From an uncultured Bacteroidia bacterium (GTDB lineage Bacteria > Bacteroidota > Bacteroidia > Bacteroidales > UBA932): DNA of 64,000 nt. Shown piece by piece: positions 1 to 64,000 of the stretch (positions are counted from its first letter, which is position 1; every line of letters begins with the position of its first letter). The position numbers and the translations under genes were made by a program. Below the pieces are notes generated by a model. It saw only the letters and a program-made list of their open reading frames with translations, did no database searches and was not told where the DNA came from. The stretch is from the NCBI GenBank assembly GCA_902762435.1, contig CACWOH010000016.1, positions 20,873 to 84,872 on the forward strand, in the 5' to 3' direction.

Positions 1-174
1 GCCGTGGCGGAGGACGTCCAGAAAGTCCACGCCATCTGCGTGAAGTGCGGCAGCCTCGCCAACCACTCCCACCGCCTCAGCAAGAGCCGCGACCTGGTCG
101 TTCTGGGCGAAAAGGACATTTACGAGCCCCTCTGCCGCGACTGCTACAATAAGGCCCGGGCTGCGGAAGAATGA
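1..174 (+). CDS. tdk: Thymidine kinase, C-terminal fragment
   Basis: Only the last 57 residues are inside the window; the start lies upstream. The fragment carries two Cys-X2-Cys pairs (ICVKCG near residue 13 and LCRDCY near residue 48 of the visible part). This is the structural zinc lasso of type II thymidine kinases, which phosphorylate thymidine to dTMP in the salvage pathway. The spacing between the pairs and the short charged tail fit the family. The TGA stop overlaps the ATG of the next gene by four bases, so the two are probably translationally coupled. The catalytic P-loop domain is not visible. Confidence 0.8.
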
Positions 175-1061
175 ACCGCATCCTCCAGGATTACCGCTAC
201 TACCTCCGCATGGAACGGAGCCTGTCACCGAACACGGTGGCGGCCTACGGACGGGATGTGGAGGATTTCCTCGCGGCGGTGGAACTGGAGCCGCGTTCGG
301 TGCGCCCGGACGACGTGGAACGTTATCTGGCGGCCCGCACGGCGGGGGACGGAGGCCTGTCGAAGCGCAGCCAGGCCCGCCTGCTGAGCTCGCTCCGCTC
401 CTTCTTCGACTGGCTGGTCCTCGAGGGCGAACGCCCCGACAACCCCTGCGAACTGATCGCGGCGCCCAAGTTGGGGCGTTATCTCCCCGCCGTCCTTTCG
501 GTGGAAGAAGTGACGGCGATCCTCGAGTCCGTGGACACCCGGCAGGGAAGCTGGACGGCTTTCCGCGACCGGGCCATCCTCGAAATCCTTTACGGCTGCG
601 GGCTGCGCGTATCGGAAGCCTGCGGGCTGCTGATTTCGCACGTCTATCTCAAGGAAGGCTTCGTCCGCGTGGTCGGGAAGGGCAACAAGGAGCGGCTCGT
701 TCCCCTCGGGGAGGTGGCCGCCGAGGCCTTCTCGGCCTACCTCGACGCCCGTCCGCAGGCCGCGGAACCGGCCTTCGACGACGTCGCGTTCCTGAACAAA
801 AACGGCCGCCCGTTAAGCCGGGTGGCCATCTTCAACCTGGTCAAGAGCCAGGCGCTCAAAGCAGGTGTCAACAAGGAAATCTCCCCCCACACCTTCCGTC
901 ATTCATTCGCAACGCACCTCATCGAGAACGGCGCCGACCTCCGCGTCGTACAGGAGATGCTGGGGCACGAGTCCATCCTGACCACGGAAATCTACACCCA
1001 CATCGACACCGCCACCTGGCAGGCCGAGGTGCTTTCTCACCATCCGCGCCGCAAGGCCTAG
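171..1061 (+). CDS. xerD: Tyrosine recombinase XerD/XerC family
   Basis: A 296-residue site-specific recombinase, the normal length for chromosomal Xer enzymes that resolve chromosome dimers at dif. An N-terminal SAM-like core-binding domain (about 1-90) precedes the catalytic domain. The catalytic set is complete: R146 (GLRVSE), K170 (VGKGNKE), H240 and R243 (HTFRHSF), H266 (LGHES) and nucleophile Y275 (TEIYTHI). It overlaps the tdk stop by four bases (ATGA), which supports the start. It converges on manA with a four-base overlap. Housekeeping Xer is favoured over a mobile-element integrase because of its length and context, with no att-like repeats or cargo beside it. XerC and XerD cannot be told apart by eye. 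Confidence 0.85.
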
Positions 1062-2026
1062 CCCCGCACGATCAGCAATTCCGCCCCGCCGGACAACTCC
1101 AGGTCATCCGCGTTCGCGGGGATGAACAGCGTGTCGCCCTTGTGGAAATGCAAGGGGGTGTCCCCTTCATAAAGACAACCGGCCCCCTCCAGGCAGAGCA
1201 TGACCCGGTAAGATTCCGGCTGCGGCGGAAGGACGACGCCCTCCCCTTTCAGCAGGCAGCGCTCCACCTGGAAATACGGGCATTTGCAGAGGGACTCCTC
1301 GGCAAAGCCGCGCCGGTAACGGAGCACGCGCATCGGCTGGCGCGGATGCTGCGAACCGCTCAGGTCCGCTACATCCAAAGCCTTGTCCACGTGCAGCTGA
1401 CGGGGCCGCCCGTCCTTGCCCAGGCGTCCGTAGTCATACAGGCGGTAGGTCAGGTTCGAGCTCTGCTGGATCTCGGCGATCAGCACGCCGCTTCCGATAG
1501 CGTGGATCGTGCCGGCGGGGATGAAGAACACATCGTTCTTCCGTACCGGGACCCAGTGCAGACAGGACTCCAGGGTCCCCCGCTCCAGGCAGCCGCGCAA
1601 ATGTTCCGCGGTCATCATCCGGTTCAGCCCGAACACCAGTTTCGCACCCGGCTCCGCGTCCACCACGAACCACATCTCCGTCTTTCCTTCCTGGCCGCCC
1701 TCGTTTGCGGAAGCGTAAGCATCGTCCGGATGCACCTGCACCGACAGGTTATCCTTCGCATCGATCAGTTTCACGAGGATGTGCAAACCGCCGTTGCGGA
1801 CCGAGGGCGAGGTACCGAGATACTCCGGATGCACCGCGAGCACCTCGGCCAGCGTCCGGCCTTTCATTTCGCCGGAGGCCGCGAACGAAGGCCCGTCCGG
1901 ATGGACGGAACATTCCCAGGTCTCGGCCAACGGCTGAAGAGGCAGCTCCTTGTAGAACTGCCTCTTCAGCCGGGTGCCGCCCCAGATGTAATCTTTGCCG
2001 GAAGGCTTCAGCAGAAAGGTCTTCAT
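1058..2026 (-). CDS. manA: Mannose-6-phosphate isomerase, class I, short type
   Basis: 322 residues. Interconverts fructose-6-phosphate and mannose-6-phosphate, the entry to GDP-mannose. The N-terminal cupin holds the zinc ligands in QVHPDD and KTEMWFV, followed by a catalytic-domain stretch FFIPAGTIHAIGSG. The open frame runs 62 codons further upstream, but that extension is out-of-frame manC sequence. The ATG at 2026 overlaps the manC stop by four bases and gives the normal N-terminus (MKTFLLKPSGKDYIWGG). It is the last gene of the glycan locus and converges on xerD. A second, unrelated-looking ManA lies at 48659, so this copy is probably dedicated to the glycan. Confidence 0.85.
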   Translation of the reverse strand: MKTFLLKPSGKDYIWGGTRLKRQFYKELPLQPLAETWECSVHPDGPSFAASGEMKGRTLAEVLAVHPEYLGTSPSVRNGGLHILVKLIDAKDNLSVQVHPDDAYASANEGGQEGKTEMWFVVDAEPGAKLVFGLNRMMTAEHLRGCLERGTLESCLHWVPVRKNDVFFIPAGTIHAIGSGVLIAEIQQSSNLTYRLYDYGRLGKDGRPRQLHVDKALDVADLSGSQHPRQPMRVLRYRRGFAEESLCKCPYFQVERCLLKGEGVVLPPQPESYRVMLCLEGAGCLYEGDTPLHFHKGDTLFIPANADDLELSGGAELLIVRG

Positions 2027-3333
2027 TCCTGGTATTTCCGCTTGTCGTGTACGGTGATGTTCTGCCCCAGCTGCACCTCGATGAGGGTCAGTTCGCTCAA
2101 GGCGCGGATCCGGTGCTTGCAGCCCGCGAGGATCGTGACCACGTCGCCCGGGCGCACGTTCTGCGTCATCCCGTCGATCAGGGTCTCCCCCTCTCCGGAC
2201 ACCACCGTCCACACCTCGTCGCGATGCGCATGGGTATGGTAACTCATCTGTTGGCCGGGTTTCAGGGTCACCTTGACCGTCATCCCGTCCGGCTGCACGT
2301 CCAGCACCTGGTAGTTTCCCCAGGACTTCTGGGCGAACATGATCTGCTGCTCCATGTTGTCCACGTAGGGCTTGAGCCGCCCCGCAGCCTCTTTGCTTGT
2401 TACCAGGATCCCGTCCAGCGCCGCCGCCACGACCGTGTCCTTCAGCCCCATGCAGAGCACGGGTACATTCAGTTCATTGACGACGTTCACCCCTTCGCAG
2501 CCCTCGCCCAGGACGGCCTTGCCCATCGTAGGTTCCGTCATCGCCTCCGTGAGCGTGTTCCAGGTTCCCAGGTCCTTCCACGTTCCGGAGAAACGCATCA
2601 CGGCGATGTCACGCTCGTGCTCCACCACCGCATAGTCGAAACTGATTCTCGTCAGGGTTTCGTAGCGGGCGAACAGGTCCTCATAGTCCTTGAAACCGAT
2701 GAGTTCACGCGCACGGTCCAGGACATACCCCAGTTTGAAGGCGAAGACGCCGCCGTTCCACAGGGCTCCCTGCGCGATATACTCCTTCGCCACGGCCTCC
2801 GACGGCTTCTCCTTGAAGGTATCCACCGGGCTGACAGGATCCTGGGTGCGCGAAATGATGTAGCCGTATTTCTCGCTCGGGTAGGTCGGTTCGACGCCCA
2901 TCAGGACCAGGTTGGCCGTACCCGCCTGCGCGAGTTCGGAAAGCCTGCGGACCGCAGCGAAATACGAGTCCTCCACATATGGGTCCACGGGGCACACCAC
3001 CACGGCCTCGTCCTCCCCCACGCCCTTCACGTCGCGCAGGAACGCGGCGGAGAGTGCGATGGCCGGGAAGGTGTCTCGGCGGCAGGGCTCGATGCTCACG
3101 TCCACCGCGTCCCCCAACTGGTTGTGGATGGCGGACACCTGACTCTTCGAGGTCGCGATGGTCACGGTCGCGTCCGGATCCACCGCCTTGAGCTGGCGGA
3201 ACACCCGCTGGACCATCGACTCGTACGAGCCGTCCTCCCGCCTGAAGATGGGGATGAACTGCTTGGAGCGGATTTCGTTCGAAAGCGGCCAAAGCCGCTT
3301 CCCCGAGCCGCCGGAAAGGAGGATGATATGCAT
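2023..3333 (-). CDS. manC: Mannose-1-phosphate guanylyltransferase (GDP-mannose pyrophosphorylase)
   Basis: 436 residues. Makes GDP-mannose from mannose-1-phosphate and GTP in the cytoplasm. The N-terminal nucleotidyltransferase signature LLSGGSGKRLWPLS is followed by the substrate loop RSKQFIPI. VEPTYPSEKYGYI and the FKEKP motif (residues about 160-185) are typical of ManC. The C-terminal cupin (about 340-436, with HTHAHRDEVW) matches the type II isomerase-like tail, which may or may not be active. It sits between an aminotransferase and manA with overlaps, so GDP-mannose supply is an operon module. No phosphomannomutase gene is in the window, so that step must be encoded elsewhere. Confidence 0.88.
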   Translation of the reverse strand: MHIILLSGGSGKRLWPLSNEIRSKQFIPIFRREDGSYESMVQRVFRQLKAVDPDATVTIATSKSQVSAIHNQLGDAVDVSIEPCRRDTFPAIALSAAFLRDVKGVGEDEAVVVCPVDPYVEDSYFAAVRRLSELAQAGTANLVLMGVEPTYPSEKYGYIISRTQDPVSPVDTFKEKPSEAVAKEYIAQGALWNGGVFAFKLGYVLDRARELIGFKDYEDLFARYETLTRISFDYAVVEHERDIAVMRFSGTWKDLGTWNTLTEAMTEPTMGKAVLGEGCEGVNVVNELNVPVLCMGLKDTVVAAALDGILVTSKEAAGRLKPYVDNMEQQIMFAQKSWGNYQVLDVQPDGMTVKVTLKPGQQMSYHTHAHRDEVWTVVSGEGETLIDGMTQNVRPGDVVTILAGCKHRIRALSELTLIEVQLGQNITVHDKRKYQE

Positions 3334-3337
3334 AGGA

Positions 3338-4588
3338 CTATTCTTCGATCAGCCCCTTGATGCCGTCGATGATGTAAGCGACGTCATCGTCGGAGACCAT
3401 CGGGCCGGAAGGGAGGCACATGCCCACCTTGAAAAGAGCCTCGCTGACGCCGTTGACATAGGCGGGAGCGTGCTTGTAGACCGGCTGGCGGTGCATGGGT
3501 TTCCAAAGCGGACGGGCCTCGATCTGCAGGGCGTCCAGCCCCAGGCGCATCGCCTCTACGTTGGCGTTCGGTTCGCAGTCGGTATGGAGCGAACCGCCGC
3601 CGTGCGTGACGCCCGCCGCGCCGCCAACCGCACCGGTAACGGGCACCGTATAGGCGCGGTCCTGCCCCTTTACCCGAAGGTCAGGGTCCAGGGTGATGGT
3701 GTTCAGCCAGTAGTCGCTGTCGCTGTGCGCATCCGGATTCTTGTGGAAACGGATGCCGGGCACCTGTGCGAAAGCCGCCTCGTAGAGGTCCGCGATGTGC
3801 TTGTGGTGGGCGATATGCTCGTCCGCCACCGTCATCTGGCCGCGGCCGATGCCGGCGCAGATGTTGGACAGGCGGTAATTGTAGCCGATGGCCTCGTGCT
3901 GGTAGTACGGATAAGCCTCGCGGGCCTGGGTGGCATACCACATGATCTTCTTCTTCGCCTCGGCGTCCGGGCAGATGAGTGCGCCGCCGCCCGAGGTCGT
4001 GATCATCTTATTGCCGTTGAAGGACAAGATGCCGTACTGCCCGAAGGTGCCGAGCACCTGGCCGTCGTACCGGCTGCCGAAGCCTTCAGCCGCGTCCTCG
4101 ATGATGGGAATACCGTATTTCTCGCCGACCGCGAGGATCTCGCGGATCCGGTAAGGCATCCCGTACAGGGCCACCGGAACGATGGCCTTCGGCTTCCGGC
4201 CCGTCTTGGCGATGCGGTCCCGGACGGCCTCTTCCAGCAGTTCCGGGTCCATGTTCCAGGAGTCCTTCTCGCTGTCAACGAGCACGGGGGTCGCTCCGAG
4301 ATACGTCACCGGATGCGTGCTCGCGCAGAAGGTAAACGACTGTACCAGCACTTCGTCGCCCGGGCCCACGCCGCAGGCGATCAGCGCCAGATGCACCGCC
4401 GCCGTGCCGGAGCACAGGGCGACAACCGATTTACCTTCCCCGACGAAAGCCTCCAGGTCCGCCTCAAAGCCGTTCACGTTCGGTCCGAGGGGCACGACCC
4501 AATTGGTGTCGAAAGCCTCCTGGATATATTTTTGCTCGAGTCCCGCCTCGCTCATGTGCGCAAGGCAGAGATAGATTCTATTTCTCAC
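3338..4588 (-). CDS. DegT/DnrJ/EryC1-type PLP sugar aminotransferase
   Basis: 416 residues, PLP-dependent transferase of the nucleotide-sugar aminotransferase family. SGTAAVHLAL binds the cofactor phosphate, IIEDAAEGFGS contains the Asp that contacts the pyridine nitrogen, and SFNGNKMITTSGGG carries the Schiff-base lysine. The likely job is amination of a 4-keto (or 3-keto) nucleotide sugar for the glycan; the substrate cannot be read from sequence. The start is GTG at 4588, because MSEAGLE eleven residues later would remove the first strand. About 40 extra residues (GAVGGAAGVTHGG region) lie between the large and small domains. It pairs logically with the PglD-like acyltransferase at 15878, but no 4,6-dehydratase is present in the window. 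Confidence 0.82.
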   Translation of the reverse strand: MRNRIYLCLAHMSEAGLEQKYIQEAFDTNWVVPLGPNVNGFEADLEAFVGEGKSVVALCSGTAAVHLALIACGVGPGDEVLVQSFTFCASTHPVTYLGATPVLVDSEKDSWNMDPELLEEAVRDRIAKTGRKPKAIVPVALYGMPYRIREILAVGEKYGIPIIEDAAEGFGSRYDGQVLGTFGQYGILSFNGNKMITTSGGGALICPDAEAKKKIMWYATQAREAYPYYQHEAIGYNYRLSNICAGIGRGQMTVADEHIAHHKHIADLYEAAFAQVPGIRFHKNPDAHSDSDYWLNTITLDPDLRVKGQDRAYTVPVTGAVGGAAGVTHGGGSLHTDCEPNANVEAMRLGLDALQIEARPLWKPMHRQPVYKHAPAYVNGVSEALFKVGMCLPSGPMVSDDDVAYIIDGIKGLIEE

Positions 4589-4607
4589 GTTTTGCTCGTT
4601 TATCGGG

Positions 4608-4615
4608 CAAAGATA
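4608..4615 (-). promoter_or_regulatory. Candidate internal promoter, -7 box TATCTTTG
   Basis: Read on the minus strand the box is TATCTTTG, a perfect TAnnTTTG, about 19 nt before the GTG of the aminotransferase. The -33 position has TTA instead of TTG at a spacing of 19. The 60-base gap here is the largest in this part of the locus. It could drive aminotransferase-manC-manA independently of the distant capsule promoter. Confidence 0.5.
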
Positions 4616-4648
4616 AGAAAAATAACGCGAATTGTAAGCGGGGAACCA

Positions 4649-5785
4649 CTACCGACCCAGTTTCAGCTTGATGCGCGGGTCGAATATAAGTGCCGGGAGA
4701 GCCACGAAAGCGGTCTTGATTTTATGTAACAAGCGGAAAAAAGACTCTGCAGGGAAATAACGCGATACCTTCAAGACGCGCCAGACGCCATAAACCACCC
4801 GGACGAACCATCCCCGATTTCTGTATTTTTTCCTGTCGCCGTAAAGTCCAAAATGACCGCCCTCAAATATATCGGCAATCAGCAGGGCACCCAACTTTTC
4901 ATCAGGAGCAGTCAATATGCAGTTCTCAGGCAGACCGAGCACATAACGCTCTACCCACATGACCGCCCGTGCCATTTTCAACATGCCCAGGCTTTTCCAT
5001 GTTGAAACGATCTCTTCTTTCTGCCGCTCATCCATCCCGTCCAACGCCTTCAACACGTAGAAATAATCGACAAAATGCTTCAGACCGACCCCCCCGGCTT
5101 CAACATGGATCATAATATGACCCAGTTGATATACGGCATTGAAATCAGGAGTAGGTATCGCCACATCCATATCGGTATCAGCCAACCTGACAGAGTGCCT
5201 CATCTGCCGTTCCTTGTTCTCTTGCAGCCAATGTTGAAGTATTCTGTTAACACGCGGCCGATAAAATTTCAAAGGCGTGTCGTGCAAGTCGACCGGCGTA
5301 TCTTTGAACAAAGGAAATTTGATGTGCTTGAACATTTCCTCCTGTCCCGGGAACCGGCTCCGGACATAGTTCTTGAGTTGAGCACGGTCAGCGTCCACCC
5401 ACACATCAATATCGCCGGGCATGCGCAAATAAGGATATGGATACATCATCGCATTTCCCTGCCCCTTGAGAATGCAACTGCGGAAACCGGCTTCTCGGAG
5501 ATGCTCCGAAAGTTGAACTGCCTGCCTGTTTAAAGCTTCATTCCGATTCTGGATCACGACAAGCACCCCCTTCCATTTTAAGGAGAGCTTCTCCTCAATC
5601 CGGACAGAATCAAACTGAATCGGGCTACATATCCCGGCGACAGCCTGTCGACGGGAAAAACGAAATACGCCCTCCCAGTCCTGAATGTCAGGTACGTTCG
5701 AGGATGGGTTGAGCACAAATCGCAACCATTGAATCCGTTCGTCGTTGAGAATCTGTGTTTTCACAGAGAAAGACTCCCTCATCAA
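4649..5785 (-). CDS. Nucleotidyltransferase family protein (NTP_transf_5 type), copy 1
   Basis: 378 residues. The recognisable core is LKGQGNAMMYP followed by MPGDIDVWV, matching the G-x-x-x plus D-x-D pattern of the minimal nucleotidyltransferase fold in the family Pfam calls NTP_transf_5. A helical C-terminal part contains HIMIHVEAGGVGLKHFVDYF, also seen as a similar H-x(n)-RQLYDW block in the neighbouring paralogue. The biochemical substrate of this family is not established. Members are common in Bacteroidota capsule loci. The start overlaps the upstream stop by four bases. Role here: unknown transfer of a nucleotidyl group during glycan assembly, by association only. Confidence 0.68.
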   Translation of the reverse strand: MMRESFSVKTQILNDERIQWLRFVLNPSSNVPDIQDWEGVFRFSRRQAVAGICSPIQFDSVRIEEKLSLKWKGVLVVIQNRNEALNRQAVQLSEHLREAGFRSCILKGQGNAMMYPYPYLRMPGDIDVWVDADRAQLKNYVRSRFPGQEEMFKHIKFPLFKDTPVDLHDTPLKFYRPRVNRILQHWLQENKERQMRHSVRLADTDMDVAIPTPDFNAVYQLGHIMIHVEAGGVGLKHFVDYFYVLKALDGMDERQKEEIVSTWKSLGMLKMARAVMWVERYVLGLPENCILTAPDEKLGALLIADIFEGGHFGLYGDRKKYRNRGWFVRVVYGVWRVLKVSRYFPAESFFRLLHKIKTAFVALPALIFDPRIKLKLGR

Positions 5786-6864
5786 AGACCCAACTTCAGC
5801 TTGATGCGCAGCATGTTGAAAACCAGGGCCGGAAAGGACTCCCCGGGATAGACCAACTTATACTTCCATCTGTTCCGGAGCAGGACCTGTGCCTCACGCA
5901 GATAATACCGGAAAGAGCCTCTCTTGTACTTGTTGGCGTCGTCCGGGTCGCACAAAGCCGCCCATACGCGCTCCCGGACCGGTGTCTCATCCGGCGGTAT
6001 CGGGAGCTCCAGATCCACGGAGAGCTTCTCCCGGATGATCCAGGAAATGATACCGGCGAAACGCATCATCCCGGACGCCTCGTAAAGCCGGCAGACCTCC
6101 CACCAGTTGATCTGGCCGCCATCTTGCCGGACCAGCAGGACCCAGTCGTAGAGCTGGCGCAGCTCCGTCTCGGCCGAGGCAAAGTGCGCCGACATATGCC
6201 GCATCAGGAAGACCGCTTCCATGGTGGGAGACATCCGGTACGCATTGTCCATTTTCGCACCAGGCAGGGCGAAAGGCCTGCGCTCGCGTTCGGCCAATCC
6301 CTTCAACGCCTCGTCCAGGACCCGGTTGCACTTGTGGTTCTCCAGGTCCACGAAATCGTAATGGTTTTCCAGCAGCACGCCCTCCCAGGATGCCTGGGTG
6401 TGGTGATGATAATACTCCCGGCCGGCGATGCCGTTCTCCGCCAACGCCTCCGCGCCCTCCCGGGCGCGGCCGAAAAGATAGAAATCCAGGTCTCCGAAGT
6501 AGCGAAGCTCTAAGGAAGGATAGCGCAGCGAAAGGGTCGCTCCCTTGATGAACATCACGTCCAGCCCCCGCTCCCGGAACAATCCGGCCAGGCGAGGGAC
6601 CAGCGCCAGGCGGCGCCGCTGGTCCTCCGCAAGTTTCTCGGCCATCAGGCGCCCCTCGATGGCCGTCGTCCAGGTAGCGGTGCGGTCAGGAGGGAGTTTG
6701 TCGAACATCGACACCACCAGCGGCAGCACGCGCTGCTTCGTCGAGAGAGACAGGATCTTTTCCCACTCTTCATTGCCGCGCGGCAGTTCCCGCTCCTGAT
6801 GGACCGGGAGGTCGAATGCGCGGTTCAGGATGCCGATGAGGGTGTCGATGACGGAGGGTGTCAC
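5782..6864 (-). CDS. Nucleotidyltransferase family protein (NTP_transf_5 type), copy 2
   Basis: 360 residues, a diverged paralogue of the next gene downstream. Shared landmarks are MFIKGATLSLRYPS followed by YFGDLDFYLFG (D-x-D metal site, about residues 120-145) and the C-terminal MRHMSAHF with LRQLYDWVLL. Both proteins end in a similar basic stretch (IKLKLG). The substrate is unknown. The two copies overlap by four bases and are probably translated together, perhaps as a complex or as two enzymes with different acceptors. GC content is higher than in copy 1, so this is not a very recent duplication. Confidence 0.68.
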   Translation of the reverse strand: MTPSVIDTLIGILNRAFDLPVHQERELPRGNEEWEKILSLSTKQRVLPLVVSMFDKLPPDRTATWTTAIEGRLMAEKLAEDQRRRLALVPRLAGLFRERGLDVMFIKGATLSLRYPSLELRYFGDLDFYLFGRAREGAEALAENGIAGREYYHHHTQASWEGVLLENHYDFVDLENHKCNRVLDEALKGLAERERRPFALPGAKMDNAYRMSPTMEAVFLMRHMSAHFASAETELRQLYDWVLLVRQDGGQINWWEVCRLYEASGMMRFAGIISWIIREKLSVDLELPIPPDETPVRERVWAALCDPDDANKYKRGSFRYYLREAQVLLRNRWKYKLVYPGESFPALVFNMLRIKLKLGL

Positions 6865-6870
6865 GGGTTA

Positions 6871-8286
6871 TTACTTGGCGGCCGCCGTATTGAAGGTGCA
6901 GTTGGTAAACTTGTTGGTCTCTTTACTGAACTTGGCCCGTACGCTGTCGCTATCCTCCCCAAATTCACAATTCACGAACTCTATGTGTTTGGAGGTGTAT
7001 CGGGAGTTATCAGATTTCTTGTACAAGGACGGAATCTTACAATTCTCAAATCGCATCCAATAGGTAGCCGTAATCCTCAATCTGGAAGTAAAACGACAGT
7101 TCTTGATCGTCGTAGCCACAACCCCGAACCCCGGCAGGTTATTCAAAGATGAGGCGACATCATAATAATTGTCCGCAAAAGTGCAATCATCCATCACCAC
7201 CTTCCTATTCCCGAGAGCCGGGTAGGTAGACACCTTATCCGGTTCAAAATCAATCGCACATCTTGGCGCCGTCCCCTTGACTTTGTCTGTGCCGCAACCT
7301 TCGAAATGGCACTTGGTAATCGTAACATTCCTTGCCCCGATAGCAACGCCGTTTCTCCGCGCCCGAAGTATCTTTACCCGCTCCATCGTGAGGTTGGAAG
7401 CCCAGCGCTGGTTCTGCTCATCCGGATAATATGATCCGTTATAGATAAGGCAATCCCCAAACGAATCAGAGATGGTAATGTCTCTGAAGGTAAAATCTTT
7501 ACAGCGCATACATCTGAATATCTGCCCCCACTCCCCATAATAACTCTTACCTAAGAAAGGAGAATCATAGCGATGCCAATCATTATCCCCGGCAATGGTC
7601 CCGGTTCCGTCAACAATGACATTCTCTTTTCCATATTCCCAGAAGACATAGTATGCCCCTTGATTGGTCGGAAGCATCTTCAACGTGTTGTTGATGGTCA
7701 GGTGCGTATTGGACGGTATTGTAAAAATCCTCAAATAGGCAAACTTATCGGTGTCCAATTCTGAATAGACGTGCTTTTTTTGACCGTCAACCACCGTGGT
7801 CGAAACCAAATTCGCCAAATCCGCTCTTCCTTTGTACGGAAGTTCAAAAAAATACTTTCGATTCTCCTCAAAGAAAATATGGCAAGAAGTCGAATCGTTG
7901 GAAAAAGCCAGGATATTACTTATCACACGATTGGACACATACTCGGGAGAGTCGTCAAAAGCGAACCAGCCATCGTGCACCTCCGGGACATTCCAAGTCC
8001 CGGAAACAACCAGGTTCAGGCCGAATGCGGGACGCGTCTGCAACATCTGAATCGAAGTTCCCGTTCCGACAATCTTTCCGCCATCGAGCGAACCTCCGGC
8101 AAAAACCAGTGTTTTGCCAGCCGGGACAGTCACAGTGGTATCGGCAAGCGTCATGTCTCCCCTGACAAAAAAAACATCGCCGGGGACGTTCAGCATCTCC
8201 TGCGTCAGGATCCCGGTAATCTGCCCCACGGCCGAAGCGGAGAAACAGATCGATGAAAGAACCAGGAAAACAAAAAAACGTTTCAT
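6871..8286 (-). CDS. Secreted right-handed beta-helix protein
   Basis: 471 residues with a clear signal peptide (MKRFFVFLVLSSICFSASA). Regularly spaced short beta strands and Asn/Gly turns (residues about 200-440, e.g. NLTMERVKILRARRNGVAIG and NVTITKCHFEGC) indicate a parallel beta-helix as in pectate-lyase-like proteins. It would act in the periplasm or at the surface. Within a glycan operon it could be a lyase, hydrolase or epimerase of the polymer, or a non-enzymatic binder; no family-specific catalytic set is recognised. The N-terminal segment rich in VPAGKTLVFAGG resembles the cap found in other Bacteroidota beta-helix proteins. Confidence 0.65.
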   Translation of the reverse strand: MKRFFVFLVLSSICFSASAVGQITGILTQEMLNVPGDVFFVRGDMTLADTTVTVPAGKTLVFAGGSLDGGKIVGTGTSIQMLQTRPAFGLNLVVSGTWNVPEVHDGWFAFDDSPEYVSNRVISNILAFSNDSTSCHIFFEENRKYFFELPYKGRADLANLVSTTVVDGQKKHVYSELDTDKFAYLRIFTIPSNTHLTINNTLKMLPTNQGAYYVFWEYGKENVIVDGTGTIAGDNDWHRYDSPFLGKSYYGEWGQIFRCMRCKDFTFRDITISDSFGDCLIYNGSYYPDEQNQRWASNLTMERVKILRARRNGVAIGARNVTITKCHFEGCGTDKVKGTAPRCAIDFEPDKVSTYPALGNRKVVMDDCTFADNYYDVASSLNNLPGFGVVATTIKNCRFTSRLRITATYWMRFENCKIPSLYKKSDNSRYTSKHIEFVNCEFGEDSDSVRAKFSKETNKFTNCTFNTAAAK

Positions 8287-8298
8287 ACTATTTCTATT

Positions 8299-8907
8299 TT
8301 AGTTATATCCGTTGAACGGCTCCGAGGTCGCCTGTCCCTCTTCGGAAATGCCTTCCCGCCTGAAAACCTTCAGGATGGTCATGAAAAAGATTTTCAAATC
8401 CAGCCAGAAGGTCAGGTGATCCACATAGTAAACATCATATTCCAGCCGCTTGGTAAAGGAAATCGCGTTGCGGCCGTGCACCTGCGCCCAGCCGGAGATG
8501 CCGGGCCGGACTTCGTGCCGGCGCATCTGCTCCGGAGAGTAAAGGGGCAGGTATTCCACCTTCCAAGGGCGGGGGCCGATGAATGCCATATCGCCCTTCA
8601 GGATATTGATCAATTGCGGAAGTTCATCCAGGGAGAGGCTGCGGACCACCTTGCCGATCCGGGTGAGACGCTGCGCATCGGGAAGCAAGTTCCCCTCCGC
8701 GTCGCGCTCATCGGTCATCGTCTTGAATTTAAGGACCTTGAAGATCTTCGCGTCCTTTCCGGGCCGCTCCTGCGTAAAAAACGCCCCCGCCCCCTTGTTG
8801 GCGAAATGCAGGACCACCATAACAATCAGGATCAGCCAGCCCAGCAGAATCAGTGCCAGCAGCGCCCCGAGAAAACTCAGGCAACGTTTGAGAAAGTGTT
8901 TGTACAT
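8299..8907 (-). CDS. Monotopic phosphoglycosyl transferase (PglC/bacterial sugar transferase)
   Basis: 202 residues, the short core form with one N-terminal membrane-entering hydrophobic segment (about 10-35) and no extra N-terminal helices. Family landmarks are present: FTQERPGKDAKIF, KFKTM, the catalytic Asp-Glu pair in SLDELPQLINIL, GPRP, and RPGISGWAQVHGRN. Such enzymes transfer a phospho-sugar from a UDP-sugar to undecaprenyl phosphate on the inner membrane and start repeat-unit assembly. It is the only initiating transferase in the locus. With the PglD-like and DegT genes it could start with an acylated amino sugar, but the sugar is inferred. Confidence 0.87.
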   Translation of the reverse strand: MYKHFLKRCLSFLGALLALILLGWLILIVMVVLHFANKGAGAFFTQERPGKDAKIFKVLKFKTMTDERDAEGNLLPDAQRLTRIGKVVRSLSLDELPQLINILKGDMAFIGPRPWKVEYLPLYSPEQMRRHEVRPGISGWAQVHGRNAISFTKRLEYDVYYVDHLTFWLDLKIFFMTILKVFRREGISEEGQATSEPFNGYN

Positions 8908-8931
8908 AAGGCAACTATTACCCCGACGACT

Positions 8932-10020
8932 TTACTCCATTTCGACTCCGCTGTATTCCTTAATCAAAGAGAACAATCTGTTTTTCACGCCTACTTGCAG
9001 CGGAGACTGCATAACATCAAAATCCGGCGCATTGTTTCCCTCAACAAATTCTATCTCTCCGGACTTGTTAATCACCACATCCCAACCGGTGAGCGTATTC
9101 TTCGTCATCGTTGCCGCTTCACTGCAGGTCTTACAAATAAGATCCCATTTGGGGATTTTAAACCCTTTTATTTTCAACCGGCTATCGGGATGGAAAGGGA
9201 ACCTTTGTCCTTTCGTATTAATCCCATCACTCTCGATTACTCCTGTTTCGACATTGATCTGGGCAAATATACCCCCGGCATGCGCATTGTCAACTATGCT
9301 TGCTCCCCCACCCATCCGGAAAAAACTGCCGAATACCTCCGCCTTCTCCTGATTCGAAACGGTTACGACACGAATCGAATTCAAACTCTGAGGATGGAAC
9401 GCGCTCAATTCATCACAAGACTCTATATACTGTTCAACCAGCATCCGCCCTTTTACGCAAGAATCATAAAGAGCCCTGATATCCCGCACCGAATCTTTAC
9501 ACGTTTTGAAAATACCTTGCCCCAAACTTCCGGCTTTAGGTTTCACGATACAATCATACCTGGAAACCAATGACACGAACTCATCTAATGTTGCATCAGG
9601 GGCATAAAGCCACTCCCTATGTACAAACGACTTAAAAAAACTCAAGAACAGTACTTTATCCTTGAAAATATATTGGACCGATGCCGGAATATATTTCCAG
9701 ACGAAATACTTCATCTTCAACCTGGATACATATTCCTCCCGGACCTGCTCCGGTTTTTGGGGGAAATCATACTGCAAAGCATATTCATTATATGATACCC
9801 AATGCTTTCCCAGTGCGTCCTTATAATCTTCATATGAGCCCGCTCCCTTGCCCTTGTCATATACTCTTTTTGCGATGGCCAGCTGTCGCATCTTCCCATA
9901 TCGGACCCGAAGGCTGGCCCAAAATCCTTTCATTCCGACAGAAGAAAGGATTTTGTCGAAAGCGGGAGTTTCTATGATTTCTTTTAGCCTAGAGCCAGAT
10001 TCTCTCATAGATAATACCAT
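8932..10020 (-). CDS. Sugar-transfer-associated ATP-grasp protein, copy A
   Basis: 362 residues. The ATP-grasp core has a nucleotide-binding strand and loop IVKPKAGSLGQGIF (about 170), the family block HPQSLNSIRVVTV, a DNAHAGG loop, a GWDV strand and the metal-binding E-x-N in FVEGNNAPDFD. These landmarks match the ATP-grasp type linked to exopolysaccharide genes (Pfam ATPgrasp_ST, related to TupA of teichuronopeptide synthesis). Family enzymes are expected to form amide bonds through an acyl-phosphate; substrate unknown. It is closest to the next gene upstream, with which it shares long near-matching stretches. The ATG at 10020 lies six bases from the preceding stop. Confidence 0.78.
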   Translation of the reverse strand: MVLSMRESGSRLKEIIETPAFDKILSSVGMKGFWASLRVRYGKMRQLAIAKRVYDKGKGAGSYEDYKDALGKHWVSYNEYALQYDFPQKPEQVREEYVSRLKMKYFVWKYIPASVQYIFKDKVLFLSFFKSFVHREWLYAPDATLDEFVSLVSRYDCIVKPKAGSLGQGIFKTCKDSVRDIRALYDSCVKGRMLVEQYIESCDELSAFHPQSLNSIRVVTVSNQEKAEVFGSFFRMGGGASIVDNAHAGGIFAQINVETGVIESDGINTKGQRFPFHPDSRLKIKGFKIPKWDLICKTCSEAATMTKNTLTGWDVVINKSGEIEFVEGNNAPDFDVMQSPLQVGVKNRLFSLIKEYSGVEME

Positions 10021-10026
10021 TATGCT

Positions 10027-11106
10027 TTATTCCAGATCTATTCCGCGATACTCTTTGACCAATGCATATATCTTTTTCTTGGCCCCCGCGCCATAACGGG
10101 TCTGCATCATATCCATATCCGGCCCGTAATTGGCTTCTACCAATTCCACATTCCCGTCCTTATCGAGCACAACATCCCATCCCGTGATGGGATTATCCGT
10201 CTGCAATGCTGCCTCACGACAGGATGACGTGACAGCGTCCCACTTGGGGACCCGGAACCCCTTGAAGGCAATTCCACTATCCGGATGGGTTATAAACCTT
10301 TCACCAAAGGTATTTGCACCATCCGTCTCAACGATACCGGTTTCAACATTTACCTGGGCTGATATACCACCCGCGTGCGAATTGTCAACCACACTGTCAC
10401 CGACCCCGGTCCGAAGCACTCCGGAAAGAATGCACGCCTTCCCGGAACCCGCTACGGTAACCACCCGGATGGTATTCAAGCTCTGGGGATGCAGTTCCTT
10501 TAATTCTGCACAAGATTCGATGCACTGCTCCAGAAGATAACGATCCCGATAACATTGAGAATACAGTTGTTCAACGTTGTTCAAATCATCCTTGTGAATC
10601 TTATAAATACCCTTGCCCAGTTTTCCATCACAAGGCTTGGCGATACAGTCATATTCTGAAACCATCTGAGAAAAAGTCTCCAGAGAAGCATCCGGTACAT
10701 AAATCCACCGTCGATGCACATACTTCCGGAAAGTCTTCAAAAGGATTTGTTTATTGCGGAATACCGCTTTGGCGGATCCGGGAGCATATCGCCAATAGAA
10801 GTATGCCATCCTCAAGCGGGAAACATACTCCTCCCGTTCTTCCTCTTTTTTCTTATAAAACTCATACTGATAAGCATACTCAGAATATGTAACCCAATGC
10901 TTATTCAAAGCGTCTTTGTAATCATCCAGGTTTCCCAAAGGAGAACCATCGCAAAACCTCCTTTCAGCTTCAGCGAGCATTTTTCTCTTTCTGGATCGAA
11001 CGGTAAGATCCGCCCATAGGCGTTTTATGCCTGAATATGTCGCAAACTTATCCCCTGCCGGAGAATAAGCTACCGAGCAGAGAAATGATTTCAGTCTATT
11101 GTTCAT
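10027..11106 (-). CDS. Sugar-transfer-associated ATP-grasp protein, copy B
   Basis: 359 residues and the clear sister of copy A. Both share KHWVxYxEYAxQY, REEYVSRL, a VHRxWxYxPDA block and the same C-terminal order. ATP-binding is at IAKPCDGKLGKGIY (about 160), followed by HPQSLNTIRVVTV, DNSHAGG, GWDVVLDKDG and the E-x-N metal site LVEANYGPDMD. All catalytic landmarks look intact in both copies, so this is a duplication that kept two active genes. The likely function is amide ligation of an amino acid or amine to a sugar acid or acyl carrier; which one is unknown. It follows the acetyltransferase gene by three bases. Confidence 0.78.
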   Translation of the reverse strand: MNNRLKSFLCSVAYSPAGDKFATYSGIKRLWADLTVRSRKRKMLAEAERRFCDGSPLGNLDDYKDALNKHWVTYSEYAYQYEFYKKKEEEREEYVSRLRMAYFYWRYAPGSAKAVFRNKQILLKTFRKYVHRRWIYVPDASLETFSQMVSEYDCIAKPCDGKLGKGIYKIHKDDLNNVEQLYSQCYRDRYLLEQCIESCAELKELHPQSLNTIRVVTVAGSGKACILSGVLRTGVGDSVVDNSHAGGISAQVNVETGIVETDGANTFGERFITHPDSGIAFKGFRVPKWDAVTSSCREAALQTDNPITGWDVVLDKDGNVELVEANYGPDMDMMQTRYGAGAKKKIYALVKEYRGIDLE

Positions 11107-11109
11107 GTG

Positions 11110-11565
11110 CTACCTGGCTTTCTCTCCGCGTTCGACAATCTGTCCATTATCACTGATTACAGTACCTGTCCGGACAATCCTGGCCGGATTGCCCGCCACG
11201 ATACAATGGTCCGGCACAGAGCGGGTAACAACACTTCCTCCCCCCACATAGACGTGGTCTCCAATGGTCACTCCCGGCATGATCATCGACCTTCCGCCGA
11301 TGACGCAGTTACTGCCGATCCTCGTATCGCACCACATCGAGCAACCCTCCAGCGCACCGCGGGAATAATCGTGCGCTATGATCAAGGCTTCCATCAGCAC
11401 GCGTGTATTGTCTCCGATATGCACCCCTTTCGGATGGGCGCGGTCCAGGATGGCGCTCCTGGAGATCCGGCAATTCTCGCCAATTTCACACCCCCGCAGC
11501 CTGTGATGGAATATGATGAGCTTGCTGCTGTACCGGCTCATCAATTGTCTTAGACTCAGTTTCAT
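11110..11565 (-). CDS. Left-handed beta-helix acyltransferase (hexapeptide family)
   Basis: 151 residues. Hexapeptide repeats run through about residues 25-130 (IGENCRI, IGDNTRV, IGSNCVI, IGDHVYV), ending with VAGNPARIV, the usual tail of the O-acetyltransferase group (WcaF/NodL/CysE-like). The protein is slightly short for maltose-acetyltransferase relatives, with a basic amphipathic N-terminus. It would transfer an acetyl or other acyl group from CoA or ACP to a sugar hydroxyl in the cytoplasm. Placed directly after the KAS III gene, it is a candidate user of the locus-made acyl-ACP, but acetyl-CoA is equally possible. Confidence 0.8.
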   Translation of the reverse strand: MKLSLRQLMSRYSSKLIIFHHRLRGCEIGENCRISRSAILDRAHPKGVHIGDNTRVLMEALIIAHDYSRGALEGCSMWCDTRIGSNCVIGGRSMIMPGVTIGDHVYVGGGSVVTRSVPDHCIVAGNPARIVRTGTVISDNGQIVERGEKAR

Positions 11566-11566
11566 A

Positions 11567-12622
11567 TCAAAGCTTATTCAAAGTAGCCACAGTAACTTTT
11601 TTCGTCCTGAGCACCATCGTCCCCCAGGTAAGGCCGAGGCCGAAGGAGGAACACAACAACGTCAGCGGACGGTTCTGAAGCTCTTCCGCCAGGTTCCAGG
11701 TCATCAGCATCGGAACGGAGGCGCCACCCAGGTTACCGAATTCCTGCAGGTCGTAAGGGACTTTCTCCAGCGGGAGCTTGAGTTTCTTGACAATCCGGTC
11801 CACGATCAGCTTGTTGGCCTGGTGGATGAGGAAATAGTCCACATTCTCCGGTGTCAGTTCATATTTCTCCATCATCTTCTTGATGCTGATGGGCGGACGG
11901 GAGATGGCGAACGAAAAGACGTCCATCCCGTTGATCAGGGTGTCCTTCGGCGCACGGACGATGCCGTTGCCGAAATCCTCTTCGATGAAGGATTCCGGGG
12001 TGATCGGATGCCGGAAACCGCCGTGCGGCGTGATAAGCGCCTCGTAGCCGGCGCCCAGGGTATTGAACTCGATCACGATGTCCGGCGCGGAAGGGTCGTA
12101 TTCCAGTGCCATCGCCGTGCCACTGTCGCCGAACAGGGGCACGCGGCTCTTGTCCTTCATCGAGCCCATCCGGAGGGCGGTGTCCCCCACCAGCAGCAGG
12201 GCACGCTTGACGTTGCCGCCGCTGAGCAGGTTACCCGCCACGTTGATGGCGTACATACTGCCGCAGCAGCCCATCGGGATGTCCAGCACGAAGGTGCTCG
12301 TGGGCAGCCCCAGCCGGTGCTGCAGGATGCCGGAAGTGGGCGGTGTCTTGTAGTCCCCCGTCACGGAGCCGAACACCAGCACGTCGATGCTCTCCTTTTC
12401 CCACCCGAGCGCCGCGATCAGGCGCTCGGCGGCATCGAAGCACAGGTCCGAAGTGCACAGTTCGTCCGGCCCGATGTAGCGGTTCCGGATTCCGACGGTG
12501 TTGTCGAAAATATCGGCCTCCTCCTGCGTAAAGATGTCGAAATCCGCCGTCTTCACGGCATGGGCCGGCACCGTTCCCGTAACGCCGCGCAAGGCGACGT
12601 TCTTGATTTCCCAGAGGGCCAT
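11567..12622 (-). CDS. 3-oxoacyl-ACP synthase III (KAS III) family protein
   Basis: 351 residues from an ATG at 12622 that overlaps the ACP stop by one base; the longer open frame upstream is ACP sequence in another frame. The thiolase-fold catalytic triad is present: Cys119 in MGCCGSMYA, His in LIHQANKL and Asn in FGNLGGASVP. Such enzymes condense an acyl-CoA with malonyl-ACP to start a fatty acyl chain. With its own ACPs, ligase and SDRs it is more likely part of a dedicated short-chain acyl pathway for glycan decoration than the housekeeping FabH. Some family members instead act as acyltransferases. Confidence 0.82.
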   Translation of the reverse strand: MALWEIKNVALRGVTGTVPAHAVKTADFDIFTQEEADIFDNTVGIRNRYIGPDELCTSDLCFDAAERLIAALGWEKESIDVLVFGSVTGDYKTPPTSGILQHRLGLPTSTFVLDIPMGCCGSMYAINVAGNLLSGGNVKRALLLVGDTALRMGSMKDKSRVPLFGDSGTAMALEYDPSAPDIVIEFNTLGAGYEALITPHGGFRHPITPESFIEEDFGNGIVRAPKDTLINGMDVFSFAISRPPISIKKMMEKYELTPENVDYFLIHQANKLIVDRIVKKLKLPLEKVPYDLQEFGNLGGASVPMLMTWNLAEELQNRPLTLLCSSFGLGLTWGTMVLRTKKVTVATLNKL

Positions 12623-12861
12623 TACAGTTCGATTTCGTATTTGGCGAGGATCGCCCGGGCGTTGTCGTAGGACGTGCACTCCAGTATGTCCTCCGGATCC
12701 AGCATGATGTCGAACGTGTCCTCGATGTTGCTGGTCAGGTTCAGCTGGCGGACGCTGTCCCAGCCCTCCACGCTCTTGTTGTCGAATCCCGCCCCCAGGG
12801 CGGAAGCATCCACGGAGAAGACCTCGCAGAAGATGCCGTTCAGTTTATCCAGGTTCGTCAT
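12622..12861 (-). CDS. Acyl carrier protein (locus-specific), copy 1
   Basis: 79 residues, acidic, four-helix ACP pattern. The phosphopantetheine attachment serine is S36 in EGWDSVRQLNL, the canonical D-S context. The C-terminal acidic segment (DIMLDPEDILECTSYDNA) matches the third and fourth helices. It lies between the AMP-forming ligase (four bases away) and the KAS III gene (one-base overlap), so it probably carries the acyl group these two handle. A separate carrier (15632) exists in the same locus, suggesting two different loading steps. It is too diverged and in the wrong context to be the housekeeping AcpP. Confidence 0.83.
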   Translation of the reverse strand: MTNLDKLNGIFCEVFSVDASALGAGFDNKSVEGWDSVRQLNLTSNIEDTFDIMLDPEDILECTSYDNARAILAKYEIEL

Positions 12862-12865
12862 GGTT

Positions 12866-14239
12866 CTATTGGTTGATTACTTTGCCGGCCTCGTTGCGAA
12901 GGATCTTGTCCACGAGCCGGACTTCTATATTCTTGTGAAACAGATGCGTCTTTTCTTCGATGAAGGCAGGGAGCCGGTCCGCAAGGGCCGGATCGGTGAC
13001 CAGGACGACGAGTCTTTCGTCATCCCCCTTGCAGTAGCAATCCGCCTGGAATTCCGCCTTGACCAGGTTCTCCACCTCGTCCAGGCCGATCCGCAGGCCG
13101 AAGATCTTAAGGAACCTGCCCAGGCGCCCGACGATGAAATAGCAGCCGTCGGCATCGCGCCGCGCCAGATCGCCCGTCCGGCGGACACCGTGGTTTTCGT
13201 CGCCTTTCAGCAGGTCATCCAGGCCATTCGCATAGCCCAGCGTCACGTTCTCGCCGCGATAGACCATCTCGCCGGTCGCCTCGCCCTCGAAGGTCTCGAC
13301 CCCGGTCTCGTCGATGATGGACAGCTGCCCGCCCGGTTCGGCGATACCGATGCTGCAGGTCTTTTCCAGGGCGAGTTCCGCCGGGAGATAGGCCATCCGG
13401 GCCGTGCACTCGGACTGTCCGTAGGTCGCGATGAACCGCTTGCCCTTGTCCCGGGCATACTCCGCCAAGGCCGTGAACATCTCCGGCGTCAGTTTTCCAC
13501 CGCCCTGCGTGATGACGCGCAGGTTCGGGAGGTCCATCCGCGTGAAGCGCATCTTCATCAGCAGCTCGTAGCTGTACGGCACGCCGGTAAAGCTGGTGGC
13601 TTCCTTCAGCATCGCCCAGAACCCGCGGTCCAGCAGCGAACGGCCGGAAAGCAGGAGCGTCGCCCCCGCCAGCAGGTGGGATGCAATTACGGAGAGGCCC
13701 ATCGTGTAGTGCATCGGGAGCACCGCCATAGCGCGCTCGTCCGCGGTCAGGCCGAACAGACGGCGCACGTTGTCCGCATTCGCCTCGATGTTCCGATAGC
13801 TGTGGCGCACCAGTTTGGGACTGCCGGTCGATCCGGAAGTGGGCAGCAGCAGCGCCAGGTCTTCATACAACGGAGCACTGTCGAAGCCCGTTTTCAGCAA
13901 CACGTAACCCCAAGCCCGGAACACCGGTTCATAGGGGAACGCCATCTCCTCCGGGGCCCAAAGATAAGCAGGGCGGTACAGGTCGCGCAGGCGCTCATAC
14001 AGGCCGGTCTCCGTTTTCGCGCTCAGGATGAGCGGCACGATCCGCTCCGACAGGCAGGCCGTGTAGCCCAGCAGCGAGCCGATCCGGTTTTCGGCGAGCA
14101 GGAAGATCAGGGAACGTGCGGGCAGCCGGGCGGCGAACTCCGCGGAGAAATCGCAGATTTCGCCGTACGTCAACTGCGCTCCGCTGTCGTCGATGACGGC
14201 AACGGCAGCCCTGTCTTTCTTGTCAAGGTCCAGGAACAT
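12866..14239 (-). CDS. AMP-forming acyl-CoA/acyl-ACP synthetase (adenylation enzyme)
   Basis: 457 residues, a compact ANL-superfamily adenylation enzyme. Core motifs are LLPTSGSTGSPKLVRHS (ATP phosphate loop), YGQSE (A5), RTGDLARRDADG (A7 Asp), GRLGRFLKIFGLRIGLDEVE (A8 hinge) and a C-terminal NEAGKVINQ with the catalytic A10 lysine. All are present, so it should be active. It adenylates a carboxylic acid and most plausibly loads it onto the neighbouring ACP; loading an amino acid instead cannot be excluded. The N-terminus is shorter than in long-chain acyl-CoA synthetases, as in stand-alone domains working with carriers. ATG at 14239; six bases separate it from the broken SDR. Confidence 0.8.
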   Translation of the reverse strand: MFLDLDKKDRAAVAVIDDSGAQLTYGEICDFSAEFAARLPARSLIFLLAENRIGSLLGYTACLSERIVPLILSAKTETGLYERLRDLYRPAYLWAPEEMAFPYEPVFRAWGYVLLKTGFDSAPLYEDLALLLPTSGSTGSPKLVRHSYRNIEANADNVRRLFGLTADERAMAVLPMHYTMGLSVIASHLLAGATLLLSGRSLLDRGFWAMLKEATSFTGVPYSYELLMKMRFTRMDLPNLRVITQGGGKLTPEMFTALAEYARDKGKRFIATYGQSECTARMAYLPAELALEKTCSIGIAEPGGQLSIIDETGVETFEGEATGEMVYRGENVTLGYANGLDDLLKGDENHGVRRTGDLARRDADGCYFIVGRLGRFLKIFGLRIGLDEVENLVKAEFQADCYCKGDDERLVVLVTDPALADRLPAFIEEKTHLFHKNIEVRLVDKILRNEAGKVINQ

Positions 14240-14245
14240 GGAAAT

Positions 14246-14908
14246 TTAGATGGATGCGCAGCCGTCCACTCCGAGGATGTGGCCGCTGATATAGGAGGCC
14301 CGGTCGGACGCCACGTCCTGCGGCGTACCCAGACGTCCCAGGGCGATGCGGCTGATACGCTGGTCAATCTTGTCGCCGGAGGCCTCGTAAAGTTCTTCGA
14401 AGCGTTCTGTCTTGATGATGCCGGGGGCAACGGCATTCACACGGATCTGCTGCGGGGAAAGTTCCTTCGCCGCAGATTTGGTAATGGAGATGACCGCGCC
14501 CTTGGTGGACGAATACGCCACCTGGCCCGGGGATCCCACCACCCCTGTGATGGAAGCGATGTTGACGATGCTCCCGCCGCCCGTGCGCGCCATCAGGCGC
14601 GAAACAAGCTGGATCATGTCGATCACGGCGAACACATTCACGCTGAACATCTTCTCCAGCAGGGGTTTGGTCACCATCCCGAGTTTCTGGTTCTGGATGA
14701 TGGCGGCGTTGTTCACCACCACGTCGATGCGGCCTTCGGCCTTGTAGATGCCCATCAGGCCCGCCTTGAGCGCGGCGGAGTCCGTAACGTCAAAGCAGAC
14801 GGGCACGACGCGCGTACCGCTTCGCTGCGCGCAGTCCGCCGCCCAGGCTTCCATATCCCCCATTTGCAGGTCGTTGGCATAGACGACGGCGCCGTCCGCG
14901 GCGGCCTC
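14246..14908 (-). pseudogene. SDR (FabG-like 3-oxoacyl reductase), N-terminus lost by deletion
   Basis: The frame encodes most of a short-chain dehydrogenase: NNAAI, the Ser of SIVNIASITG, the YSSTKGA Tyr-Lys pair and the terminal SGHILGVDG. The whole Gly-rich NAD(P) loop is missing. In this frame, codons readable without a start (ADGAVVYANDLQ) continue directly upstream to about 14905, where the sequence abruptly becomes the end of the other SDR in a different frame. Near the C-terminus, GTPQDVASDRASY also lacks the roughly seven to eight residues normally found between DVA and SD. The first in-frame ATG is at 14863, but a product from there could not bind cofactor normally. A real lesion or an assembly collapse. 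Confidence 0.6.
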
Positions 14909-15632
14909 CGTCGATGACCAGGGAATGCCCGGTCACCCAGGAGGAAGCGTCGGAAAGCAGGTACACGATGGCCAGGGCGACGTCCCGCGGCTCGCCGTAA
15001 CGCTTGAGCGGGTATGTTTCCAAATCCCTCGCCTTATCTTCGTCCGAATAGGAACGGCCAGCCAGGTTGGTATTCACCATGCCGGGATTCACGCTGTTGC
15101 AACGCACTTTCGGCGCCATCTCCAGGGCCACGTTCTTCATGAAAACCTGAAGCGCGCCCTTGGAGGCACCATACATCGCATTGCCGGGCGCGGTCGTGTA
15201 AATGCCCCCGACGGAAACCGTGAAGACGATGGACGCGCCGGCATTGAACTTCTTCTTCCTGCACAGCCGCTGCGTCAGGTAAATGGGGGCGAAGGTGTTG
15301 ATGGACATAATCCGCTCCAGGTCGTCCGGGTTGATGAACTTGACCGGGAGGGGCTTGGTCACCCCGGCATTGCTCACGAACCCGTCCAGGGACGGCAGAT
15401 CCGCCACCAGGGCGTCCAGCGCCTCCTGGGAAGTCAGGTTCGCAACCAAGTATCGGTGCCCATCGCCTTCCAGTAATCCCTGCGTCTCTTGCAGGCCGGC
15501 TTCGTTGATGTCCGTCAGGATCAGTGTCGCGCCCAATTTGGCGCATTCGACCGAGGTGGCCCGGCCGATGCCGCCGGCGGCGCCCGTTATCAGGATGGTT
15601 TTCCCCGCGAGGGAAAAAGGATTATACTCCAT
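14790..15632 (-). CDS. SDR-family oxidoreductase (FabG-like), C-terminus altered by a deletion junction
   Basis: 280 residues, of which about 1-243 are a standard classical SDR. Cofactor loop TGAAGGIGRA, NAG at 88-90, the active-site Ser of IVFTVSVGG and Tyr-X3-Lys in YGASKGA are intact, and GHSLVIDGG is the normal end. The last 37 residues (Arg-rich, from about 244) are the neighbouring SDR read in the wrong frame and have no SDR character. The catalytic domain may still fold. Expected job: reduce a 3-ketoacyl-ACP to the 3-hydroxyacyl form, or oxidise a sugar. ATG at 15632 overlaps the upstream ACP stop by one base. Confidence 0.72.
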   Translation of the reverse strand: MEYNPFSLAGKTILITGAAGGIGRATSVECAKLGATLILTDINEAGLQETQGLLEGDGHRYLVANLTSQEALDALVADLPSLDGFVSNAGVTKPLPVKFINPDDLERIMSINTFAPIYLTQRLCRKKKFNAGASIVFTVSVGGIYTTAPGNAMYGASKGALQVFMKNVALEMAPKVRCNSVNPGMVNTNLAGRSYSDEDKARDLETYPLKRYGEPRDVALAIVYLLSDASSWVTGHSLVIDGGRRGRRRRLCQRPANGGYGSLGGGLRAAKRYARRARLL

Positions 15633-15865
15633 CAGGCAATCTTGGCTTGGACCGTATTGAACAGGTCCTGAATGGTTACGGCGGCTTTCATCTCGTTGCC
15701 GGTCAGGGCCACGCCGTATTCTTCGTCGATCATCGCAATGATGGACAGGGCCACGATGGAGGAATAGTCGTCCAGTTCATGGAAGACCGTTTCCGGGGAA
15801 AGGTCATCGACCGTCGTATCGTCAAACTGATCCGCGAAATTGTTGATGAATTCGTTGATTTCCAT
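15632..15865 (-). CDS. Acyl carrier protein (locus-specific), copy 2
   Basis: 77 residues from the ATG at 15865, which follows GGAG by a short spacer; a TTG twelve bases earlier is a weaker option. The helical, acidic pattern and the block HELDDYSSIVALSII place the pantetheinylated serine at residue 36. The usual Asp before it is Ser here. It differs strongly from the other ACP at 12622, so the two probably interact with different partners. Located between the PglD-like acyltransferase and the SDR, it may present the finished acyl group for transfer to an amino sugar (inference). Confidence 0.8.
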   Translation of the reverse strand: MEINEFINNFADQFDDTTVDDLSPETVFHELDDYSSIVALSIIAMIDEEYGVALTGNEMKAAVTIQDLFNTVQAKIA

Positions 15866-15877
15866 ATGATTCTCCAA

Positions 15878-16510
15878 TTATATCTCAAACTTTTTGGCCG
15901 GATTCCCGCAAACGGTCGTCCCGGCCTTCACTTTCCTGATTACAAAACTCAATGCCCCCACGTGGGCCCCCGTACCGACGGTAACCCCGTGATTGATCAC
16001 TGCGCCGGTGTGGATGTTGGTTTCGTCTTCAATAACGATGCCGCCCACGCACGTCACGTGCGTATCAATCCGGTTCCAGCTGCCCACGCGGGCGTCGTGC
16101 CCGATGACCGTATAGGACTGGATCATATTATAATCCCCGACCACGGCATCGTTGCCGATGATGGAGTAGGCCCCGACGAAGTTCCCTTTCCCGAGACGGG
16201 CGTTCTGGTAAATGCGCGCCGTCTTGTGGATCAATTCGATGAACTCCCCGCCCCGCGCGATAATCGCCTCCATGCAGGGACGCCGGGCGGCGCTCCCGAT
16301 CGACGAGACGAAAACATCGCCGGGCTGCGGCCGGTACTCCCGGATCGTCCCGAGGATCGGCGGATAGTTCTCCAGTCCGTCCAGGGCGTGAAGATTGTCG
16401 TCGAGGAATCCCTTGACGGTAAATTCCTCTCCGTAGCCCCGGCTCTCCAGCGCATTGCTGAAGACCGTCCGGCCCATCCCGCCGGCACCGATGATGATCA
16501 GGTTCTTCAT
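15878..16510 (-). CDS. NeuD/PglD-like sugar acyltransferase
   Basis: 210 residues from the ATG at 16510; the 66 preceding codons are out-of-frame ATP-grasp sequence. The N-terminal Rossmann-like PglD_N part (KNLIIIGAGGMGRTVFS, then KGFLDDN) precedes a left-handed beta-helix (about 95-205) ending VCGNPAKKFEI. In this family a His in the helix acts as base; candidates lie in INHGVTVGTGAHVG. PglD relatives N-acetylate 4-amino sugars with acetyl-CoA. The ACP gene 12 bases downstream makes an ACP-bound donor possible. The start overlaps the ATP-grasp stop by four bases. Confidence 0.82.
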   Translation of the reverse strand: MKNLIIIGAGGMGRTVFSNALESRGYGEEFTVKGFLDDNLHALDGLENYPPILGTIREYRPQPGDVFVSSIGSAARRPCMEAIIARGGEFIELIHKTARIYQNARLGKGNFVGAYSIIGNDAVVGDYNMIQSYTVIGHDARVGSWNRIDTHVTCVGGIVIEDETNIHTGAVINHGVTVGTGAHVGALSFVIRKVKAGTTVCGNPAKKFEI

Positions 16511-17502
16511 TTCAATTGTTTCAAAAGTTTCTTGTACTCTGGCCACATGCCATGATAGTGCATCTGTTGGAAATCGTGGTCCGCATTGTCGTTCCCTTCT
16601 ATCAAGGCAAAACCGCCATTCTCGAGAGGGACCACATCCCATCCCACATACCTTACGGTTTTCACCACCCGGGCGCACCGTTCTACAAAAGCCTTGCATT
16701 CCTGCCAATCGGGTATCTGGAACCCCATGATCTGCTTGCCTGTCATCGGGTGGAACAGGAACTCCTTGTCCTGCGCATTATATCCGACCGAATCAATGAC
16801 ACCCGTTTCCATATCGATATTGGCGCCGATTCCGTCAAAATGGAAATTGTCCACAAAATTGCCTTTATTGCCGATTCGGATCCGCGCGCTCATGAAATGA
16901 ACCTCGTCCTTCTTATCATCATACACCGTTACCAGCCGTAAGGTATTGATTGAAGCCGGATGGAACTCCGCCAGCGCGGGATGTTCGTGCAATCGGTTCT
17001 CAGCCACATAATGACTGCCAGAATCAGATTTCAATGCCTTAAACAGTTCATCCGGATCGGTATCCGCCAGGGAATACAACTTAACGCTATTGCCGCGAAA
17101 ACCCCGGACTTCTTTGACAAATATCTCCTTGTGCCTGGCAAAAAAAGAGTTGAATGCATTCTGTGTCGTCTCATCCAAGTTTATGCTCTCCCGCCCGAGA
17201 TTATTACGAAAGACGTTGTTGAATGCACTCTTGTCCCGGAAGTACTTTATGTCTTTCGGATCATTGCATACGCGCATGATCCGGTGATATCTCCGATAGG
17301 TAATATACTCCCTTCGCCCGTTAGGCCTCAGCTTAAAGAAGCCGTAGGCAAAATAATCATTTAAAGATGCCCCCTGGCAGACAAAGGCGGAGACATAATC
17401 GATGAAGCACCCCAACTTCACGAAGGGTTTGCAGATTCCGTCCTTGCCGATATATGTTGCGTACAACTGATTGAAACGATCTACGAAACGCTTGATTGTC
17501 AT
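16507..17502 (-). CDS. Sugar-transfer-associated ATP-grasp protein, copy C
   Basis: 331 residues, the shortest of the seven. Landmarks: HPASINTLRLVTVYD, DNFHFDG in place of the usual D-N-x-x-x-G-G, TGVIDSVGYN, FHPMTGKQI, GWDVVPLENG and the E-x-N site ALIEGNDNADHDFQQ. The ATP-loop region around residues 120-160 lacks the strong KP-x-G-x-G-x-G seen in its paralogues, so ATP binding may differ. Family role is inferred amide ligation during surface-polymer synthesis. It lies between a GT4 glycosyltransferase and the PglD-like gene. The lower GC of this gene compared with the acyl module next to it suggests separate acquisition. Confidence 0.75.
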   Translation of the reverse strand: MTIKRFVDRFNQLYATYIGKDGICKPFVKLGCFIDYVSAFVCQGASLNDYFAYGFFKLRPNGRREYITYRRYHRIMRVCNDPKDIKYFRDKSAFNNVFRNNLGRESINLDETTQNAFNSFFARHKEIFVKEVRGFRGNSVKLYSLADTDPDELFKALKSDSGSHYVAENRLHEHPALAEFHPASINTLRLVTVYDDKKDEVHFMSARIRIGNKGNFVDNFHFDGIGANIDMETGVIDSVGYNAQDKEFLFHPMTGKQIMGFQIPDWQECKAFVERCARVVKTVRYVGWDVVPLENGGFALIEGNDNADHDFQQMHYHGMWPEYKKLLKQLK

Positions 17503-17507
17503 AACGC

Positions 17508-18665
17508 TTACTTCTGATTCTTTTTTTGCTTGACTGCCGTTTGCAGAATGCCTTCCGCCTGACGGGCGATCACCTCTCCGGAATAATGCGCACGCACGTA
17601 TTCGCGAAGATCTTCCGGTTTATATGTATCTATATTACGCTCAATCTCATTCATCGCCCCCACAAGCCCTTCAAAATCATCGACATCAAGCAGAATTCCG
17701 TTGGTACCGTCAATGTAATACTCCGGCCCGCCGCAACGCGTACTGATGACGGGCAAGCCCATCGCCATTGCCTCGATGTTCACGACGCAAAACGTTTCTG
17801 CACGGGAGACCAGTACAAATGCATCGCACTTTTGATACATCTCGATCATCTGCTGCTTATTGCACATTCCTAACAAATGAATGCGCTTGGATAAGCCGAG
17901 AGAATCAGCCAGGCCCGATATCTTATCTCGTTCCGGGCCGTCTCCTATGATGAAAAGTTCAGAGCCCGGATCATCAATCTTAGCCATTGCCCGAACAATC
18001 AAATCTATGGCTTTTCTCTCTTCCAGGGAACCGGTGGTCACAAACCTGAAAGGAGTATGACCCTTCGGAAGGATCGCTCCGTTCAGGAATTCTTCCCCAA
18101 CCATATCATAAAGCACATCAGAATGAACCCCCAGTTTCGTATTCAACGCCGATTGCAAGGCAGGGGAAACGGACAGGACTCTGTCAATATGTTTGTAAGC
18201 ACGCTGGAAGTGGAATGTTTCCCCTCTGCTGAATACACTTTTATTGATGATCCGGGCTGCGTGTTCAACTCCGACAATCGGGATTCCAGGATATCGCCGT
18301 TTTACATATTCAAGCTGCGACATCGTGAAAAAGAAATGCGCATAAATAACGTCCGGGAGCCCGTGTCTCTTCACCATATGATGAAAGAGAGACAACATCA
18401 TCCGGTCCATTATCCAACTCCGCAAACGAAAAGAACGAAGGATCTTCAACGGGAACAAATACAGCGAGCAAGCATCTATCCCCCCAAAATCAATATGCTT
18501 AAAACCGATCCGCCTGGCCCAGCGGCGAAAACGTCCATCTACGGCAGCCATACAGACCTTGTGCCCCAAAGCGGTCAAAGCCCGCGCCTGGTCCAATTCG
18601 AAACATCCCCATTGCGGATCCTCTTTGGACGGGATACCGTGAGAAATGATAAGTATATTCATCAT
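17508..18665 (-). CDS. Glycosyltransferase family 4 (GT-B fold)
   Basis: 385 residues. N-terminal MNILIISHGIPS with a Gly-rich loop, then the C-terminal GT4 domain: FVTTGSLEERKAIDLIVRAM (about 220), LFIIGDGPERDKI, and the E-x7-E region around VSRAETFCVVNIEAMAMGLPVI. It transfers a sugar from a nucleotide donor, with retention, to a lipid-linked acceptor at the inner face of the membrane. Together with the GT2 at 27474 it is one of only two glycosyltransferases in the locus, implying a short saccharide per repeat. Two adjacent ATGs are possible (18665 or 18662). Overlaps the polymerase-like gene by four bases. Confidence 0.85.
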   Translation of the reverse strand: MMNILIISHGIPSKEDPQWGCFELDQARALTALGHKVCMAAVDGRFRRWARRIGFKHIDFGGIDACSLYLFPLKILRSFRLRSWIMDRMMLSLFHHMVKRHGLPDVIYAHFFFTMSQLEYVKRRYPGIPIVGVEHAARIINKSVFSRGETFHFQRAYKHIDRVLSVSPALQSALNTKLGVHSDVLYDMVGEEFLNGAILPKGHTPFRFVTTGSLEERKAIDLIVRAMAKIDDPGSELFIIGDGPERDKISGLADSLGLSKRIHLLGMCNKQQMIEMYQKCDAFVLVSRAETFCVVNIEAMAMGLPVISTRCGGPEYYIDGTNGILLDVDDFEGLVGAMNEIERNIDTYKPEDLREYVRAHYSGEVIARQAEGILQTAVKQKKNQK

Positions 18666-19801
18666 TCAGAAACCTTTAAGCCGGGTTCGGTTTTAGGGAC
18701 AACATTCCCACGCCTATTCTTTGAATGGAGAATACAACACGGCAAGAAAAGAAAGAATGCAAAACCTAAAAACAATCCAGACTCATTAACACCCCAAATC
18801 ATAGTTACAATTATCAGTATCAACAACGGTTTGTAGTTGTTCATGGTAATTGTGCAATATTTTTTGAAGTAGTATAAGATAATCAACTCTATGATTACCA
18901 TCGTAGGCACGCCATATCTGACCACAATGTCCAAAGCGGAATTATGCATACTCTTATTCCACCACTCCGTGTCGATTTTGCCAAAGATAAAAGACGCGGG
19001 ATCCGTTACCTGAGCAAATATGTACGACCAAATAATCTCGCGACCGGAAAACACATCCTGCCCCATCATCTCAGTCTGCCCCTTCATCCCGGATGAAAGC
19101 AGACAATAAACGAAAGGGTATACCACATAGATGACAAGAAGGCACGACAGGATGAAGCCCCATTTATCCCATTTCGCAACCTTGTTTCTGACCAGGAATG
19201 CAGCGAACAATAACAGATAAACCAGGAGAGAATTACGGCCTTTCGTCAACAGGATCAAAAGAAATGACAGCCCCAACAAGAAGTAAAGGCCCGGAACGCC
19301 GATAGCCCGTTTTCTTCCTGCGATCGTGTCAATGACGATCCGTTTTTTGCTGTTTGTATAAATGCAGAAGAACAAAACAACCGTAAATAACAATATCTTA
19401 AAAGAGACCTGATTGGGATTGATGGGAATATGACCGGCAAAAGCTATGATGACATAAAGGAAATATGCCGCAAGTACCATCAAAAAGATCAGTGATATCT
19501 GCTTACGGGAGAACACAATCTTCGTATAAACAAACAGTGTTACAGGAAGCATCGCCGTAACAACCATCCCGATCATATTATAATGCCCGCCCAGGAATGA
19601 CAACGAAAAAAGATAAAGGGCGAAGATGACAGGAAGGAAAGAAGCGAAATCCAACCTGAAATACTTTGCATACAAAACCAAAAGCGGGAGGTACCTCAAG
19701 AGGGCAATCCATTGCGTCCCCGCAGACGTGAACTCTTCCAACAAAAGCCCCAACAATGCAAAGAGCAAGGAAATGAAGTACAAAGAAAAATCCAATTTCA
19801 T
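18662..19801 (-). CDS. Multi-pass membrane protein, O-antigen/capsule polymerase (Wzy)-like
   Basis: 379 residues from the ATG at 19801, preceded by AGGGGA; an upstream TTG is less likely. About ten hydrophobic segments are visible, with a larger polar loop around residues 225-290 (GQTEMMGQDVFSGREIIWSY) between late helices, the topology of Wzy polymerases and WaaL ligases. The GR-E-IW stretch resembles the O-antigen ligase/polymerase signature. Position among GTs and flippase supports polymerisation of repeat units in the periplasm. A ligase role or another substrate cannot be excluded from sequence alone. Confidence 0.68.
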   Translation of the reverse strand: MKLDFSLYFISLLFALLGLLLEEFTSAGTQWIALLRYLPLLVLYAKYFRLDFASFLPVIFALYLFSLSFLGGHYNMIGMVVTAMLPVTLFVYTKIVFSRKQISLIFLMVLAAYFLYVIIAFAGHIPINPNQVSFKILLFTVVLFFCIYTNSKKRIVIDTIAGRKRAIGVPGLYFLLGLSFLLILLTKGRNSLLVYLLLFAAFLVRNKVAKWDKWGFILSCLLVIYVVYPFVYCLLSSGMKGQTEMMGQDVFSGREIIWSYIFAQVTDPASFIFGKIDTEWWNKSMHNSALDIVVRYGVPTMVIIELIILYYFKKYCTITMNNYKPLLILIIVTMIWGVNESGLFLGFAFFLFLPCCILHSKNRRGNVVPKTEPGLKVSE

Positions 19802-19811
19802 GATTCTTCCC

Positions 19812-20996
19812 CTACTTGACAATCCGCCTTTTCAGCTTCAACAGATACTTGATGACAAACCGCCTCCTCAGGTGCTTCATCGGACGGGGATCTCCGGCAC
19901 TTTGTACAAAGTAGATACCCGCCTGCTTCTTGATTTCTTCAAATCGCCTGACAGAGAGTTTCCCTTCAAGGATATTATTAAACGCGACTTCCTCATTCAG
20001 ATAGAATTGATCCTTTTCAACAACTGGAACAGAATCAGGATTGAGGGAGTTGGTCAGGATTTGGATAAAGAGTGCGGGGACATTCACGCCCAATTTGAAC
20101 AATCCATAGCCATATGTGGCAAATCGGAGATTCAATTCTACGAAAAACACACGCCCCTCTGTCTCGATGAAATCAATATTGAATATACCGACATATCCTA
20201 GTCCCTTCAGAAGAGTCTCGATTTTCCGTTTAATCTCATTATCCGTCCGGACCGGCTTTACATGGCCCAGGATGGAAACGCCATGGCTGGAGCCCTCCCC
20301 CATCAGAACAAGTTCCGTCTCTGCCGGGACCCAGCAATTCTCTCCGTCGCAAATGCCCATCATCCCCATTTCTCTTTTAATCTTCACAAACTCTTCCGCA
20401 TAAAGCGGATGGGGATAAACCGTCTTGCACAAGCGGGTCAAGGCCTCAAGTTCCGACTTGTCTTCGCACTTCCGCTGAATGGGCTTCGAGTCCCAGTAAC
20501 TATACAGTCCCTTGACATAGCATGGATATTCTATCTGATCCGGGACAGAAAACTCCCCGTCCTCGTACATAATTGGCCAGCCCTGCACTACAGATAACCC
20601 AACCGCGGCAGCCCGGGTCTTCATGTAATTTTTGTCCATCAACCCGGACAAACTGTTTCCATCTTTCAAATGCGCGAACAGGAAAAAAGCCTCCAACCGA
20701 CTCCGCGCATCATCAATGATGTGTGTCACTTTGTCGCTTAGGGAGAAAAGAACGGGTTTCTGTCCACACCCCTGATACTTTTCTATCAGGAATTCCGGCA
20801 GAGTAACGGGACCGGTCTCATCGAAATAAAAGTAATCCTCCACATATTTGCAGAAGAAGTCGGATGTCTTCAACATCTTACCCTTATTCCTTCCTATCCG
20901 GACGATGTCAACACCATATCCAGCAGCACCTACCGCACGGGCCGTACAAAGCCTGATCACGTCCGATGTCCCTATTATTACTGCTTTTGTCGCCAT
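19812..20996 (-). CDS. ATP-grasp ligase of a different (carboxylase/PylC-like) type
   Basis: 394 residues from the ATG at 20996 (MATKAVIIGTSD); the 44 codons before it have no domain character. A pre-ATP-grasp Rossmann-like domain (about 1-110) is followed by an ATP-grasp with LMDKNYMKTRAAAVGL, YPCYVKGL, YAEEFVKI and the metal site VFFVELNLRFATYGYG (E-x-N). This arrangement resembles carbamoyl-phosphate-synthase-type and amino-acid ligases rather than the seven sugar-transfer-associated copies in this locus. It would form an amide or acyl-phosphate from a carboxylate. It sits directly downstream of a GNAT gene, a frequent pairing in amino-acid-modifying loci. Substrate unknown. Confidence 0.75.
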   Translation of the reverse strand: MATKAVIIGTSDVIRLCTARAVGAAGYGVDIVRIGRNKGKMLKTSDFFCKYVEDYFYFDETGPVTLPEFLIEKYQGCGQKPVLFSLSDKVTHIIDDARSRLEAFFLFAHLKDGNSLSGLMDKNYMKTRAAAVGLSVVQGWPIMYEDGEFSVPDQIEYPCYVKGLYSYWDSKPIQRKCEDKSELEALTRLCKTVYPHPLYAEEFVKIKREMGMMGICDGENCWVPAETELVLMGEGSSHGVSILGHVKPVRTDNEIKRKIETLLKGLGYVGIFNIDFIETEGRVFFVELNLRFATYGYGLFKLGVNVPALFIQILTNSLNPDSVPVVEKDQFYLNEEVAFNNILEGKLSVRRFEEIKKQAGIYFVQSAGDPRPMKHLRRRFVIKYLLKLKRRIVK

Positions 20997-21019
20997 AGAC
21001 CGGCTATACTTCTCCTTTT

Positions 21020-21613
21020 TTATCGCTTGAATACCCGGCGCAGCTGATATTCCGCCAGACGAACCGCTTTGACACAACAGTACATTGTCTTCATCCTGAG
21101 ATCCGAATACGGTGCTCCATTGAGCCATTTAACCATAAAAACCCACGGACTGTCGCTCCCCCGGGCAAAGCTTACTTTTTTGTAACCATTCTTTGACGCG
21201 ACCCCGATTACACGGGCATTGCCCGGATGTGTATTGAAAAGCATTTTGTCCAGGCCTTGTGCCGCCGCCGCCTTCTCACGTAGTTCCAGCAATTCGCCAT
21301 AAATGCCCCGTCCTCTGTATTCAGGCAGGACAGCAGCAAAACAACAATAGGCAAACATACCTTCGCCAAACCAGAACGACGCCTTTTTCAAAGTATATGC
21401 CGCCGTCCCGATTACCTTGTTCCCCAGAACCGCGACAAACATCTTTCCTCCCTGGGCCAAATGCTCCTCAATCCCCTCTCCTGAAAGTGCCGCGTGGGCC
21501 ATGTTCATCCCCTCTTCCCGATTCGTCCCATGGGCTTTCCAGATTACTTCATGAATATCATCCCAGGACACCCAATCGGGTTTTTCAATGATCTGAATTG
21601 CCGGATCGTTCAT
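21020..21613 (-). CDS. GNAT-family N-acetyltransferase
   Basis: 197 residues from the ATG at 21613. The acetyl-CoA pyrophosphate loop is VLPEYRGRGIYGELL (about residues 100-114), preceded by the beta-4 strand FAYCCFAAV, and followed by FNTHPGNARVIGVASKNGYKKV, the usual alpha-4/beta-6 region. It transfers an acyl group from CoA to an amine, here perhaps the amino group of an amino acid or amino sugar in the glycan. The C-terminal 40 residues are basic and not part of the fold. The genes on both sides are ATP-grasp proteins, suggesting a shared substrate path. Confidence 0.78.
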   Translation of the reverse strand: MNDPAIQIIEKPDWVSWDDIHEVIWKAHGTNREEGMNMAHAALSGEGIEEHLAQGGKMFVAVLGNKVIGTAAYTLKKASFWFGEGMFAYCCFAAVLPEYRGRGIYGELLELREKAAAAQGLDKMLFNTHPGNARVIGVASKNGYKKVSFARGSDSPWVFMVKWLNGAPYSDLRMKTMYCCVKAVRLAEYQLRRVFKR

Positions 21614-21623
21614 TCCAAAGGGC

Positions 21624-22808
21624 TTACCCAAAAAACTTATGATGAATCGTGGTTCTGTCCGGATAATCCTTAAAACGAACCGCACCCAAAGGCAAGTATT
21701 TTGCCCTAACCTTGGAAACGTGCGCCATCAGTTCATCCAGGTCCTCCCGGTTGAACATCGGACCCACCGCTTGCTGCAGCCCCACCCCGGGCCTAGGATT
21801 GAACTCGATGAAGACAGGATGTCCGTCCGGAGAGAGGGCGAAATCCCAGCCCACGATATCCAGCTGCGGCAGACGGCCATGCAGGGTCAAGGCGGCCGCC
21901 TTCAACACCTCCCAACAAGGTATCCGGTCCGGCAGGGAATCCGGCAGGGAGGGAACATCCATGACAAAATAACTGTAACGCTTCCGATTCAGGAGTTTCC
22001 CCGTTTCAATATCCACTCCGGTGTACCCACCTCCGGAACAAACGTTGTCCATCACGGAACCTTCCCCGCCAAAACGCATGCAGGAATACAGGACCTTACG
22101 GCGTTTCGAGGGATCCCGGTAAGTCACAATCCGGATGGTATTGAGAGAGGTCGGATTGAATTGCGCGAAAACCGGATGTTGTACGACCATCTTCTGGAAC
22201 GTATAATCATACCTGTATTTCGTCATCAGCGCATCAAACTCCGTACGGTCGGTTCCACGCTCGACCTTCACGACGCCACGGCCACCGAAAGTCTCCACGG
22301 AAGGTTTCAGGATCAAGGCTTCCCCGAAAGACAGAAGCGTATCCAAGGCGGTTTCCCGCGAGCACTCCTTTCCGTCCCCGGTATAGAATACCCCGTTGGC
22401 GTTATAGACCACATCCTCGGCGGCCATCACGCCAAGCTCGGCGTCCGGCAGCCCCAAGATGGTTTTCTGGACATTCTTGTCCATATAAGCCGGCACGAAA
22501 TCATAACGGTCCAGGTACGGATAGATATAGTGAACCGCCATCGAGCGGGTCACATAATGATCCGCCTCAATTCCTGAAAGCTTACCGTAGTAAGCCGCGT
22601 CCAGACCGGAGATGTCAAAACCCCACTTCTTCCAATATGGGTTCTTCCTTTTCACATATTTCTTCCATTCGAATTCCGGACACATCTCGTTCTTCAGGAA
22701 CATCCGGGTATCAAAATGCTGGAATCTCTTACGTAATGGCGGTGCAAGGAAACACCACCCCCGGAACAATATAGCGCTGATCTTTTTATGCAACAGATAA
22801 CAACCCAT
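21624..22808 (-). CDS. Sugar-transfer-associated ATP-grasp protein, copy D
   Basis: 394 residues. ATP-binding strand LILKPSVETFGGRGVVKVE (about 165-183), then FNPTSLNTIRIVTY, DNVCSGGGYTGVDIETG, GWDFALSPDG and the metal site VFIEFNPRPGVGLQQ (E-x-N). All family landmarks are complete. The N-terminus is hydrophobic then basic (MGCYLLHKKISAILFRGW), which could associate with the membrane face. It is less similar to copies A/B than they are to each other. Amide-bond formation is the family expectation; substrate unresolved. A three-base gap separates it from copy E. Confidence 0.77.
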   Translation of the reverse strand: MGCYLLHKKISAILFRGWCFLAPPLRKRFQHFDTRMFLKNEMCPEFEWKKYVKRKNPYWKKWGFDISGLDAAYYGKLSGIEADHYVTRSMAVHYIYPYLDRYDFVPAYMDKNVQKTILGLPDAELGVMAAEDVVYNANGVFYTGDGKECSRETALDTLLSFGEALILKPSVETFGGRGVVKVERGTDRTEFDALMTKYRYDYTFQKMVVQHPVFAQFNPTSLNTIRIVTYRDPSKRRKVLYSCMRFGGEGSVMDNVCSGGGYTGVDIETGKLLNRKRYSYFVMDVPSLPDSLPDRIPCWEVLKAAALTLHGRLPQLDIVGWDFALSPDGHPVFIEFNPRPGVGLQQAVGPMFNREDLDELMAHVSKVRAKYLPLGAVRFKDYPDRTTIHHKFFG

Positions 22809-22811
22809 CCC

Positions 22812-23966
22812 CTATTTAAAATGAATACTACCAACATTCATTCTCCACATCGCTGATGCGCCGATCCGTGACCACGTGTTTTTTCTGGACATCGCATCCT
22901 TAAGTATTTCCTCCGTGTATTCCCCAAAAGCGGGACCATTCGCGGACTGGCTCAGATCTGGCGTCACATTGAATTCGATCAAGGTTGGGGTACCATCTTC
23001 TTCTATTGCGATATCCCAAGCCATCAGATTAAAGAAGGGGAACTGCAAATGATACTCTTTTACCTTTTCGACGGCATCCTGATATGAGGGGATCCTATAT
23101 CCGTCCAATCGAACGCCACAATCCGTATACTCAATACGATCATTGCCCGGAGCACCATAAGCATACTTGCCTAAAGTCCCATCCGGGAGGATTTGGGTAC
23201 TGATTCCACCCGCGCTTTCATTGTCAATCGTTTTCCCCTTCCGACCAATACGGATGACAGAATAAACCATACGGACATCCATTCCGGTCCTATAGGTCAA
23301 CAAGCGGATTGTATTGATAGAAGTCGGGTTCAATGCACTCATATCCTTGTGCTGTCGGACCAACTCATCAAGCTGGAAGTCAGACCCATATTCCTTGAAG
23401 ACTTCTTCAAGAGTCTGGTTTCCATTATCGATCCGCCCCTCCCGGATATGCAGTACCCTTACACCCATCCCCCTGCTCGACAAGGACGGCTTGATAATAA
23501 CATCACCCAGGTTCCTGCATTTTTCCAACGCCTCCTGCGAAGAAACGGCCTTCCCCTCATAATAATAGAAACCGTTCATATTCTTCAAATAGATCCTGGG
23601 CTGATGGGCAGACGGAAGAAAGACGTCCGACAGGTTCTTATCCGTATACGCCCGCTTTAGCGGATATACATTCAACCTACCGACAATATTCGTCTTGTAT
23701 TCACTCGTCGGCAAATACAATTTAGAATAAATCCCCGTCCGGGAGTAAAAGAAACGATGCCACTCCAATGGGATAGGATGCCCCAGAAGACCCGTATAAA
23801 ACTCCTGGATCTCCTTTTCCTGCGCCTGCGTCAAAGATCTGCTTTGCTTAAGCTTCTTCTGGCTTGAGCGGATGCCGCTGATGTACTCCTTAACCTCTTG
23901 CCTGTCCTTATAACGAGAAAGGATTCCGATGGCTTTGTTTACAAGTTTGTCAATTAGTTTAGACAT
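22812..23966 (-). CDS. Sugar-transfer-associated ATP-grasp protein, copy E
   Basis: 384 residues. VIIKPSLSSRGMGVRVLHI (ATP loop), LNPTSINTIRLLTYRTG, DNESAGGISTQI, AWDIAIEEDG and LIEFNVTPDLSQS (E-x-N metal site). It is a close paralogue of the copy at 25124: both share a FYSR-x-G block, AYTDK, an N-x-x-GF-Y/F-Y/F block and SQ(S/T)A-x-GPAFGE-x-TEEI at the C-terminus. The CapA-like gene separates the pair, so the duplication predates or included that insertion. The substrate-recognising N-terminal third differs more than the core, fitting different acceptors for one chemistry. Confidence 0.78.
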   Translation of the reverse strand: MSKLIDKLVNKAIGILSRYKDRQEVKEYISGIRSSQKKLKQSRSLTQAQEKEIQEFYTGLLGHPIPLEWHRFFYSRTGIYSKLYLPTSEYKTNIVGRLNVYPLKRAYTDKNLSDVFLPSAHQPRIYLKNMNGFYYYEGKAVSSQEALEKCRNLGDVIIKPSLSSRGMGVRVLHIREGRIDNGNQTLEEVFKEYGSDFQLDELVRQHKDMSALNPTSINTIRLLTYRTGMDVRMVYSVIRIGRKGKTIDNESAGGISTQILPDGTLGKYAYGAPGNDRIEYTDCGVRLDGYRIPSYQDAVEKVKEYHLQFPFFNLMAWDIAIEEDGTPTLIEFNVTPDLSQSANGPAFGEYTEEILKDAMSRKNTWSRIGASAMWRMNVGSIHFK

Positions 23967-23971
23967 AAAAA

Positions 23972-25111
23972 CTACTCGTTAATAATACGGTCTTCAAGCA
24001 TCCTGACCATACGAGCCTTTCTCAGGTCGTTTTTCATCAAAAACGCCAGTTCGTCCAGTGAAGTCGGCCGCTGGCCACGCATGCATTTCCACAGTGCGGC
24101 CAAAGCCTCCTTGGTGTTTCTAGGCAGAAACATCTGACGAACCCGCCTTAACTCGCCCCTATCACGCGTTTCCAATGCTGATTTCAAGCATCTCCCATAA
24201 GCATCTGGATTGTTCAAGTACTCACAAATCAGCCTGTTATGCTCTTCGCGTCTTTCGTCGTAATCCACCACCATACCCAGGTTGTCCACATTGCGGGTAT
24301 TAACCACCTCCCAAGTCAGATTACCATCGGTTATGGACATCAAGACGCACAAGCCTTCATACCAATGCGGGCGATTGGTGGCACGGTAATCATACCCATC
24401 TTTACTATTGAACAAGAGATTGCCCAAACTATAGAAAACCGGCTTCCCTTTATAGGTCTCCCACCCTTGCGGACAATGCGGGTGCGTGCCAATCACGCCG
24501 TCGGCCCCGTAATCGATGAAATCCCGGTACCGGGCGATGGTCTCCGGAAGCGGGACATCAATATACTCTATGCCGTCGTGCGGCAAGACGAACAGATAAT
24601 CGAGCGTCTTTTTGGCTTCCTGGATAATATGATTGACCTGCAGGTCATTGATGTATGCGCACCCCAGCCCTTCGTGCCGGGAGACATCACTGAATACGCC
24701 CCTGTAAGCGGCAAAAGAAAGAGCCAGAAAGCCGATCCTGACACCGTGTACATCAACGGTCTTAACCTTGTACGCCTCCTCGTACGTGCCAGCGCCGAAT
24801 CCGTCATCGCCCAACGCTGCCTTTGTCTTCAGGAAACCTTTATCTCCCCAGTCAAAAGCGTGGTTGTTCGCCATCGAGAACAGATTGAATCCCATATTTC
24901 GGAGGAATCCCGGAGCGTCGTCGTTCTGGTAGAACAACTCCCTGCCCCGGGAGGACACGGAGACTCCTTCCGGTCGCAACGGCACTTCAAAATTGACTAT
25001 CCGCAAATCGCAAGCCCGGAGGACCTGCCGCAATTCCTCCGATACCGTTATCGGGGACGTGCTGGATTTCGAGCAGAAATCTCCTGCAAAAAAAAGACGA
25101 ATCGTATCCAT
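23972..25111 (-). CDS. CapA/PgsA-like metallophosphatase-fold protein
   Basis: 379 residues of the CapA (PGA_cap) family, a calcineurin-like fold. The metal-site pattern is present: FAGDF (Asp), NFEVPL (Asn/Glu), SMANNHAFDWG (Asn-His), VLPHDGIEY and GTHPHCPQG with KPVFYSLGNLLF. CapA/PgsA is required for poly-gamma-glutamate capsule synthesis and export, though its reaction is debated, and relatives occur in other capsule loci. No signal peptide or membrane anchor is visible, so this form is probably cytoplasmic, unlike PgsA of Bacillus. It is flanked by the paired ATP-grasp copies E and F, and a Mur-type ligase lies five genes upstream, as in pgs loci. Confidence 0.8.
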   Translation of the reverse strand: MDTIRLFFAGDFCSKSSTSPITVSEELRQVLRACDLRIVNFEVPLRPEGVSVSSRGRELFYQNDDAPGFLRNMGFNLFSMANNHAFDWGDKGFLKTKAALGDDGFGAGTYEEAYKVKTVDVHGVRIGFLALSFAAYRGVFSDVSRHEGLGCAYINDLQVNHIIQEAKKTLDYLFVLPHDGIEYIDVPLPETIARYRDFIDYGADGVIGTHPHCPQGWETYKGKPVFYSLGNLLFNSKDGYDYRATNRPHWYEGLCVLMSITDGNLTWEVVNTRNVDNLGMVVDYDERREEHNRLICEYLNNPDAYGRCLKSALETRDRGELRRVRQMFLPRNTKEALAALWKCMRGQRPTSLDELAFLMKNDLRKARMVRMLEDRIINE

Positions 25112-25123
25112 CCCGGACCTATA

Positions 25124-26254
25124 TTATCCCATCCATAAACGGATATTGAACGTGTCACGCCGGCTCAAGGCATATTTGATAATTTCCTCCGTCATTTCTC
25201 CGAATGCCGGCCCGTGTGCAGTCTGGCTCAAGTCGGGACAGCGATTCCACTCGATCAATACGGGCCGGCCGGCACTGTCGATACCGAAATCCCAACCGAC
25301 AAGGCTGAAATAAGGGAGTCGCTTATGCAAATCCTTCACAACCTGCATCGCATCTGAAAAAGCCGGGATCCTATATCCCTTAAGAGGCGTACCGACATCA
25401 GTCATCGGAATACGCTTCTCAGCAGGAGTACCATAAGCACAATCACGGACACAACCGTTTTCAAGGAGGATATCCGCATTGATTCCGCCGGCCGTTTCAT
25501 TGTCGACCTGTTTATCCTTCCGGCCAATGCGGACGACGGCATACAAGATATAAACCTCGTCTCCCCTATGGAAGGACAAAACCCTTAACGTATTGAGCGA
25601 GGTCGGATTCAACCGGGCCATTTCCGGATGCTGGATGACCTTCTCCTGAACGATGAAGTTCTCCTTATAGGCTCCGAATAGGTCTTCCAGCGTCTCATTC
25701 TCTCCGATCCGCCCCCCTCTTGAGGAGAAAAGCCGAACCCCACACCCCCACATTCCGATCATCGAGGGCTTGATGACTACGCTTTCCAGATCCCGGCAGA
25801 GAGCGAGAGCCTCGTCCCGGGTAATCGGGCGCTTATCATCAAAGAAAAAGCCATCGATGTTCCGGATAATGGTCTTTGGCCGGTTCACGTCTGCGAAATA
25901 GTTGTCCAAAGAGCACTTGTCCGTATAGGCCATCGTGAGCGGGCGGTTGTTCAGCCGGTAGATTATGTCGGAATGATAAAAGCAAGTTGGGACATATCGG
26001 ACGGAAAACTCTCCATTACGGGAATAGAAGTATTCGTGCCAGTAATACGGCAACTTCTTCCCGGTCAGGCCCATCCAATAAGCCTGGACCGCTTCTATCT
26101 GATCCTTTGTCAAAGGATTACGCTCACACTGAAGGAGCTTGCCCTTGATACTGTTGACATCCTGTTCGTACCAGAGCCGCTCACGAAGCTTCGTGAGCCG
26201 CTCTGAGGCGCTCATCTCAAATTTGCGGGCAAAGGAAATGGTCTTGTTATTCAT
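25124..26254 (-). CDS. Sugar-transfer-associated ATP-grasp protein, copy F
   Basis: 376 residues, the sister of copy E. Core landmarks: VVIKPSMIGMWGCGVRLF, LNPTSLNTLRVLSF, DNETAGGINADI, GWDFGIDSAG and LIEWNRCPDLSQT (E-x-N). In the ATP loop the Gly pattern is partly replaced (M-W-G-C-G instead of S-R-G-M-G), which may tune rather than abolish nucleotide binding. The shared tail GPAFGEMTEEI with copy E is diagnostic of the pair. The ATG at 26254 lies 50 bases after the previous stop, one of the larger gaps here; that gap contains a 10-base palindrome AGGCCGGCCT but no clear promoter. Confidence 0.78.
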   Translation of the reverse strand: MNNKTISFARKFEMSASERLTKLRERLWYEQDVNSIKGKLLQCERNPLTKDQIEAVQAYWMGLTGKKLPYYWHEYFYSRNGEFSVRYVPTCFYHSDIIYRLNNRPLTMAYTDKCSLDNYFADVNRPKTIIRNIDGFFFDDKRPITRDEALALCRDLESVVIKPSMIGMWGCGVRLFSSRGGRIGENETLEDLFGAYKENFIVQEKVIQHPEMARLNPTSLNTLRVLSFHRGDEVYILYAVVRIGRKDKQVDNETAGGINADILLENGCVRDCAYGTPAEKRIPMTDVGTPLKGYRIPAFSDAMQVVKDLHKRLPYFSLVGWDFGIDSAGRPVLIEWNRCPDLSQTAHGPAFGEMTEEIIKYALSRRDTFNIRLWMG

Positions 26255-26304
26255 CCTGACCTATGATTCAATAATAATACATTCTATCTCCGGGAAAGGC
26301 CGGC

Positions 26305-27477
26305 CTACCCATTGGCGACGATCCTTTCCAGATGGCTGCGTTTCAGCATGTTCCGATCCCGGCTCATCATAAACTGTTTGCCGGTTCTCTTCCAGGCAAA
26401 ATAGCAATCCCGGATCTCGTCTCTCCACCCGCGGCGGATAAAATACTGCCCCGTCCGATCCCAGAAGTCATTCACCTCGATCACGACCGGGCCATCGTCG
26501 GTGATGGCGATATCCCAGCCAGCTGCCTTGCAATACGGGAACGCCTGCTGGAACTTTTTCACTTCTTCTTTGATGGATTCCCAGTTCTCGATGACCACAC
26601 CATTCAATCGGCAGCCGCTGTCGGGATGACACTCGATCTCCTTGATTTTTCTCCATCCGTCAAATTGTATGACATTATATAGTTCCCCGGTCTCTATGTC
26701 CACCGTTCCGTCAACATTTCCACCACTACCCGCATTATCTACGCACTCGCCTTGACGACCCACCTTGAAGAATACCGCGATAATCTTCACCTCTCCATCC
26801 GGATAAAGCAATGTCATAAAGCGCACAGTATTGACCGATGATTCATTGAACGCAGCGAACTGCTTGGTCTGATAGACGACACTCTCGAAAATCAAGGCGT
26901 CTTGACCCAGCACCGATGACAATGAGATCTTCTCACCATCGAAACGGGTCATTACGGCATCATCTTCTTGGTAATCAATGGTCCGGATAACCCATACATT
27001 ATCCCCGTGGGAACTCTCCGTTGGTTTGATGACACATGATTGCACATCTTTATGTTTCAAGATCCGAAGCACTTCACCCAGATTGCTTGCCTTCTCATCA
27101 TTGGTGGCAAAACGGCCTTCCGGTTGATAATAGCAATACAGTTCAGACTTACGCACCCCGGTACCCTCGAGCATCTTGTGAGCCAGGTATTTGTTCCTGG
27201 CCAGAGAATAATACTTTTTCGGATTAAGATAATCCAGATAGAAACGCTGTTCGTTCAGGCCAAGGAATGTCCGTCGGAATTCTTCATCTTGCTTCTCAAA
27301 CTCAAACTCATAGTATTCTTCCGTCGTGAGGCCCTTTGTCTCAAACAACGCACGATAGTCGGCTACAATCCTTTTTTGTTCATCTGCTGACGGAGAAATC
27401 GATGCCGCCCAAAGAAGCATGTCCGACTGGTCGGAGTCAGGACGAATCAAACGTTTAAATAAGTTCTTGATTTTCAT
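26305..27477 (-). CDS. Sugar-transfer-associated ATP-grasp protein, copy G
   Basis: 390 residues, the most divergent and the first ATP-grasp in transcription order. CVIKPTESSHGDNVWVI replaces the Gly-rich loop, FNESSVNTVRFMTL corresponds to the N-x-x-S-x-N-T-x-R block, and DNAGSGGNVDGTVDIETG, HPDSGCRLNG, GWDIAITDDG and VVIEVNDFWDRTGQY (E-x-N) complete the order. Because the acceptor-side residues differ, it likely has its own substrate. It overlaps the GT2 stop by four bases, so ligase and glycosyltransferase are translated together. Assigned by motif order; the reaction is inferred. Confidence 0.74.
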   Translation of the reverse strand: MKIKNLFKRLIRPDSDQSDMLLWAASISPSADEQKRIVADYRALFETKGLTTEEYYEFEFEKQDEEFRRTFLGLNEQRFYLDYLNPKKYYSLARNKYLAHKMLEGTGVRKSELYCYYQPEGRFATNDEKASNLGEVLRILKHKDVQSCVIKPTESSHGDNVWVIRTIDYQEDDAVMTRFDGEKISLSSVLGQDALIFESVVYQTKQFAAFNESSVNTVRFMTLLYPDGEVKIIAVFFKVGRQGECVDNAGSGGNVDGTVDIETGELYNVIQFDGWRKIKEIECHPDSGCRLNGVVIENWESIKEEVKKFQQAFPYCKAAGWDIAITDDGPVVIEVNDFWDRTGQYFIRRGWRDEIRDCYFAWKRTGKQFMMSRDRNMLKRSHLERIVANG

Positions 27478-28469
27478 CTGGATTTAGAGGTGTTTTCCTT
27501 CGATTTTATCTTTCTGACCAATCGCCCTGCATTTATTCTCAGAATCTCACGCAAACTGAAATACTCTCGGGCCGAACGATTGAACATATAAAAGTCTTCC
27601 CCCCATCTAGGCTCTGTTTTTATCAAGTCAACGATTGCATTATATGCCTTGACCATCTCTACCCGCATCCGTTTCTTGACGACACTTTCCGCATTCATCT
27701 GCTCCAACAGACCATAGCATCTTCCCATCGCAATAAACTTTCCGGCACTCTTCGGGCTGTAACTCTCCTGTAAGGATATCGCTGCTCCCGAAGACCGCAT
27801 AAAATAAGTATAGAGACTTTGTGTAATACACTTCACAAAACGAGTGCATCTGCTAAGAAACTGATAGATATACAATATATCTTCCCGATAGTATATATCT
27901 TCTTGGAAGAAAATGTTATTATCCTTGATAATGGACGCCCGGAACAACTTATTGACACACCGACGGTCAACATTCCTTGGCTGAGGAACAATACCCATCA
28001 ATGCGACAAACTCGGAGACCGTGTATCTGCCCTCACGGCACTTCCTGGCTGGAGTCATCAATTCTCCATTCCTGTAAAACGTATAAAATGCGCTTACCAA
28101 GTCGATATCATCCGTCGCAAATTCCAGATAAGTCTCTATCGCATTATTCGGCAATTCATCATCGGGATCAGGTATCATCACCCAATCACCTTTCATGTTC
28201 TTAAGGCCGACATTTCGGGCAGAGCTCACGCCGCCATTCGGTTTATGAAAGACCCTTATCCGACAATCTGCTTGTGCATATTCATCGCAAATAACCCCAC
28301 TCCTGTCTTCAGAGCCATCATCGATAAGGAGGAGCTCCCAGTTATCATAAGTCTGCTTCAGGACACCTTGGATGAAAGCCGGGAGATAAAGCTCAATATT
28401 GTAAACAGGAGCAACAATAGACACCAGCGGGGTGTTGTTGCGTTGTTTTTCCATCTCTATTTCCATCAA
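27474..28469 (-). CDS. Glycosyltransferase family 2 (GT-A fold)
   Basis: 331 residues. The GT2 N-terminal domain is typical: PLVSIVAPVYNIELYLPAF, LLLIDDGSEDRSG, VFHKPNGGVSSARNVGL and the metal-binding DxD-type site MIPDPDDELP (about 105). An inverting transferase adding one sugar to the lipid-linked intermediate. C-terminal about 120 residues are helical and basic (LVRKIKSKE), suggesting membrane association. The gene is AT-rich (38% G+C over 27901-27960). It overlaps ATP-grasp copy G and follows the Mur ligase by eight bases. Confidence 0.85.
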   Translation of the reverse strand: MMEIEMEKQRNNTPLVSIVAPVYNIELYLPAFIQGVLKQTYDNWELLLIDDGSEDRSGVICDEYAQADCRIRVFHKPNGGVSSARNVGLKNMKGDWVMIPDPDDELPNNAIETYLEFATDDIDLVSAFYTFYRNGELMTPARKCREGRYTVSEFVALMGIVPQPRNVDRRCVNKLFRASIIKDNNIFFQEDIYYREDILYIYQFLSRCTRFVKCITQSLYTYFMRSSGAAISLQESYSPKSAGKFIAMGRCYGLLEQMNAESVVKKRMRVEMVKAYNAIVDLIKTEPRWGEDFYMFNRSAREYFSLREILRINAGRLVRKIKSKENTSKSR

Positions 28470-28477
28470 CTATCGAA

Positions 28478-29995
28478 TCAGTAAAACAGGCTCTTTGTCT
28501 TCCAAGCATTAAAAGATGTCTCACGATCCGTGACAAGGTCATCCTCCAGTTCCGGCCAAACCGACACGATACACTTGTCCAAACTCCCGGAGTGACTTGA
28601 CTTGAACAGGACAAGATCGCCGGGACGGGTCGTCTCCCTGATCTTCATTGACAGATCTTCCAACGAGTCAAGACACACCAACGACAAAGAATCCCTGACC
28701 GGAATGGTCTCGATCGCCCTTCTCAACTTACTGCCACTCGTCATCAGGATATCGAAGCGCGATGCGTCCACAAATCCTACGATATCCTGATGCATGCTTT
28801 CCGACAAGGCTCCCACTTCCTCCACATCTCCCAGGACAGCGATACGCTTCCCTGAAACCGGAATGGAATCACAAGCATCGATAGCGGCTTTCATCGATCT
28901 GGCAACGGCATTGAAACAATCTGCATAAACGGTCACGCCATCCGCAGTTTTAATGATATTCTGCCTAACTCCCTCTGTCTTGTATTCTCCCAGACCTTTG
29001 ACAATATTCTGCGGGGTCACGCCGTTACAATAACCGGCAGCGAACGCATATAAGGCACAGGCCGCATTATGGTGCGCATAAATATTATGCAGCATCACGT
29101 TATATTGCTCACCCGTTTGCTTGACCATAACATCAAATGTCAATCCGTCTTCACAAACCTGAATGTTCCCGGCGCAGAAATCCGCATCAGGATTTCCAAT
29201 AGAGGTAGTCACGGCTTTCCGTCCATTCAGCAAATCGAAACGATCGAACTCATCTATGTTCACGATGACCTTTCCGTCCGGCACCATATATTTGGTCACG
29301 GAACAAATCTCCTCGGTGAGTCTCTCGACGGAACCGAAAAATTCTATATGTGAATTATCAATGGTCGTGATGACAAAGATGTCCGGATGCAACATTTCAG
29401 AGATGTACTGTGTTTCATCCGGTTCTCCCTCATGCACTTCCTGAACCATTTTCTCGGCACGAGGCGGTATATGCTGCACGGAAAAACCAACGGAGGTTTT
29501 CGTATTAACATTGAGCTTGGTAAAAGCTGTATTGAATTGCGTCTTCAACACCAAGCCGATCATACTCTTCACGGTGGACTTCCCGATACTTCCGGTCACG
29601 CCCGTAATAGACACCCGTTTTTGTAAATCCCGATAATACCTGCATAATTTGGCATACACCTCAACGGGTTTATCGGAAATAATGCAAGGGAAACCCTCAA
29701 GATCCCTATATGCGATCAAAGCGATACAGCCCTTCTTCATGGCTGCTTCCGCTTCCTTATCGTGGAGTATATAACAGATCGATCCTTTCGGAACATACCA
29801 AGAATCACGCGTACATATCTGATAGACAATCGCATTACGGGCAGCCTGGGCCTTAGCATTCAATTTGACGTCCGGCCCCAGATAATCGCACAAAAAACCC
29901 AATGTCTTATATTTCTCAGGATACCTCAACCGTCGTATTTGCTCCGCTGCCGAGGAGACTACCTTATATTTAAGTTTTTTTAAAAAACTCCTCAT
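28478..29995 (-). CDS. MurF-like Mur ligase family protein
   Basis: 505 residues. Central Mur-ligase ATPase domain with P-loop ITGVTGSIGKSTVKSM (about 150), LNVNTKTSVGFS, VITTIDNSHIEFFGS (MurF-like His region), and a C-terminal domain with YADCFNAVARSMKAAIDA and VLGDVEEVGALSESMH, both equivalents of MurF motifs. These ligases add amino acids or peptides to a carboxylate through an acyl-phosphate. The N-terminal substrate domain is unlike cell-wall MurF and starts basic (MRSFLKKLKYKV). With ATP-grasps and CapA nearby a role in a peptide-bearing surface polymer is more likely than peptidoglycan synthesis; other mur genes are absent. Confidence 0.8.
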   Translation of the reverse strand: MRSFLKKLKYKVVSSAAEQIRRLRYPEKYKTLGFLCDYLGPDVKLNAKAQAARNAIVYQICTRDSWYVPKGSICYILHDKEAEAAMKKGCIALIAYRDLEGFPCIISDKPVEVYAKLCRYYRDLQKRVSITGVTGSIGKSTVKSMIGLVLKTQFNTAFTKLNVNTKTSVGFSVQHIPPRAEKMVQEVHEGEPDETQYISEMLHPDIFVITTIDNSHIEFFGSVERLTEEICSVTKYMVPDGKVIVNIDEFDRFDLLNGRKAVTTSIGNPDADFCAGNIQVCEDGLTFDVMVKQTGEQYNVMLHNIYAHHNAACALYAFAAGYCNGVTPQNIVKGLGEYKTEGVRQNIIKTADGVTVYADCFNAVARSMKAAIDACDSIPVSGKRIAVLGDVEEVGALSESMHQDIVGFVDASRFDILMTSGSKLRRAIETIPVRDSLSLVCLDSLEDLSMKIRETTRPGDLVLFKSSHSGSLDKCIVSVWPELEDDLVTDRETSFNAWKTKSLFY

Positions 29996-30003
29996 AAAAC
30001 TAA

Positions 30004-31470
30004 TTAGTCCTTAACTTTTCTTTCCCAAAACCTGAATCTGGAAGGGATGACTGACAACGTATACTCAAAAGCTTTTGGTTTGAAAAGAAGTGCCCAACCC
30101 AGATATAACAAAACATACAAAAAGGCTTTCAACACTCCTTCCAGATACATATTCATATGCAAGAGATTCACGGAGAAATAGCAAATAGCCGCGATGGTTA
30201 CCGAGGCGACCGCCGTCGGTAGGAGATCCATCAACTGCTTGTCCCATCTATATCCGATATATCTCGAAACCAGACCGATATTCACAAAATAGCAAAACCA
30301 GTTATACAACACATATCCGGCCAACAAACCCTTCATCCCCCAAATCAAAAGGCCGATTACTACAATGGTCGACCCCAAAATCCGCTTAATCAAGGTCCAG
30401 TTGAACATCGCCTTGCTTTTCCCGATCGCAGCGATCGATTGGGTATTGACTCCCTGCAGGCACTCGGCCAGGCCGACCAGGCAGAGCACTTGGAAATACG
30501 GTATACTAGGCAGCCATCTGTCAGAGTAAAGCAGAACAAAGATTGGCCTCGCCGTCAGCATCAAAATGAACATGATCGGGAAGGACAAGAATGAAATGGT
30601 CATCGTCAATCTCTTGATTATACTCCCCAACCGAACCTTATCATCCTGCACTTCGGCATATAATGGATATGTCATCTGCGTCATGATGGATGAGATGCTC
30701 GAAGATGCCAGGCTCTCCGTACTGGCCGCTTTGGTAAAATAGCCCAGTGTTGTCGGGTTGTACAATCTTCCTATCAATAACTGGGACAATTTAGCTCCAA
30801 ACTTATTTACCAAAGAAGACAGGAACATATAGAAGCCAAAACTGAACAGTTCCTTGAACGAAGTCCAAGAGAAGGTCAGGATCGGGCGCCATTTGACGAA
30901 GAACCAGAACACCAAGGCAGGAATGGCCGCTGTGATGATGTGTTGCGCCACCAAAGCCCATACGCCAAAGCCTTTATAAGCCATAAAGACGGTAACGGCC
31001 AAGGCAGTAACCGAGGTGATTATCGTAACGATTGAAAGAAGCTTGAAGTTTAGTTTCTTCCTCAACTGGTTACGCTGGACGATATTGAAGGCATAGATGA
31101 AAAGGATGACGCCCTGGACGCGGAGGACATCACGCAAAAGCGGGATATCATAAAACCGCGATATGGCAGGAGCGCACACATACAGGATGGCATACATCAC
31201 GGCCGCAACGCCGAGATTCCAAAAAAAGATCGTGGAATAATCCTCCTGCGTCGGCTGCTTCTTCTGGATCAACGCCGACCCGAAGCCGCCGTCGATAAAG
31301 GCTTCCGCCAGCACCATGAAGATGGACAACATCCCGATGCAGCCATAGTCATAGGGCGTGAGGAGCCGCGCCAGAATGATTCCGGAGATGAACTGGATCC
31401 CCATCGTAGAATACTTCTGCAATGCGGTCCAGACCATACCGGATGCGGCTTTTTGTTTCAGGGAAGCCAC
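30004..31470 (-). CDS. Lipid-linked oligosaccharide flippase (Wzx/WzxC-type)
   Basis: 488 residues, about 12-14 transmembrane segments. The N-terminus (ASGMVWTALQKYSTMGIQF, then ILARLLTPYDYGCIGM) is the standard start of the polysaccharide-synthesis MVF/MOP flippases. It moves undecaprenyl-diphosphate-linked repeat units across the inner membrane. Its presence with a PglC-like initiator and a Wzy-like protein indicates a Wzx/Wzy route rather than ABC export. It lies ten bases after the opine-dehydrogenase-like gene and nine before the Mur ligase. No breaks seen. Confidence 0.86.
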   Translation of the reverse strand: MASLKQKAASGMVWTALQKYSTMGIQFISGIILARLLTPYDYGCIGMLSIFMVLAEAFIDGGFGSALIQKKQPTQEDYSTIFFWNLGVAAVMYAILYVCAPAISRFYDIPLLRDVLRVQGVILFIYAFNIVQRNQLRKKLNFKLLSIVTIITSVTALAVTVFMAYKGFGVWALVAQHIITAAIPALVFWFFVKWRPILTFSWTSFKELFSFGFYMFLSSLVNKFGAKLSQLLIGRLYNPTTLGYFTKAASTESLASSSISSIMTQMTYPLYAEVQDDKVRLGSIIKRLTMTISFLSFPIMFILMLTARPIFVLLYSDRWLPSIPYFQVLCLVGLAECLQGVNTQSIAAIGKSKAMFNWTLIKRILGSTIVVIGLLIWGMKGLLAGYVLYNWFCYFVNIGLVSRYIGYRWDKQLMDLLPTAVASVTIAAICYFSVNLLHMNMYLEGVLKAFLYVLLYLGWALLFKPKAFEYTLSVIPSRFRFWERKVKD

Positions 31471-31479
31471 AAGTAATCC

Positions 31480-32568
31480 TTATTCCGTTATCGCCTTTTT
31501 GATATCTTCCAGCATCACGTCTTCCTTCCCCAGCAAGTACTGGATCGTACGGGCGCCGGATTTCAGGTCTTTGCCCAACAAGGCAGAAGACAAGGCGACG
31601 ATGCCCTCCTGGATGGAAGTGTCCGCACCCACAAGCTTGGCCACGGAGATATACAGGCCCAAGCCCATCGGGACATCCTCGTTCAGATACCGGTGATTGA
31701 TGAAAGACGGCCCCTTGTTGGAAGAGTCCGCAAATGAGCGGAACACCGTCATCGGATCAATGCTCAGGTCTTCCTCGTTGCGCCACTTGGCCGCCTCGAA
31801 ATAGTCAAGCGGTTCGCAGCCGAAAGCCTGCAGCACCTTGTTCTTCTCCACGTCGAACGCCTTGATTACGTTGACGACGGACGGGGTGAAAGCCTCCCGG
31901 TACATCCAGAACTCGCCGTTGCTGTATTCGATGCGCGAGGCGGAGAACAGGATGCCGATCGGGTGGACAATCATATTGGGATTGTGGAATGCCGACTCGA
32001 GAATGTGTTTGCGGGTGTATTTGGTATTGTCGAAACACTTCGAGAGCACGGCCATCACTTCCGGGGTACGGGCCACAGGCAGGACGGAAAATGCGTTGCG
32101 AGGGTTATAGAAAGAAATGCGGACATAAGACGAGTCCATAATGCGGCCGTTGTACGCCGTGGTCTCCCATTCGCTGTAGGTGACGTCTTTTTTGATATAC
32201 TTCCTGAAGATCAGGCTGCCCATATAACCCGGTACCAGGACAATGATCTGTCCGTCCCGGACATACGGCGAGATCAACTGGGCAACGAACTCGTGCTGCG
32301 AGGTGGTCGTCATTACCATGATGACGTCGCCGAAACGGACGGCGCTCTTGACATCCCGGGTAATCAGGGCGGGGTGTACGTCAAACTCTTTTCCGCCGCC
32401 CTGAAGGGTATCGTCCTTGACGTGATAGAAACCCTCGACCTTGATCTGGTCAAAGAAACGGCCATTGGTATTGGACGTCTTCAGCAGCGCCACCTCGTAT
32501 CCTTTCTCATACAATTTCGCAGCATGGATAAGACCGGAATTGCCGCAGCCGATAATAGTAAACTTCAT
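31480..32568 (-). CDS. Opine/octopine dehydrogenase-family NAD(P)-dependent enzyme
   Basis: 362 residues. Rossmann start MKFTIIGCGNSGLIHAAKL; cofactor-domain strands DVIMVMTTTSQHEF and IVLVPGYMGSL; then the helical catalytic domain with FHNPNMIVHPIG, the His region typical of octopine/nopaline dehydrogenases (Pfam Octopine_DH). These enzymes reductively join the amino group of an amino acid with a 2-oxo acid, giving N-(carboxyalkyl)amino acids. Such opine residues, for example carboxyethyl-lysine, are known as amide substituents of some bacterial O-antigens. A role supplying an opine for the ATP-grasp ligases is therefore attractive but inferred. A sugar or ketopantoate-type substrate is the alternative. 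Confidence 0.75.
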   Translation of the reverse strand: MKFTIIGCGNSGLIHAAKLYEKGYEVALLKTSNTNGRFFDQIKVEGFYHVKDDTLQGGGKEFDVHPALITRDVKSAVRFGDVIMVMTTTSQHEFVAQLISPYVRDGQIIVLVPGYMGSLIFRKYIKKDVTYSEWETTAYNGRIMDSSYVRISFYNPRNAFSVLPVARTPEVMAVLSKCFDNTKYTRKHILESAFHNPNMIVHPIGILFSASRIEYSNGEFWMYREAFTPSVVNVIKAFDVEKNKVLQAFGCEPLDYFEAAKWRNEEDLSIDPMTVFRSFADSSNKGPSFINHRYLNEDVPMGLGLYISVAKLVGADTSIQEGIVALSSALLGKDLKSGARTIQYLLGKEDVMLEDIKKAITE

Positions 32569-32576
32569 AATGCAGT

Positions 32577-32609
32577 TCTATGATTTATCTATGATTTATC
32601 TATGATTAC
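32577..32609. repeat. Triplicated 11-bp tandem repeat (TCTATGATTTA)
   Basis: Three copies in tandem, the third ending AC instead of TA. It fills the gap between the YjbH-like stop and the start of the opine-dehydrogenase gene and runs into the stop codon. Could be a slippage-prone site that alters translation of the next gene; nothing else is visible here. Confidence 0.75.
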
Positions 32610-33397
32610 TTCAAAAGCCCAACTTTAAATCGCAGGCCGAAATTAACCCATTGAAAATTCTGCACTTCAAACATCGCCTCGAACCGGTTGTCCCAGATGG
32701 AAGCGATGAATCCGATATTTGGGGTGCGGGAGTCATATTCCGCAATCAGGCTGACGTCGTCCAGGATCCAAAGGTCCTGAAGCCAGACCGGACGCCAGTT
32801 CACGCCCACACAGGGGGCCTTGATCCGATAATCCCGACGCCAGTTGAACTGATAGCCGGCGTGCACGCCCACCCCGCCCCAGGCAGTCGGAATGTTCTTG
32901 GACAAGACAACGAAGTTGCGGTTGAAAAAGGCATTGCCGCCCTTGGAAACGTCCGCATCTATATAATTGCCTCCCTGGGCGCCCGTCGTCGGGTCGCTGA
33001 TGCCTACCACCAACGCCGGCATCCAGGCCAGTCCGAACTCCCCTTCTTTCAGCACCTGGAGACGCCCGGAGAAATGCCGGTCCTGGTTGAACATGAGCAG
33101 GTCCCGCTCGGAGGGATGGGCCCGGCGTTTCCCATCGAAGATCGTACACACATAACTGACTTCCACACGGCTCCAGAACGTGATGGTGAACCCGTACTGG
33201 AACGTATCATACCCCCACGCAGATGAAGACAGCGAATGCCGGTTCAGGTAATTGTTGGTAATCATGAACGTCCCATCCGCCTGCATCTCCGCCGTAGGCA
33301 TCTGCAACAGGCCCGTCCCGCAGTCCGCGAACTGGGCCCGGGCCGTTCCGGCCCCCAGGGCCAGGAGAAGAAGGAGGAGCAGAACCGCCTTTTTCAT
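32606..33397 (-). CDS. YjbH-like outer-membrane beta-barrel protein
   Basis: 263 residues with a signal peptide (hydrophobic Leu run, then GTARAQ). The mature N-terminus FADCGTGLLQMPTAEMQADG is the hallmark of the exopolysaccharide YjbH family, and the rest is alternating hydrophobic/aromatic strands ending in an amphipathic C-terminal strand (FGLRFKVGLLK). It probably sits in the outer membrane. YjbH-like barrels accompany capsule and exopolysaccharide loci, with a proposed role in secretion or surface retention. No Wza-like export lipoprotein or Wzc kinase is found in the window. Directly abuts the antiterminator gene. Confidence 0.75.
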   Translation of the reverse strand: MKKAVLLLLLLLALGAGTARAQFADCGTGLLQMPTAEMQADGTFMITNNYLNRHSLSSSAWGYDTFQYGFTITFWSRVEVSYVCTIFDGKRRAHPSERDLLMFNQDRHFSGRLQVLKEGEFGLAWMPALVVGISDPTTGAQGGNYIDADVSKGGNAFFNRNFVVLSKNIPTAWGGVGVHAGYQFNWRRDYRIKAPCVGVNWRPVWLQDLWILDDVSLIAEYDSRTPNIGFIASIWDNRFEAMFEVQNFQWVNFGLRFKVGLLK

Positions 33398-33949
33398 TCA
33401 ACTGATCTTTTCCAGATAACTGGGGTGGATGTAACTGACCGCAACCACGGCGACGCCGGTCACGGAAACGATGAGCTTCCGGTCTTTCTTGATGCGCTTG
33501 ATGTAGCCTTCGGCACCCTTGTAGATCCCGTCGGTCACACGGACGCGGTCGCCGATGTGATACTCGGGCGCATCAGCGCCGAAATACTTGACATTCCGGC
33601 CGGCATCGGCGGAAGTCACCAGGATGAACGAGCGCATCTCCTCGTCGCGGATGGCGCCCGGCTGCCGGCTCTCGGGTTCGGCATAGTACATGAAATCCTC
33701 ATTGTGGCTGCGCTTGAAATCGCAAAGCCACTGTTCGGCGCAACGCACGAAAAGCAGCGAAGGAATCAGTTGCTTTTCGACATAGGTCAGGCGGCCGCTG
33801 TCGAACTGCTCCACGGTATGGACCGGGACATACGTCTCCTTTCCCTCGTGTTCAAACAGGGTTTTTACATACACGACCCGGTTGTAGAACACCTTGAGGG
33901 CGTACCAGTGAAGGCCTTCCGGCGAGGGCTCGATTAATTTGGATGTCAC
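33398..33949 (-). CDS. NusG/RfaH-like transcription antiterminator (UpxY family)
   Basis: 183 residues if the GTG at 33949 is the start; the frame is open to 34069 but offers only a TTG and has no domain there. N-terminal NGN domain (WYALKVFYNRVVYVKTLFE, then YVPVHTVEQ and PSLLFVRC), C-terminal KOW domain (GDRVRVTDGIYKGAEGYI). Paralogues of NusG that head Bacteroides capsule loci (UpxY) prevent premature termination of their own long operon by binding the 5' leader. It is the first gene here, 164 bases after the promoter box, ahead of about 32 kb of co-directional genes. The exact start is uncertain. Confidence 0.82.
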   Translation of the reverse strand: MTSKLIEPSPEGLHWYALKVFYNRVVYVKTLFEHEGKETYVPVHTVEQFDSGRLTYVEKQLIPSLLFVRCAEQWLCDFKRSHNEDFMYYAEPESRQPGAIRDEEMRSFILVTSADAGRNVKYFGADAPEYHIGDRVRVTDGIYKGAEGYIKRIKKDRKLIVSVTGVAVVAVSYIHPSYLEKIS

Positions 33950-34080
33950 GATGGAGTATATTTCTCCCACTCCCCGGCCTTCAGAAGACGAATGCCGGGT
34001 AACAGTCGGGTTTGACGGGAGTCGGGCCCGTTCGGCAGGCGCGCTCCTATCCAAGAGCCGGTTCTGCAAACCCTTTCATC

Positions 34081-34103
34081 AGGCTCTCTTTCCAGAGGAG
34101 CCT
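34081..34103 (-). promoter_or_regulatory. Leader hairpin in the 5' UTR of the glycan operon
   Basis: On the minus strand AGGCTC pairs with GAGCCT, extended by TCT/AGA across one bulged base, with a GGAA-like loop. It lies about 10-30 nt after the -7 box, at the very start of the transcript. Bacteroidales capsule leaders and the RfaH ops element use early hairpins as recruitment or pause signals, so this is a candidate antiterminator target. Confidence 0.5.
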
Positions 34104-34112
34104 AAAATTGTA

Positions 34113-34142
34113 CAAAAATAAACAATTCTTATGACATACCAA
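34113..34142 (-). promoter_or_regulatory. Promoter of the glycan operon
   Basis: Minus strand: -33 TTG (34140-34142, in TTTTGG), spacing 19, -7 box TATTTTTG (34113-34120). This is a full match to the Bacteroidota primary-sigma consensus. Expected transcript start is around 34105, leaving a leader of roughly 155 nt before the antiterminator gene. No invertible repeats flank the box, so there is no sign of the phase-variable inversion seen at many Bacteroides capsule promoters. Confidence 0.75.
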
Positions 34143-34184
34143 AAGAATTGCTAAAGCAAAGGGGGAAAAAACAGGAAAAAGCGG

Positions 34185-34916
34185 CTAAAAACCCTTGTAC
34201 GTCCGCCGGATCTGTTCGTATCCCGCCAGGGTTCCGATGTCGTAACGGTGGCCGGGCATTTCCCAGGCGAACACCAGCGTCCGGCGGCAGAGCCAGGCGA
34301 TGAAACTGCCGGGGGCGTCGGTGCCGCAGCCACCGTCGTCGATGGCGGTGCGCACCAGGCGAAGATCCGCGGCGGTAAAGCAATAAAATGCCGGCACACA
34401 CCAGTGGGAGGCCGGATTCTCCGGCTTCTCCGCCATTGACAGGAGTCGGTCGCCGGGGCCGAGTTCCGCCACGCCGGACCGGCGCAGCCGAGCCGCTTCC
34501 GGTTCGAAATACCGCATCACGCACGAAGCGCCTTTTCCCTCCGCATAGCGGACGAAGCCGGACAGGCTGAAATCCAGCAGGTTGTCCCCGGCCATTACCA
34601 GCAGGTCGTCGTCGATCCCGCAGCGGTCGATCGTAAAGCGGATGTCCCGTACGGCGCCCAGGCGGGTCTCGTTGCTTTCAGTTCCGTCATCGACAATGGT
34701 GACGGCCCGGTGCGAGGAAGCCCATTTTTCAAAAATGCCGGCGAACTTATGGTTCGTCACGACATAGTATTCCTCGATCCGGCCATCCCGTTCCAGATCG
34801 TCGATCAGCCAGTCCAGGATCGGCTTTCCCGCCACTTCCAGCAGGGGTTTCGGGAAGTTTTCCGTCAGGGGATACAGGCGGGTGGCATACCCCGCGGCAA
34901 GGATCAGGCACTTCAT
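34185..34916 (-). CDS. Sugar-phosphate nucleotidyltransferase
   Basis: 243 residues. MKCLILAAGYATRLYPLT with PKPLLEVAGKPIL is the nucleotide- and phosphate-binding signature; DDLLVMAGDNLLDF holds the metal Asp, and EKPENP follows. It condenses a sugar-1-phosphate with an NTP to make an NDP-sugar. It is shorter than RmlA or GalU, similar to HddC/RmlA-like stand-alone transferases. The start overlaps the GHMP kinase stop by four bases, so kinase and transferase probably act in sequence on the same sugar. The nucleotide and sugar are not determinable from the motif alone. Confidence 0.82.
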   Translation of the reverse strand: MKCLILAAGYATRLYPLTENFPKPLLEVAGKPILDWLIDDLERDGRIEEYYVVTNHKFAGIFEKWASSHRAVTIVDDGTESNETRLGAVRDIRFTIDRCGIDDDLLVMAGDNLLDFSLSGFVRYAEGKGASCVMRYFEPEAARLRRSGVAELGPGDRLLSMAEKPENPASHWCVPAFYCFTAADLRLVRTAIDDGGCGTDAPGSFIAWLCRRTLVFAWEMPGHRYDIGTLAGYEQIRRTYKGF

Positions 34917-36085
34917 AACTCGACTCCGTCGGCGCTGTCGCAGATGAACGCGGCGTATTTTCCGGCCATGCCGGGGAAACTCTTCAGATAGGCGTCCCCG
35001 ACGTTCCGGCAGACGGATTCCTCGAATGCGGGGTCGATCAGGGCCATGCAGCAGCCCTTGAAACCGGCGCCGCTGAAACGGCCCCCGTAAATGCCTTCGG
35101 TCCGGGTCATGATCTCATAGAGGCGGATCTGCTCGGGCGCTCCGGACTCCCAGTTGTGTATACTGCTCCAGCCGGACTCGAACGAGAGCCGGCCATATGC
35201 CTCGATGTCGCCCCGACGCCAGGCTTCCGCGCCCTGTTCCACGCGTTCGAACTCGGTGTACCAGTGTTCGCAGCGACGGGCCCAGGGAGCCGGAAGGCGG
35301 TCCTTGTACCGCTCGTACACCGCCCGCGGGACATGGCGGGCCATCGCCTCCCCGAACTTGCCGTATTCCATTCCGGCGAGCGCCTGGAGGGCATAGACGC
35401 CGGCCCGGAGCTCGTCCACGCGCATGTTGTACTTCGACCCGGCGAGGTTGTGCTCCAGTCCGGAGAAGAAAATGGCGATCTCATAGGGTTTCATCGACGG
35501 CGACTGGGGTATCAGCTCATACTTTCCGTCTGCCGTGTCCAGATAAAGCAGGTGACCCCGCCGGCCCAGCACTTCGCAGCTCTGGTCCAGTTTACCCACA
35601 CTGACGCCAACATAGTTCAACTCCGCATCGTACGCAATATCAATCAGTTCCTGCTGCGTGAGCGAGACGCCGTTGACGCGGCAGAGCGCCAGCAGGAAGG
35701 AAAGGATGACCGCCGCGCTGGAGGACAGCCCCCCGATGGGAAGCGTCCCTTCGATGACGCCGCACAGGCCCGTAGCCAGCCGGTATCTGCGGCCCAGCGA
35801 AAGGGTGGCCCCGCGCAGGTAGTCGGCCCAGTCGCCCTGCCGGGACGCCGGCACCGATGCGATATGCCACTGGGCCCGTTTCGGGAACTGCAGGGAGGCC
35901 ATCTCCACCACGCCGTTCTGCTTGGCGGAATAGGCGATGTGGATGCCCTTGTCGATAGCCAAGCCGGTGATCTTGCCCAGGTTATGGTCGGAATGGGCGC
36001 CGATCGGGCAGATCCGGTACGGGCAGAAAGAGCGGCCGTCCGGCTCGCGGCCATAGGTTTGCCGGAATCTGTCTTCACAAAGCAT
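34913..36085 (-). CDS. GHMP sugar kinase, galactokinase/galacturonokinase-like
   Basis: 390 residues. The three GHMP motifs are present: substrate motif CPYRICPIGAHSDHNLG (about 20-37), ATP loop IGGLSSSAAV (about 117) and GRFSGAGFKGCC near the C-terminus. Galactokinases usually have GR-x-N-x-I-G-E-H-x-D-Y; the form here (R-I-C-P-I-G-A-H-x-D-H) instead resembles plant galacturonokinase, where Ala replaces Glu. The probable product is a sugar-1-phosphate, perhaps galacturonate-1-phosphate, handed to the downstream nucleotidyltransferase. Galactokinase proper is less likely because no galT, galE or mutarotase neighbours are present. Confidence 0.75.
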   Translation of the reverse strand: MLCEDRFRQTYGREPDGRSFCPYRICPIGAHSDHNLGKITGLAIDKGIHIAYSAKQNGVVEMASLQFPKRAQWHIASVPASRQGDWADYLRGATLSLGRRYRLATGLCGVIEGTLPIGGLSSSAAVILSFLLALCRVNGVSLTQQELIDIAYDAELNYVGVSVGKLDQSCEVLGRRGHLLYLDTADGKYELIPQSPSMKPYEIAIFFSGLEHNLAGSKYNMRVDELRAGVYALQALAGMEYGKFGEAMARHVPRAVYERYKDRLPAPWARRCEHWYTEFERVEQGAEAWRRGDIEAYGRLSFESGWSSIHNWESGAPEQIRLYEIMTRTEGIYGGRFSGAGFKGCCMALIDPAFEESVCRNVGDAYLKSFPGMAGKYAAFICDSADGVEL

Positions 36086-36099
36086 ATTCTGTACGTCGG

Positions 36100-37053
36100 T
36101 TATTCAGTCGTCAGGGCGGCGAGGCAGCGGCGCAGGCTGTCCGTCCAATACGGAATGGAAAGCCCGAAAGTCCGTTTGACGAGCGTCTTGTCCAGCACGG
36201 AATACGCCGGGCGCCGGACCGGGCTCGGGAATTCATCGGAATGGCAGGGCCGGATATCGCAGGCCGCGTGGCCGGCATACCCGGCAATCGCTTTCGCGAA
36301 ATCGTACCAGCTGCACACGCCTTCATTGCTATAGTGATATATGCCGCAGGGAGATTCTTCGCTTCGCTCAGAATGACAAAGGAGGATGGTTACGATGGCC
36401 GCCGCCAGATCGGCGGCGTAAGTCGGGGTGCCCACCTGGTCGAAGACCACCTTGAGGGAAGGTTTTTCCGCCGTCAGGCGAAGCATCGTGCGGACGAAGT
36501 TCTTGCCGAATTCACTGTAAAGCCAGGCAGTCCGCAGGATGACATAGCGGCAACCGGAGGCTTGTATCGCCTGCTCGCCGTGAAGCTTCGTCAGGCCGTA
36601 AACCCCCGTCGGCGTCCCGGTCTGCCCTTCCCGGCAGGGGGTGTTGCAGGGATCCCCGCCGAAGACATAATCCGTACTGACGTGCACCAGCAGGCCGCCC
36701 GCGTCGCGCATCACCTCCGCAAGGATCTGCGGGGCACGCGCATTAAGGAGTTCCGCCAGGTCGGGATGGCTCTCCGCCGCATCCACGTCGGTGTAAGCCG
36801 CACAGTTGACGACGGCGTCGATCCCGGATTCCCGTACGAGGGAACGGACAGCCTCCGGGTCCGTGATGTCGAGCCGTCGGGTGGACAGGTCCACGCCCGC
36901 CCCGCCGAGCCTGCGGAGCATTACCGCCGATTCCCCGGAGACGTCGTTGATATCGGTGAAAATGAAACGATGCCCGGAAGCCGGAGCATCCGCTGCGACA
37001 AGGCGCAACTCATTGCCCAGCTGACCGTTGGCTCCTGTGACGAGGATATTCAT
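36100..37053 (-). CDS. rfbD: dTDP-4-dehydrorhamnose reductase
   Basis: 317 residues from the ATG at 37053 (MNILVTGANGQLGNEL); the longer frame overlaps rfbC. NAD(P) loop, VNCAAYTDVDAAE, STDYVFGG, the active-site Y-x-x-x-K in YGLTKLHGE, and GIYHYSNEGVCSWYDFA are all typical. It performs the last step of dTDP-L-rhamnose synthesis. It is about 25 residues longer than usual because of an insertion, CHSERSEES plus neighbours (about residues 225-238), just before GIYHYSNEG; that insertion is a dispersed DNA repeat read in frame (see 36352). The insertion lies in a surface loop region, so the enzyme may remain functional. Confidence 0.85.
   Translation of the reverse strand: MNILVTGANGQLGNELRLVAADAPASGHRFIFTDINDVSGESAVMLRRLGGAGVDLSTRRLDITDPEAVRSLVRESGIDAVVNCAAYTDVDAAESHPDLAELLNARAPQILAEVMRDAGGLLVHVSTDYVFGGDPCNTPCREGQTGTPTGVYGLTKLHGEQAIQASGCRYVILRTAWLYSEFGKNFVRTMLRLTAEKPSLKVVFDQVGTPTYAADLAAAIVTILLCHSERSEESPCGIYHYSNEGVCSWYDFAKAIAGYAGHAACDIRPCHSDEFPSPVRRPAYSVLDKTLVKRTFGLSIPYWTDSLRRCLAALTTE
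36352..36378. repeat. Dispersed short repeat (HSERSEES-encoding) inside rfbD
   Basis: Read on the minus strand the sequence begins TGTCATTCTGAGCGAAGC and continues GAAGAATCT. Translated in the rfbD frame it gives CHSERSEES, a peptide that turns up as a spurious or inserted segment in many unrelated bacterial proteins because the DNA is a mobile short repeat. It contains the inner near-palindrome TTCGCTTCG. No second copy was noticed in this window. Confidence 0.75.
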
Positions 37054-37054
37054 A

Positions 37055-37624
37055 TCAGTCTGCAAAAACAAAAGGGCTGTCCGTGAGGACGGCACGGTTC
37101 CGGTCCTTTTCGCTCATCGTCGCCTGATCGGGCGGGATGCGCCAGTCAATCCCGAGCGCCGGGTCGAGCAGCTGGATGCCGGAATCCGCCTCGGGATGGT
37201 AGAATTCATCGCACTTGTACTGGAAGACCGCATCCTCGCTCAGGACGGCGAATCCATGGGCAAAACCCTTGTCGATGAAAAGCTGGCGATGGTTTTCGCC
37301 CGTCAGTTCCACGGCAACGTGCTTTCCGTAGGTCGGGGACCCCTTCCGGATGTCCACGGCCACATCCAGTACGGTCCCCCGGACGCAGCGCACCAGTTTG
37401 CTCTGGGTAAAGGGCGGATTCTGGAAATGAAGGCCCCGGATAACGCCGTAGCGGGATTTAGATTCGTTGTCCTGCACGAAGCGGACGGGATGCCCCAGCA
37501 CCGGCACCACCTCCGCGTCGAAATCCCGTTGGGAGAAACTCTCGAAAAAATAGCCGCGCGCGTCCCCGAAAACCCGCGGCTCGAGGATCAGCACACCCTC
37601 TATGTCCGTCTTGATTACGTTCAT
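37055..37624 (-). CDS. rfbC: dTDP-4-dehydrorhamnose 3,5-epimerase
   Basis: 189 residues from the ATG at 37624, which overlaps the rfbA stop by four bases. Cupin enzyme: [35 protein letters not shown] (His of the active site), [21 protein letters not shown] and [15 protein letters not shown] are all standard RmlC motifs. Converts dTDP-4-keto-6-deoxyglucose to the L-lyxo 4-keto sugar for RfbD. The order rfbA-rfbC-rfbD is compact, but rfbB (4,6-dehydratase) is missing from the window and must be supplied from elsewhere. Confidence 0.92.
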
Positions 37625-38511
37625 CTCTTCCGCTTCTCGTCCTCGATGCATTTGAGCAGGTACTGCCCATACTGGTTCTTCAGCATCGGCTGCGCCAGGG
37701 CGCGCATCTTCTCCTCATCGATCCAGCCGCGGTGGTAGGCGATGCCCTCCAGGCAGGCGATCTTGAGGCCTTGGCGCTTCTCGATCACTTCCACGAAGAT
37801 GGACGCCTCCGCCAGGCTGTCGTGCGTACCGGTGTCCAGCCAGGCGAATCCGCGGCCGAGGGTCTGGACCTTCAGTTCACGGGCTTCGAGGAACGTCTGG
37901 TTCACGGTCGTGATCTCCAGTTCTCCGCGGGCGGACGGCTTGATGTGTTTGGCGATTTCCACCACCTTGTTGGGGTAAAAATACAAGCCCACCACGGCAT
38001 AGTTGCTCTTCGGCGCAGAAGGCTTTTCCTCGATGCCCAGGCAGTTGCCGTCCGCATCGATCTCCGCCACGCCGTAGCGTTCGGGATCATCCACCCAGTA
38101 GCCGAATACGGTGGCCTTGCCGTCCTGCTCCGCCGTGCGCACCGCCTCTTTCAGCAGGGGTGTGAAACCGCTGCCGTGGAAGATGTTGTCGCCCAGCACC
38201 AGGCAGACGCTGTCGTCTCCGACGAACTCTTCGCCGATGATGAAAGCCTGTGCCAGGCCGTCGGGAGAAGGCTGCTCGGCGTACGCGAAACGCACGCCGT
38301 AATCGGAGCCGTCGCCCAGCAGGCGCCGGAACCCCGGCAGGTCCTGCGGGGTGCTGATAATCAATATGTCGCGGATGCCCGCCAGCATCAGCACGCTGAT
38401 CGGGTAGTACACCATCGGCTTGTCGTAGATGGGGAGCAGCTGCTTGCTGACGCCCTTCGTGATCGGGTATAGCCGGGTGCCGGAGCCTCCTGCGAGTACG
38501 ATTCCTTTCAT
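37621..38511 (-). CDS. rfbA: Glucose-1-phosphate thymidylyltransferase
   Basis: 296 residues, the usual RmlA length. [18 protein letters not shown] (nucleotide loop), [28 protein letters not shown] (metal Asp) and [21 protein letters not shown] are all diagnostic. First committed step to dTDP-rhamnose and other dTDP-sugars. It is the first gene of the five-gene minus-strand unit and has its own candidate promoter box at 38530. Rhamnose may serve the neighbouring glycan locus or another surface glycan. Confidence 0.93.
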
Positions 38512-38529
38512 ATGGTTCGATTAAACATA

Positions 38530-38537
38530 CAAAGATA
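38530..38537 (-). promoter_or_regulatory. Candidate rfbA promoter, -7 box TATCTTTG
   Basis: Perfect TAnnTTTG on the minus strand, 18 bases before the rfbA ATG. No good TTG is found 19-20 bases upstream (TTT instead). It lies back to back with the plus-strand promoter at 38562-38592. Confidence 0.6.
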
Positions 38538-38561
38538 GGCATTTTGCCGCAGAGATAAAAA

Positions 38562-38592
38562 TTGTGTATTTCCCGCACTTTCCATAACTTTG
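38562..38592 (+). promoter_or_regulatory. Promoter of the C11 protease lipoprotein gene
   Basis: -33 TTG at 38562-38564, spacing 20, -7 box TAACTTTG at 38585-38592. Only six bases separate the box from the ATG at 38599, so the transcript would start at or next to the start codon (leaderless). Confidence 0.65.
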
Positions 38593-38598
38593 TGGTCT

Positions 38599-39831
38599 AT
38601 GCGCAAGTTCAAGTCATTGCTGATCGTCTTGGCCGGGATGCTCCTGGCAGGCTGCCACGGGACCCTCCGTCCCTACGAGGGGACCTACGACCAGGTCCTC
38701 GTGTACTGCGCCCTGGGCTACAACAACCTCAGCGGCAACCTGGCCGCCAATTTCGAGGATATCCAGACGGACATCCTCCCCGGTCTGTCCAGCGACAAGG
38801 CGATCGTTGCGTTCTGCCACAACACGGCAGCGGGCGGCGGCTACACGACACCCAACCCTCCGGTGCTCGTCCGGATCTACCGAGGCCGCGACGGACAGCC
38901 GGTGGCGGACACCCTCAAGACCTATGACGCCGGCATGGTCAGCGCATCCAAAGAGAGCCTCCGGCAGGTCCTGGAAGAGGTCCGGACAAGCTTCCCTGCC
39001 AAGCACTACGGGATGGTTTTCTCCTCCCACGGAACCGGCTGGTTACCAGATAATTATAATAGCGGCTCCGAGCGTTCCAGCCTCCGGAGCAGCCTTCCGG
39101 AACCTGCGTCTTCCTGGCCGCTGACCAAGGGCGTCGGGAACCAGTTCTCCGGCAGTTTCCGGGACCCGGACATCCGGTGGATCGAGCTGCAGGATTTTGC
39201 GGCAGCCATCCCGATGAAACTGGACTATCTGATCCTCGACGCCTGCCTGATGGGTACGGTGGAGACTGCCTGGGAGCTCCGGAACGTCTGCGACCGGCTG
39301 GTGTTCTCGCCTACCGAGATCCTTGCGGCGGGCATGGTGTACAATACCCTCTCCTGGGACATGTTCAGCGGCTCCCAGCCGGACCTGGAAACATACTGCC
39401 GGGAATATTACGAGTATTATGACGCACAGTCCGGAAGCTATCGCTCCGCGACCGTAACGCTGGTGGAGTGCGGAAAACTCGACGCCCTGGCGGATGCCTT
39501 CGGCGCCATCGTGGCGGCACACCGCGACAAACTTTCGATCAGCCTGGCCGGGAGCGTGCAGCATTATTATTACAGGGGAAGCAAGCTGAGTTTCTTCTTC
39601 GACCTGCGGGACCTCGCCGACCAGCTGGGCGCCACCTCCGCGGAAATGGCGCGGCTCGACGCCGCCCTCGCCGAGGCCGTCAGTTATCACGCCGAGACGC
39701 CGACGTTCTTCGACCTCAAGCTCGAGCGCTGCTGCGGCCTGTCGACCTATATCCCGGACGCCTCCCGCCCCCGGCTCAACGCCTTCTACCGCACCCTCTC
39801 CTGGAACGACCGCGTCCGTCTGGTAGAATAG
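38599..39831 (+). CDS. Clostripain-family (C11) cysteine peptidase, lipoprotein
   Basis: 410 residues from the ATG at 38599. A lipoprotein signal peptide ends in the lipobox LLAGC (Cys19). The C11 catalytic dyad is His in FSSHGTGW (about 140) and Cys in LDACLMGTVETAW (about 215). An Arg/Lys-specific, often calcium-activated, self-processing peptidase is the family expectation; it would be anchored in the outer membrane or periplasm. Isolated transcription unit with its own promoter. The region around residues 300-330 (HYYYRGSKLSFFFDLRD) matches the family C-terminal domain. Confidence 0.83.
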   Translation: MRKFKSLLIVLAGMLLAGCHGTLRPYEGTYDQVLVYCALGYNNLSGNLAANFEDIQTDILPGLSSDKAIVAFCHNTAAGGGYTTPNPPVLVRIYRGRDGQPVADTLKTYDAGMVSASKESLRQVLEEVRTSFPAKHYGMVFSSHGTGWLPDNYNSGSERSSLRSSLPEPASSWPLTKGVGNQFSGSFRDPDIRWIELQDFAAAIPMKLDYLILDACLMGTVETAWELRNVCDRLVFSPTEILAAGMVYNTLSWDMFSGSQPDLETYCREYYEYYDAQSGSYRSATVTLVECGKLDALADAFGAIVAAHRDKLSISLAGSVQHYYYRGSKLSFFFDLRDLADQLGATSAEMARLDAALAEAVSYHAETPTFFDLKLERCCGLSTYIPDASRPRLNAFYRTLSWNDRVRLVE

Positions 39832-39839
39832 GGAAAGTA

Positions 39840-39869
39840 TTGGAAAATCAGAAATATTCAGTATCTTTG
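39840..39869 (+). promoter_or_regulatory. Promoter of rplY-pth
   Basis: -33 TTG at 39840-39842, spacing 19, -7 box TATCTTTG at 39862-39869: a full consensus match. Transcript start near 39875 leaves a structured leader of about 80 nt before rplY. Confidence 0.75.
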
Positions 39870-39880
39870 CGCGCATTTTG

Positions 39881-39927
39881 AAAACCGCTAAGGTTTTGGT
39901 GCAATGGGATTTGGGTTCGCCCCAAAT
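39881..39927 (+). promoter_or_regulatory. Two tandem hairpins in the rplY leader
   Basis: First hairpin: AAAACC (39881-39886) with GGTTTT (39892-39897). Second: ATTTGGG (39909-39915) with CCCAAAT (39921-39927); the inner part can close as GGG-TTCG-CCC, a stable UUCG tetraloop. No T-run follows, so these are not terminators. A ribosomal-protein autoregulation site is possible; no known riboswitch recognised. Confidence 0.5.
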
Positions 39928-39955
39928 TGAGTAACACATTTTAACAAACAGAACA

Positions 39956-40531
39956 ATGCAGCATTTTGAACTGAAAGGCCAGACCCGCAAGGTCGGCAAC
40001 AAGGCCGTCATCAAGGCCTTCCGCCGCGAAGGCCTCGTGCCGTGCAACCTGTACGGCCTCGGTATGGAGAACGTCCTCTTCACCGTCAACGCCAAGGACC
40101 TCAAGGCCCTCACCGACACTCCGAAGGCATACATCGTGGACCTCGTCCTCGATGGCGGCGCCCCGCAGACCGCCGTCCTGCACGAAATCCAGTGGCATCC
40201 CGTCACGGACGCCTGCCTGCACATCGACTTCCTCGCCGTGGACGAGAAGAAGCCCATCACCATCAGCGTCCCGCTCGTGATTACCGGTCACGCCAAGGGT
40301 GTCCAGCAGGGTGGCAAGTTCTACCAGAACACCCGCAGCCTGCGCATCTCCGCCCAGATGAAAGACCTCCCCGACGAGATCACCGTGGACATCACGCCCC
40401 TCGGACTGGACAAGCGCATCAAGGCTTCCGACATCCAGGTGAAGAACGTCGCCGTCGTCTCCGACAAGGACACCATCATCTGCGGCGTCAAGACCACGCG
40501 CAATGTTACTGCGGCTGCTGCGGAGGAATAA
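39956..40531 (+). CDS. rplY: 50S ribosomal protein L25 (general stress protein Ctc form)
   Basis: 191 residues, the long CTC-type L25 with two domains. The N-terminal 5S-rRNA-binding domain starts MQHFELKGQTRKVGNKAVIKAFRREGLVPCNLYG; a C-terminal beta domain follows (about 95-185) with HIDFLAVDEKKPITISVPLV, DLPDEITVDITPLG. Binds 5S rRNA in the large subunit. Upstream lie a consensus promoter and paired hairpins. The gene overlaps or closely precedes pth, a very common pairing in bacteria. Confidence 0.93.
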   Translation: MQHFELKGQTRKVGNKAVIKAFRREGLVPCNLYGLGMENVLFTVNAKDLKALTDTPKAYIVDLVLDGGAPQTAVLHEIQWHPVTDACLHIDFLAVDEKKPITISVPLVITGHAKGVQQGGKFYQNTRSLRISAQMKDLPDEITVDITPLGLDKRIKASDIQVKNVAVVSDKDTIICGVKTTRNVTAAAAEE

Positions 40532-41147
40532 ACCCGAAGCTCCCGTGGCTGACAAGTGTTATCTGGTGGTCGGGCTCGGCAACATCGGTGCCGAATACGC
40601 CAACACGAGACACAACATCGGTTTTATGATATTGGATGCCTGGGCCCAGGCATCCAATGTCGTTTTCGAGCCCGGCCGTTACGGCGACATGGCCGTCGTG
40701 CGGGACAAGGGGCGGGAATTCCACCTGCTGAAGCCCTCGACCTACATGAATCTCAGCGGCAACGCCGTCCGCTATTGGCTGCAGAAACTCGAAATCCCCC
40801 GCGAATGCCTGATGGTCATCTGCGACGACATCAACCTTCCCTTCGGCACGATCCGCCTGCGCGCCAGCGGCAGCGACGGCGGGCACAACGGCCTCGCCCA
40901 TATCGGGGAGATGCTGGAAAGCAAGGAATGGGCGCGGCTGCGCATCGGCATCGGACACGACTTCGCCCTGGGCGGACAGATCGACTACGTGCTCGGCAGC
41001 CTGTCGGAAGAGCAGCTTAAGGAAATCCCCGGAATAGCCCGCACCGTGGCCGGCGGTCTGCGCACCTGGGCCTTCCTGGGTGTCCAGAAGGCCATGTCGC
41101 AGCTGAATTCGCGCATAAAAACCGAAAAAACCGCAATTGAAGATTGA
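40503..41147 (+). CDS. pth: Peptidyl-tRNA hydrolase
   Basis: Up to 214 residues. Releases tRNA from peptidyl-tRNA that drops off the ribosome. Conserved residues are NTRHNIGF (catalytic His with its Asn), KPSTYMNLSG, and ICDDINLPFG (Asp), then SGGGHNGL-like SDGGHNGLAHI. The ATG at 40503 lies 29 bases inside rplY. The GTG at 40548, just before DKCYLVVGLGNIG, would give a more usual N-terminus and has GGAGG about 20 bases upstream, so the true start is uncertain. C-terminal tail is Lys-rich. Confidence 0.9.
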   Translation: MLLRLLRRNKPEAPVADKCYLVVGLGNIGAEYANTRHNIGFMILDAWAQASNVVFEPGRYGDMAVVRDKGREFHLLKPSTYMNLSGNAVRYWLQKLEIPRECLMVICDDINLPFGTIRLRASGSDGGHNGLAHIGEMLESKEWARLRIGIGHDFALGGQIDYVLGSLSEEQLKEIPGIARTVAGGLRTWAFLGVQKAMSQLNSRIKTEKTAIED

Positions 41148-41162
41148 ATTTGAGAGAAATAT

Positions 41163-41193
41163 TTGTTTTTTTTTCGATTCTTTCTTACCTTGC
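41163..41193 (+). promoter_or_regulatory. Candidate promoter of the histone-like gene
   Basis: -33 TTG at 41163-41165, spacing 20 through a T-rich stretch, -7 box TACCTTGC at 41186-41193 (TAnnTTG with C at the last position). A 44-base leader precedes the ATG at 41238. Confidence 0.55.
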
Positions 41194-41237
41194 AGTGGCA
41201 TAAGCAGTTACCACTAACATTTTAAAAATATCAAATC

Positions 41238-41411
41238 ATGAAAGAACTTGTAAAGAAAATCGAAGAGACGATGGACCTTTTCAAGGTCAACGCCGAAGCT
41301 CAAGTCGTCAAGGGAAACAAGGCCGCCGGTGCCCGCGCCCGCAAGGCCGCCCTGGAGCTGATGAAGGACCTCAAGGAGTTCCGCAAGGCTTCCGTCGCTG
41401 ACGCGAAGTAA
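41238..41411 (+). CDS. Histone H1-like (Hc1-type) DNA-binding protein, 57 aa
   Basis: 57 residues: starts MKELVKKIEETMDLF, then a Lys/Ala/Arg-rich stretch KGNKAAGARARKAALELM and ends LKEFRKASVADAK. The length and this Lys-rich, helix-forming pattern match the small Hc1-like histone proteins found throughout Bacteroidota. Likely a nucleoid protein. It has its own promoter and is followed by a terminator, so it is monocistronic. Codon use looks highly expressed (mostly AAG, CTG, GCC). Confidence 0.85.
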   Translation: MKELVKKIEETMDLFKVNAEAQVVKGNKAAGARARKAALELMKDLKEFRKASVADAK

Positions 41412-41487
41412 TTTTTTTTGAAATTTTTTGCAACGTTTCTGAAACCGCCCGCATCTATGTTGTAGGTTTAGGTTTTAGTACACGTCT

Positions 41488-41520
41488 AAAGGTCGGTAGC
41501 CGCGAGGTTTCCGGCCTTTT
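41488..41520 (+). terminator. Rho-independent terminator after the histone-like gene
   Basis: AAAGGTCGG (41488-41496) pairs with CCGGCCTTT (41511-41519), nine base pairs including one T-G wobble, followed by T-rich TTTTGCTCTTTT. It ends the histone-like transcript before the protease gene. Confidence 0.65.
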
Positions 41521-41553
41521 GCTCTTTTCCGGAAGAATCACTATCTTAGTGCT

Positions 41554-43179
41554 ATGTTTCTGACGCTGATTGCCGTGTTCCGGATGGTGGTGCTGCCTGT
41601 CCAGTTCCAGGACAGGGAATTCCGCGTGAGCCGGGGCGAACTGGAAGCCGAGACGGCCGCGGCGGAAGCCTACTTCAACCGGCAGTTCGCGGGAGAGCGG
41701 GAGTTCCGCTTCGAACTCGCTCCCGTCAGGACCCTCCCCAAGCAGCTCGCCTATTACGGCGGGAACCACTCCGGGCAGCGCGACGCCCGCCTGGAGGAAG
41801 CCGTCCGGGAAGCGTGCCTGCTCGCGGACGCCGACGTGGACTTCTCCCTGTACGACCCGGACGGCGACGGCGCCGTGGACGGTGTCCTGCTGCTTACGCC
41901 CGGGCCGGGCGAAGAGGAAAGCGGCAAGCCGGACGACCTGTGGTCCCGCAAGGACGAACTGTCCGCCATCGGCAAGGCCATCACGCTGGACGGCAAGAGG
42001 ATCGACCGCTTCGCCGTCCTTCCCCAGGGACGGCCGGGCATCTTCTGCCACGAAATCGGGCACCTGCTGGGCCTGCCCGATTATTACGACACGGACGGGG
42101 AGGACAGCGGCGGGAAAACCCCGGGGCTCTGGGACAGCGCCCTGATGGACGAAGGCTGCAAAAAAGATCCGACACCGGACTTCAACGCTTTGGATTTCAA
42201 CCTGCTGGGCATAAGTCAGTGCGACACGCTGGCCACCGGACACTATGTGCTGGAACCGCTCATCACCTCGCGCAGGTACCTCTATGCACCGGCCGGGAAG
42301 AAGGATGAGTTCTTCCTTTTCGAGGCGCGTGCCGGCGGCCTGCTCGTCTATCACGTCGACCGTTCGGACAATCCGGCGGGTTTCGCACCTCAGTATGAGG
42401 CCGAACTCTCCGCCCGCGAACGCTGGGAATTCGGGCTCGTCAACAATAACCCCGGGCATCCCTGCGCCCGCCTGGTTCCGGCGGACCCGGAGGCGGCGGA
42501 CTTCTCGCGGGTCCCCTTCCCCCAGCCGGGCCTGGACTGCTTCGGCTCCGATACGCCCGCCCGCTTCCGCTCCTGGAGCGGACGCTCGGGCGGACTCGCC
42601 CTCACCGGCATCCGGCCGGACGGGAACGGCGGCGTCGAATTCGACGTAATCGCCCCGATCGTCCTGACGGACGTCACCGTTTACCAGGACGCGGCCCTGG
42701 TCCGCTGGAGCTGCGATCCGTCTCTCGGCGGCATCGAGGGGTTCGACCTGCGCTGGACCGACGGCGAGGACGATTTCAGCGCGGCGGCGGCCCCGGACGC
42801 GGCCAGTTTCACCCTGGAGCGCCTGCGGCCGCAGACGGGCTACAGCTTCAGCGTCACGGTCCGTATCTCGGAGCGGGAGCGCTATTCCGTCAGCGACCGC
42901 TTCGTGACGAAGATGTACCGCGGCGGCTCGTACCCCTACATCTACCTCAACAACACCACGCGCAACATCGACGGCAGTTTCCCCCTCGGGACCCGCATTC
43001 CGCTGCGCGTGTTCAATGCCACCGACGTGGAGCAGGTACGCTGGTTCTTCGACGGCGTCCGGATCCAGGCGGACGGGGACGGCGGCTTCACGCTGCGCCG
43101 CTCCGGCCTGCTCAAGGCGGAGATCCTGCACACCGACGGCACGTCCGAGCTCATCGTCAAGCAAATCACCGTCCTATGA
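41554..43179 (+). CDS. Secreted M6-type (immune inhibitor A-like) metalloprotease with Fn3 domain
   Basis: 541 residues. Zinc site HEIGHLLGLPDYYD (His-Glu-x-x-His with third ligand downstream, about residue 167), preceded by a catalytic-domain start VVLPVQFQDREFRV and an EF-hand-like DPDGDGAVDG (about 107-116), probably calcium-binding. LVYHVDRS matches the C-terminal part of the M6 domain. A fibronectin-III-like domain covers about 370-455 (VYQDAALVRWSC ... TGYSFSVTVRI). The N-terminus is short and hydrophobic (MFLTLIAVF), a weak signal peptide. TATCTTAG lies four bases before the ATG. Surface or extracellular proteolysis is the likely role. Confidence 0.78.
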   Translation: MFLTLIAVFRMVVLPVQFQDREFRVSRGELEAETAAAEAYFNRQFAGEREFRFELAPVRTLPKQLAYYGGNHSGQRDARLEEAVREACLLADADVDFSLYDPDGDGAVDGVLLLTPGPGEEESGKPDDLWSRKDELSAIGKAITLDGKRIDRFAVLPQGRPGIFCHEIGHLLGLPDYYDTDGEDSGGKTPGLWDSALMDEGCKKDPTPDFNALDFNLLGISQCDTLATGHYVLEPLITSRRYLYAPAGKKDEFFLFEARAGGLLVYHVDRSDNPAGFAPQYEAELSARERWEFGLVNNNPGHPCARLVPADPEAADFSRVPFPQPGLDCFGSDTPARFRSWSGRSGGLALTGIRPDGNGGVEFDVIAPIVLTDVTVYQDAALVRWSCDPSLGGIEGFDLRWTDGEDDFSAAAAPDAASFTLERLRPQTGYSFSVTVRISERERYSVSDRFVTKMYRGGSYPYIYLNNTTRNIDGSFPLGTRIPLRVFNATDVEQVRWFFDGVRIQADGDGGFTLRRSGLLKAEILHTDGTSELIVKQITVL

Positions 43180-43601
43180 TGACCCGTTTCCGCCCCGCAC
43201 GCGCCCTGCTGCTCTTCGCCACAGTCCTGCTGCCCGTCCTGACCGGGTGTACGGACAAGCGGATGCGTTCCGCCTTCAGTGAGAACGACGAGATCCGCCT
43301 GATGGTCGGCGGCTCCATCCCCTTTACCTACGAGCCGAACACCTGCCAGCTCTCCTTCAGCCGCGACCGCAAGGAGTTCCGGGCCCACACCGACAACATG
43401 TCCGACTTCTACGCCGTCCGCTTCACGGAGCTTCCCACCATCCAGGGTCAGACCGTCACGGCGGACCTGACCTGGACGACGGAAAGGGACGTGCTGACAC
43501 GGAAAAATCTCACCCTCGAAGTCGTACGCATCGAGGGTGATCAATTCTGGCTGTGGAGCAATTCAGGCCGGATCGGCCTGTGCATCCGTATCTTAGAATG
43601 A
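43176..43601 (+). CDS. Small lipoprotein of unknown function
   Basis: 141 residues; start overlaps the protease stop by four bases. Signal peptide with lipobox PVLTGC (Cys about 25). The mature part is beta-rich (FTYEPNTCQLSFSRDR, TVTADLTWTT) and resembles a small immunoglobulin-like or BACON-like domain, without a confident match. It is co-translated with the M6 protease and may be its chaperone, inhibitor or surface partner (inference). Its end overlaps tpiA convergently by nine bases. Confidence 0.65.
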   Translation: MMTRFRPARALLLFATVLLPVLTGCTDKRMRSAFSENDEIRLMVGGSIPFTYEPNTCQLSFSRDRKEFRAHTDNMSDFYAVRFTELPTIQGQTVTADLTWTTERDVLTRKNLTLEVVRIEGDQFWLWSNSGRIGLCIRILE

Positions 43602-44348
43602 CAGGGCGATCTGGATGAAGTCGTCCGCCTTGAGGGACGCTCCGCCAATCAGGCCGCCGTCAATATCCTTCTGGGCAAAGAGTTCCTTCGCGTTGGACGG
43701 CTTGCAGGAGCCGCCGTACAGGATCGTCACGTCGTCCGCGACAGCCGCGCCGAATTTGCCGGCGAGGACTTTGCGGATGAAGGCGTGGATCTCTTCCGCC
43801 TGCTCCGGGGTGGCCGTTTCACCGGTACCGATGGCCCAGACGGGCTCATAGGCGACGACGATCTTCTTCATATCCTCGGCGGTGAAATTGAACAGGACGT
43901 TCTTGATCTGGGCCTCGCAAACATCGAAGTGCTTGCCGGCTTTGCGCTCTTCCAGGACTTCTCCGACGCAGAGGATCACGCCGAGACCCGCCGCCAGGGC
44001 GAGTTTGACCTTCTCGACCAGTTTCTCGTCGGTCTCGCCGTAGTACTGACGGCGCTCGGAGTGCCCGAGGATGGTCCACTGGCAGCCGACGGCCTTCAGC
44101 ATGTCGGCGGAGACTTCGCCGGTGTAGGCACCCTTGACGTGGTCGGCGCAGTTCTGCGCGGAGAGTTCGACCTTCGTGCCTTCCAGCTGCTTGGCGCAGC
44201 AGCACAGGTGGGTGAACGGCGGGGCGATGATGAGGCCGACGCCTTCGGGGACTTCCGCCGCACGGGCCGCGACGGCCTTTGCCAGTTCGATGCCATCAGG
44301 TCTGGTGGTGTTCATCTTCCAGTTGCCTGCAACGATTTTCTTTCTCAT
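43593..44348 (-). CDS. tpiA: Triosephosphate isomerase
   Basis: 251 residues, the standard TIM length. MRKKIVAGNWKMNTT (Asn-Lys of the active site), ILGHSERRQYYGE (catalytic His about 97), VAYEPVWAIGTGETATPEQAE (catalytic Glu and flexible loop) and LYGGSCKPSNAKEL, VDGGLIGGASLK-like GGLIGGASLKADDF phosphate loop. Interconverts DHAP and glyceraldehyde-3-phosphate in glycolysis. Divergent from tyrS across a 69-base gap with mirrored promoter boxes. Confidence 0.95.
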   Translation of the reverse strand: MRKKIVAGNWKMNTTRPDGIELAKAVAARAAEVPEGVGLIIAPPFTHLCCCAKQLEGTKVELSAQNCADHVKGAYTGEVSADMLKAVGCQWTILGHSERRQYYGETDEKLVEKVKLALAAGLGVILCVGEVLEERKAGKHFDVCEAQIKNVLFNFTAEDMKKIVVAYEPVWAIGTGETATPEQAEEIHAFIRKVLAGKFGAAVADDVTILYGGSCKPSNAKELFAQKDIDGGLIGGASLKADDFIQIALSF

Positions 44349-44365
44349 ATTCTAATTGTAATAAA

Positions 44366-44395
44366 TTGTTTCGACCTACAAATTTACTAAATTTG
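44366..44395 (+). promoter_or_regulatory. Promoter of tyrS
   Basis: -33 TTG at 44366-44368, spacing 19, -7 box TAAATTTG at 44388-44395: full consensus. The box is one half of a 17-base palindrome shared with the divergent tpiA box. Confidence 0.7.
44379..44386 (-). promoter_or_regulatory. Candidate promoter of tpiA, -7 box TAAATTTG
   Basis: Identical -7 box to that of tyrS, on the other strand and separated by one base (CAAATTTA-C-TAAATTTG). The -33 is not a TTG. Thirty bases lie between the box and the tpiA ATG. The two promoters cannot be occupied at once. Confidence 0.55.
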
Positions 44396-44417
44396 CAGAC
44401 TTATTCATGTGTATCTG

Positions 44418-45710
44418 ATGAAGAATTTTGTAGAAGAGCTCAAATGGAGAGGCATGATCCAGGATATCATGCCCGGAACGGAAGAAAAACTGATGGAAGG
44501 CCCGCAGGCCGCTTACGTGGGGATCGACCCCACGGCGGACTCCCTGCACATCGGGCATCTCGTCAGCGTAATGATACTCAAGCATTTCCAGAACTGCGGC
44601 CACAAGCCCTTCGCCCTCATCGGCGGCGCCACCGGCATGGTCGGCGACCCTTCGATGAAAAGCCAGGAGCGCAACCTGCTGGACGAGGCTACCCTCAACC
44701 ACAATGTCGCGGGCCTGAAAGCGCAGCTCAGCCGTTTCCTCGACTTCGACTCCGACGCCCCCAACAAGGCGGAACTCGTCAACAACTACGACTGGATGAA
44801 GGACTACACTTTCATCAACTTCATCCGCGACATCGGCAAGCACATCACCGTCAATTACATGATGGCCAAGGACAGCGTGAAGAAACGCCTTTCCCGCGAG
44901 TCCAGCGAAGGGATGTCCTTCACCGAATTCAGCTACCAGCTGATGCAGGGCTATGATTTCTACTGGCTCTGGAAGAACAAGGGCTGCATCCTGCAGTTCG
45001 GCGGTTCCGACCAGTGGGGCAACATCACCACCGGCAGCGAACTCATCCGCCGCATGGACGGCGGCGAGGCCTTCGCCCTCACCTGCCCGCTGATCAAGAA
45101 GGCCGACGGCTCCAAGTTCGGCAAGACCGAGAAAGGGAACGTCTGGCTCGACCCGGAGCGCACCTCGCCGTACCAGTTCTACCAGTTCTGGCTGAACGTC
45201 AGCGACGAAGACGCCGAGCGCTTCATCAAGATCTTCACCCTGCTGGACCGCGGGACCATCGAAGCAGCCATCGAAGCCCACCGGCAGGCTCCCGAGCGCC
45301 GCGAACTCCAGCGCCTGCTCGCCCGCGAGGTGACGGTCATGGTCCACGGGCAGGCGGAGTACGACAACGCCGTGCGCGCCTCGCAGATGCTTTTCGGCAA
45401 ATCCACTTCGGAGGACCTGCGCAAGCTCGATGAGCGCACCTTCCTCGCCGTGTTCGACGGCGTTCCCACCTTCGAGATCAGCCGCGCGGACCTTCCGCTC
45501 GGCATCCTGGACGCCCTGGCCGTCAGCACGCAGATCTTCCCCTCCAAGGGAGAAGCCCGCAAGATGATCCAGCAGAACGGCTTCAGCCTCAACAAGGACA
45601 AGCTGACCGACATCGGCTACCAGCTGTCCGAAGCCGACATCGTGGACGGCAAATACATCCTCGCCCAGAAGGGCAAGAAAGACTATTTCATCATCAAGGT
45701 CAATGACTAG
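44418..45710 (+). CDS. tyrS: Tyrosyl-tRNA synthetase
   Basis: 430 residues from the ATG at 44418; a GTG nine bases earlier is less likely. Class I signature HIGHLVS (about 45) and KMSKS equivalent KFGKTEKG (about 235) with [10 protein letters not shown] between them. The C-terminal S4 RNA-binding domain covers about 355-425 ([14 protein letters not shown]). Charges tRNA-Tyr. Overlaps rbfA by eight bases. Confidence 0.95.
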
Positions 45711-46065
45711 GAAAGCATCGGAAAAACCCGCCGGCACCCGCCAGCTCAAGGTCGCCCGCGAACTGCAGCGCGACCTGGCCGAGATTATCCGCAGCAAGGG
45801 GATGACGGTTTTCGGCGGCTGCATGGTCACCGTCAGCGAGGTCCGCGTCAGCCCCGACCTGAGCGTGGCGAAGGTGTTCGTGAGCATCTTCCCCTCCGAA
45901 CGTGCGCCGCAGGTCATGCAGGTGCTTGAGGAGAACAAGCGCGCGCTGCGGGGCGAACTCGGACGCAAGGTGGCCTCCCAGCTGCGCATCGTACCCGAGA
46001 TCGACTTCTACCTGGACACGAGCCTGGACTACGCCGAACGCATCGAGGAGCTTCTCAAGAAATAG
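45703..46065 (+). CDS. rbfA: Ribosome-binding factor A
   Basis: 120 residues. KH-like fold: [18 protein letters not shown], then [23 protein letters not shown] and the C-terminal [24 protein letters not shown], the last being the most conserved family segment. Assists 16S rRNA 5'-end maturation in the 30S subunit. Lies between tyrS (overlap) and a LolC-like permease gene four bases downstream. Confidence 0.93.
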
Positions 46066-46069
46066 CCCC

Positions 46070-47278
46070 TTGAAGCCGGAACTTTATATAGCCCGAAGGT
46101 ATCTCGTCGCCCGCAAGTCGCTGGGTGTCATCCATACCATATCGGCCATCAGCGCCATCGGGATGGCTGTCGGAACCGCCGCGCTCATCCTTATCCTCTC
46201 GGTGTTCAACGGGTTCAACCGCATCATCGAGGAGAATCTCTCCGACCTTGCTCCCGACGTGCTGGTCACGGCCGCGCACGGCAAGTATTTCGTGCCCGAA
46301 GGACCGGCTTTCGACGCCCTTTCGGACGAGCCGGGCGTCATCCGGATCTGCAGCGTCCTGGAGGAACAGGTCTTCGTCTCCTACGCCGGACGGGAAGGGC
46401 TGGCGCGCGCCAAGGGCGTGGACGGGACCTACGAGCGGGAGTCCGGCCTGGCGGAGCACGTGCTCGAGGGAGAGTTCTCCCTGCACCGGGGCGACGTCGC
46501 ACAGGCCGCCCTCGGCTCCGGCCTGGCCTACAAGCTGGGCGTCCGACCGCATTTCACCGACCCGCTTGTCCTGTACTATCCCCGCCGGGGCGCCCGCATC
46601 CCCCTCGCCGGGCCCGCCGCGGCCCTGGGCAGCGTGCGGCTCTCCCCTTCCTGCCTGCTGAGCGTGAGCGCCACCGCGGATGAAGAACTGCTGGTGCTGC
46701 CCATCGCGCAGATGCGCAGCCTGCTCGGCTTATCGAAAGAGGTCAGCGGGCTCGAGATCTCGCTGGACGGGAAGGCGGACCGGCGCACCCTCGGCCGCCT
46801 GCAGGAGTTGCTGGGGCCGGACTTCCTGGTCCGGGACCGTGCCCGGCAGAACCCCGACCTGTACAGGATGATGCGTTACGAGAAGCTGGCCGTGTACCTG
46901 ATCCTGCTTTTCGTGGTCATCATCATCGCCACCAACATCCTCGGTTCGCTGTCGATGCTGGTCATCGAGAAGGAGGACGACATCCGCACCCTGCGTGCCC
47001 TGGGGGCGGACGACCTGCTCATCCGCCGCATCTTCATCTGGGAAGGCTGGCTGGTGTCCCTGTCCGGCCTGCTTGCCGGGCTGGTCATCGGCATTGCCCT
47101 GGCACTCCTCCAGCAGCGTTTCGGAATCGTAAAAATGCCCGGAGGATTCCTCCTCCAGGCATATCCCGTCGTGCTTCAGGCCGGGGATGTCCTCTGGACC
47201 GCCCTCGGCGTCGCAGCTATTGGCATATTGATTTCTTCCCTCGCGGCAGCTCGGAGCAAGGCGACCGGGGGAGTTTGA
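46070..47278 (+). CDS. LolC/LolE-type ABC transporter permease (FtsX-like)
   Basis: 402 residues from a TTG at 46070 (LKPELYIARRYLVARKS); the frame is open further upstream only as a shadow of rbfA. Four transmembrane helices: one at about 20-45, a large periplasmic MacB-PCD-like domain (about 45-260), then three from about 275 onwards with a final conserved VLWTALGVAAIGILISSLAAARS. The FtsX signature IEKEDDIRTLRALGADD is present. In the Lol system such proteins release lipoproteins from the inner membrane. The ATPase partner is not adjacent. The rbfA-permease order is common in Bacteroidota. Confidence 0.82.
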   Translation: MKPELYIARRYLVARKSLGVIHTISAISAIGMAVGTAALILILSVFNGFNRIIEENLSDLAPDVLVTAAHGKYFVPEGPAFDALSDEPGVIRICSVLEEQVFVSYAGREGLARAKGVDGTYERESGLAEHVLEGEFSLHRGDVAQAALGSGLAYKLGVRPHFTDPLVLYYPRRGARIPLAGPAAALGSVRLSPSCLLSVSATADEELLVLPIAQMRSLLGLSKEVSGLEISLDGKADRRTLGRLQELLGPDFLVRDRARQNPDLYRMMRYEKLAVYLILLFVVIIIATNILGSLSMLVIEKEDDIRTLRALGADDLLIRRIFIWEGWLVSLSGLLAGLVIGIALALLQQRFGIVKMPGGFLLQAYPVVLQAGDVLWTALGVAAIGILISSLAAARSKATGGV

Positions 47279-47294
47279 GGGGTTCTCCCCTCAA
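47275..47294. terminator. Hairpin at the convergent end of the permease and metY genes
   Basis: TTGAGGGG (47275-47282), loop TTCT, CCCCTCAA (47287-47294): an eight-base-pair perfect stem between convergent stops, overlapping the permease stop. No T-run on either side, so it may be a weak or bidirectional terminator, or a 3'-end stabiliser. Confidence 0.45.
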
Positions 47295-47298
47295 TGAA

Positions 47299-48600
47299 TC
47301 AGCAAAGACGAGCAGCCTCGGCTGCTTGCAGCGCCGCGTCCAAATCAGCAATAATATCCCGGGGATCCTCCAGACCGATGCTCAGGCGCATCAGGTCCGG
47401 GTCCACGCCGGCTTCCCGCAGCTGCTCGTCGCTGAGCTGGCGGTGGGTGTGCGAGGCCGGGTGCAGGATGCACGAATAGCAGTCGGCCACGTGCGTCTCG
47501 ATCGTGACGAGCCGCAGGCTGTCCATGAAGCGGTTCGCCGCCGCCCGGTCGCCCTTGATCGCGAAGGCCATCACGCCGCAGGAGCCCTCCGGAAGGTATT
47601 TCCGGGCCAGGGCGTTGTCCGGGTCATCCGGAAGGTCCGGATAGCAGATCCACTTCACGGCGGGGTGGTCGTGCAGGAATTGCGCCACCTGCCGCGCCGA
47701 CTGGCAGACGTGCTTCATCCGGACGGCGAGGGTCTGGATGCCGAGGTTCAGGTAAAAGGCGTTCTGGGGGCTCTGGATGGAGCCCAGGTCGCGCATCAGC
47801 TGGCTGGTGGCCTTGGTGATGTAGGCCAGTTTTCCGAATTTCTTCGTATAGGTGAGCCCGTGATAGGACTCGTCCGGGGTCGTCAGCCCGGGGAACTTCT
47901 CCGCGTGCGCCTCCCAGTCGAAGTTACCGCTGTCGATGATGGCGCCGCCGACCGTGGTGCCGTGGCCGTCCAGGTACTTCGTGGTGGAGTGCGTGACGAT
48001 GTCGGCGCCGAACTCGATGGGGCGGCAGTTCACCGGCGTGGGGAACGTGTTGTCCACGATGAGGGGCACCCCGTGGGCGTGGGCGATGCGGGCGAGCCGC
48101 TCGATGTCCAGCACCCGGACGCCCGGATTGGTCAGCGTCTCGCCGAAAAGCAGCTTGGTGTTCGGCCGGAAGGCCGCCTCGATCTCTTCGTCGGAAGCGT
48201 TCTGGTCGATAAAGGTCACCTCGATGCCCATCTTCGGGAAAGTGACGCCGAAGAGATTGAACGTGCCGCCGTAGATGGCGGCCGTACTGATCATATGGCT
48301 GCCGGCCTCGCAGATGTTGAAGCAGGCGAAGAAGTTCGCGGCCTGCCCGGAGGAGGTCAGCATTCCCGCCACGCCGCCTTCGAGGGCCGCCAGGCGCGCC
48401 GCCACGCGGTCGTTGGTGGGGTTCTGGAGACGGGTATAGAAATAGCCGGCCTCTTCGAGGTCGAAGAGACGGCCCATCTCGTCGCTGGTCGTGTATTTGA
48501 AGGTCGTACTCTGGATGATCGGCATCTGCCGGGGCTCGCCGTTGGCCGGCTCGTAGCCCGCCTGGACACACAGGGTGGAGGGATGGAGCTTCTGTTTCAT
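47299..48600 (-). CDS. metY: O-acetylhomoserine sulfhydrylase (Cys/Met PLP enzyme)
   Basis: 433 residues, the longer type of the Cys/Met-metabolism PLP family, matching MetY rather than MetB/MetC (about 380). PLP landmarks: YTRLQNPTNDRVAARLAALEGG, SSGQAANF, VDNTFPTPVNCRPIEFGADI and the Schiff-base lysine in HSTTKYLDGHGTTVGG. Makes homocysteine from O-acetylhomoserine and sulfide. Single-gene unit divergent from the second manA. The last residues (EAARLC) coincide with a GC-rich inverted repeat that may fold in the mRNA. Confidence 0.88.
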   Translation of the reverse strand: MKQKLHPSTLCVQAGYEPANGEPRQMPIIQSTTFKYTTSDEMGRLFDLEEAGYFYTRLQNPTNDRVAARLAALEGGVAGMLTSSGQAANFFACFNICEAGSHMISTAAIYGGTFNLFGVTFPKMGIEVTFIDQNASDEEIEAAFRPNTKLLFGETLTNPGVRVLDIERLARIAHAHGVPLIVDNTFPTPVNCRPIEFGADIVTHSTTKYLDGHGTTVGGAIIDSGNFDWEAHAEKFPGLTTPDESYHGLTYTKKFGKLAYITKATSQLMRDLGSIQSPQNAFYLNLGIQTLAVRMKHVCQSARQVAQFLHDHPAVKWICYPDLPDDPDNALARKYLPEGSCGVMAFAIKGDRAAANRFMDSLRLVTIETHVADCYSCILHPASHTHRQLSDEQLREAGVDPDLMRLSIGLEDPRDIIADLDAALQAAEAARLC

Positions 48601-48623
48601 ACGCTATGATCTAACCGTAGGTA

Positions 48624-48631
48624 CAAATATA
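48624..48631 (-). promoter_or_regulatory. Candidate metY promoter, -7 box TATATTTG
   Basis: TAnnTTTG on the minus strand, 23 bases before the metY ATG. No TTG at the expected -33 distance. Back to back with the plus-strand box at 48644. Confidence 0.5.
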
Positions 48632-48643
48632 AGGCATTTTTGC

Positions 48644-48651
48644 TATTTTTG
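48644..48651 (+). promoter_or_regulatory. Candidate promoter of the second manA, -7 box TATTTTTG
   Basis: TAnnTTTG with seven bases between the box and the ATG at 48659. No clear -33 TTG. Transcript would have little or no leader. Confidence 0.5.
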
Positions 48652-48658
48652 TACATCT

Positions 48659-49654
48659 ATGGAAGAAGAGAAGAAACTGTATCCCTTCAGGTTCTGCACC
48701 CTGCAGGACGACTATCCCTGGGGCAGCGAGGAGTTCCGCCTCGCGGACCTGGGCTACCGGGATTCCCTGGTGCGCGAAGGCTGGCTCGCGGGCAACAGCA
48801 TCGCCGAGGTGATGGACACCTACCTCGACCGCGTGGTCGGCGAGGCGGCATACGACGCCTACGGCCGCCAGTTCCCCGTATGCGTGCGCCTGCTGCACGT
48901 CCGCGGACGGATGCCGCTCCGGGTGCATCCCGACGACGAAACCGCCGCGCAGCGCTATGACTTCCTGGGCAAGGAGAAGCTCTGGTATGTCCTGCGCGCC
49001 GGCAAGGACGCCCGCCTGATGGCCGGGTTCCGGCGCGACGCCGACGCCGGCGAGTTTTACGCAAAGTGCCTGGACGGCAGCGTGGAGTCGCTTCTCAACG
49101 TGGTCGCCCCCCACGCCGGGCAGTGCCTGCGCATTCCCGCCGGCACGCCCCACGCGGCGGCGGGCGATGTGGATATCCTGGAGATTGCGGAATCCTCGCC
49201 GATGGATTTCTGCCTGTGCGGCTGGGGCGAGCAGGTGCATCCGGACGAATTCGACCCGGCGCTCTCGCTGGTGGACGCGCTGGATTTCATCGACTACCGC
49301 CGTTTCGAAGCCCCCGCTCCGGCGGGCGAGCTGCTCAGCGATGCGCCGCAACTGCGCGTGGAGCGCCTCCGGCTCGCCGCCCCGCTCGAGATCACGAACC
49401 CCGAAGGCGCCTCCTTCTGCCTGTACAGCTGCGTGAAGGGCGCCGCCGCCGTGCAGCTGACCCTGCCCGGCGGCATCCCCGCCGACTATCCCCTCGCCTG
49501 CGGTGAAACGGTCCTCGTCCCCGCGGAATGCGCGCAGTACCGCCTGCTGCCCGCGGAACGGGATACCGTATTGCTGGAGACGACGGTCCGGCCGGACACG
49601 AAAGATCCCTATATCAATCCCGATGCGGCACCCACCCTGCCCGAAGACGAATAA
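48659..49654 (+). CDS. Mannose-6-phosphate isomerase class I family protein (second copy)
   Basis: 331 residues from the ATG at 48659. The cupin zinc-site blocks MPLRVHPDDE, KEKLWYVLRA and RIPAGTPHAAAG are recognisable. The N-terminal half is more divergent (DDYPWGSEEF, YGRQFPVCVRLLHV), and the glutamate of the usual K-x-E motif appears as K-E-K-L. It could be a general ManA, or a related cupin isomerase with another substrate. It is not in a polysaccharide context: the neighbours are metY and a DJ-1 family gene, so central metabolism is more likely. Differs clearly from the copy at 1058. Confidence 0.72.
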   Translation: MEEEKKLYPFRFCTLQDDYPWGSEEFRLADLGYRDSLVREGWLAGNSIAEVMDTYLDRVVGEAAYDAYGRQFPVCVRLLHVRGRMPLRVHPDDETAAQRYDFLGKEKLWYVLRAGKDARLMAGFRRDADAGEFYAKCLDGSVESLLNVVAPHAGQCLRIPAGTPHAAAGDVDILEIAESSPMDFCLCGWGEQVHPDEFDPALSLVDALDFIDYRRFEAPAPAGELLSDAPQLRVERLRLAAPLEITNPEGASFCLYSCVKGAAAVQLTLPGGIPADYPLACGETVLVPAECAQYRLLPAERDTVLLETTVRPDTKDPYINPDAAPTLPEDE

Positions 49655-49667
49655 AGACTGACGCGAT

Positions 49668-50240
49668 ATGAAAGGAGTGAACATTTTCCTCGCAGACGGC
49701 TTCGAGGATGTCGAGGCCCTCGTCACCAACGACGTGCTCCGCCGGGGCGGCGTCGACACCCGCCTGGTCGCCCTCACGGACGATCCCTTCGTCGAATCCT
49801 CCCACGGTATCACCCTGGGCGCCGACGCCTTCCTGCCCGAACTGGACGGCGACCATGCCGGCACGACGGCGGCGGACGTGATGATCTTTCCGGGCGGCAT
49901 GCCCGGCTCGAAGAACCTGGCTGCCTGCACGCCGCTCATCGGGCTGATGCGCGCGCACTATGCCGCCGGCGGCACCGTCGCGGCCATCTGTGCCGCCCCG
50001 GGGCTGGTGCTGAGCCAGCTGGACGACTGGAACGGCAAGGCGTTCACCTGCTTCGAAGGCTTCCAGGATGCGCTGATTGCGAAAGGGGCGGTCTATACGC
50101 CGGAGCCCGCCGTGCGGGCGGGACGCATCGTCACCGGGCGCTCGGCCGGACACGCGGTCAGCTTCGCGCTCGAAATCCTGCGCGGAATCCGCGGCGACGA
50201 GGCCGCGGCCAAGGTCCGCCACGCGATGTATCTGGATTAA
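49668..50240 (+). CDS. DJ-1/PfpI family protein (YajL-like)
   Basis: 190 residues. NIFLADGFEDVEALVTNDVLRRGG contains the conserved Glu at the active site, VMIFPGGMPGSKNL the strand-turn-helix, and AAICAAPGLVL the nucleophile elbow Cys (about 108). Typical of the YajL/ThiJ branch (deglycase or chaperone-like activity reported for the family; physiological role debated). Starts 13 bases after manA2, so both are probably co-transcribed. Overlaps the S4-domain gene convergently by four bases. Confidence 0.85.
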   Translation: MKGVNIFLADGFEDVEALVTNDVLRRGGVDTRLVALTDDPFVESSHGITLGADAFLPELDGDHAGTTAADVMIFPGGMPGSKNLAACTPLIGLMRAHYAAGGTVAAICAAPGLVLSQLDDWNGKAFTCFEGFQDALIAKGAVYTPEPAVRAGRIVTGRSAGHAVSFALEILRGIRGDEAAAKVRHAMYLD

Positions 50241-50626
50241 TTGTCGAAGTCCAGCGAATCCATCATCTCTTCCAGCTGACGCCGGTCGCGCTTGGTGGGC
50301 CTTCCGGCCCCGCGGTCGCGCTGCAGGACGACGGTCTCTTTCGGGGCGTGCAGCTTGGCGCGTTCCGAATCCGGCGTCAGGTCCTCGGCGAACTCGGGCA
50401 CCAGCTGCGCCCCCATCCGGCTCTCGGTAACCTTCAGCACCCGGTAAGTGAACAGGGCCGATCCCTTGCGGATCTCCAGCACGTCGCCGGCCTTGACGGC
50501 CTTGGACGGCTTGGCGTTTACGCCCGCCACCTTGACCTTGTTGCCGTTGCAGGCGTCGGTGGCGTCGCTCCGGGTCTTGAACACCCGGATTGCCCAGAGG
50601 TATTTGTCTATCCTCGTGCTGTCCAT
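50237..50626 (-). CDS. S4-domain RNA-binding protein, Hsp15-like
   Basis: 129 residues from the ATG at 50626; upstream in-frame codons are a shadow of the next gene. S4 domain at about 3-65: RIDKYLWAIRVFKTRSDATDACNG and VKVAGVNAKPSKAVKAGD, followed by a basic Arg/Lys-rich tail (RDRGAGRPTKRDRRQ). This is the Hsp15 (HslR) layout, a protein that rescues stalled 50S subunits carrying nascent chains in E. coli. Two bases separate it from the zinc-peptidase gene, so they are likely one transcript. Confidence 0.85.
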   Translation of the reverse strand: MDSTRIDKYLWAIRVFKTRSDATDACNGNKVKVAGVNAKPSKAVKAGDVLEIRKGSALFTYRVLKVTESRMGAQLVPEFAEDLTPDSERAKLHAPKETVVLQRDRGAGRPTKRDRRQLEEMMDSLDFDN

Positions 50627-50628
50627 GT

Positions 50629-51303
50629 CTAACGGCGGCTGTTTGCCAGGGAAATGTAGTAGAACAGCGTGGCCAGGGAGCCGAGCGCTGCGATGATGTA
50701 GGTGTAGGCCGCCCACTTGAGGGCGTCCACCGCCATCGGACGGGTGCCGGCATCCACCACGCCGGCGCCCTCCAGCCAGGTCACGGCGCGCTGGCTGGCG
50801 TTGATCTCGACCGGCAGGGTGACGAGGCTGAAGAACGTCGTCACGGCGAACAGGGCGATGCCGGCCCAGATGAGCGACGGGAAGATGTCGATCAGGATGA
50901 CGCCGGCGAGCAGCACCCACTGGACCGTATTGTTGGCGAACGTCACCACCGGCACCAGCGCGGAGCGCAGGCGCAGCGGCGCATAGCCGGTCGCGTGCTG
51001 GATGGCGTGCCCGGTCTCGTGGGCGGCCACGGCGCAGGCGGCGATGGACGCGCTTCCGTAAACGCCCTCGCTGAGGTTGACGACCTTCGTGCGCGGATCG
51101 TAGTGGTCCGTCAGCCGGCCGTCTACGGACTGCACCTGGACGTCGTTGATGCCGTTCTGCGCCAGCATCATGCGCGCCACGTCGGCGCCCGTCATCCCGT
51201 GCGGGGACGGCATCTGGGAATATTTGTCGAACCTGCTGTTCAGGACCCGCTGGACGATGAAGGACAACAGCATCACGGCGAGCATTACGAACCAAATAGC
51301 CAT
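50629..51303 (-). CDS. Membrane zinc metallopeptidase (YugP-like)
   Basis: 224 residues. Zinc-binding HETGHAIQHATGY (about 105), preceded by a short VYGSASIAACAVAAH. N-terminal transmembrane helix (1-20) and two or three further helices after the zinc motif (about 125-175 and 195-220). Matches the neutral zinc metallopeptidase family represented by B. subtilis YugP; function unknown, membrane-protein turnover suggested. No typical promoter box is seen upstream apart from TATCTTCG near 51339, one mismatch from TAnnTTTG. Confidence 0.83.
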   Translation of the reverse strand: MAIWFVMLAVMLLSFIVQRVLNSRFDKYSQMPSPHGMTGADVARMMLAQNGINDVQVQSVDGRLTDHYDPRTKVVNLSEGVYGSASIAACAVAAHETGHAIQHATGYAPLRLRSALVPVVTFANNTVQWVLLAGVILIDIFPSLIWAGIALFAVTTFFSLVTLPVEINASQRAVTWLEGAGVVDAGTRPMAVDALKWAAYTYIIAALGSLATLFYYISLANSRR

Positions 51304-51366
51304 ATCTTTTTCCGTTTTAAGTTTACCCTTTCCGCGAAGATACGAAATTCTCCGGAAAAAGGAAAC

Positions 51367-51392
51367 GGGGCCGGCCCCCGAGGGCCGGCCCC
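51367..51392 (-). terminator. GC-rich terminator after the rubrerythrin gene
   Basis: GGGGCCGGCCC (51367-51377), loop of four, GGGCCGGCCCC (51382-51392): an 11-base-pair perfect stem. In the minus-strand direction it is followed by GTTTCCTTTTT, fitting termination of rubrerythrin transcripts. A second hairpin, GCGGGGG/CCCCCGC (51454-51473), precedes it. Confidence 0.65.
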
Positions 51393-51475
51393 ATAACCAT
51401 CACGCATATTGCTGCCTTTGCCTGGATAATCGGAGCAAAGCGACAGAGGGGGTGCGGGGGAACCCTCCCCCGCTC

Positions 51476-51509
51476 GTATAAGCGCTATTTCTCAAAATAG
51501 CGCTTATAC
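51476..51509. repeat. 15-bp perfect inverted repeat spanning the rubrerythrin stop codon
   Basis: GTATAAGCGCTATTT (51476-51490) and its exact complement (51495-51509) flank a four-base loop. In the minus strand the stop codon TAG lies at the 5' side of the lower arm, so the last eight codons and the stop form the hairpin. It is not followed by T's. It may protect the mRNA 3' end. Confidence 0.8.
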
Positions 51510-52033
51510 AATCCCTGGAAACCGGCCCCGTGACGGGCTTCGTCCTTGGCCATCTCGTGCACGGTGTCGTGGATGGCGTCATAGCCGAGCTTCTTGGCGC
51601 GGGAGGCGATGGCAAGCTTGCCCTCGCAGGCGCCGCACTCCGCCTCCGCACGCTTCTTGAGGTTGGTCTTGGTGTCCCAGACCACCTCGCCCAGCAGCTC
51701 CGCGAACTTCGCGGCGTGCTCCGCCTCCTCGAACGCATAGCGCCTGAAGGCGTCGGCCACCTCCGGGTATCCCTCGCGCTCCGCCTGGCGGCTCATCGCG
51801 AGGTACATGCCCACTTCGGTGCACTCGCCGTTGAAATGGTCGTGCAGGCCCTGCATGATCTCGGCATCCTCGACGACACCGTCGCCCAGGCGGTGCTCGC
51901 AGGCCCATTCGAGACCCTCGGATTTGACTTCTACGAATTTGTCACTTTTGGCGCGGCACTGGGGGCAAACCTCGGGCGGGTTCTCCCCTTCATATACGTA
52001 ACCGCAAACCATGCATCTGAATTTCTTCTTCAT
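51485..52033 (-). CDS. Rubrerythrin with N-terminal rubredoxin domain (reverse rubrerythrin)
   Basis: 182 residues from the ATG at 52033. An N-terminal rubredoxin-like iron site ([20 protein letters not shown], residues 7-26) precedes a four-helix ferritin-like diiron domain with [20 protein letters not shown] and [10 protein letters not shown] supplying the Glu/His ligands. Domain order is the opposite of classical rubrerythrin, as in oxidative-stress rubrerythrins of anaerobes, which reduce hydrogen peroxide. Fits an anaerobic host. TATCTTGC about 20 bases before the ATG resembles the -7 box. Confidence 0.88.
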
Positions 52034-52088
52034 AACGGATAAGAGTTTTAGTTTTGCAAGATAAGAATAATCCCCGGATTTCCAATGC

Positions 52089-52123
52089 AAAAAAAAGAAA
52101 GGCGCCCTACAGGAGCGCCTTTC
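52089..52123 (-). terminator. Rho-independent terminator of the RNase G gene
   Basis: On the minus strand GAAAGGCGC pairs with GCGCCTTTC (52097-52105 with 52115-52123), nine perfect base pairs with a nine-base loop, followed by eight T's (52089-52096). The stop codon of the gene lies in the loop. Confidence 0.88.
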
Positions 52124-53672
52124 CTTCTTCATCTACGATTTCATACTGCAGGATGCCGTGTTCGGTCACCTCGACCAGGTCCAGCCTGCATTTGTACTTG
52201 CGTTTCCATTTGCGGAGGAACGAGTTCCATCCGCGCGTCAGGTACGCCCCGAGGATGGGGCTCACCCGTACGGTCATGGTCTTCTGCCCCTTTTCGGCGA
52301 GATCGGCGATTTCGCGTTCGATCTGCTCGTCAATGACCACGGTGGAGGTGATCCTCCCGGTGCCGTGGCAGAGGGGACACTGCTCGGTGGTGTTGATCTC
52401 CGTCACCGGACGGATCCGCTGGCGGGTGATCTGCATCAGCCCGAATTTGGTAAGAGGCAGCACGTTGTGCTTGGCGCGGTCGTCGGCCATCAGGTCCCGC
52501 ATGTACTTGTACAGGTCGTTGCGGTGCTCGGCTTTCGCCATGTCGATGAAATCGACGATGACGATGCCGCCCATATCGCGCAGACGCAGCTGGCGGGCGA
52601 TCTCCTCGGCAGCGAGCCTGTTGACCTCGAAGGTGTTCTCCTCCTGGTCGCTGGTCTTGGCCCGGATGCCGCTGTTGACATCGATTACATTCAGCGCCTC
52701 GGTGGTCTCGATGACCAGATACGCACCCTGCTTCATCGGCACCACCTTCCCGAACGAGCTCTTGATCTGGCGGGTGACCTCGAAATGGTCGAATATCGGT
52801 TCTTTGCCTTCGTAGAGCTTCACGATCTTCTCCTGCTCGGGAGAGATCAGGGAAATGTACTTGCGCGTCTCCTCATACACCTTCCTGTCGTTGATGTGGA
52901 TGTTGGCAAAGGTGTCGTTGAGGAGGTCGCGGAGGACCGTGGTAGTCTTGGAGTACTCGGTGAAGAGGAGTTTCACCCCCTTGGATGCGGCCACCTTCTT
53001 CCAGGATCCTTCCCATTTCTCGATGAGCAGGCGGAGTTCGGCCACCAGGACGGAAGCCGTCTTGCCTTCGGACGCGGTACGGATGATCGCGCCGTAGTTT
53101 TTCGGGAGGATGCTGCGGACGATGGTCTCGAGCCTCTTTCTCTCCTCCTTGGAGGAGATTTTCTGGGAAACGCTCACCTTCTCGGCGAAGGGGAGCAGTA
53201 CAATGTTGCGTCCTGCCAATGAAATCTCCGCAGTCAACCTGGATCCCTTCGTGGAGATCGGCTCCTTGGTGATCTGGGCGATCAGCATCTGCCCGACCTT
53301 GAGATGGTCTTCGATCCTTCCCTCCTTCGCGAGGGCCGGGCCGATCTTCATCCCCGAATAGAGCTTGCCGAGGTCCCGGTTGGGATTGCTCTCGCGCACG
53401 AACGTGTCGAACGCCTTGAAGTACAAGCCCAGGTCAAGGTAGTGGATGAACGCTTCCTTGCTGTCGCCGATATCCACGAAAGCCGCATTCAGGGCGGGGA
53501 GGATCTTCTTGACCTTACCCAGGAAGACGTCTCCCACCGTGAAGCTCTGACCCTGGTTCGATTCCCGGTTCAGCTCGATCAGCCGGTGGTTTTCCAGCAG
53601 AGCGATCCGGACCTCGGCGGACGAGACGTCCACCACCAGGTCTTTTTCTGTTTTCGCGGTTTCCATTGTCAT
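52107..53672 (-). CDS. rng: Ribonuclease E/G family endoribonuclease
   Basis: 521 residues, RNase G-like length without the RNase E scaffold tail. N-terminal S1 domain (about 40-120: [23 protein letters not shown]), then the catalytic RNase H/DNase I-like core with [13 protein letters not shown] (metal Asp) and NVIDVNSGI, and the Zn-link CPLCHGTG (about 450). Processes rRNA and degrades mRNA from 5'-monophosphate ends. Starts with MTMETAK; an ATG two codons later is an alternative. Own terminator downstream. Confidence 0.92.
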
Positions 53673-53681
53673 CTATATATC

Positions 53682-53715
53682 AAGAAAAAGCCCGCCGGAT
53701 CTCCCGTCAGGCTTT
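53682..53715 (-). terminator. Terminator between the HU/COX24-like genes and rng
   Basis: Minus strand AAAGCC and GGCTTT pair, with an inner CGG/CCG and two mismatches (53687-53715), followed by TTTTTCTTG. It would stop most transcripts coming from the hup promoter before rng. Confidence 0.6.
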
Positions 53716-53721
53716 CCTCGA

Positions 53722-53811
53722 CTATTTCTTCTTGTGCCGGTTCAGACGCAAGCGCTTCTTGCGCTTGTGCGTGGCCATCTTGTGTCTCTTATGCTTCTTT
53801 CCGTTGGGCAT
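53722..53811 (-). CDS. AURKAIP1/COX24-domain small basic protein, 29 aa
   Basis: A 29-residue frame: MPNGKKHKRHKMATHKRKK then RLRLNRHKKK and a stop. More than half the residues are Lys, Arg or His. This matches the tiny COX24/AURKAIP1-domain proteins annotated across Bacteroidota, related to mitochondrial ribosomal protein mS38, and probably ribosome-bound. It sits 15 bases after hup and is followed by a terminator. Too short for standard gene callers, but the sequence and its position next to hup and rng are convincing. Confidence 0.8.
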   Translation of the reverse strand: MPNGKKHKRHKMATHKRKKRLRLNRHKKK

Positions 53812-53826
53812 ATGATTGGGAATTTA

Positions 53827-54105
53827 TTATTTGGTCTTGACGGCTGCGACGAAGGACTTGGCGGGCTTGAAAGCCGGGATGTCGTGGGCCGGGATGGTCA
53901 TCGTGGTCTCCTCCTTGATGTTGCGGGCGGCCTTCTGGGCGCGGTGCTTGATGATGAAGCTGCCGAATCCGCGGAGATAGACGGGGTTGCCCTTGATCAG
54001 GGAACCTTTGATACTTTCCATAGTAGCCTCGACGACGGTCTGGACTGCGACTTTCTCGATGCCGGTGGCCTTTGCCACTTCGTTCACGATTTCTGCTTTA
54101 GTCAT
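53827..54105 (-). CDS. hup: HU-family DNA-binding protein
   Basis: 92 residues, the canonical HU length. MTKAEIVNEVAKATGIEKVAV begins the dimerisation helices; VYLRGFGSFIIKHRAQKAARNIKEE is the beta-arm entrance (GFGSF motif), and IPAFKPAKSFV the conserved end. Nucleoid-associated, bends DNA. A full-consensus promoter lies 49 bases upstream and a small ribosome-associated gene follows in the same transcript. Confidence 0.93.
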   Translation of the reverse strand: MTKAEIVNEVAKATGIEKVAVQTVVEATMESIKGSLIKGNPVYLRGFGSFIIKHRAQKAARNIKEETTMTIPAHDIPAFKPAKSFVAAVKTK

Positions 54106-54153
54106 AGCTTTACGTATTTTGAGTTATTTAAATCAGTACTCGAATTGGGAGTG

Positions 54154-54183
54154 CAAAAATAGAGTTATTTTTTTATTATTCAA
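54154..54183 (-). promoter_or_regulatory. Promoter of hup
   Basis: Minus strand -33 TTG (54181-54183), spacing 19 of A/T-rich DNA, -7 box TATTTTTG (54154-54161). Full consensus; leader about 45 nt. The spacer is nearly all A/T, as expected for a strong promoter. Confidence 0.78.
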
Positions 54184-54275
54184 AATGTTATTTGCAGTTT
54201 TTGGCATGGCACGGAGATTGACGTTATACGCAGCCGGGCCGCTTGCCCCGCCATTACTGACATTTTGACATTATT

Positions 54276-56678
54276 ATGAGACAAGATAAAGAATTTTCCC
54301 TTCCCGCTGGCGCAGAAGTCAGCATCATTCCCGTCATGCAGGGGGAAGGCCTGCTCAAGTTCGACGAATCCGAGCTTCCGGACATTCTCCCCGTCCTGGC
54401 GCTCCGCAACGCGGTGCTCTTCCCGGGCGCCGTCTTCCCGATCACGATCGGCCGGGAGAAGTCCGTGCGCCTCATCCAGGATGCCGAGAAGGAGAGTTTC
54501 TTCATCGGTGCGGTGCCGCAGAACGACGTGATGGTCGAGGATCCGCAGGAGGAAGACCTCTGCCGGTACGGTTCCGTATGCAAGGTACTCAAGACGCTGG
54601 AGATGCCCGACGGCACCATCACCGCCATCCTGCAGGCTTTCAAGCGCCTGTCGCTGGACGCCGTGCTCGGCTACGAACCTTATATTACCGCGCGCGTGCA
54701 CTACCTGCCGGACATCCTGCCGGACGATGCCCGCAGCACCGATATCAAGGCCATCGCCGACTCCCTCAAGGACAAGGCGGTGAACATCCTGCGCTCCAGC
54801 AACATCGGCACGCGGGAGACGGTCGGCGCCCTGAAGGCCATCGACGACTTCAAGTTCCTGGTGAATTTCATCGCCACCACCATCGAGGTGGAGAACTTCG
54901 AGTCCAAGATCAAGCTGCTCGAGTACGACGACGTCAAGGTGCGCGCCCTCAAACTCCTCGCCGTCCTGGACTCCCAGGTCGAGCTGATGAAGATCAAGCA
55001 GGAGATCAACCAGAAGGTCAAGAGCGAGATCGACCAGCAGCAGCGGGAGTACTACCTCAACAACCAGCTCCGCACCATCCAGGAGGAACTGGGCATGGAC
55101 GACGCCGAGGAATTCGAAAAGTTCCGCGAGCGCGCCGCCGGGAAGAAATGGCCCAAGGAGATCGGCGAGGCCTTCAACAAGGAGCTCGCCAAGCTCGAGA
55201 AATACAACCCGTCCTCGCCGGACTACAGCGTCCAGTACAACTACCTGGAGTTCATGCTCGACCTTCCCTGGGGCGAGATGAGCGAGGACAACCTCGACCT
55301 CGCGCACGCCCAGAAGGTGCTCGACCAGGACCACTACGGGCTCGACACGGTCAAGGACCGCATCGTCGAGTACCTCGCCGTCCTCAAGCTGAAGGGCAAC
55401 ATGAAGTCCCCGATCCTCTGCCTCTACGGCCCTCCGGGCGTGGGCAAGACCTCCCTGGGCAAATCCATTGCCCGGGCACTCGGGCGCAAGTACGTGCGCA
55501 TCGCCCTCGGCGGCATGCACGACGAAGCGGAGCTGCGCGGCCACCGCAAGACCTACGTGGGCGCCCTTCCGGGCCGTATCCTGAACGGCATCGCCCGGGC
55601 GGGCACCTCCAACCCGGTGATCGTGCTGGACGAGGTGGACAAGCTCAGCGCGGACTTCAAGGGCGACCCTTCGTCCGCCCTGCTGGAGGCGCTCGACCCC
55701 GAGCAGAACTCCACCTTCCACGACAACTACCTGGACCAGGACTACGACCTCAGCAACGTCCTGTTCATCACCACGGCGAACAGCACCGCACCCATCCAGC
55801 CGGCGTTGCTCGACCGCATGGAACTGATCAACGTGACCGGTTACCTGGCCGAGGAGAAGATGGAGATCGCCAAGAAGTTCCTCGTGCCCAAGCAGCTCGC
55901 CGAGCACGGCATCCCGAAGAGCGGCCTGAAGATCGACAAGGCGGCCCTGGGCGCCATCATCGACGAATACACCCACGAGTCCGGCGTGCGCGGCCTGGAG
56001 AAGCAGATCGCCAAGATCGCCCGCGTGACCGCGAAGAAGATCGCCCTCGGGCAGGAGTATCCGCAGACCATCAAGAAGGAGCACCTCAAGGAATACCTCG
56101 GCCTGCCGACGAACTTCCACGACCTGCAGAAAGGCAACGAAGCCCCCGGCGTGGTGACCGGATTAGCCTGGACCCAGATGGGCGGCGAGATCCTCTTCGT
56201 CGAGAGCTCCGTTTCCACGGGCAAAGGCGTGATGAGCATGACCGGCAACCTGGGCGACGTGATGAAGGAATCCGCGACCATCGCCTACCAGTACATCAAG
56301 GCGCATCCGGACCTGGCGAAGATGACCTCCGAGCAGTTCGCCGCCAAGGACATCCACGTGCACGTACCGGAAGGCGCCACGCCCAAGGACGGCCCCTCGG
56401 CGGGCATCACGATGGTCAGTTCGATGGTCTCGGCCCTGCGCGGCGAGGCCATCCGCAAGGGCATTGCGATGACCGGCGAGATGACGCTGCGCGGCCGGGT
56501 GCTGCCGGTGGGCGGCATCAAGGAGAAGATCCTCGCCGCCAAGCGCGCCGGGGTGCATACGATCGTGATTTCGGAGGATAACCGGAAGGATATCGAGGAT
56601 ATCAAGGAGATCTACATCCGCGGCCTGGAGTTCCACTACGTGAAGACCATCCAGGACGTCATTTCCTTCATCTTCTGA
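54276..56678 (+). CDS. lon: ATP-dependent Lon protease
   Basis: 800 residues, normal for LonA. N-terminal substrate domain (about 30-235: [18 protein letters not shown]), helical linker, AAA+ domain with Walker [14 protein letters not shown] (about 385) and Walker [11 protein letters not shown], and the C-terminal Ser-Lys protease domain: catalytic Ser in [10 protein letters not shown] and Lys in [14 protein letters not shown]. Degrades misfolded and regulatory proteins. No perfect TAnnTTTG box was found in the 170 bases before it. Confidence 0.96.
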
Positions 56679-56688
56679 TCGGGCTTGA

Positions 56689-57357
56689 CTACAGCTTCCA
56701 GTCGATGGGCGTTTTTCCCGCTGCCGCGAGATAGTCGTTGCAGCGGGAAAAATGTCTGCAGCCGAAAAATGCGCCGCGGGCCAGCGGCGAGGGATGCGCG
56801 GCTTCCAGGACCAGGTGGCGGGAGGCGTCGATGAGCGGCGCCTTGCTGCGTGCATAACTTCCCCAGAGCAGGAATACGACGCCGTCGCGCCGCTCGGAAA
56901 CGGTGCGGATCACGGCGTCGGTGAAGGTCTGCCAGCCATACGAGCCGTGCGAGGCGGCCTCCCCCGCGCGGACGGTCAGCACCGCGTTGAGCAGAAGCAC
57001 ACCCTGCCGCGCCCAGGGCGTGAGGTCCGGGCTGCCGGACATGTGCACGCCCAGGTCCGTCTCGATCTCGCGGAAGATGTTCTTGAGCGACGGCGGCGCC
57101 GGGACGCCGGGCGGCACGCTGAAACAGAGACCCATCGCCTGGCCGTATCCGTGGTAGGGGTCCTGCCCCAGGATGACCACCTTCACCTCGTCGAGCGGGC
57201 AGAGGTCGAAGGCGCGGAAGATCAGGCTCCCCGGCGGGAAGATGGTCCTTCCCTCCGCCTTCTCGGCGTGCAGGCGCCGGGCCAGCTCGGCAAAATAAGG
57301 ACTGTCGAATTCGTTCTGGAGGGCTTCGCGCCAGGAAGGTTCTATTTTCACTGTCAT
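56689..57357 (-). CDS. ung: Uracil-DNA glycosylase
   Basis: 222 residues from the ATG at 57357; the frame is open much further but only as shadow. Family 1 UDG motifs: VVILGQDPYHGYGQAMGLCFS (water-activating Asp), LLLNAVLTV, LLWGSYARSK and AAHPSPLARGAFFGCRHFSRCN (His of the leucine loop). Removes uracil from DNA. Divergent from coaD. Its ATG lies only four bases after a TATATTTG box on the minus strand. Confidence 0.95.
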   Translation of the reverse strand: MTVKIEPSWREALQNEFDSPYFAELARRLHAEKAEGRTIFPPGSLIFRAFDLCPLDEVKVVILGQDPYHGYGQAMGLCFSVPPGVPAPPSLKNIFREIETDLGVHMSGSPDLTPWARQGVLLLNAVLTVRAGEAASHGSYGWQTFTDAVIRTVSERRDGVVFLLWGSYARSKAPLIDASRHLVLEAAHPSPLARGAFFGCRHFSRCNDYLAAAGKTPIDWKL

Positions 57358-57361
57358 AGTC

Positions 57362-57369
57362 CAAATATA
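57362..57369 (-). promoter_or_regulatory. Candidate ung promoter, -7 box TATATTTG
   Basis: Perfect -7 box on the minus strand with four bases to the ung ATG; no TTG at the -33 distance. Suggests a leaderless transcript. Confidence 0.55.
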
Positions 57370-57381
57370 CGCAAATTTTCC

Positions 57382-57389
57382 TATATTTG
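57382..57389 (+). promoter_or_regulatory. Candidate coaD promoter, -7 box TATATTTG
   Basis: Identical box on the plus strand with five bases to the coaD ATG; no TTG at the -33 distance. Together with the ung box it forms a divergent, closely spaced pair. Confidence 0.55.
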
Positions 57390-57394
57390 TCTTT

Positions 57395-57868
57395 ATGAAT
57401 ACAATAGCGCTGTTTCCCGGCTCTTTCGACCCCTTCACCGCGGGGCACCTCAACATCCTCGGACGCGCCCTGACGATGTTCGACCAGGTGGTCGTCGCCA
57501 TCGGCATCAACCAGGACAAGCGCGGTTTCTTCACCGGCGGGCAGAAGATGGACATCATCCGCCAGGCCACGGCCTCCCTGGGCGACCGCGTGCGCATCAT
57601 CGAGTACGATACCCTGACCATCGATGTCTGCCGCTCCCTGGGCATCCGCCACATCGTGCGGGGCGTACGCAACATGATGGATTTCGACAACGAGCGCGCT
57701 ATCGCCGACGCCAACCGGCGCCTCGCCCCCGAGATCGAGACGATCATCATCCCGACGGCGCAGGAGTTCGCCCATATCTCGTCCTCCGCCGTCCGCGACC
57801 TGCTCCGCCACCACGGCGACACCACCCTGTTCCTTCCCGAAGGGGTCGTCCTGCCCGCCGTCGAATGA
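57395..57868 (+). CDS. coaD: Phosphopantetheine adenylyltransferase
   Basis: 157 residues. Nucleotidyltransferase HxGH-type motif FPGSFDPFTAGHLNIL, RGVRNMMDFDNERAIADANR and the ISSSAVRDLLRH motif (K/S-x-x-S-S-x-x-R class). Fourth step of CoA synthesis: 4'-phosphopantetheine plus ATP to dephospho-CoA. The stop overlaps the start of the thioredoxin-like gene by four bases. Confidence 0.95.
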   Translation: MNTIALFPGSFDPFTAGHLNILGRALTMFDQVVVAIGINQDKRGFFTGGQKMDIIRQATASLGDRVRIIEYDTLTIDVCRSLGIRHIVRGVRNMMDFDNERAIADANRRLAPEIETIIIPTAQEFAHISSSAVRDLLRHHGDTTLFLPEGVVLPAVE

Positions 57869-58686
57869 AGAAGGTCCTGCTCATACTCCTCTGCCTGAGC
57901 TTTTCCCTGGGCGCCGCCGCCCAGATGGACACCACGGGCCGCTACGCCGGCCTGGACAGCCTCCTGACGCAGTTCTACACGGCGCTGGAGCGGGAGGAGC
58001 CCCCCGTGAAGAACGCCGAGTTCGACACCCTCATCGGGAGCTGCCGCGACTCCCTGACGCGCCAGCACGTCGCCCTGTCGGTCTTCGACCACTACCGCTT
58101 CAGCCGCATCATGGGCGAGGAGGCGGTGGCCGTGCACATCTTCGACGAGTGGATCGCCCCGGGCCGGGTCGAGACGCGCAGCGAGTTCGAACTCTTCGAG
58201 GCGGAACGCTTCGCCCTGGAGAACCGCAGCACCCTGCTGGGGATGACCGCGCCCAAGGTCACGCTGAAAAAGGTCTGCGGCGGGAAGAAGACCATCCCGG
58301 ACGACGGGCGCATCAGCGTGCTCTTCTTCTACTCGCCGGGCTGCGCCAAATGCCGTCTGGAGACGCAGGTGCTGCCTTCCGTCCTTGCGGAAGTGCGGTT
58401 CCCGATGAACTTCTACGCCGTGAACACGGACACCGACCGCCGCGCCTGGAAGGCCTTCCGGAAGGCGCTCAACGCCGGGAACACCAACCGCAAGGTCCGG
58501 ATGGTCCACCTCTGGGATCCGGAGAATGAATCCTCGATGCTGATCGACTACGGTATCTTCTCCACGCCGAAGGTGTTCGTCGCGATGGAGGACGGGGAGA
58601 TCATCGGACGCCGCCTGGAAATGGAGAATCTGCTGCAAATCATCCAATACATCAATATCCTCTATGGCGAAGAGAAAGAAGACTAA
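57865..58686 (+). CDS. Secreted thioredoxin-like protein
   Basis: 273 residues from the ATG at 57865. Signal peptide MKKVLLILLCLSFSLGAAAQ. A helical N-terminal half (about 25-130) of the type seen in Bacteroidota DUF-annotated thioredoxin proteins is followed by a thioredoxin-like domain starting near 140, with the redox motif in FFYSPGCAKCRLETQV (C-A-K-C) and the cis-Pro region IFSTPKVFV. Probably a periplasmic disulfide reductase or thiol oxidoreductase. Co-translated with coaD. The C-terminus overlaps the next gene by 23 bases. Confidence 0.78.
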   Translation: MKKVLLILLCLSFSLGAAAQMDTTGRYAGLDSLLTQFYTALEREEPPVKNAEFDTLIGSCRDSLTRQHVALSVFDHYRFSRIMGEEAVAVHIFDEWIAPGRVETRSEFELFEAERFALENRSTLLGMTAPKVTLKKVCGGKKTIPDDGRISVLFFYSPGCAKCRLETQVLPSVLAEVRFPMNFYAVNTDTDRRAWKAFRKALNAGNTNRKVRMVHLWDPENESSMLIDYGIFSTPKVFVAMEDGEIIGRRLEMENLLQIIQYINILYGEEKED

Positions 58687-58906
58687 CCGGAAATTCTCAG
58701 GCGTCGATCCCGCTTACCTGGACAAGCAGCGGGCGTCGCTGAAGCGTATCCACCGCAAGTCCGTGCTGTTCAACGCACAGGAACTTGCGGCTATCGACAC
58801 GTATTGCAAGCGCTTCAAGGTCGCCTCACGTTCCGCCCTGATCCGTCAGGCGGTGATGGAGCGCGTCCTCGCCGGACTGGAGGAAAGCCACCCGAAACTC
58901 TTCTAG
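58664..58906 (+). CDS. Small ribbon-helix-helix-like protein
   Basis: 80 residues, strongly basic N-terminus (MAKRKKTNRKFSG). The C-terminal part, SVLFNAQELAAIDTYCKRF with ASRSALIRQAVMERVL, has the strand-helix-helix pattern of RHH/MetJ-Arc DNA-binding proteins. May bind DNA; target unknown. Overlaps the thioredoxin-like gene by 23 bases, so it is the last gene of the coaD operon. It converges on the FISUMP lipoprotein gene with nine bases between. Confidence 0.65.
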   Translation: MAKRKKTNRKFSGVDPAYLDKQRASLKRIHRKSVLFNAQELAAIDTYCKRFKVASRSALIRQAVMERVLAGLEESHPKLF

Positions 58907-58915
58907 TTTCCCCGC

Positions 58916-61900
58916 TTATTCAGCATAAACGGGTCGGATACATAATCCATGGTCACGGGTTATTCTTCCCGTCCACATTCCCGCATATACTTCTTTTGAA
59001 TAGAAGCCCATATGCCGCGCATTGTCCGATCCCGATGCGTCGAGGGTGGAAGTCCAGTAATAACCGTCACCAAGGGGATGCAGGGATATCCAGAAAAAGC
59101 CGACGGCAGGGAAGAACAGGCTGTTTCCGTTCGCAAGGCAGACGATTTCCCAGCCATTGTGTCCGTTCAAGGTTTTCCACGTCCAGCGATAGCCGGGATT
59201 CTCATTCGTCGCAATCAGTTCATCCATTTCCGCCTCGGTCGGCATTCTCCATTTTCCGCCGAGTTTCACGTGGGCCGCATCGTCTTCGGGATCCAGGACG
59301 CTCTTGCCATCCGTGAACCCGCCGAAACCATTCTCGGAAGACAGGCAGTATTTAGTCATACCGCCGTCCGAATGATTCCACCTGTACGTTGACATATGAT
59401 AATAACTCTTGGGATCCGTCTCTCCCCACGCATAGTAACAACCATATTCTTCCCGCTTCGTGGCACCCAGGTTGAAACTGCCCCACTTCACCGACAAGCC
59501 CATATCCACGGCATCCGGAGTACTATAGAACAAAGGCGCGACATTACCGGCGAAGGGGTCCTCCTTGACGATGACCGTACAGGTCGCCGTCGCCCCTCCG
59601 TTATCCGCGACAGCCGTAATGGTGCACTTCCCGGTGGTATACTGGGCGACGATTTTCCCGAAATAATCTACCGTCGCGATGTTTTTATCGCTGGTGGACC
59701 AGTTGACATATTTGTTCGTGGCGTTGTCCGGGCTTACCGTCGCCACCAGATCGTAGGTCTGGCCTTCATAGATTTCCAAGGTTGTCCTTTCCAGCGAGAT
59801 GCCTTTCGTATCGACGACGACGTAATCCTCGTCATACACGGGGCGGATCGTATATCCCCCGCTGCGCAAGGCGGGAACGCTACCATACAGCTCGTTCTCC
59901 TCCAGGGTCATCGCAAGCGCACTGCTGCCATAACTGGTTGGATCCAGATCGGCCGACAATAAGGCCACGACGGTATCGACTCCAGCCAGGGTATCTACCT
60001 CTCTGAGGCCCGCCGCAGGAAGGAATATGCTGTTCCCGTTGACCAGGTACCGGATCTCATATCCAGCGTGTCCGTTGACGACTTTCCATTCCCATTCGTA
60101 GTCACGGTGATTACGGCACGTTCCATACAGCTCCTCGAATTCGTCGTAGGTAGGCATTCTCCACTTCCCGCCGAGGTTGACGTGCACGGCATCATCCTGC
60201 GGGACAAGGCGCGTTCTTTCATCCAGCTGGAAATACCGGAAGATGGAGCCGTCCTCCCGCCACCAATAGTTGTCCGAAGTGTAGGTATCCTTCGTCCACG
60301 TCTCTCCCCAGGCAAAGTAGTAGCCGTATCCCGCAATTTCCTTGGCTCCCAGGTTAAAGCTCCCCCACTTCACGGAAAGGCCGATATCGACGGGGTCCGG
60401 GGTCACGTACGGTTCCGGCGCGGCATTCCTGACGGAGACCTTGCAGGTCGCAGTCAGGCCCCGGTCGACCGTGGTTACCGTAATCGTGGCCCTTCCAAGG
60501 GCAACCCCGGTGACTTTTCCATCCTGGGAAACGGTAGCAACGGCTTCATCGCTGCTGGACCAGACGACGTTCAGGTTCCCCGCGTCTTCGGGGTGCACGG
60601 TGGCAGTAAGGGTGAGCACCTCGCCCGCCGTTATATCCGCCGCCGTCCTGTCCAGGGTTACCCCGGTGACGGCCACCCCGGCGCATACTGGACGGATCGG
60701 AAGGCCATAAGCACGTTCAATACTGTGCACGCTGGCGTAACTGGAAGTAATGGTCGCCGAGTAGCCTTTGACCGCATCCGAATCGTTCAACGTGGAGGTC
60801 CAGTAACGTCCATAATCGCCGTCCGAAGCATAATACGATTTCAGCCAATAACCCGCCGCCGGGAGGAAAAGTTTGTTATCCGTGGCAAGATGCACGATTT
60901 CCCAGCCCTGGCTGTCACCGACCGTCTTCCACTCCCAGGAATAGTCATCACTGCCCTTCGTAGCGAACAGTGCTTCCATTTCCGCACGCGTAGGCATTCT
61001 CCAGGCTCCGCCAAGGTTCACGCGGGCCGCATCGTCTTCTGGTTCAAGTTCCGTCTTGTCATCCGTAAAACCGTCTTTTCCTTGCGAGGAATCCGTATTG
61101 TATTTCGTGAGGGTGCTTTCCGCACCGTCACACCATTTGTATATCTTCCAGTCATATTTCCTTTTCGGCTCCGTCTCGCCCCAGGCATAATAACAACCGA
61201 ATTCCTCCGGTTTGGTGGCGCCAAGGTTGAAATCTCCGAAAAGTACCTTGTACGTGCCGCCGTCCTCCGTAGTGATGAGAATGCCCATATCTACGGGATT
61301 CGGCTCGACGTATTCGATCGGGGCAGATTCCTCGATCAGTTTGTCAAGATCCACGACCGCGAAACTCGTGATCATCCTGCGGACAACGGAGACGTACCGG
61401 TCCGTATACTTCGTAACGACCCGCTCTTCTCCGCCATCCAGGTAGCAGATTTCCAGCGACAGCCCGTCTTTAAAAAGGAGCCCGGGCAACGGGAAATAGA
61501 TATGCAGCATGCCGTCAGCCGGAATGGAATAGGGCTCATCGGGCTGGCAAAGCAGTTCCGTCTCCGCAGCGGTGTCGTCCAGGACAAAGACCGGGGCGCT
61601 CTCACTCAGATCAATCGTACCGTGTCCGGCCAGGGCTTCGGAATTGTTCCCCCGCAGCCGCAGATACTTGATGGTATGTTCGCCCTGAATGGAAAAATGA
61701 ATCAATCCCATCGTCTGTTTGAACGAGAATACATCCGAACTCATCGTGGCAACCATCGGTAAATTCATCGGCGGATTCGTTCCTATCATAGAACTGGTCG
61801 GTTCGTAAGTAAAGGACAGGATCTTCCGGTCATCCGGATTGAATCCGATACTCCCGTCCCCGGGGTAAAAAGCGTAAAATTCCGTCCCGCTCACGCTCTG

Positions 61901-62167
61901 GCCGGAGAAGCGATTACCCGCCGTTCCGTCAGCAGCGTTCTCATTCCTGTAGTATGCAACGCCCTGTACATCACTGAACACGCCGATTACGTCATTGGCG
62001 TCCCAAGTTACCTTCCTTTCCGAAAGATGCGCTTTGGTCTCAGCCATATCCGGCAGGTCTGCCGATACAGAACAGATGGTTCTCAAATTATTGATATCCA
62101 GCGTTTCGCGGACACATCCGGTCAGAAAAACCGTCAAGAGAAGAAGTACGCTATATGCTTGTTTCAT
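58916..62167 (-). CDS. Surface lipoprotein with three FISUMP and two BIG2 domains
   Basis: 1083 residues. Lipoprotein signal with lipobox VFLTGC (Cys18). About 30-275 resembles the fimbrillin-like N-terminus of Bacteroidales surface proteins (TKAHLSERKVTWDANDVIGVF). Three FISUMP-type domains follow at about 285-495, 590-780 and 880-1083, each with VDMG-like start, FNLGA, GCYYAWGET, W-R-M-P-T and IRPV end. Two BIG2 immunoglobulin-like domains separate them (about 497-580, ATVHPEDAGNLNVVWSSSDEA, and 786-870). Likely a cell-surface adhesion or carbohydrate-associated protein. Only 13 bases separate it from the BIG2 array gene. Confidence 0.8.
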   Translation of the reverse strand: MKQAYSVLLLLTVFLTGCVRETLDINNLRTICSVSADLPDMAETKAHLSERKVTWDANDVIGVFSDVQGVAYYRNENAADGTAGNRFSGQSVSGTEFYAFYPGDGSIGFNPDDRKILSFTYEPTSSMIGTNPPMNLPMVATMSSDVFSFKQTMGLIHFSIQGEHTIKYLRLRGNNSEALAGHGTIDLSESAPVFVLDDTAAETELLCQPDEPYSIPADGMLHIYFPLPGLLFKDGLSLEICYLDGGEERVVTKYTDRYVSVVRRMITSFAVVDLDKLIEESAPIEYVEPNPVDMGILITTEDGGTYKVLFGDFNLGATKPEEFGCYYAWGETEPKRKYDWKIYKWCDGAESTLTKYNTDSSQGKDGFTDDKTELEPEDDAARVNLGGAWRMPTRAEMEALFATKGSDDYSWEWKTVGDSQGWEIVHLATDNKLFLPAAGYWLKSYYASDGDYGRYWTSTLNDSDAVKGYSATITSSYASVHSIERAYGLPIRPVCAGVAVTGVTLDRTAADITAGEVLTLTATVHPEDAGNLNVVWSSSDEAVATVSQDGKVTGVALGRATITVTTVDRGLTATCKVSVRNAAPEPYVTPDPVDIGLSVKWGSFNLGAKEIAGYGYYFAWGETWTKDTYTSDNYWWREDGSIFRYFQLDERTRLVPQDDAVHVNLGGKWRMPTYDEFEELYGTCRNHRDYEWEWKVVNGHAGYEIRYLVNGNSIFLPAAGLREVDTLAGVDTVVALLSADLDPTSYGSSALAMTLEENELYGSVPALRSGGYTIRPVYDEDYVVVDTKGISLERTTLEIYEGQTYDLVATVSPDNATNKYVNWSTSDKNIATVDYFGKIVAQYTTGKCTITAVADNGGATATCTVIVKEDPFAGNVAPLFYSTPDAVDMGLSVKWGSFNLGATKREEYGCYYAWGETDPKSYYHMSTYRWNHSDGGMTKYCLSSENGFGGFTDGKSVLDPEDDAAHVKLGGKWRMPTEAEMDELIATNENPGYRWTWKTLNGHNGWEIVCLANGNSLFFPAVGFFWISLHPLGDGYYWTSTLDASGSDNARHMGFYSKEVYAGMWTGRITRDHGLCIRPVYAE

Positions 62168-62180
62168 CGTTCTACCGTTT

Positions 62181-63002
62181 TTACCATTCTACTTCTCTTT
62201 CCGAAAAACCTTCAATAGAGGTTCCGGTACTGGCGGTTACCGTCACTAAACAGGTCGCCGTCTTGTCCCCGGCCTTCGCCGTAATCTTCGCCGTGCCGGC
62301 CTTCACGGCCGTTACTTTACCGTTGGAGTCAACAGTAGCAATACTCTTGTCGCTACTGCTCCAAGTTACCGTCTTATCCGTCGCGTTATCCGGAGATACC
62401 GTCGCCGTCAGCGTTGCGGTGTCTCCTTCCGTTAAGGAAAGGGTTGTCTTGTCCAGCTTCACGCTCGCAACTGCGACCGTCTTCGCGCTTACCGTCACCG
62501 TACAGGTCGCCGTCTTGTCCCCGGCCTTCGCCGTGATCTTTGCCGTACCGGCCTTCACGGCCGTCACCTTGCCACTGGAACTCACCGTCGCAACAGACTT
62601 GTCACTGGAAGTCCAGGTCACTGTTTTGTCAGTGGCGTTGTCAGGAGAAACGGTCGCAGTCAGCGTCGCCGTATCACCTTCGGTCAGTGACAGTGTAGTC
62701 TTGTCAAGGGCCACCTTGGTCACAGCGATTACCTTCGCGGCTACGGTCACGGTGCAAGTGGCTGTCTTGTCTCCGGCCTTCGCCGTGATCTTTGCCGTAC
62801 CGGCTTTGACGGCCGTCACCTTGCCGCTGGAACTCACCGTCGCAACAGACTTGTCGCTGCTGCTCCAAGTCACCGTCTTGTCCGTCGCATTATCCGGAGA
62901 TACCGTCGCCGTCAGCGTCGCCGTGTCACCTTCGGTCAGAGACAAGCTCGACTTGTCCAGTTTGATGGAAGCTACGGCTATCACCTTTTCCGAAACGGTC
63001 AC
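62181..63002 (-). CDS. BIG2-repeat protein, C-terminal segment (after a 17-nt deletion)
   Basis: 273 residues in this frame: three BIG2 repeats of 84 residues and a short tail ending TGTSIEGFSEREVEW. Each repeat contains LTATVSPDNATDKTVTW and KVTAVKAGTAKITAKAGDK. This is not an independent gene: the array continues upstream in another frame (62926-64000), and the two frames join at a 17-nt deletion between 63038 and 63039. The codon called a start at 63002 is an internal repeat position. In the intact gene it would be the C-terminal end of a large surface protein. Confidence 0.7.
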   Translation of the reverse strand: MTVSEKVIAVASIKLDKSSLSLTEGDTATLTATVSPDNATDKTVTWSSSDKSVATVSSSGKVTAVKAGTAKITAKAGDKTATCTVTVAAKVIAVTKVALDKTTLSLTEGDTATLTATVSPDNATDKTVTWTSSDKSVATVSSSGKVTAVKAGTAKITAKAGDKTATCTVTVSAKTVAVASVKLDKTTLSLTEGDTATLTATVSPDNATDKTVTWSSSDKSIATVDSNGKVTAVKAGTAKITAKAGDKTATCLVTVTASTGTSIEGFSEREVEW

Positions 63003-64000
63003 CGTACAAGTCGCGGCCTTGTCTCCGGCCTTCGCCGTCCTTCACGGCAGTTACTTTACCGTTGGAGTCAACAGTAGCAATACTCTTGTCGCTGCTGCTC
63101 CAGGTCACCGACTTGTCCGTCGCATTATCCGGAGATACCGTCGCCGTCAGCGTTGCGGTATCACCTTCCGTCAGGCTCAACGTTGTCTTATCAAGGGCAA
63201 CCTTCGTGACGGCTATTACTTTCGCGGCAACCGTCACCGTACAGGTCGCCGTCTTGTCACCCGCCTTGGCCGTGATCTTTGCCGTGCCGGCCTTGACGGC
63301 CGTCACCTTACCGCTGGAACTCACCGTCGCTATGCTCTTGTCGCTGCTGCTCCAGGTCACTGTTTTGTCAGTGGCGTTGTCTGGAGAAACGGTCGCAGTC
63401 AAGGTAGCCGTCTCTTCCTCCGTCAGGCTCAACGTTGTCTTATCAAGAGCGACCTTCGTGACGGCTATTACTTTCGCGGCAACGGTTACCGTACAGGTCG
63501 CCGCCTTGTCCCCGGCCTTCGCCGTGATCTTTGCCGTACCGGCCTTCACGGCCGTTACCTTGCCGCTGGAACTCACCGTCGCGATACTCTTGTCGCTGCT
63601 GCTCCACGTCACCGTTTTATCCGTCGCATTGTCAGGGCTTACCGTCGCCGTCAGCGTCGCGGTGTTACCTTCCGTTAAGGAAAGGGTTGTCTTATCCAGT
63701 TTCACGCTCGCAACTGCGACCGTCTTAGTGCTTACTGTCACGGTACAAGTGGCGGTCTTGTCGCCAGCCTTCGCCGTGATCTTCGCCGTACCGGCCTTCA
63801 CCGCCGTCACCTTGCCGCTGGAACTCACCGTCGCGACAGACTTGTCGCTGCTGCTCCACGTCACCGTCTTGTCCGTCGCGTTATCCGGAGATACCGTGGC
63901 GGTCAGCGTCGCCGTGTCTCCTTCGGTCAGTGACAGGCTTGTCTTGTCCAGTTTGACCGAAGTTACGGCAACTACTTCGGCGGAAACCGTCACTGCGCAG
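62190..64000 (-). repeat. Tandem array of 252-bp (84-codon) BIG2 repeats
   Basis: At least seven units, about 252 bases each (e.g. the GTCTTGTC landmark at 62446 and 62698), highly similar in DNA with many synonymous changes. Blocks such as the segment reading GTTGGAGTCAACAGTAGC occur identically at two units, pointing to gene conversion or recent duplication. The array leaves the window. Confidence 0.85.
62926..64000 (-). CDS. BIG2-repeat protein, upstream segment, incomplete at window end
   Basis: About 315 residues of BIG2 repeats (just under four units) in the minus strand, entering from beyond 64000 with no start inside the window. At about 63038 the frame shifts and the protein ends with an unrelated 36-residue tail (EGRRQGRDLYGD and so on) at the stop at 62926. 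Without the 17-nt deletion it would run on into the frame at 62181. The repeats are immunoglobulin-like bacterial Ig domains of adhesins and surface proteins. N-terminal signal and size cannot be seen. Confidence 0.7.
   Translation of the reverse strand, partial: CAVTVSAEVVAVTSVKLDKTSLSLTEGDTATLTATVSPDNATDKTVTWSSSDKSVATVSSSGKVTAVKAGTAKITAKAGDKTATCTVTVSTKTVAVASVKLDKTTLSLTEGNTATLTATVSPDNATDKTVTWSSSDKSIATVSSSGKVTAVKAGTAKITAKAGDKAATCTVTVAAKVIAVTKVALDKTTLSLTEEETATLTATVSPDNATDKTVTWSSSDKSIATVSSSGKVTAVKAGTAKITAKAGDKTATCTVTVAAKVIAVTKVALDKTTLSLTEGDTATLTATVSPDNATDKSVTWSSSDKSIATVDSNGKVTAVKDGEGRRQGRDLYGDRFGKGDSRSFHQTGQVELVSDRR

Follow-up and report, generated by a model that had tools for sequence, protein, structure and literature searches.

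What might a bacterium build with seven ligases of one and the same family encoded in a single gene cluster? The question is raised by the window, a stretch of 64,000 nucleotides from the genome of an uncultured member of the Bacteroidales (GenBank assembly GCA_902762435.1, contig CACWOH010000016.1, positions 20,873 to 84,872), in which an earlier note had described seven ATP-grasp genes in a surface-glycan locus. The presence in the window of a flippase and of sugar transferases bears out the assignment to surface-glycan synthesis, and the seven ORFs lie at the described coordinates, all on the minus strand, among the following features.

33398–34069, minus strand: NusG-like antiterminator heading the glycan genes (PF02357, 35.0 bits, cut-off 22.2)
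31480–32568, minus strand: predicted opine dehydrogenase, Octopine_DH family (PF02317, 105.4 bits, cut-off 30)
30004–31470, minus strand: Wzx-type flippase (PF13440, 298.4 bits)
28478–29995, minus strand: MurF-like Mur ligase (PF08245 and PF02875, above cut-off)
27474–28469, minus strand: GT2 glycosyltransferase (PF00535, 106.4 bits)
26305–27477, minus strand: ATPgrasp_ST ligase AG7, whose orthologs pair with opine-type synthases (PF14397, 133.7 bits)
25124–26254, minus strand: ATPgrasp_ST ligase AG6 (PF14397, 127.1 bits)
23972–25111, minus strand: CapA (PGA_cap) protein, MslH-epimerase-like (PF09587, 150.6 bits, cut-off 27)
22812–23966, minus strand: ATPgrasp_ST ligase AG5 (PF14397, 119.9 bits)
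21624–22808, minus strand: ATPgrasp_ST ligase AG4 (PF14397, 117.1 bits)
21020–21685, minus strand: GNAT acetyltransferase, true start probably about 21613 (PF00583, 43.2 bits)
19812–21128, minus strand: eighth ATP-grasp, of another family, true start probably about 20993 (PF02222, 31.6 bits, cut-off 27)
18662–19822, minus strand: Wzy-like membrane protein, polymerase candidate (PF04932, 22.1 bits, below the cut-off of 31.7)
17508–18665, minus strand: GT4 glycosyltransferase (PF00534, 115.5 bits)
16507–17502, minus strand: ATPgrasp_ST ligase AG3, K-E replacing K-P (PF14397, 162.3 bits)
15878–16708, minus strand: PglD-like acyltransferase, true start probably about 16513 (PF00132, PF17836)
11567–15632, minus strand: acyl block with two SDR frames, AMP-binding ligase, ACP and KAS III (Pfam and ORF list)
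11110–11565, minus strand: hexapeptide acyltransferase (PF00132, 52.9 bits)
10027–11106, minus strand: ATPgrasp_ST ligase AG2 (PF14397, 171.7 bits)
8932–10020, minus strand: ATPgrasp_ST ligase AG1 (PF14397, 175.5 bits)
8299–8907, minus strand: initiating sugar transferase (PF02397, 194.2 bits)
3338–4588, minus strand: DegT aminotransferase, possible amino-sugar supply (PF01041, 287.1 bits)

The two glycosyltransferases that the earlier note gave as the only ones (GT2 at 27474 and GT4 at 17508) are thus joined by an initiating sugar transferase at 8299. Four further genes lie beyond its list, namely those of the additional ATP-grasp (19812–21128), the MurF-like ligase (28478–29995), CapA (23972–25111) and the opine dehydrogenase (31480–32568).

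The seven ATP-grasp copies are real: in a profile search, each of them matches the Pfam model ATPgrasp_ST (PF14397) with 117–176 bits for a cut-off of 31.4, and a search of the same genome found no eighth PF14397-type copy elsewhere. Amide ligase activity is predicted for this family, and no experimentally assigned function was found for it in the open-licence literature. The core S-x-N-[TS]-x-R, the [GA]-W-D strand and E-x-N are kept in all seven proteins, whereas the longer block previously described, N-x-S/T-x-N-T-x-R, has its leading N in four of them only (H in 8932, 10027 and 16507) and S instead of T in 8932. Six copies keep D-N-x3-G-G as well as the K-P of the ATP site, 16507 displaying D-G and, in the alignment, K-E. 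The ordered set of motifs was found neither in 21,000 shuffles nor in 24 other proteins encoded at the locus.

Structural modelling of the 26305 protein, the one of the seven that was modelled, predicts an ATP-grasp fold (pLDDT 90.2), with D-Ala-D-Ala ligase and RimK as best Foldseek matches. The best 50 of its 314 PDB matches at E ≤ 0.001 are all ATP-grasp proteins by name and include D-Ala-D-Ala ligase, RimK, LysX/ArgX and other ligases, but also the kinases Vip1 and Asp1. These kinases, together with the ATP-grasp glutamine kinase that takes part in capsule synthesis in Campylobacter jejuni, would fit the proposal that some or all ATPgrasp_ST proteins are phosphotransferases, or display other ATP-grasp activities, acting on the glycan or its precursors. 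However, the best structural matches of 26305 are carboxyl-amine ligases and amino-acid chemistry abounds in the locus, and we consider this proposal improbable.

The seven copies do not result from a burst of tandem duplication, which is ruled out because their pairwise identities are low (23–34%, save 50% for 8932/10027 and 44% for 22812/25124) and because they are distributed over about five separate branches of a FastTree phylogeny with many weak forks (145 rows, from which duplicate loci, frames shorter than 250 aa and a further 19 loci that were near-identical, fragmentary or duplicates had been removed). The pair AG1/AG2 is the one clear local duplication, and AG4 (21624–22808) shares 66% identity with the protein encoded at 15784–16965 of locus L047. 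ATPgrasp_ST proteins are encoded by 40 of 392 genomes of the order and 36 of these 40 carry at most two copies, so that seven does lie far above the usual one or two, as the earlier note had put it. It is no record, however, and such a cluster is not unique to this genome: among relatives, G554 carries eight copies in 26 kb, arranged as two groups of four. G551 carries six in 15 kb, including one short frame of 199 aa.

The earlier note also called on TupA, an analogy that lends indirect support. Indeed, none of the seven ligases matches the TupA-like model PF14305 at E ≤ 1, and ATPgrasp_ST showed no significant similarity, in a comparison of profiles, to the TupA-type proteins encoded in related loci, which weakens any direct reading of function from TupA. 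As described in PMC11800379, the C-terminal domain of C. jejuni Cj1438, a TupA-like ATP-grasp, catalyses amide formation on a uronic acid of the capsule with serinol-phosphate or ethanolamine-phosphate as amine and provides a precedent for the chemistry proposed here, whereas the ligases of the window are ATPgrasp_ST proteins.

The best clue to the chemistry of the locus is the predicted opine dehydrogenase, whose gene is separated from that of the flippase by 9 bp. Its closest PDB entry and nearest solved relative is 1bg6, N-(1-D-carboxylethyl)-L-norvaline dehydrogenase (CENDH; E 5e-29), whose H202 and D297, presumably catalytic, align with H202 and D298 of the window enzyme; opine formation by the latter is predicted. 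A precedent is offered by Providencia O-antigens, which carry amide-joined opine-type amino acids, such as alanopine in P. alcalifaciens O35 and N-epsilon-carboxyethyl-lysine in P. rustigianii O14 (PMC10609480). No account of the genes behind these O-antigens was found in the literature: the Providencia glycans are known as structures, whereas that of the window is known from genes alone, in another phylum and with many ligases.

The neighbourhoods of 26305-ligase orthologs were compared across 57 loci. An opine-type synthase, called with a single query for each synthase family and a threshold of 90–100 bits, is present in 28 of these 57 loci versus 1 of 40 control loci with other ATPgrasp_ST ligases, several of which come from one and the same genome (Fisher p = 2e-7, uncorrected for relatedness, the loci being related). 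The mean length of the available stretches is similar in both sets (totals of 1,064,053 bases for the 57 loci and 704,719 for the 40), and some loci are truncated at contig ends. The count excludes L085 (33% identity, no ortholog of the 26305 ligase). The controls leave out the ATPgrasp_ST-positive genomes G010, G328 and G431 but keep L111, which matches the 26305 protein with 211 bits and branches beside the 26305 clade. L086, L088 and L090 belong to neither set; taking L086, whose stretch carries an opine dehydrogenase without a 26305-type ligase, and L090 as controls would give 2/42. After collapse at 70% identity, a synthase is found in 17 of 29 ligase clusters (p = 1e-7, likewise uncorrected), a cluster of 16 with three positives being scored negative.

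Furthermore, three families of opine-type synthases alternate around the 26305-ligase orthologs (the CEOS-like proteins resembling alanine dehydrogenases too), with at least eight changes among the three types on a ligase tree that omits L083 and L084, L082 being outside the count and L068 being taken as LOR-like. One 70% cluster (L044, L049, L052 and L063) even contains all three types. CEOS-like proteins are exemplified by that of L056 and LOR-like ones by those of L028 and L046, the last locus belonging to the complete genome of Petrimonas sp. IBARAKI (AP018040.2), where three ATPgrasp_ST genes and CapA accompany the synthase. LOR-like genes in general are no mark of such loci, as homologs occur in 211 of the 392 genomes at E ≤ 1e-10; among the matches listed, four show at least 53% identity and the next 46%. 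In the reverse direction, 12 close synthase orthologs in the 392 genomes comprise seven found with an ATPgrasp_ST gene, three adjoining a TupA-type ligase, one near another ATP-grasp and one without ligase.

Opine dehydrogenases serve opine metallophore-type pathways elsewhere, and the synthases could belong to such an unrelated pathway and lie in glycan loci by chance. This is very unlikely given the 9 bp that separate the window gene from the flippase, the short distance (no more than 100 bp) between the synthase gene and a flippase or ligase gene in 27 of 29 cases, and the exchange of three synthase families at one and the same place.

The other 29 of the 57 loci lack a synthase in the available stretch. 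Thirteen of them form a single clade in which the 26305-type ligase is the sole ATPgrasp_ST protein; therefore, this ligase may not necessarily require an opine. Such single-ligase loci, common in the family, agree with a simpler alternative, in which the ATPgrasp_ST proteins would be amide ligases that attach ordinary amino acids or small amines in a single step or a few, several of them serving as alternatives or being redundant, while the opine dehydrogenase would provide one minor substituent or none. The amino-acid-bearing glycans known so far, which according to PMC10609480 bear mostly single amino acids, point the same way. Nevertheless, the swapping of synthases beside orthologous ligases, with tight spacing, argues against this alternative, which we regard as possible but doubtful.

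Two other proteins also suggest peptide-type chemistry. The closest solved fold to CapA is the lasso-peptide epimerase MslH (8gq9; Foldseek E 1e-17), whose catalytic Asp11, His88, Asp91 and His295 correspond to D11, H84, D87 and H212 of CapA; however, the two proteins share 17% identity and CapA misses the NCBIfam cut-off for MslH equivalogs (NF038314, 53.5 bits vs 700). CapA is found in 21 of the 28 synthase-positive loci of the 26305 family vs 3 of the 29 synthase-negative ones. For the Mur ligase, both the best PDB match (4cvk) and the top NCBIfam model are those of peptidoglycan MurF, but the score is below cut-off (TIGR01143, 213.6 bits vs 288.6) and the gene sits in a glycan locus. A MurF-like gene does not regularly accompany the 26305 family, as none was found in the available stretches of 58 loci; one does occur in L088, which covers more of the genome that L053 comes from.

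Globally, the family assignment of the seven proteins and the glycan locus of the earlier note stand, and the peptide-type substituent gains independent context from the opine-type synthases, the MurF-like ligase and the MslH-like CapA; the multi-step polyamide and the amide ligase activity of all seven copies are predictions of that note. The swapping of synthases beside the same ligase family suggests a coat with opine-containing side groups. Our preferred reading, held with confidence just above even, is a surface glycan exported by Wzx and built from a lipid-linked repeat unit that bears an amide-linked, opine-containing, peptide-like side chain. Protein families, the folds of two proteins, conservation of catalytic residues, gene compactness and the ligase-synthase pairing rest on data.

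In such a pathway, the opine dehydrogenase would condense reductively a 2-oxo acid and an amino acid into an N-carboxyalkyl amino acid. This opine would be coupled to the repeat unit, via an acyl-phosphate, by one of the ATPgrasp_ST ligases, 26305 being the likeliest; the amide would link the opine amine to the carboxyl of a sugar uronate or, alternatively, one of the opine carboxyls to an amino sugar. The other ATP-grasps and the MurF-like ligase would extend or branch the side chain, with inversion of a stereocentre as a possible task of CapA and provision of an acyl cap as a possible task of the ACP/KAS III block, and the unit would be exported by the flippase. Substrates, bond direction, order of steps, number of residues and the addition of one residue by each copy are what we infer here. 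A more elaborate version, offered as speculative and rather unlikely, is an assembly line that makes peptides without a template and anchored to sugar, on a lipid-linked saccharide, and in which the ATPgrasp_ST ligases, the MurF-like ligase and another ATP-grasp would build a defined opine-containing peptide, with stereocentres set by a CapA-type epimerase, leading to a polymer of glycopeptide at the surface that would be an analogue of peptidoglycan, yet distinct from it.

The swapping of synthases beside one ligase family provides a concrete and testable substrate class for ATPgrasp_ST proteins and predicts opine-decorated surface glycans in many Bacteroidales of animal guts. Opine decorations would alter the charge of the surface and could alter its recognition by hosts and by phages. 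Exchange of a synthase cassette would offer a simple route to antigen variation.

The seven ORFs that the earlier note read as ATP-grasp ligases (at 8932, 10027, 16507, 21624, 22812, 25124 and 26305) are all found on the minus strand in the ORF list of the window. In a profile search, all seven proteins pass the Pfam cut-off of ATPgrasp_ST (PF14397), and the observation of seven such ligases in one locus stands. The motifs they were said to share are broadly as described, except that only four of them begin the first block with N; the G-G of the loop and the K-P are each present in six. The ordered motif set occurs in 0 of 21,000 shuffles, and none of 24 further proteins encoded in the locus has it. 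In the host genome (2.3 Mb in 46 contigs, completeness 95.87%), a search turned up seven copies, every one in the window.

This number had been considered far above the usual one or two, which holds in the sample of the order. Within the genus, a match above the cut-off is present in 5 of 151 genomes, with three copies at most, host genome aside. Of 392 genomes of the order, 40 carry a match at E<=1e-15; with up to six candidates scored per genome, 36 of these 40 have two or fewer copies. However, copies were also counted in 22 genomes picked for containing the family of the 26305 ligase (26305..27477): one has ten, six of them inside 15 kb (one being a short frame), and another has nine, eight of them inside 26 kb as two groups of four. 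Seven in one operon lies in the upper tail of the counts and is no record.

All but two pairs among the seven share 23-34% identity; the exceptions are 8932/10027 (50%) and 22812/25124 (44%). In a tree of 145 ATPgrasp_ST members, the 26305 protein sits apart from the other six in a large clade, 25124 and 22812 fall in two subclades of one other clade, 21624 pairs with a protein of the related locus L047, 8932 and 10027 group as sisters, and 16507 stands without close relatives. Judging from these sequences, the locus was put together from separate subfamilies. Base composition also points to a mosaic: the genes from 31480-32568 down to 16507, like those of 8932-11106, have 42-54% G+C, versus 55-63% for the genes lying between 11110 and 16513 and 57-66% for the 2-kb windows that cover 34 to 58 kb.

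From a NusG-like gene down to 2023, intergenic gaps do not exceed 60 bp, with one exception of 245 bp, three start sites in this run being estimated. Besides the seven, the locus encodes a PF02222 ATP-grasp and a MurF-like ligase; a flippase, a Wzy-like protein, GT2 and GT4 glycosyltransferases and an initiating transferase; a CapA protein, an Octopine_DH protein, a GNAT and hexapeptide acyltransferases; and SDRs, an AMP-binding enzyme, an ACP and a KAS III. The closest PDB entry to the Octopine_DH protein is N-(1-D-carboxylethyl)-L-norvaline dehydrogenase, whose His and Asp, which we take to be catalytic, are retained. Other features of the window are as follows.

4649-6864 (-): two neighbouring NTP_transf_5 (PF14907) genes
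6871-8286 (-): secreted-looking right-handed beta-helix protein (PF13229) within the glycan locus, possibly a lyase or epimerase
14246-15632 (-): two SDR frames overlapping by 74 nt, the first with an odd Arg-rich tail, the second without the usual N-terminal cofactor motif, as if after a frameshift or deletion
62181-63993 (-): proteins of near-identical Ig-like repeats, Big_2-like by eye, running to the window end

A scan with the 26305 family gave 58 loci, reduced to 57 by dropping a non-ortholog (L085). An opine-type synthase is encoded in 28 of them: LOR-like only in 17, Octopine_DH only in five, CEOS-like only in four (one gene being split in two frames), and Octopine_DH plus LOR-like in two (the Octopine_DH of L068 being a 114-residue fragment). 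Among control loci carrying other ATPgrasp_ST ligases, only 1 of 40 (L024) has a synthase. When the ligases are collapsed at 70% identity, 17 of 29 clusters have one versus 1/40 controls. One such cluster (L044, L049, L052, L063) contains all three synthase types, and the type changes at least eight times along the ligase tree, a quick one with 22 weak branches among its 54 inner ones. Of the synthase genes of at least 200 aa, 27/29 lie within 100 bp of a flippase or ligase. The nearest match of the LOR-like proteins is alpha-aminoadipic semialdehyde synthase, the lysine-ketoglutarate reductase part of which makes saccharopine. The top three plasmid matches of a CEOS-like protein (32-33% identity) are annotated as N(5)-(carboxyethyl)ornithine synthase, the best being NZ_AP027746.1 171133-172188, on an E. 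coli plasmid; alanine dehydrogenases are also among its plasmid matches. Both the CEOS-like and the LOR-like proteins belong to the AlaDh_PNT superfamily; Octopine_DH does not.

The 29 loci without a synthase count against the opine link. Thirteen of them form one clade, in which the 26305-type ligase is the sole ATPgrasp_ST:

L030, L032-L043: synthase-negative clade, ligase near 9.9-11.1 kb (L043: 681-1826)

Each of these 13 loci has a hexapeptide-acyltransferase-like gene, and in two of the three mapped ones (L035, L037) heptose genes lie close by. Among the remaining 16, seven are covered over less than 20 kb each.

In the reverse direction, the 392 genomes of the order yielded four close orthologs per synthase family (identity at least 64% for Octopine_DH, 53% for LOR-like and 51% for CEOS-like). 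Of these 12 genes, two are the queries' own (window, G516). An ATPgrasp_ST lies on the same stretch for seven (window, G507, G342, G407, G516 and two on contig C57 of G259), and a TupA-type ligase adjoins three (G151, G385, G502). One (G364) lies in a glycan-type region with, about 8 kb off, an ATP-grasp also matching an L-amino acid ligase domain; the last, on contig C59 of G259, adjoins a flippase on a stretch that lacks any ligase. By this distribution, the synthases pair with glycan ATP-grasps generally and not with one family alone. In L119 (9488-13921), L121 (1-3348) and L128 (9397-12569), an opine-type synthase stands next to a flippase (assigned by eye in L128) and to a TupA-type ATP-grasp, and the stretch contains no ATPgrasp_ST.

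CapA is encoded in 21 of 28 synthase-positive loci versus 3 of 29 synthase-negative ones. The best structural match of the window CapA model (23972..25111; pLDDT 89.6) is the lasso-peptide epimerase MslH (PDB 8gq9; E 1e-17), followed by phosphatase-like proteins (9e-9). Four residues whose change is reported to abolish MslH activity (PMC10406935) are retained in the window protein, as aligned with CapA proteins of these loci (22 in all, from three subfamilies). It is plausible that CapA acts as a peptide epimerase. In L047, three CapA paralogs (11091-12254, 14607-15776, 17587-18744) alternate with ATP-grasp ligases, as if each were paired with one ligase step. In L086 (13068-13980), CapA is in three pieces beside an intact opine dehydrogenase and a flippase.

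A literature search, with most subscription papers outside its reach, listed no paper that treats the function of ATPgrasp_ST or describes opine-synthase genes within glycan loci. Known glycans attach opines in two ways: the amine of carboxyethyl-lysine is joined to a uronic acid, and alanopine is bound to an amino sugar by its carboxyl (PMC10609480). In C. jejuni, a uronic acid is amidated by a TupA-like ATP-grasp (PMC11800379). The DegT aminotransferase of the window (3338-4588) fits an amino-sugar acceptor; no nucleotide-sugar 6-dehydrogenase was noticed on a plain reading of the window ORFs. The acyl block of the window is reminiscent of the hydroxybutyryl-alanyl group found in E. coli O123 (PMC10609480). 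The free groups of an opine would be open to extension by further ligases, and this would provide a role for several ATP-grasps and for the MurF-like ligase. The earlier reading, a glycan with a peptide-like or polyamide decoration to which each ligase would add one amide-linked residue, is upheld in part and becomes more specific.
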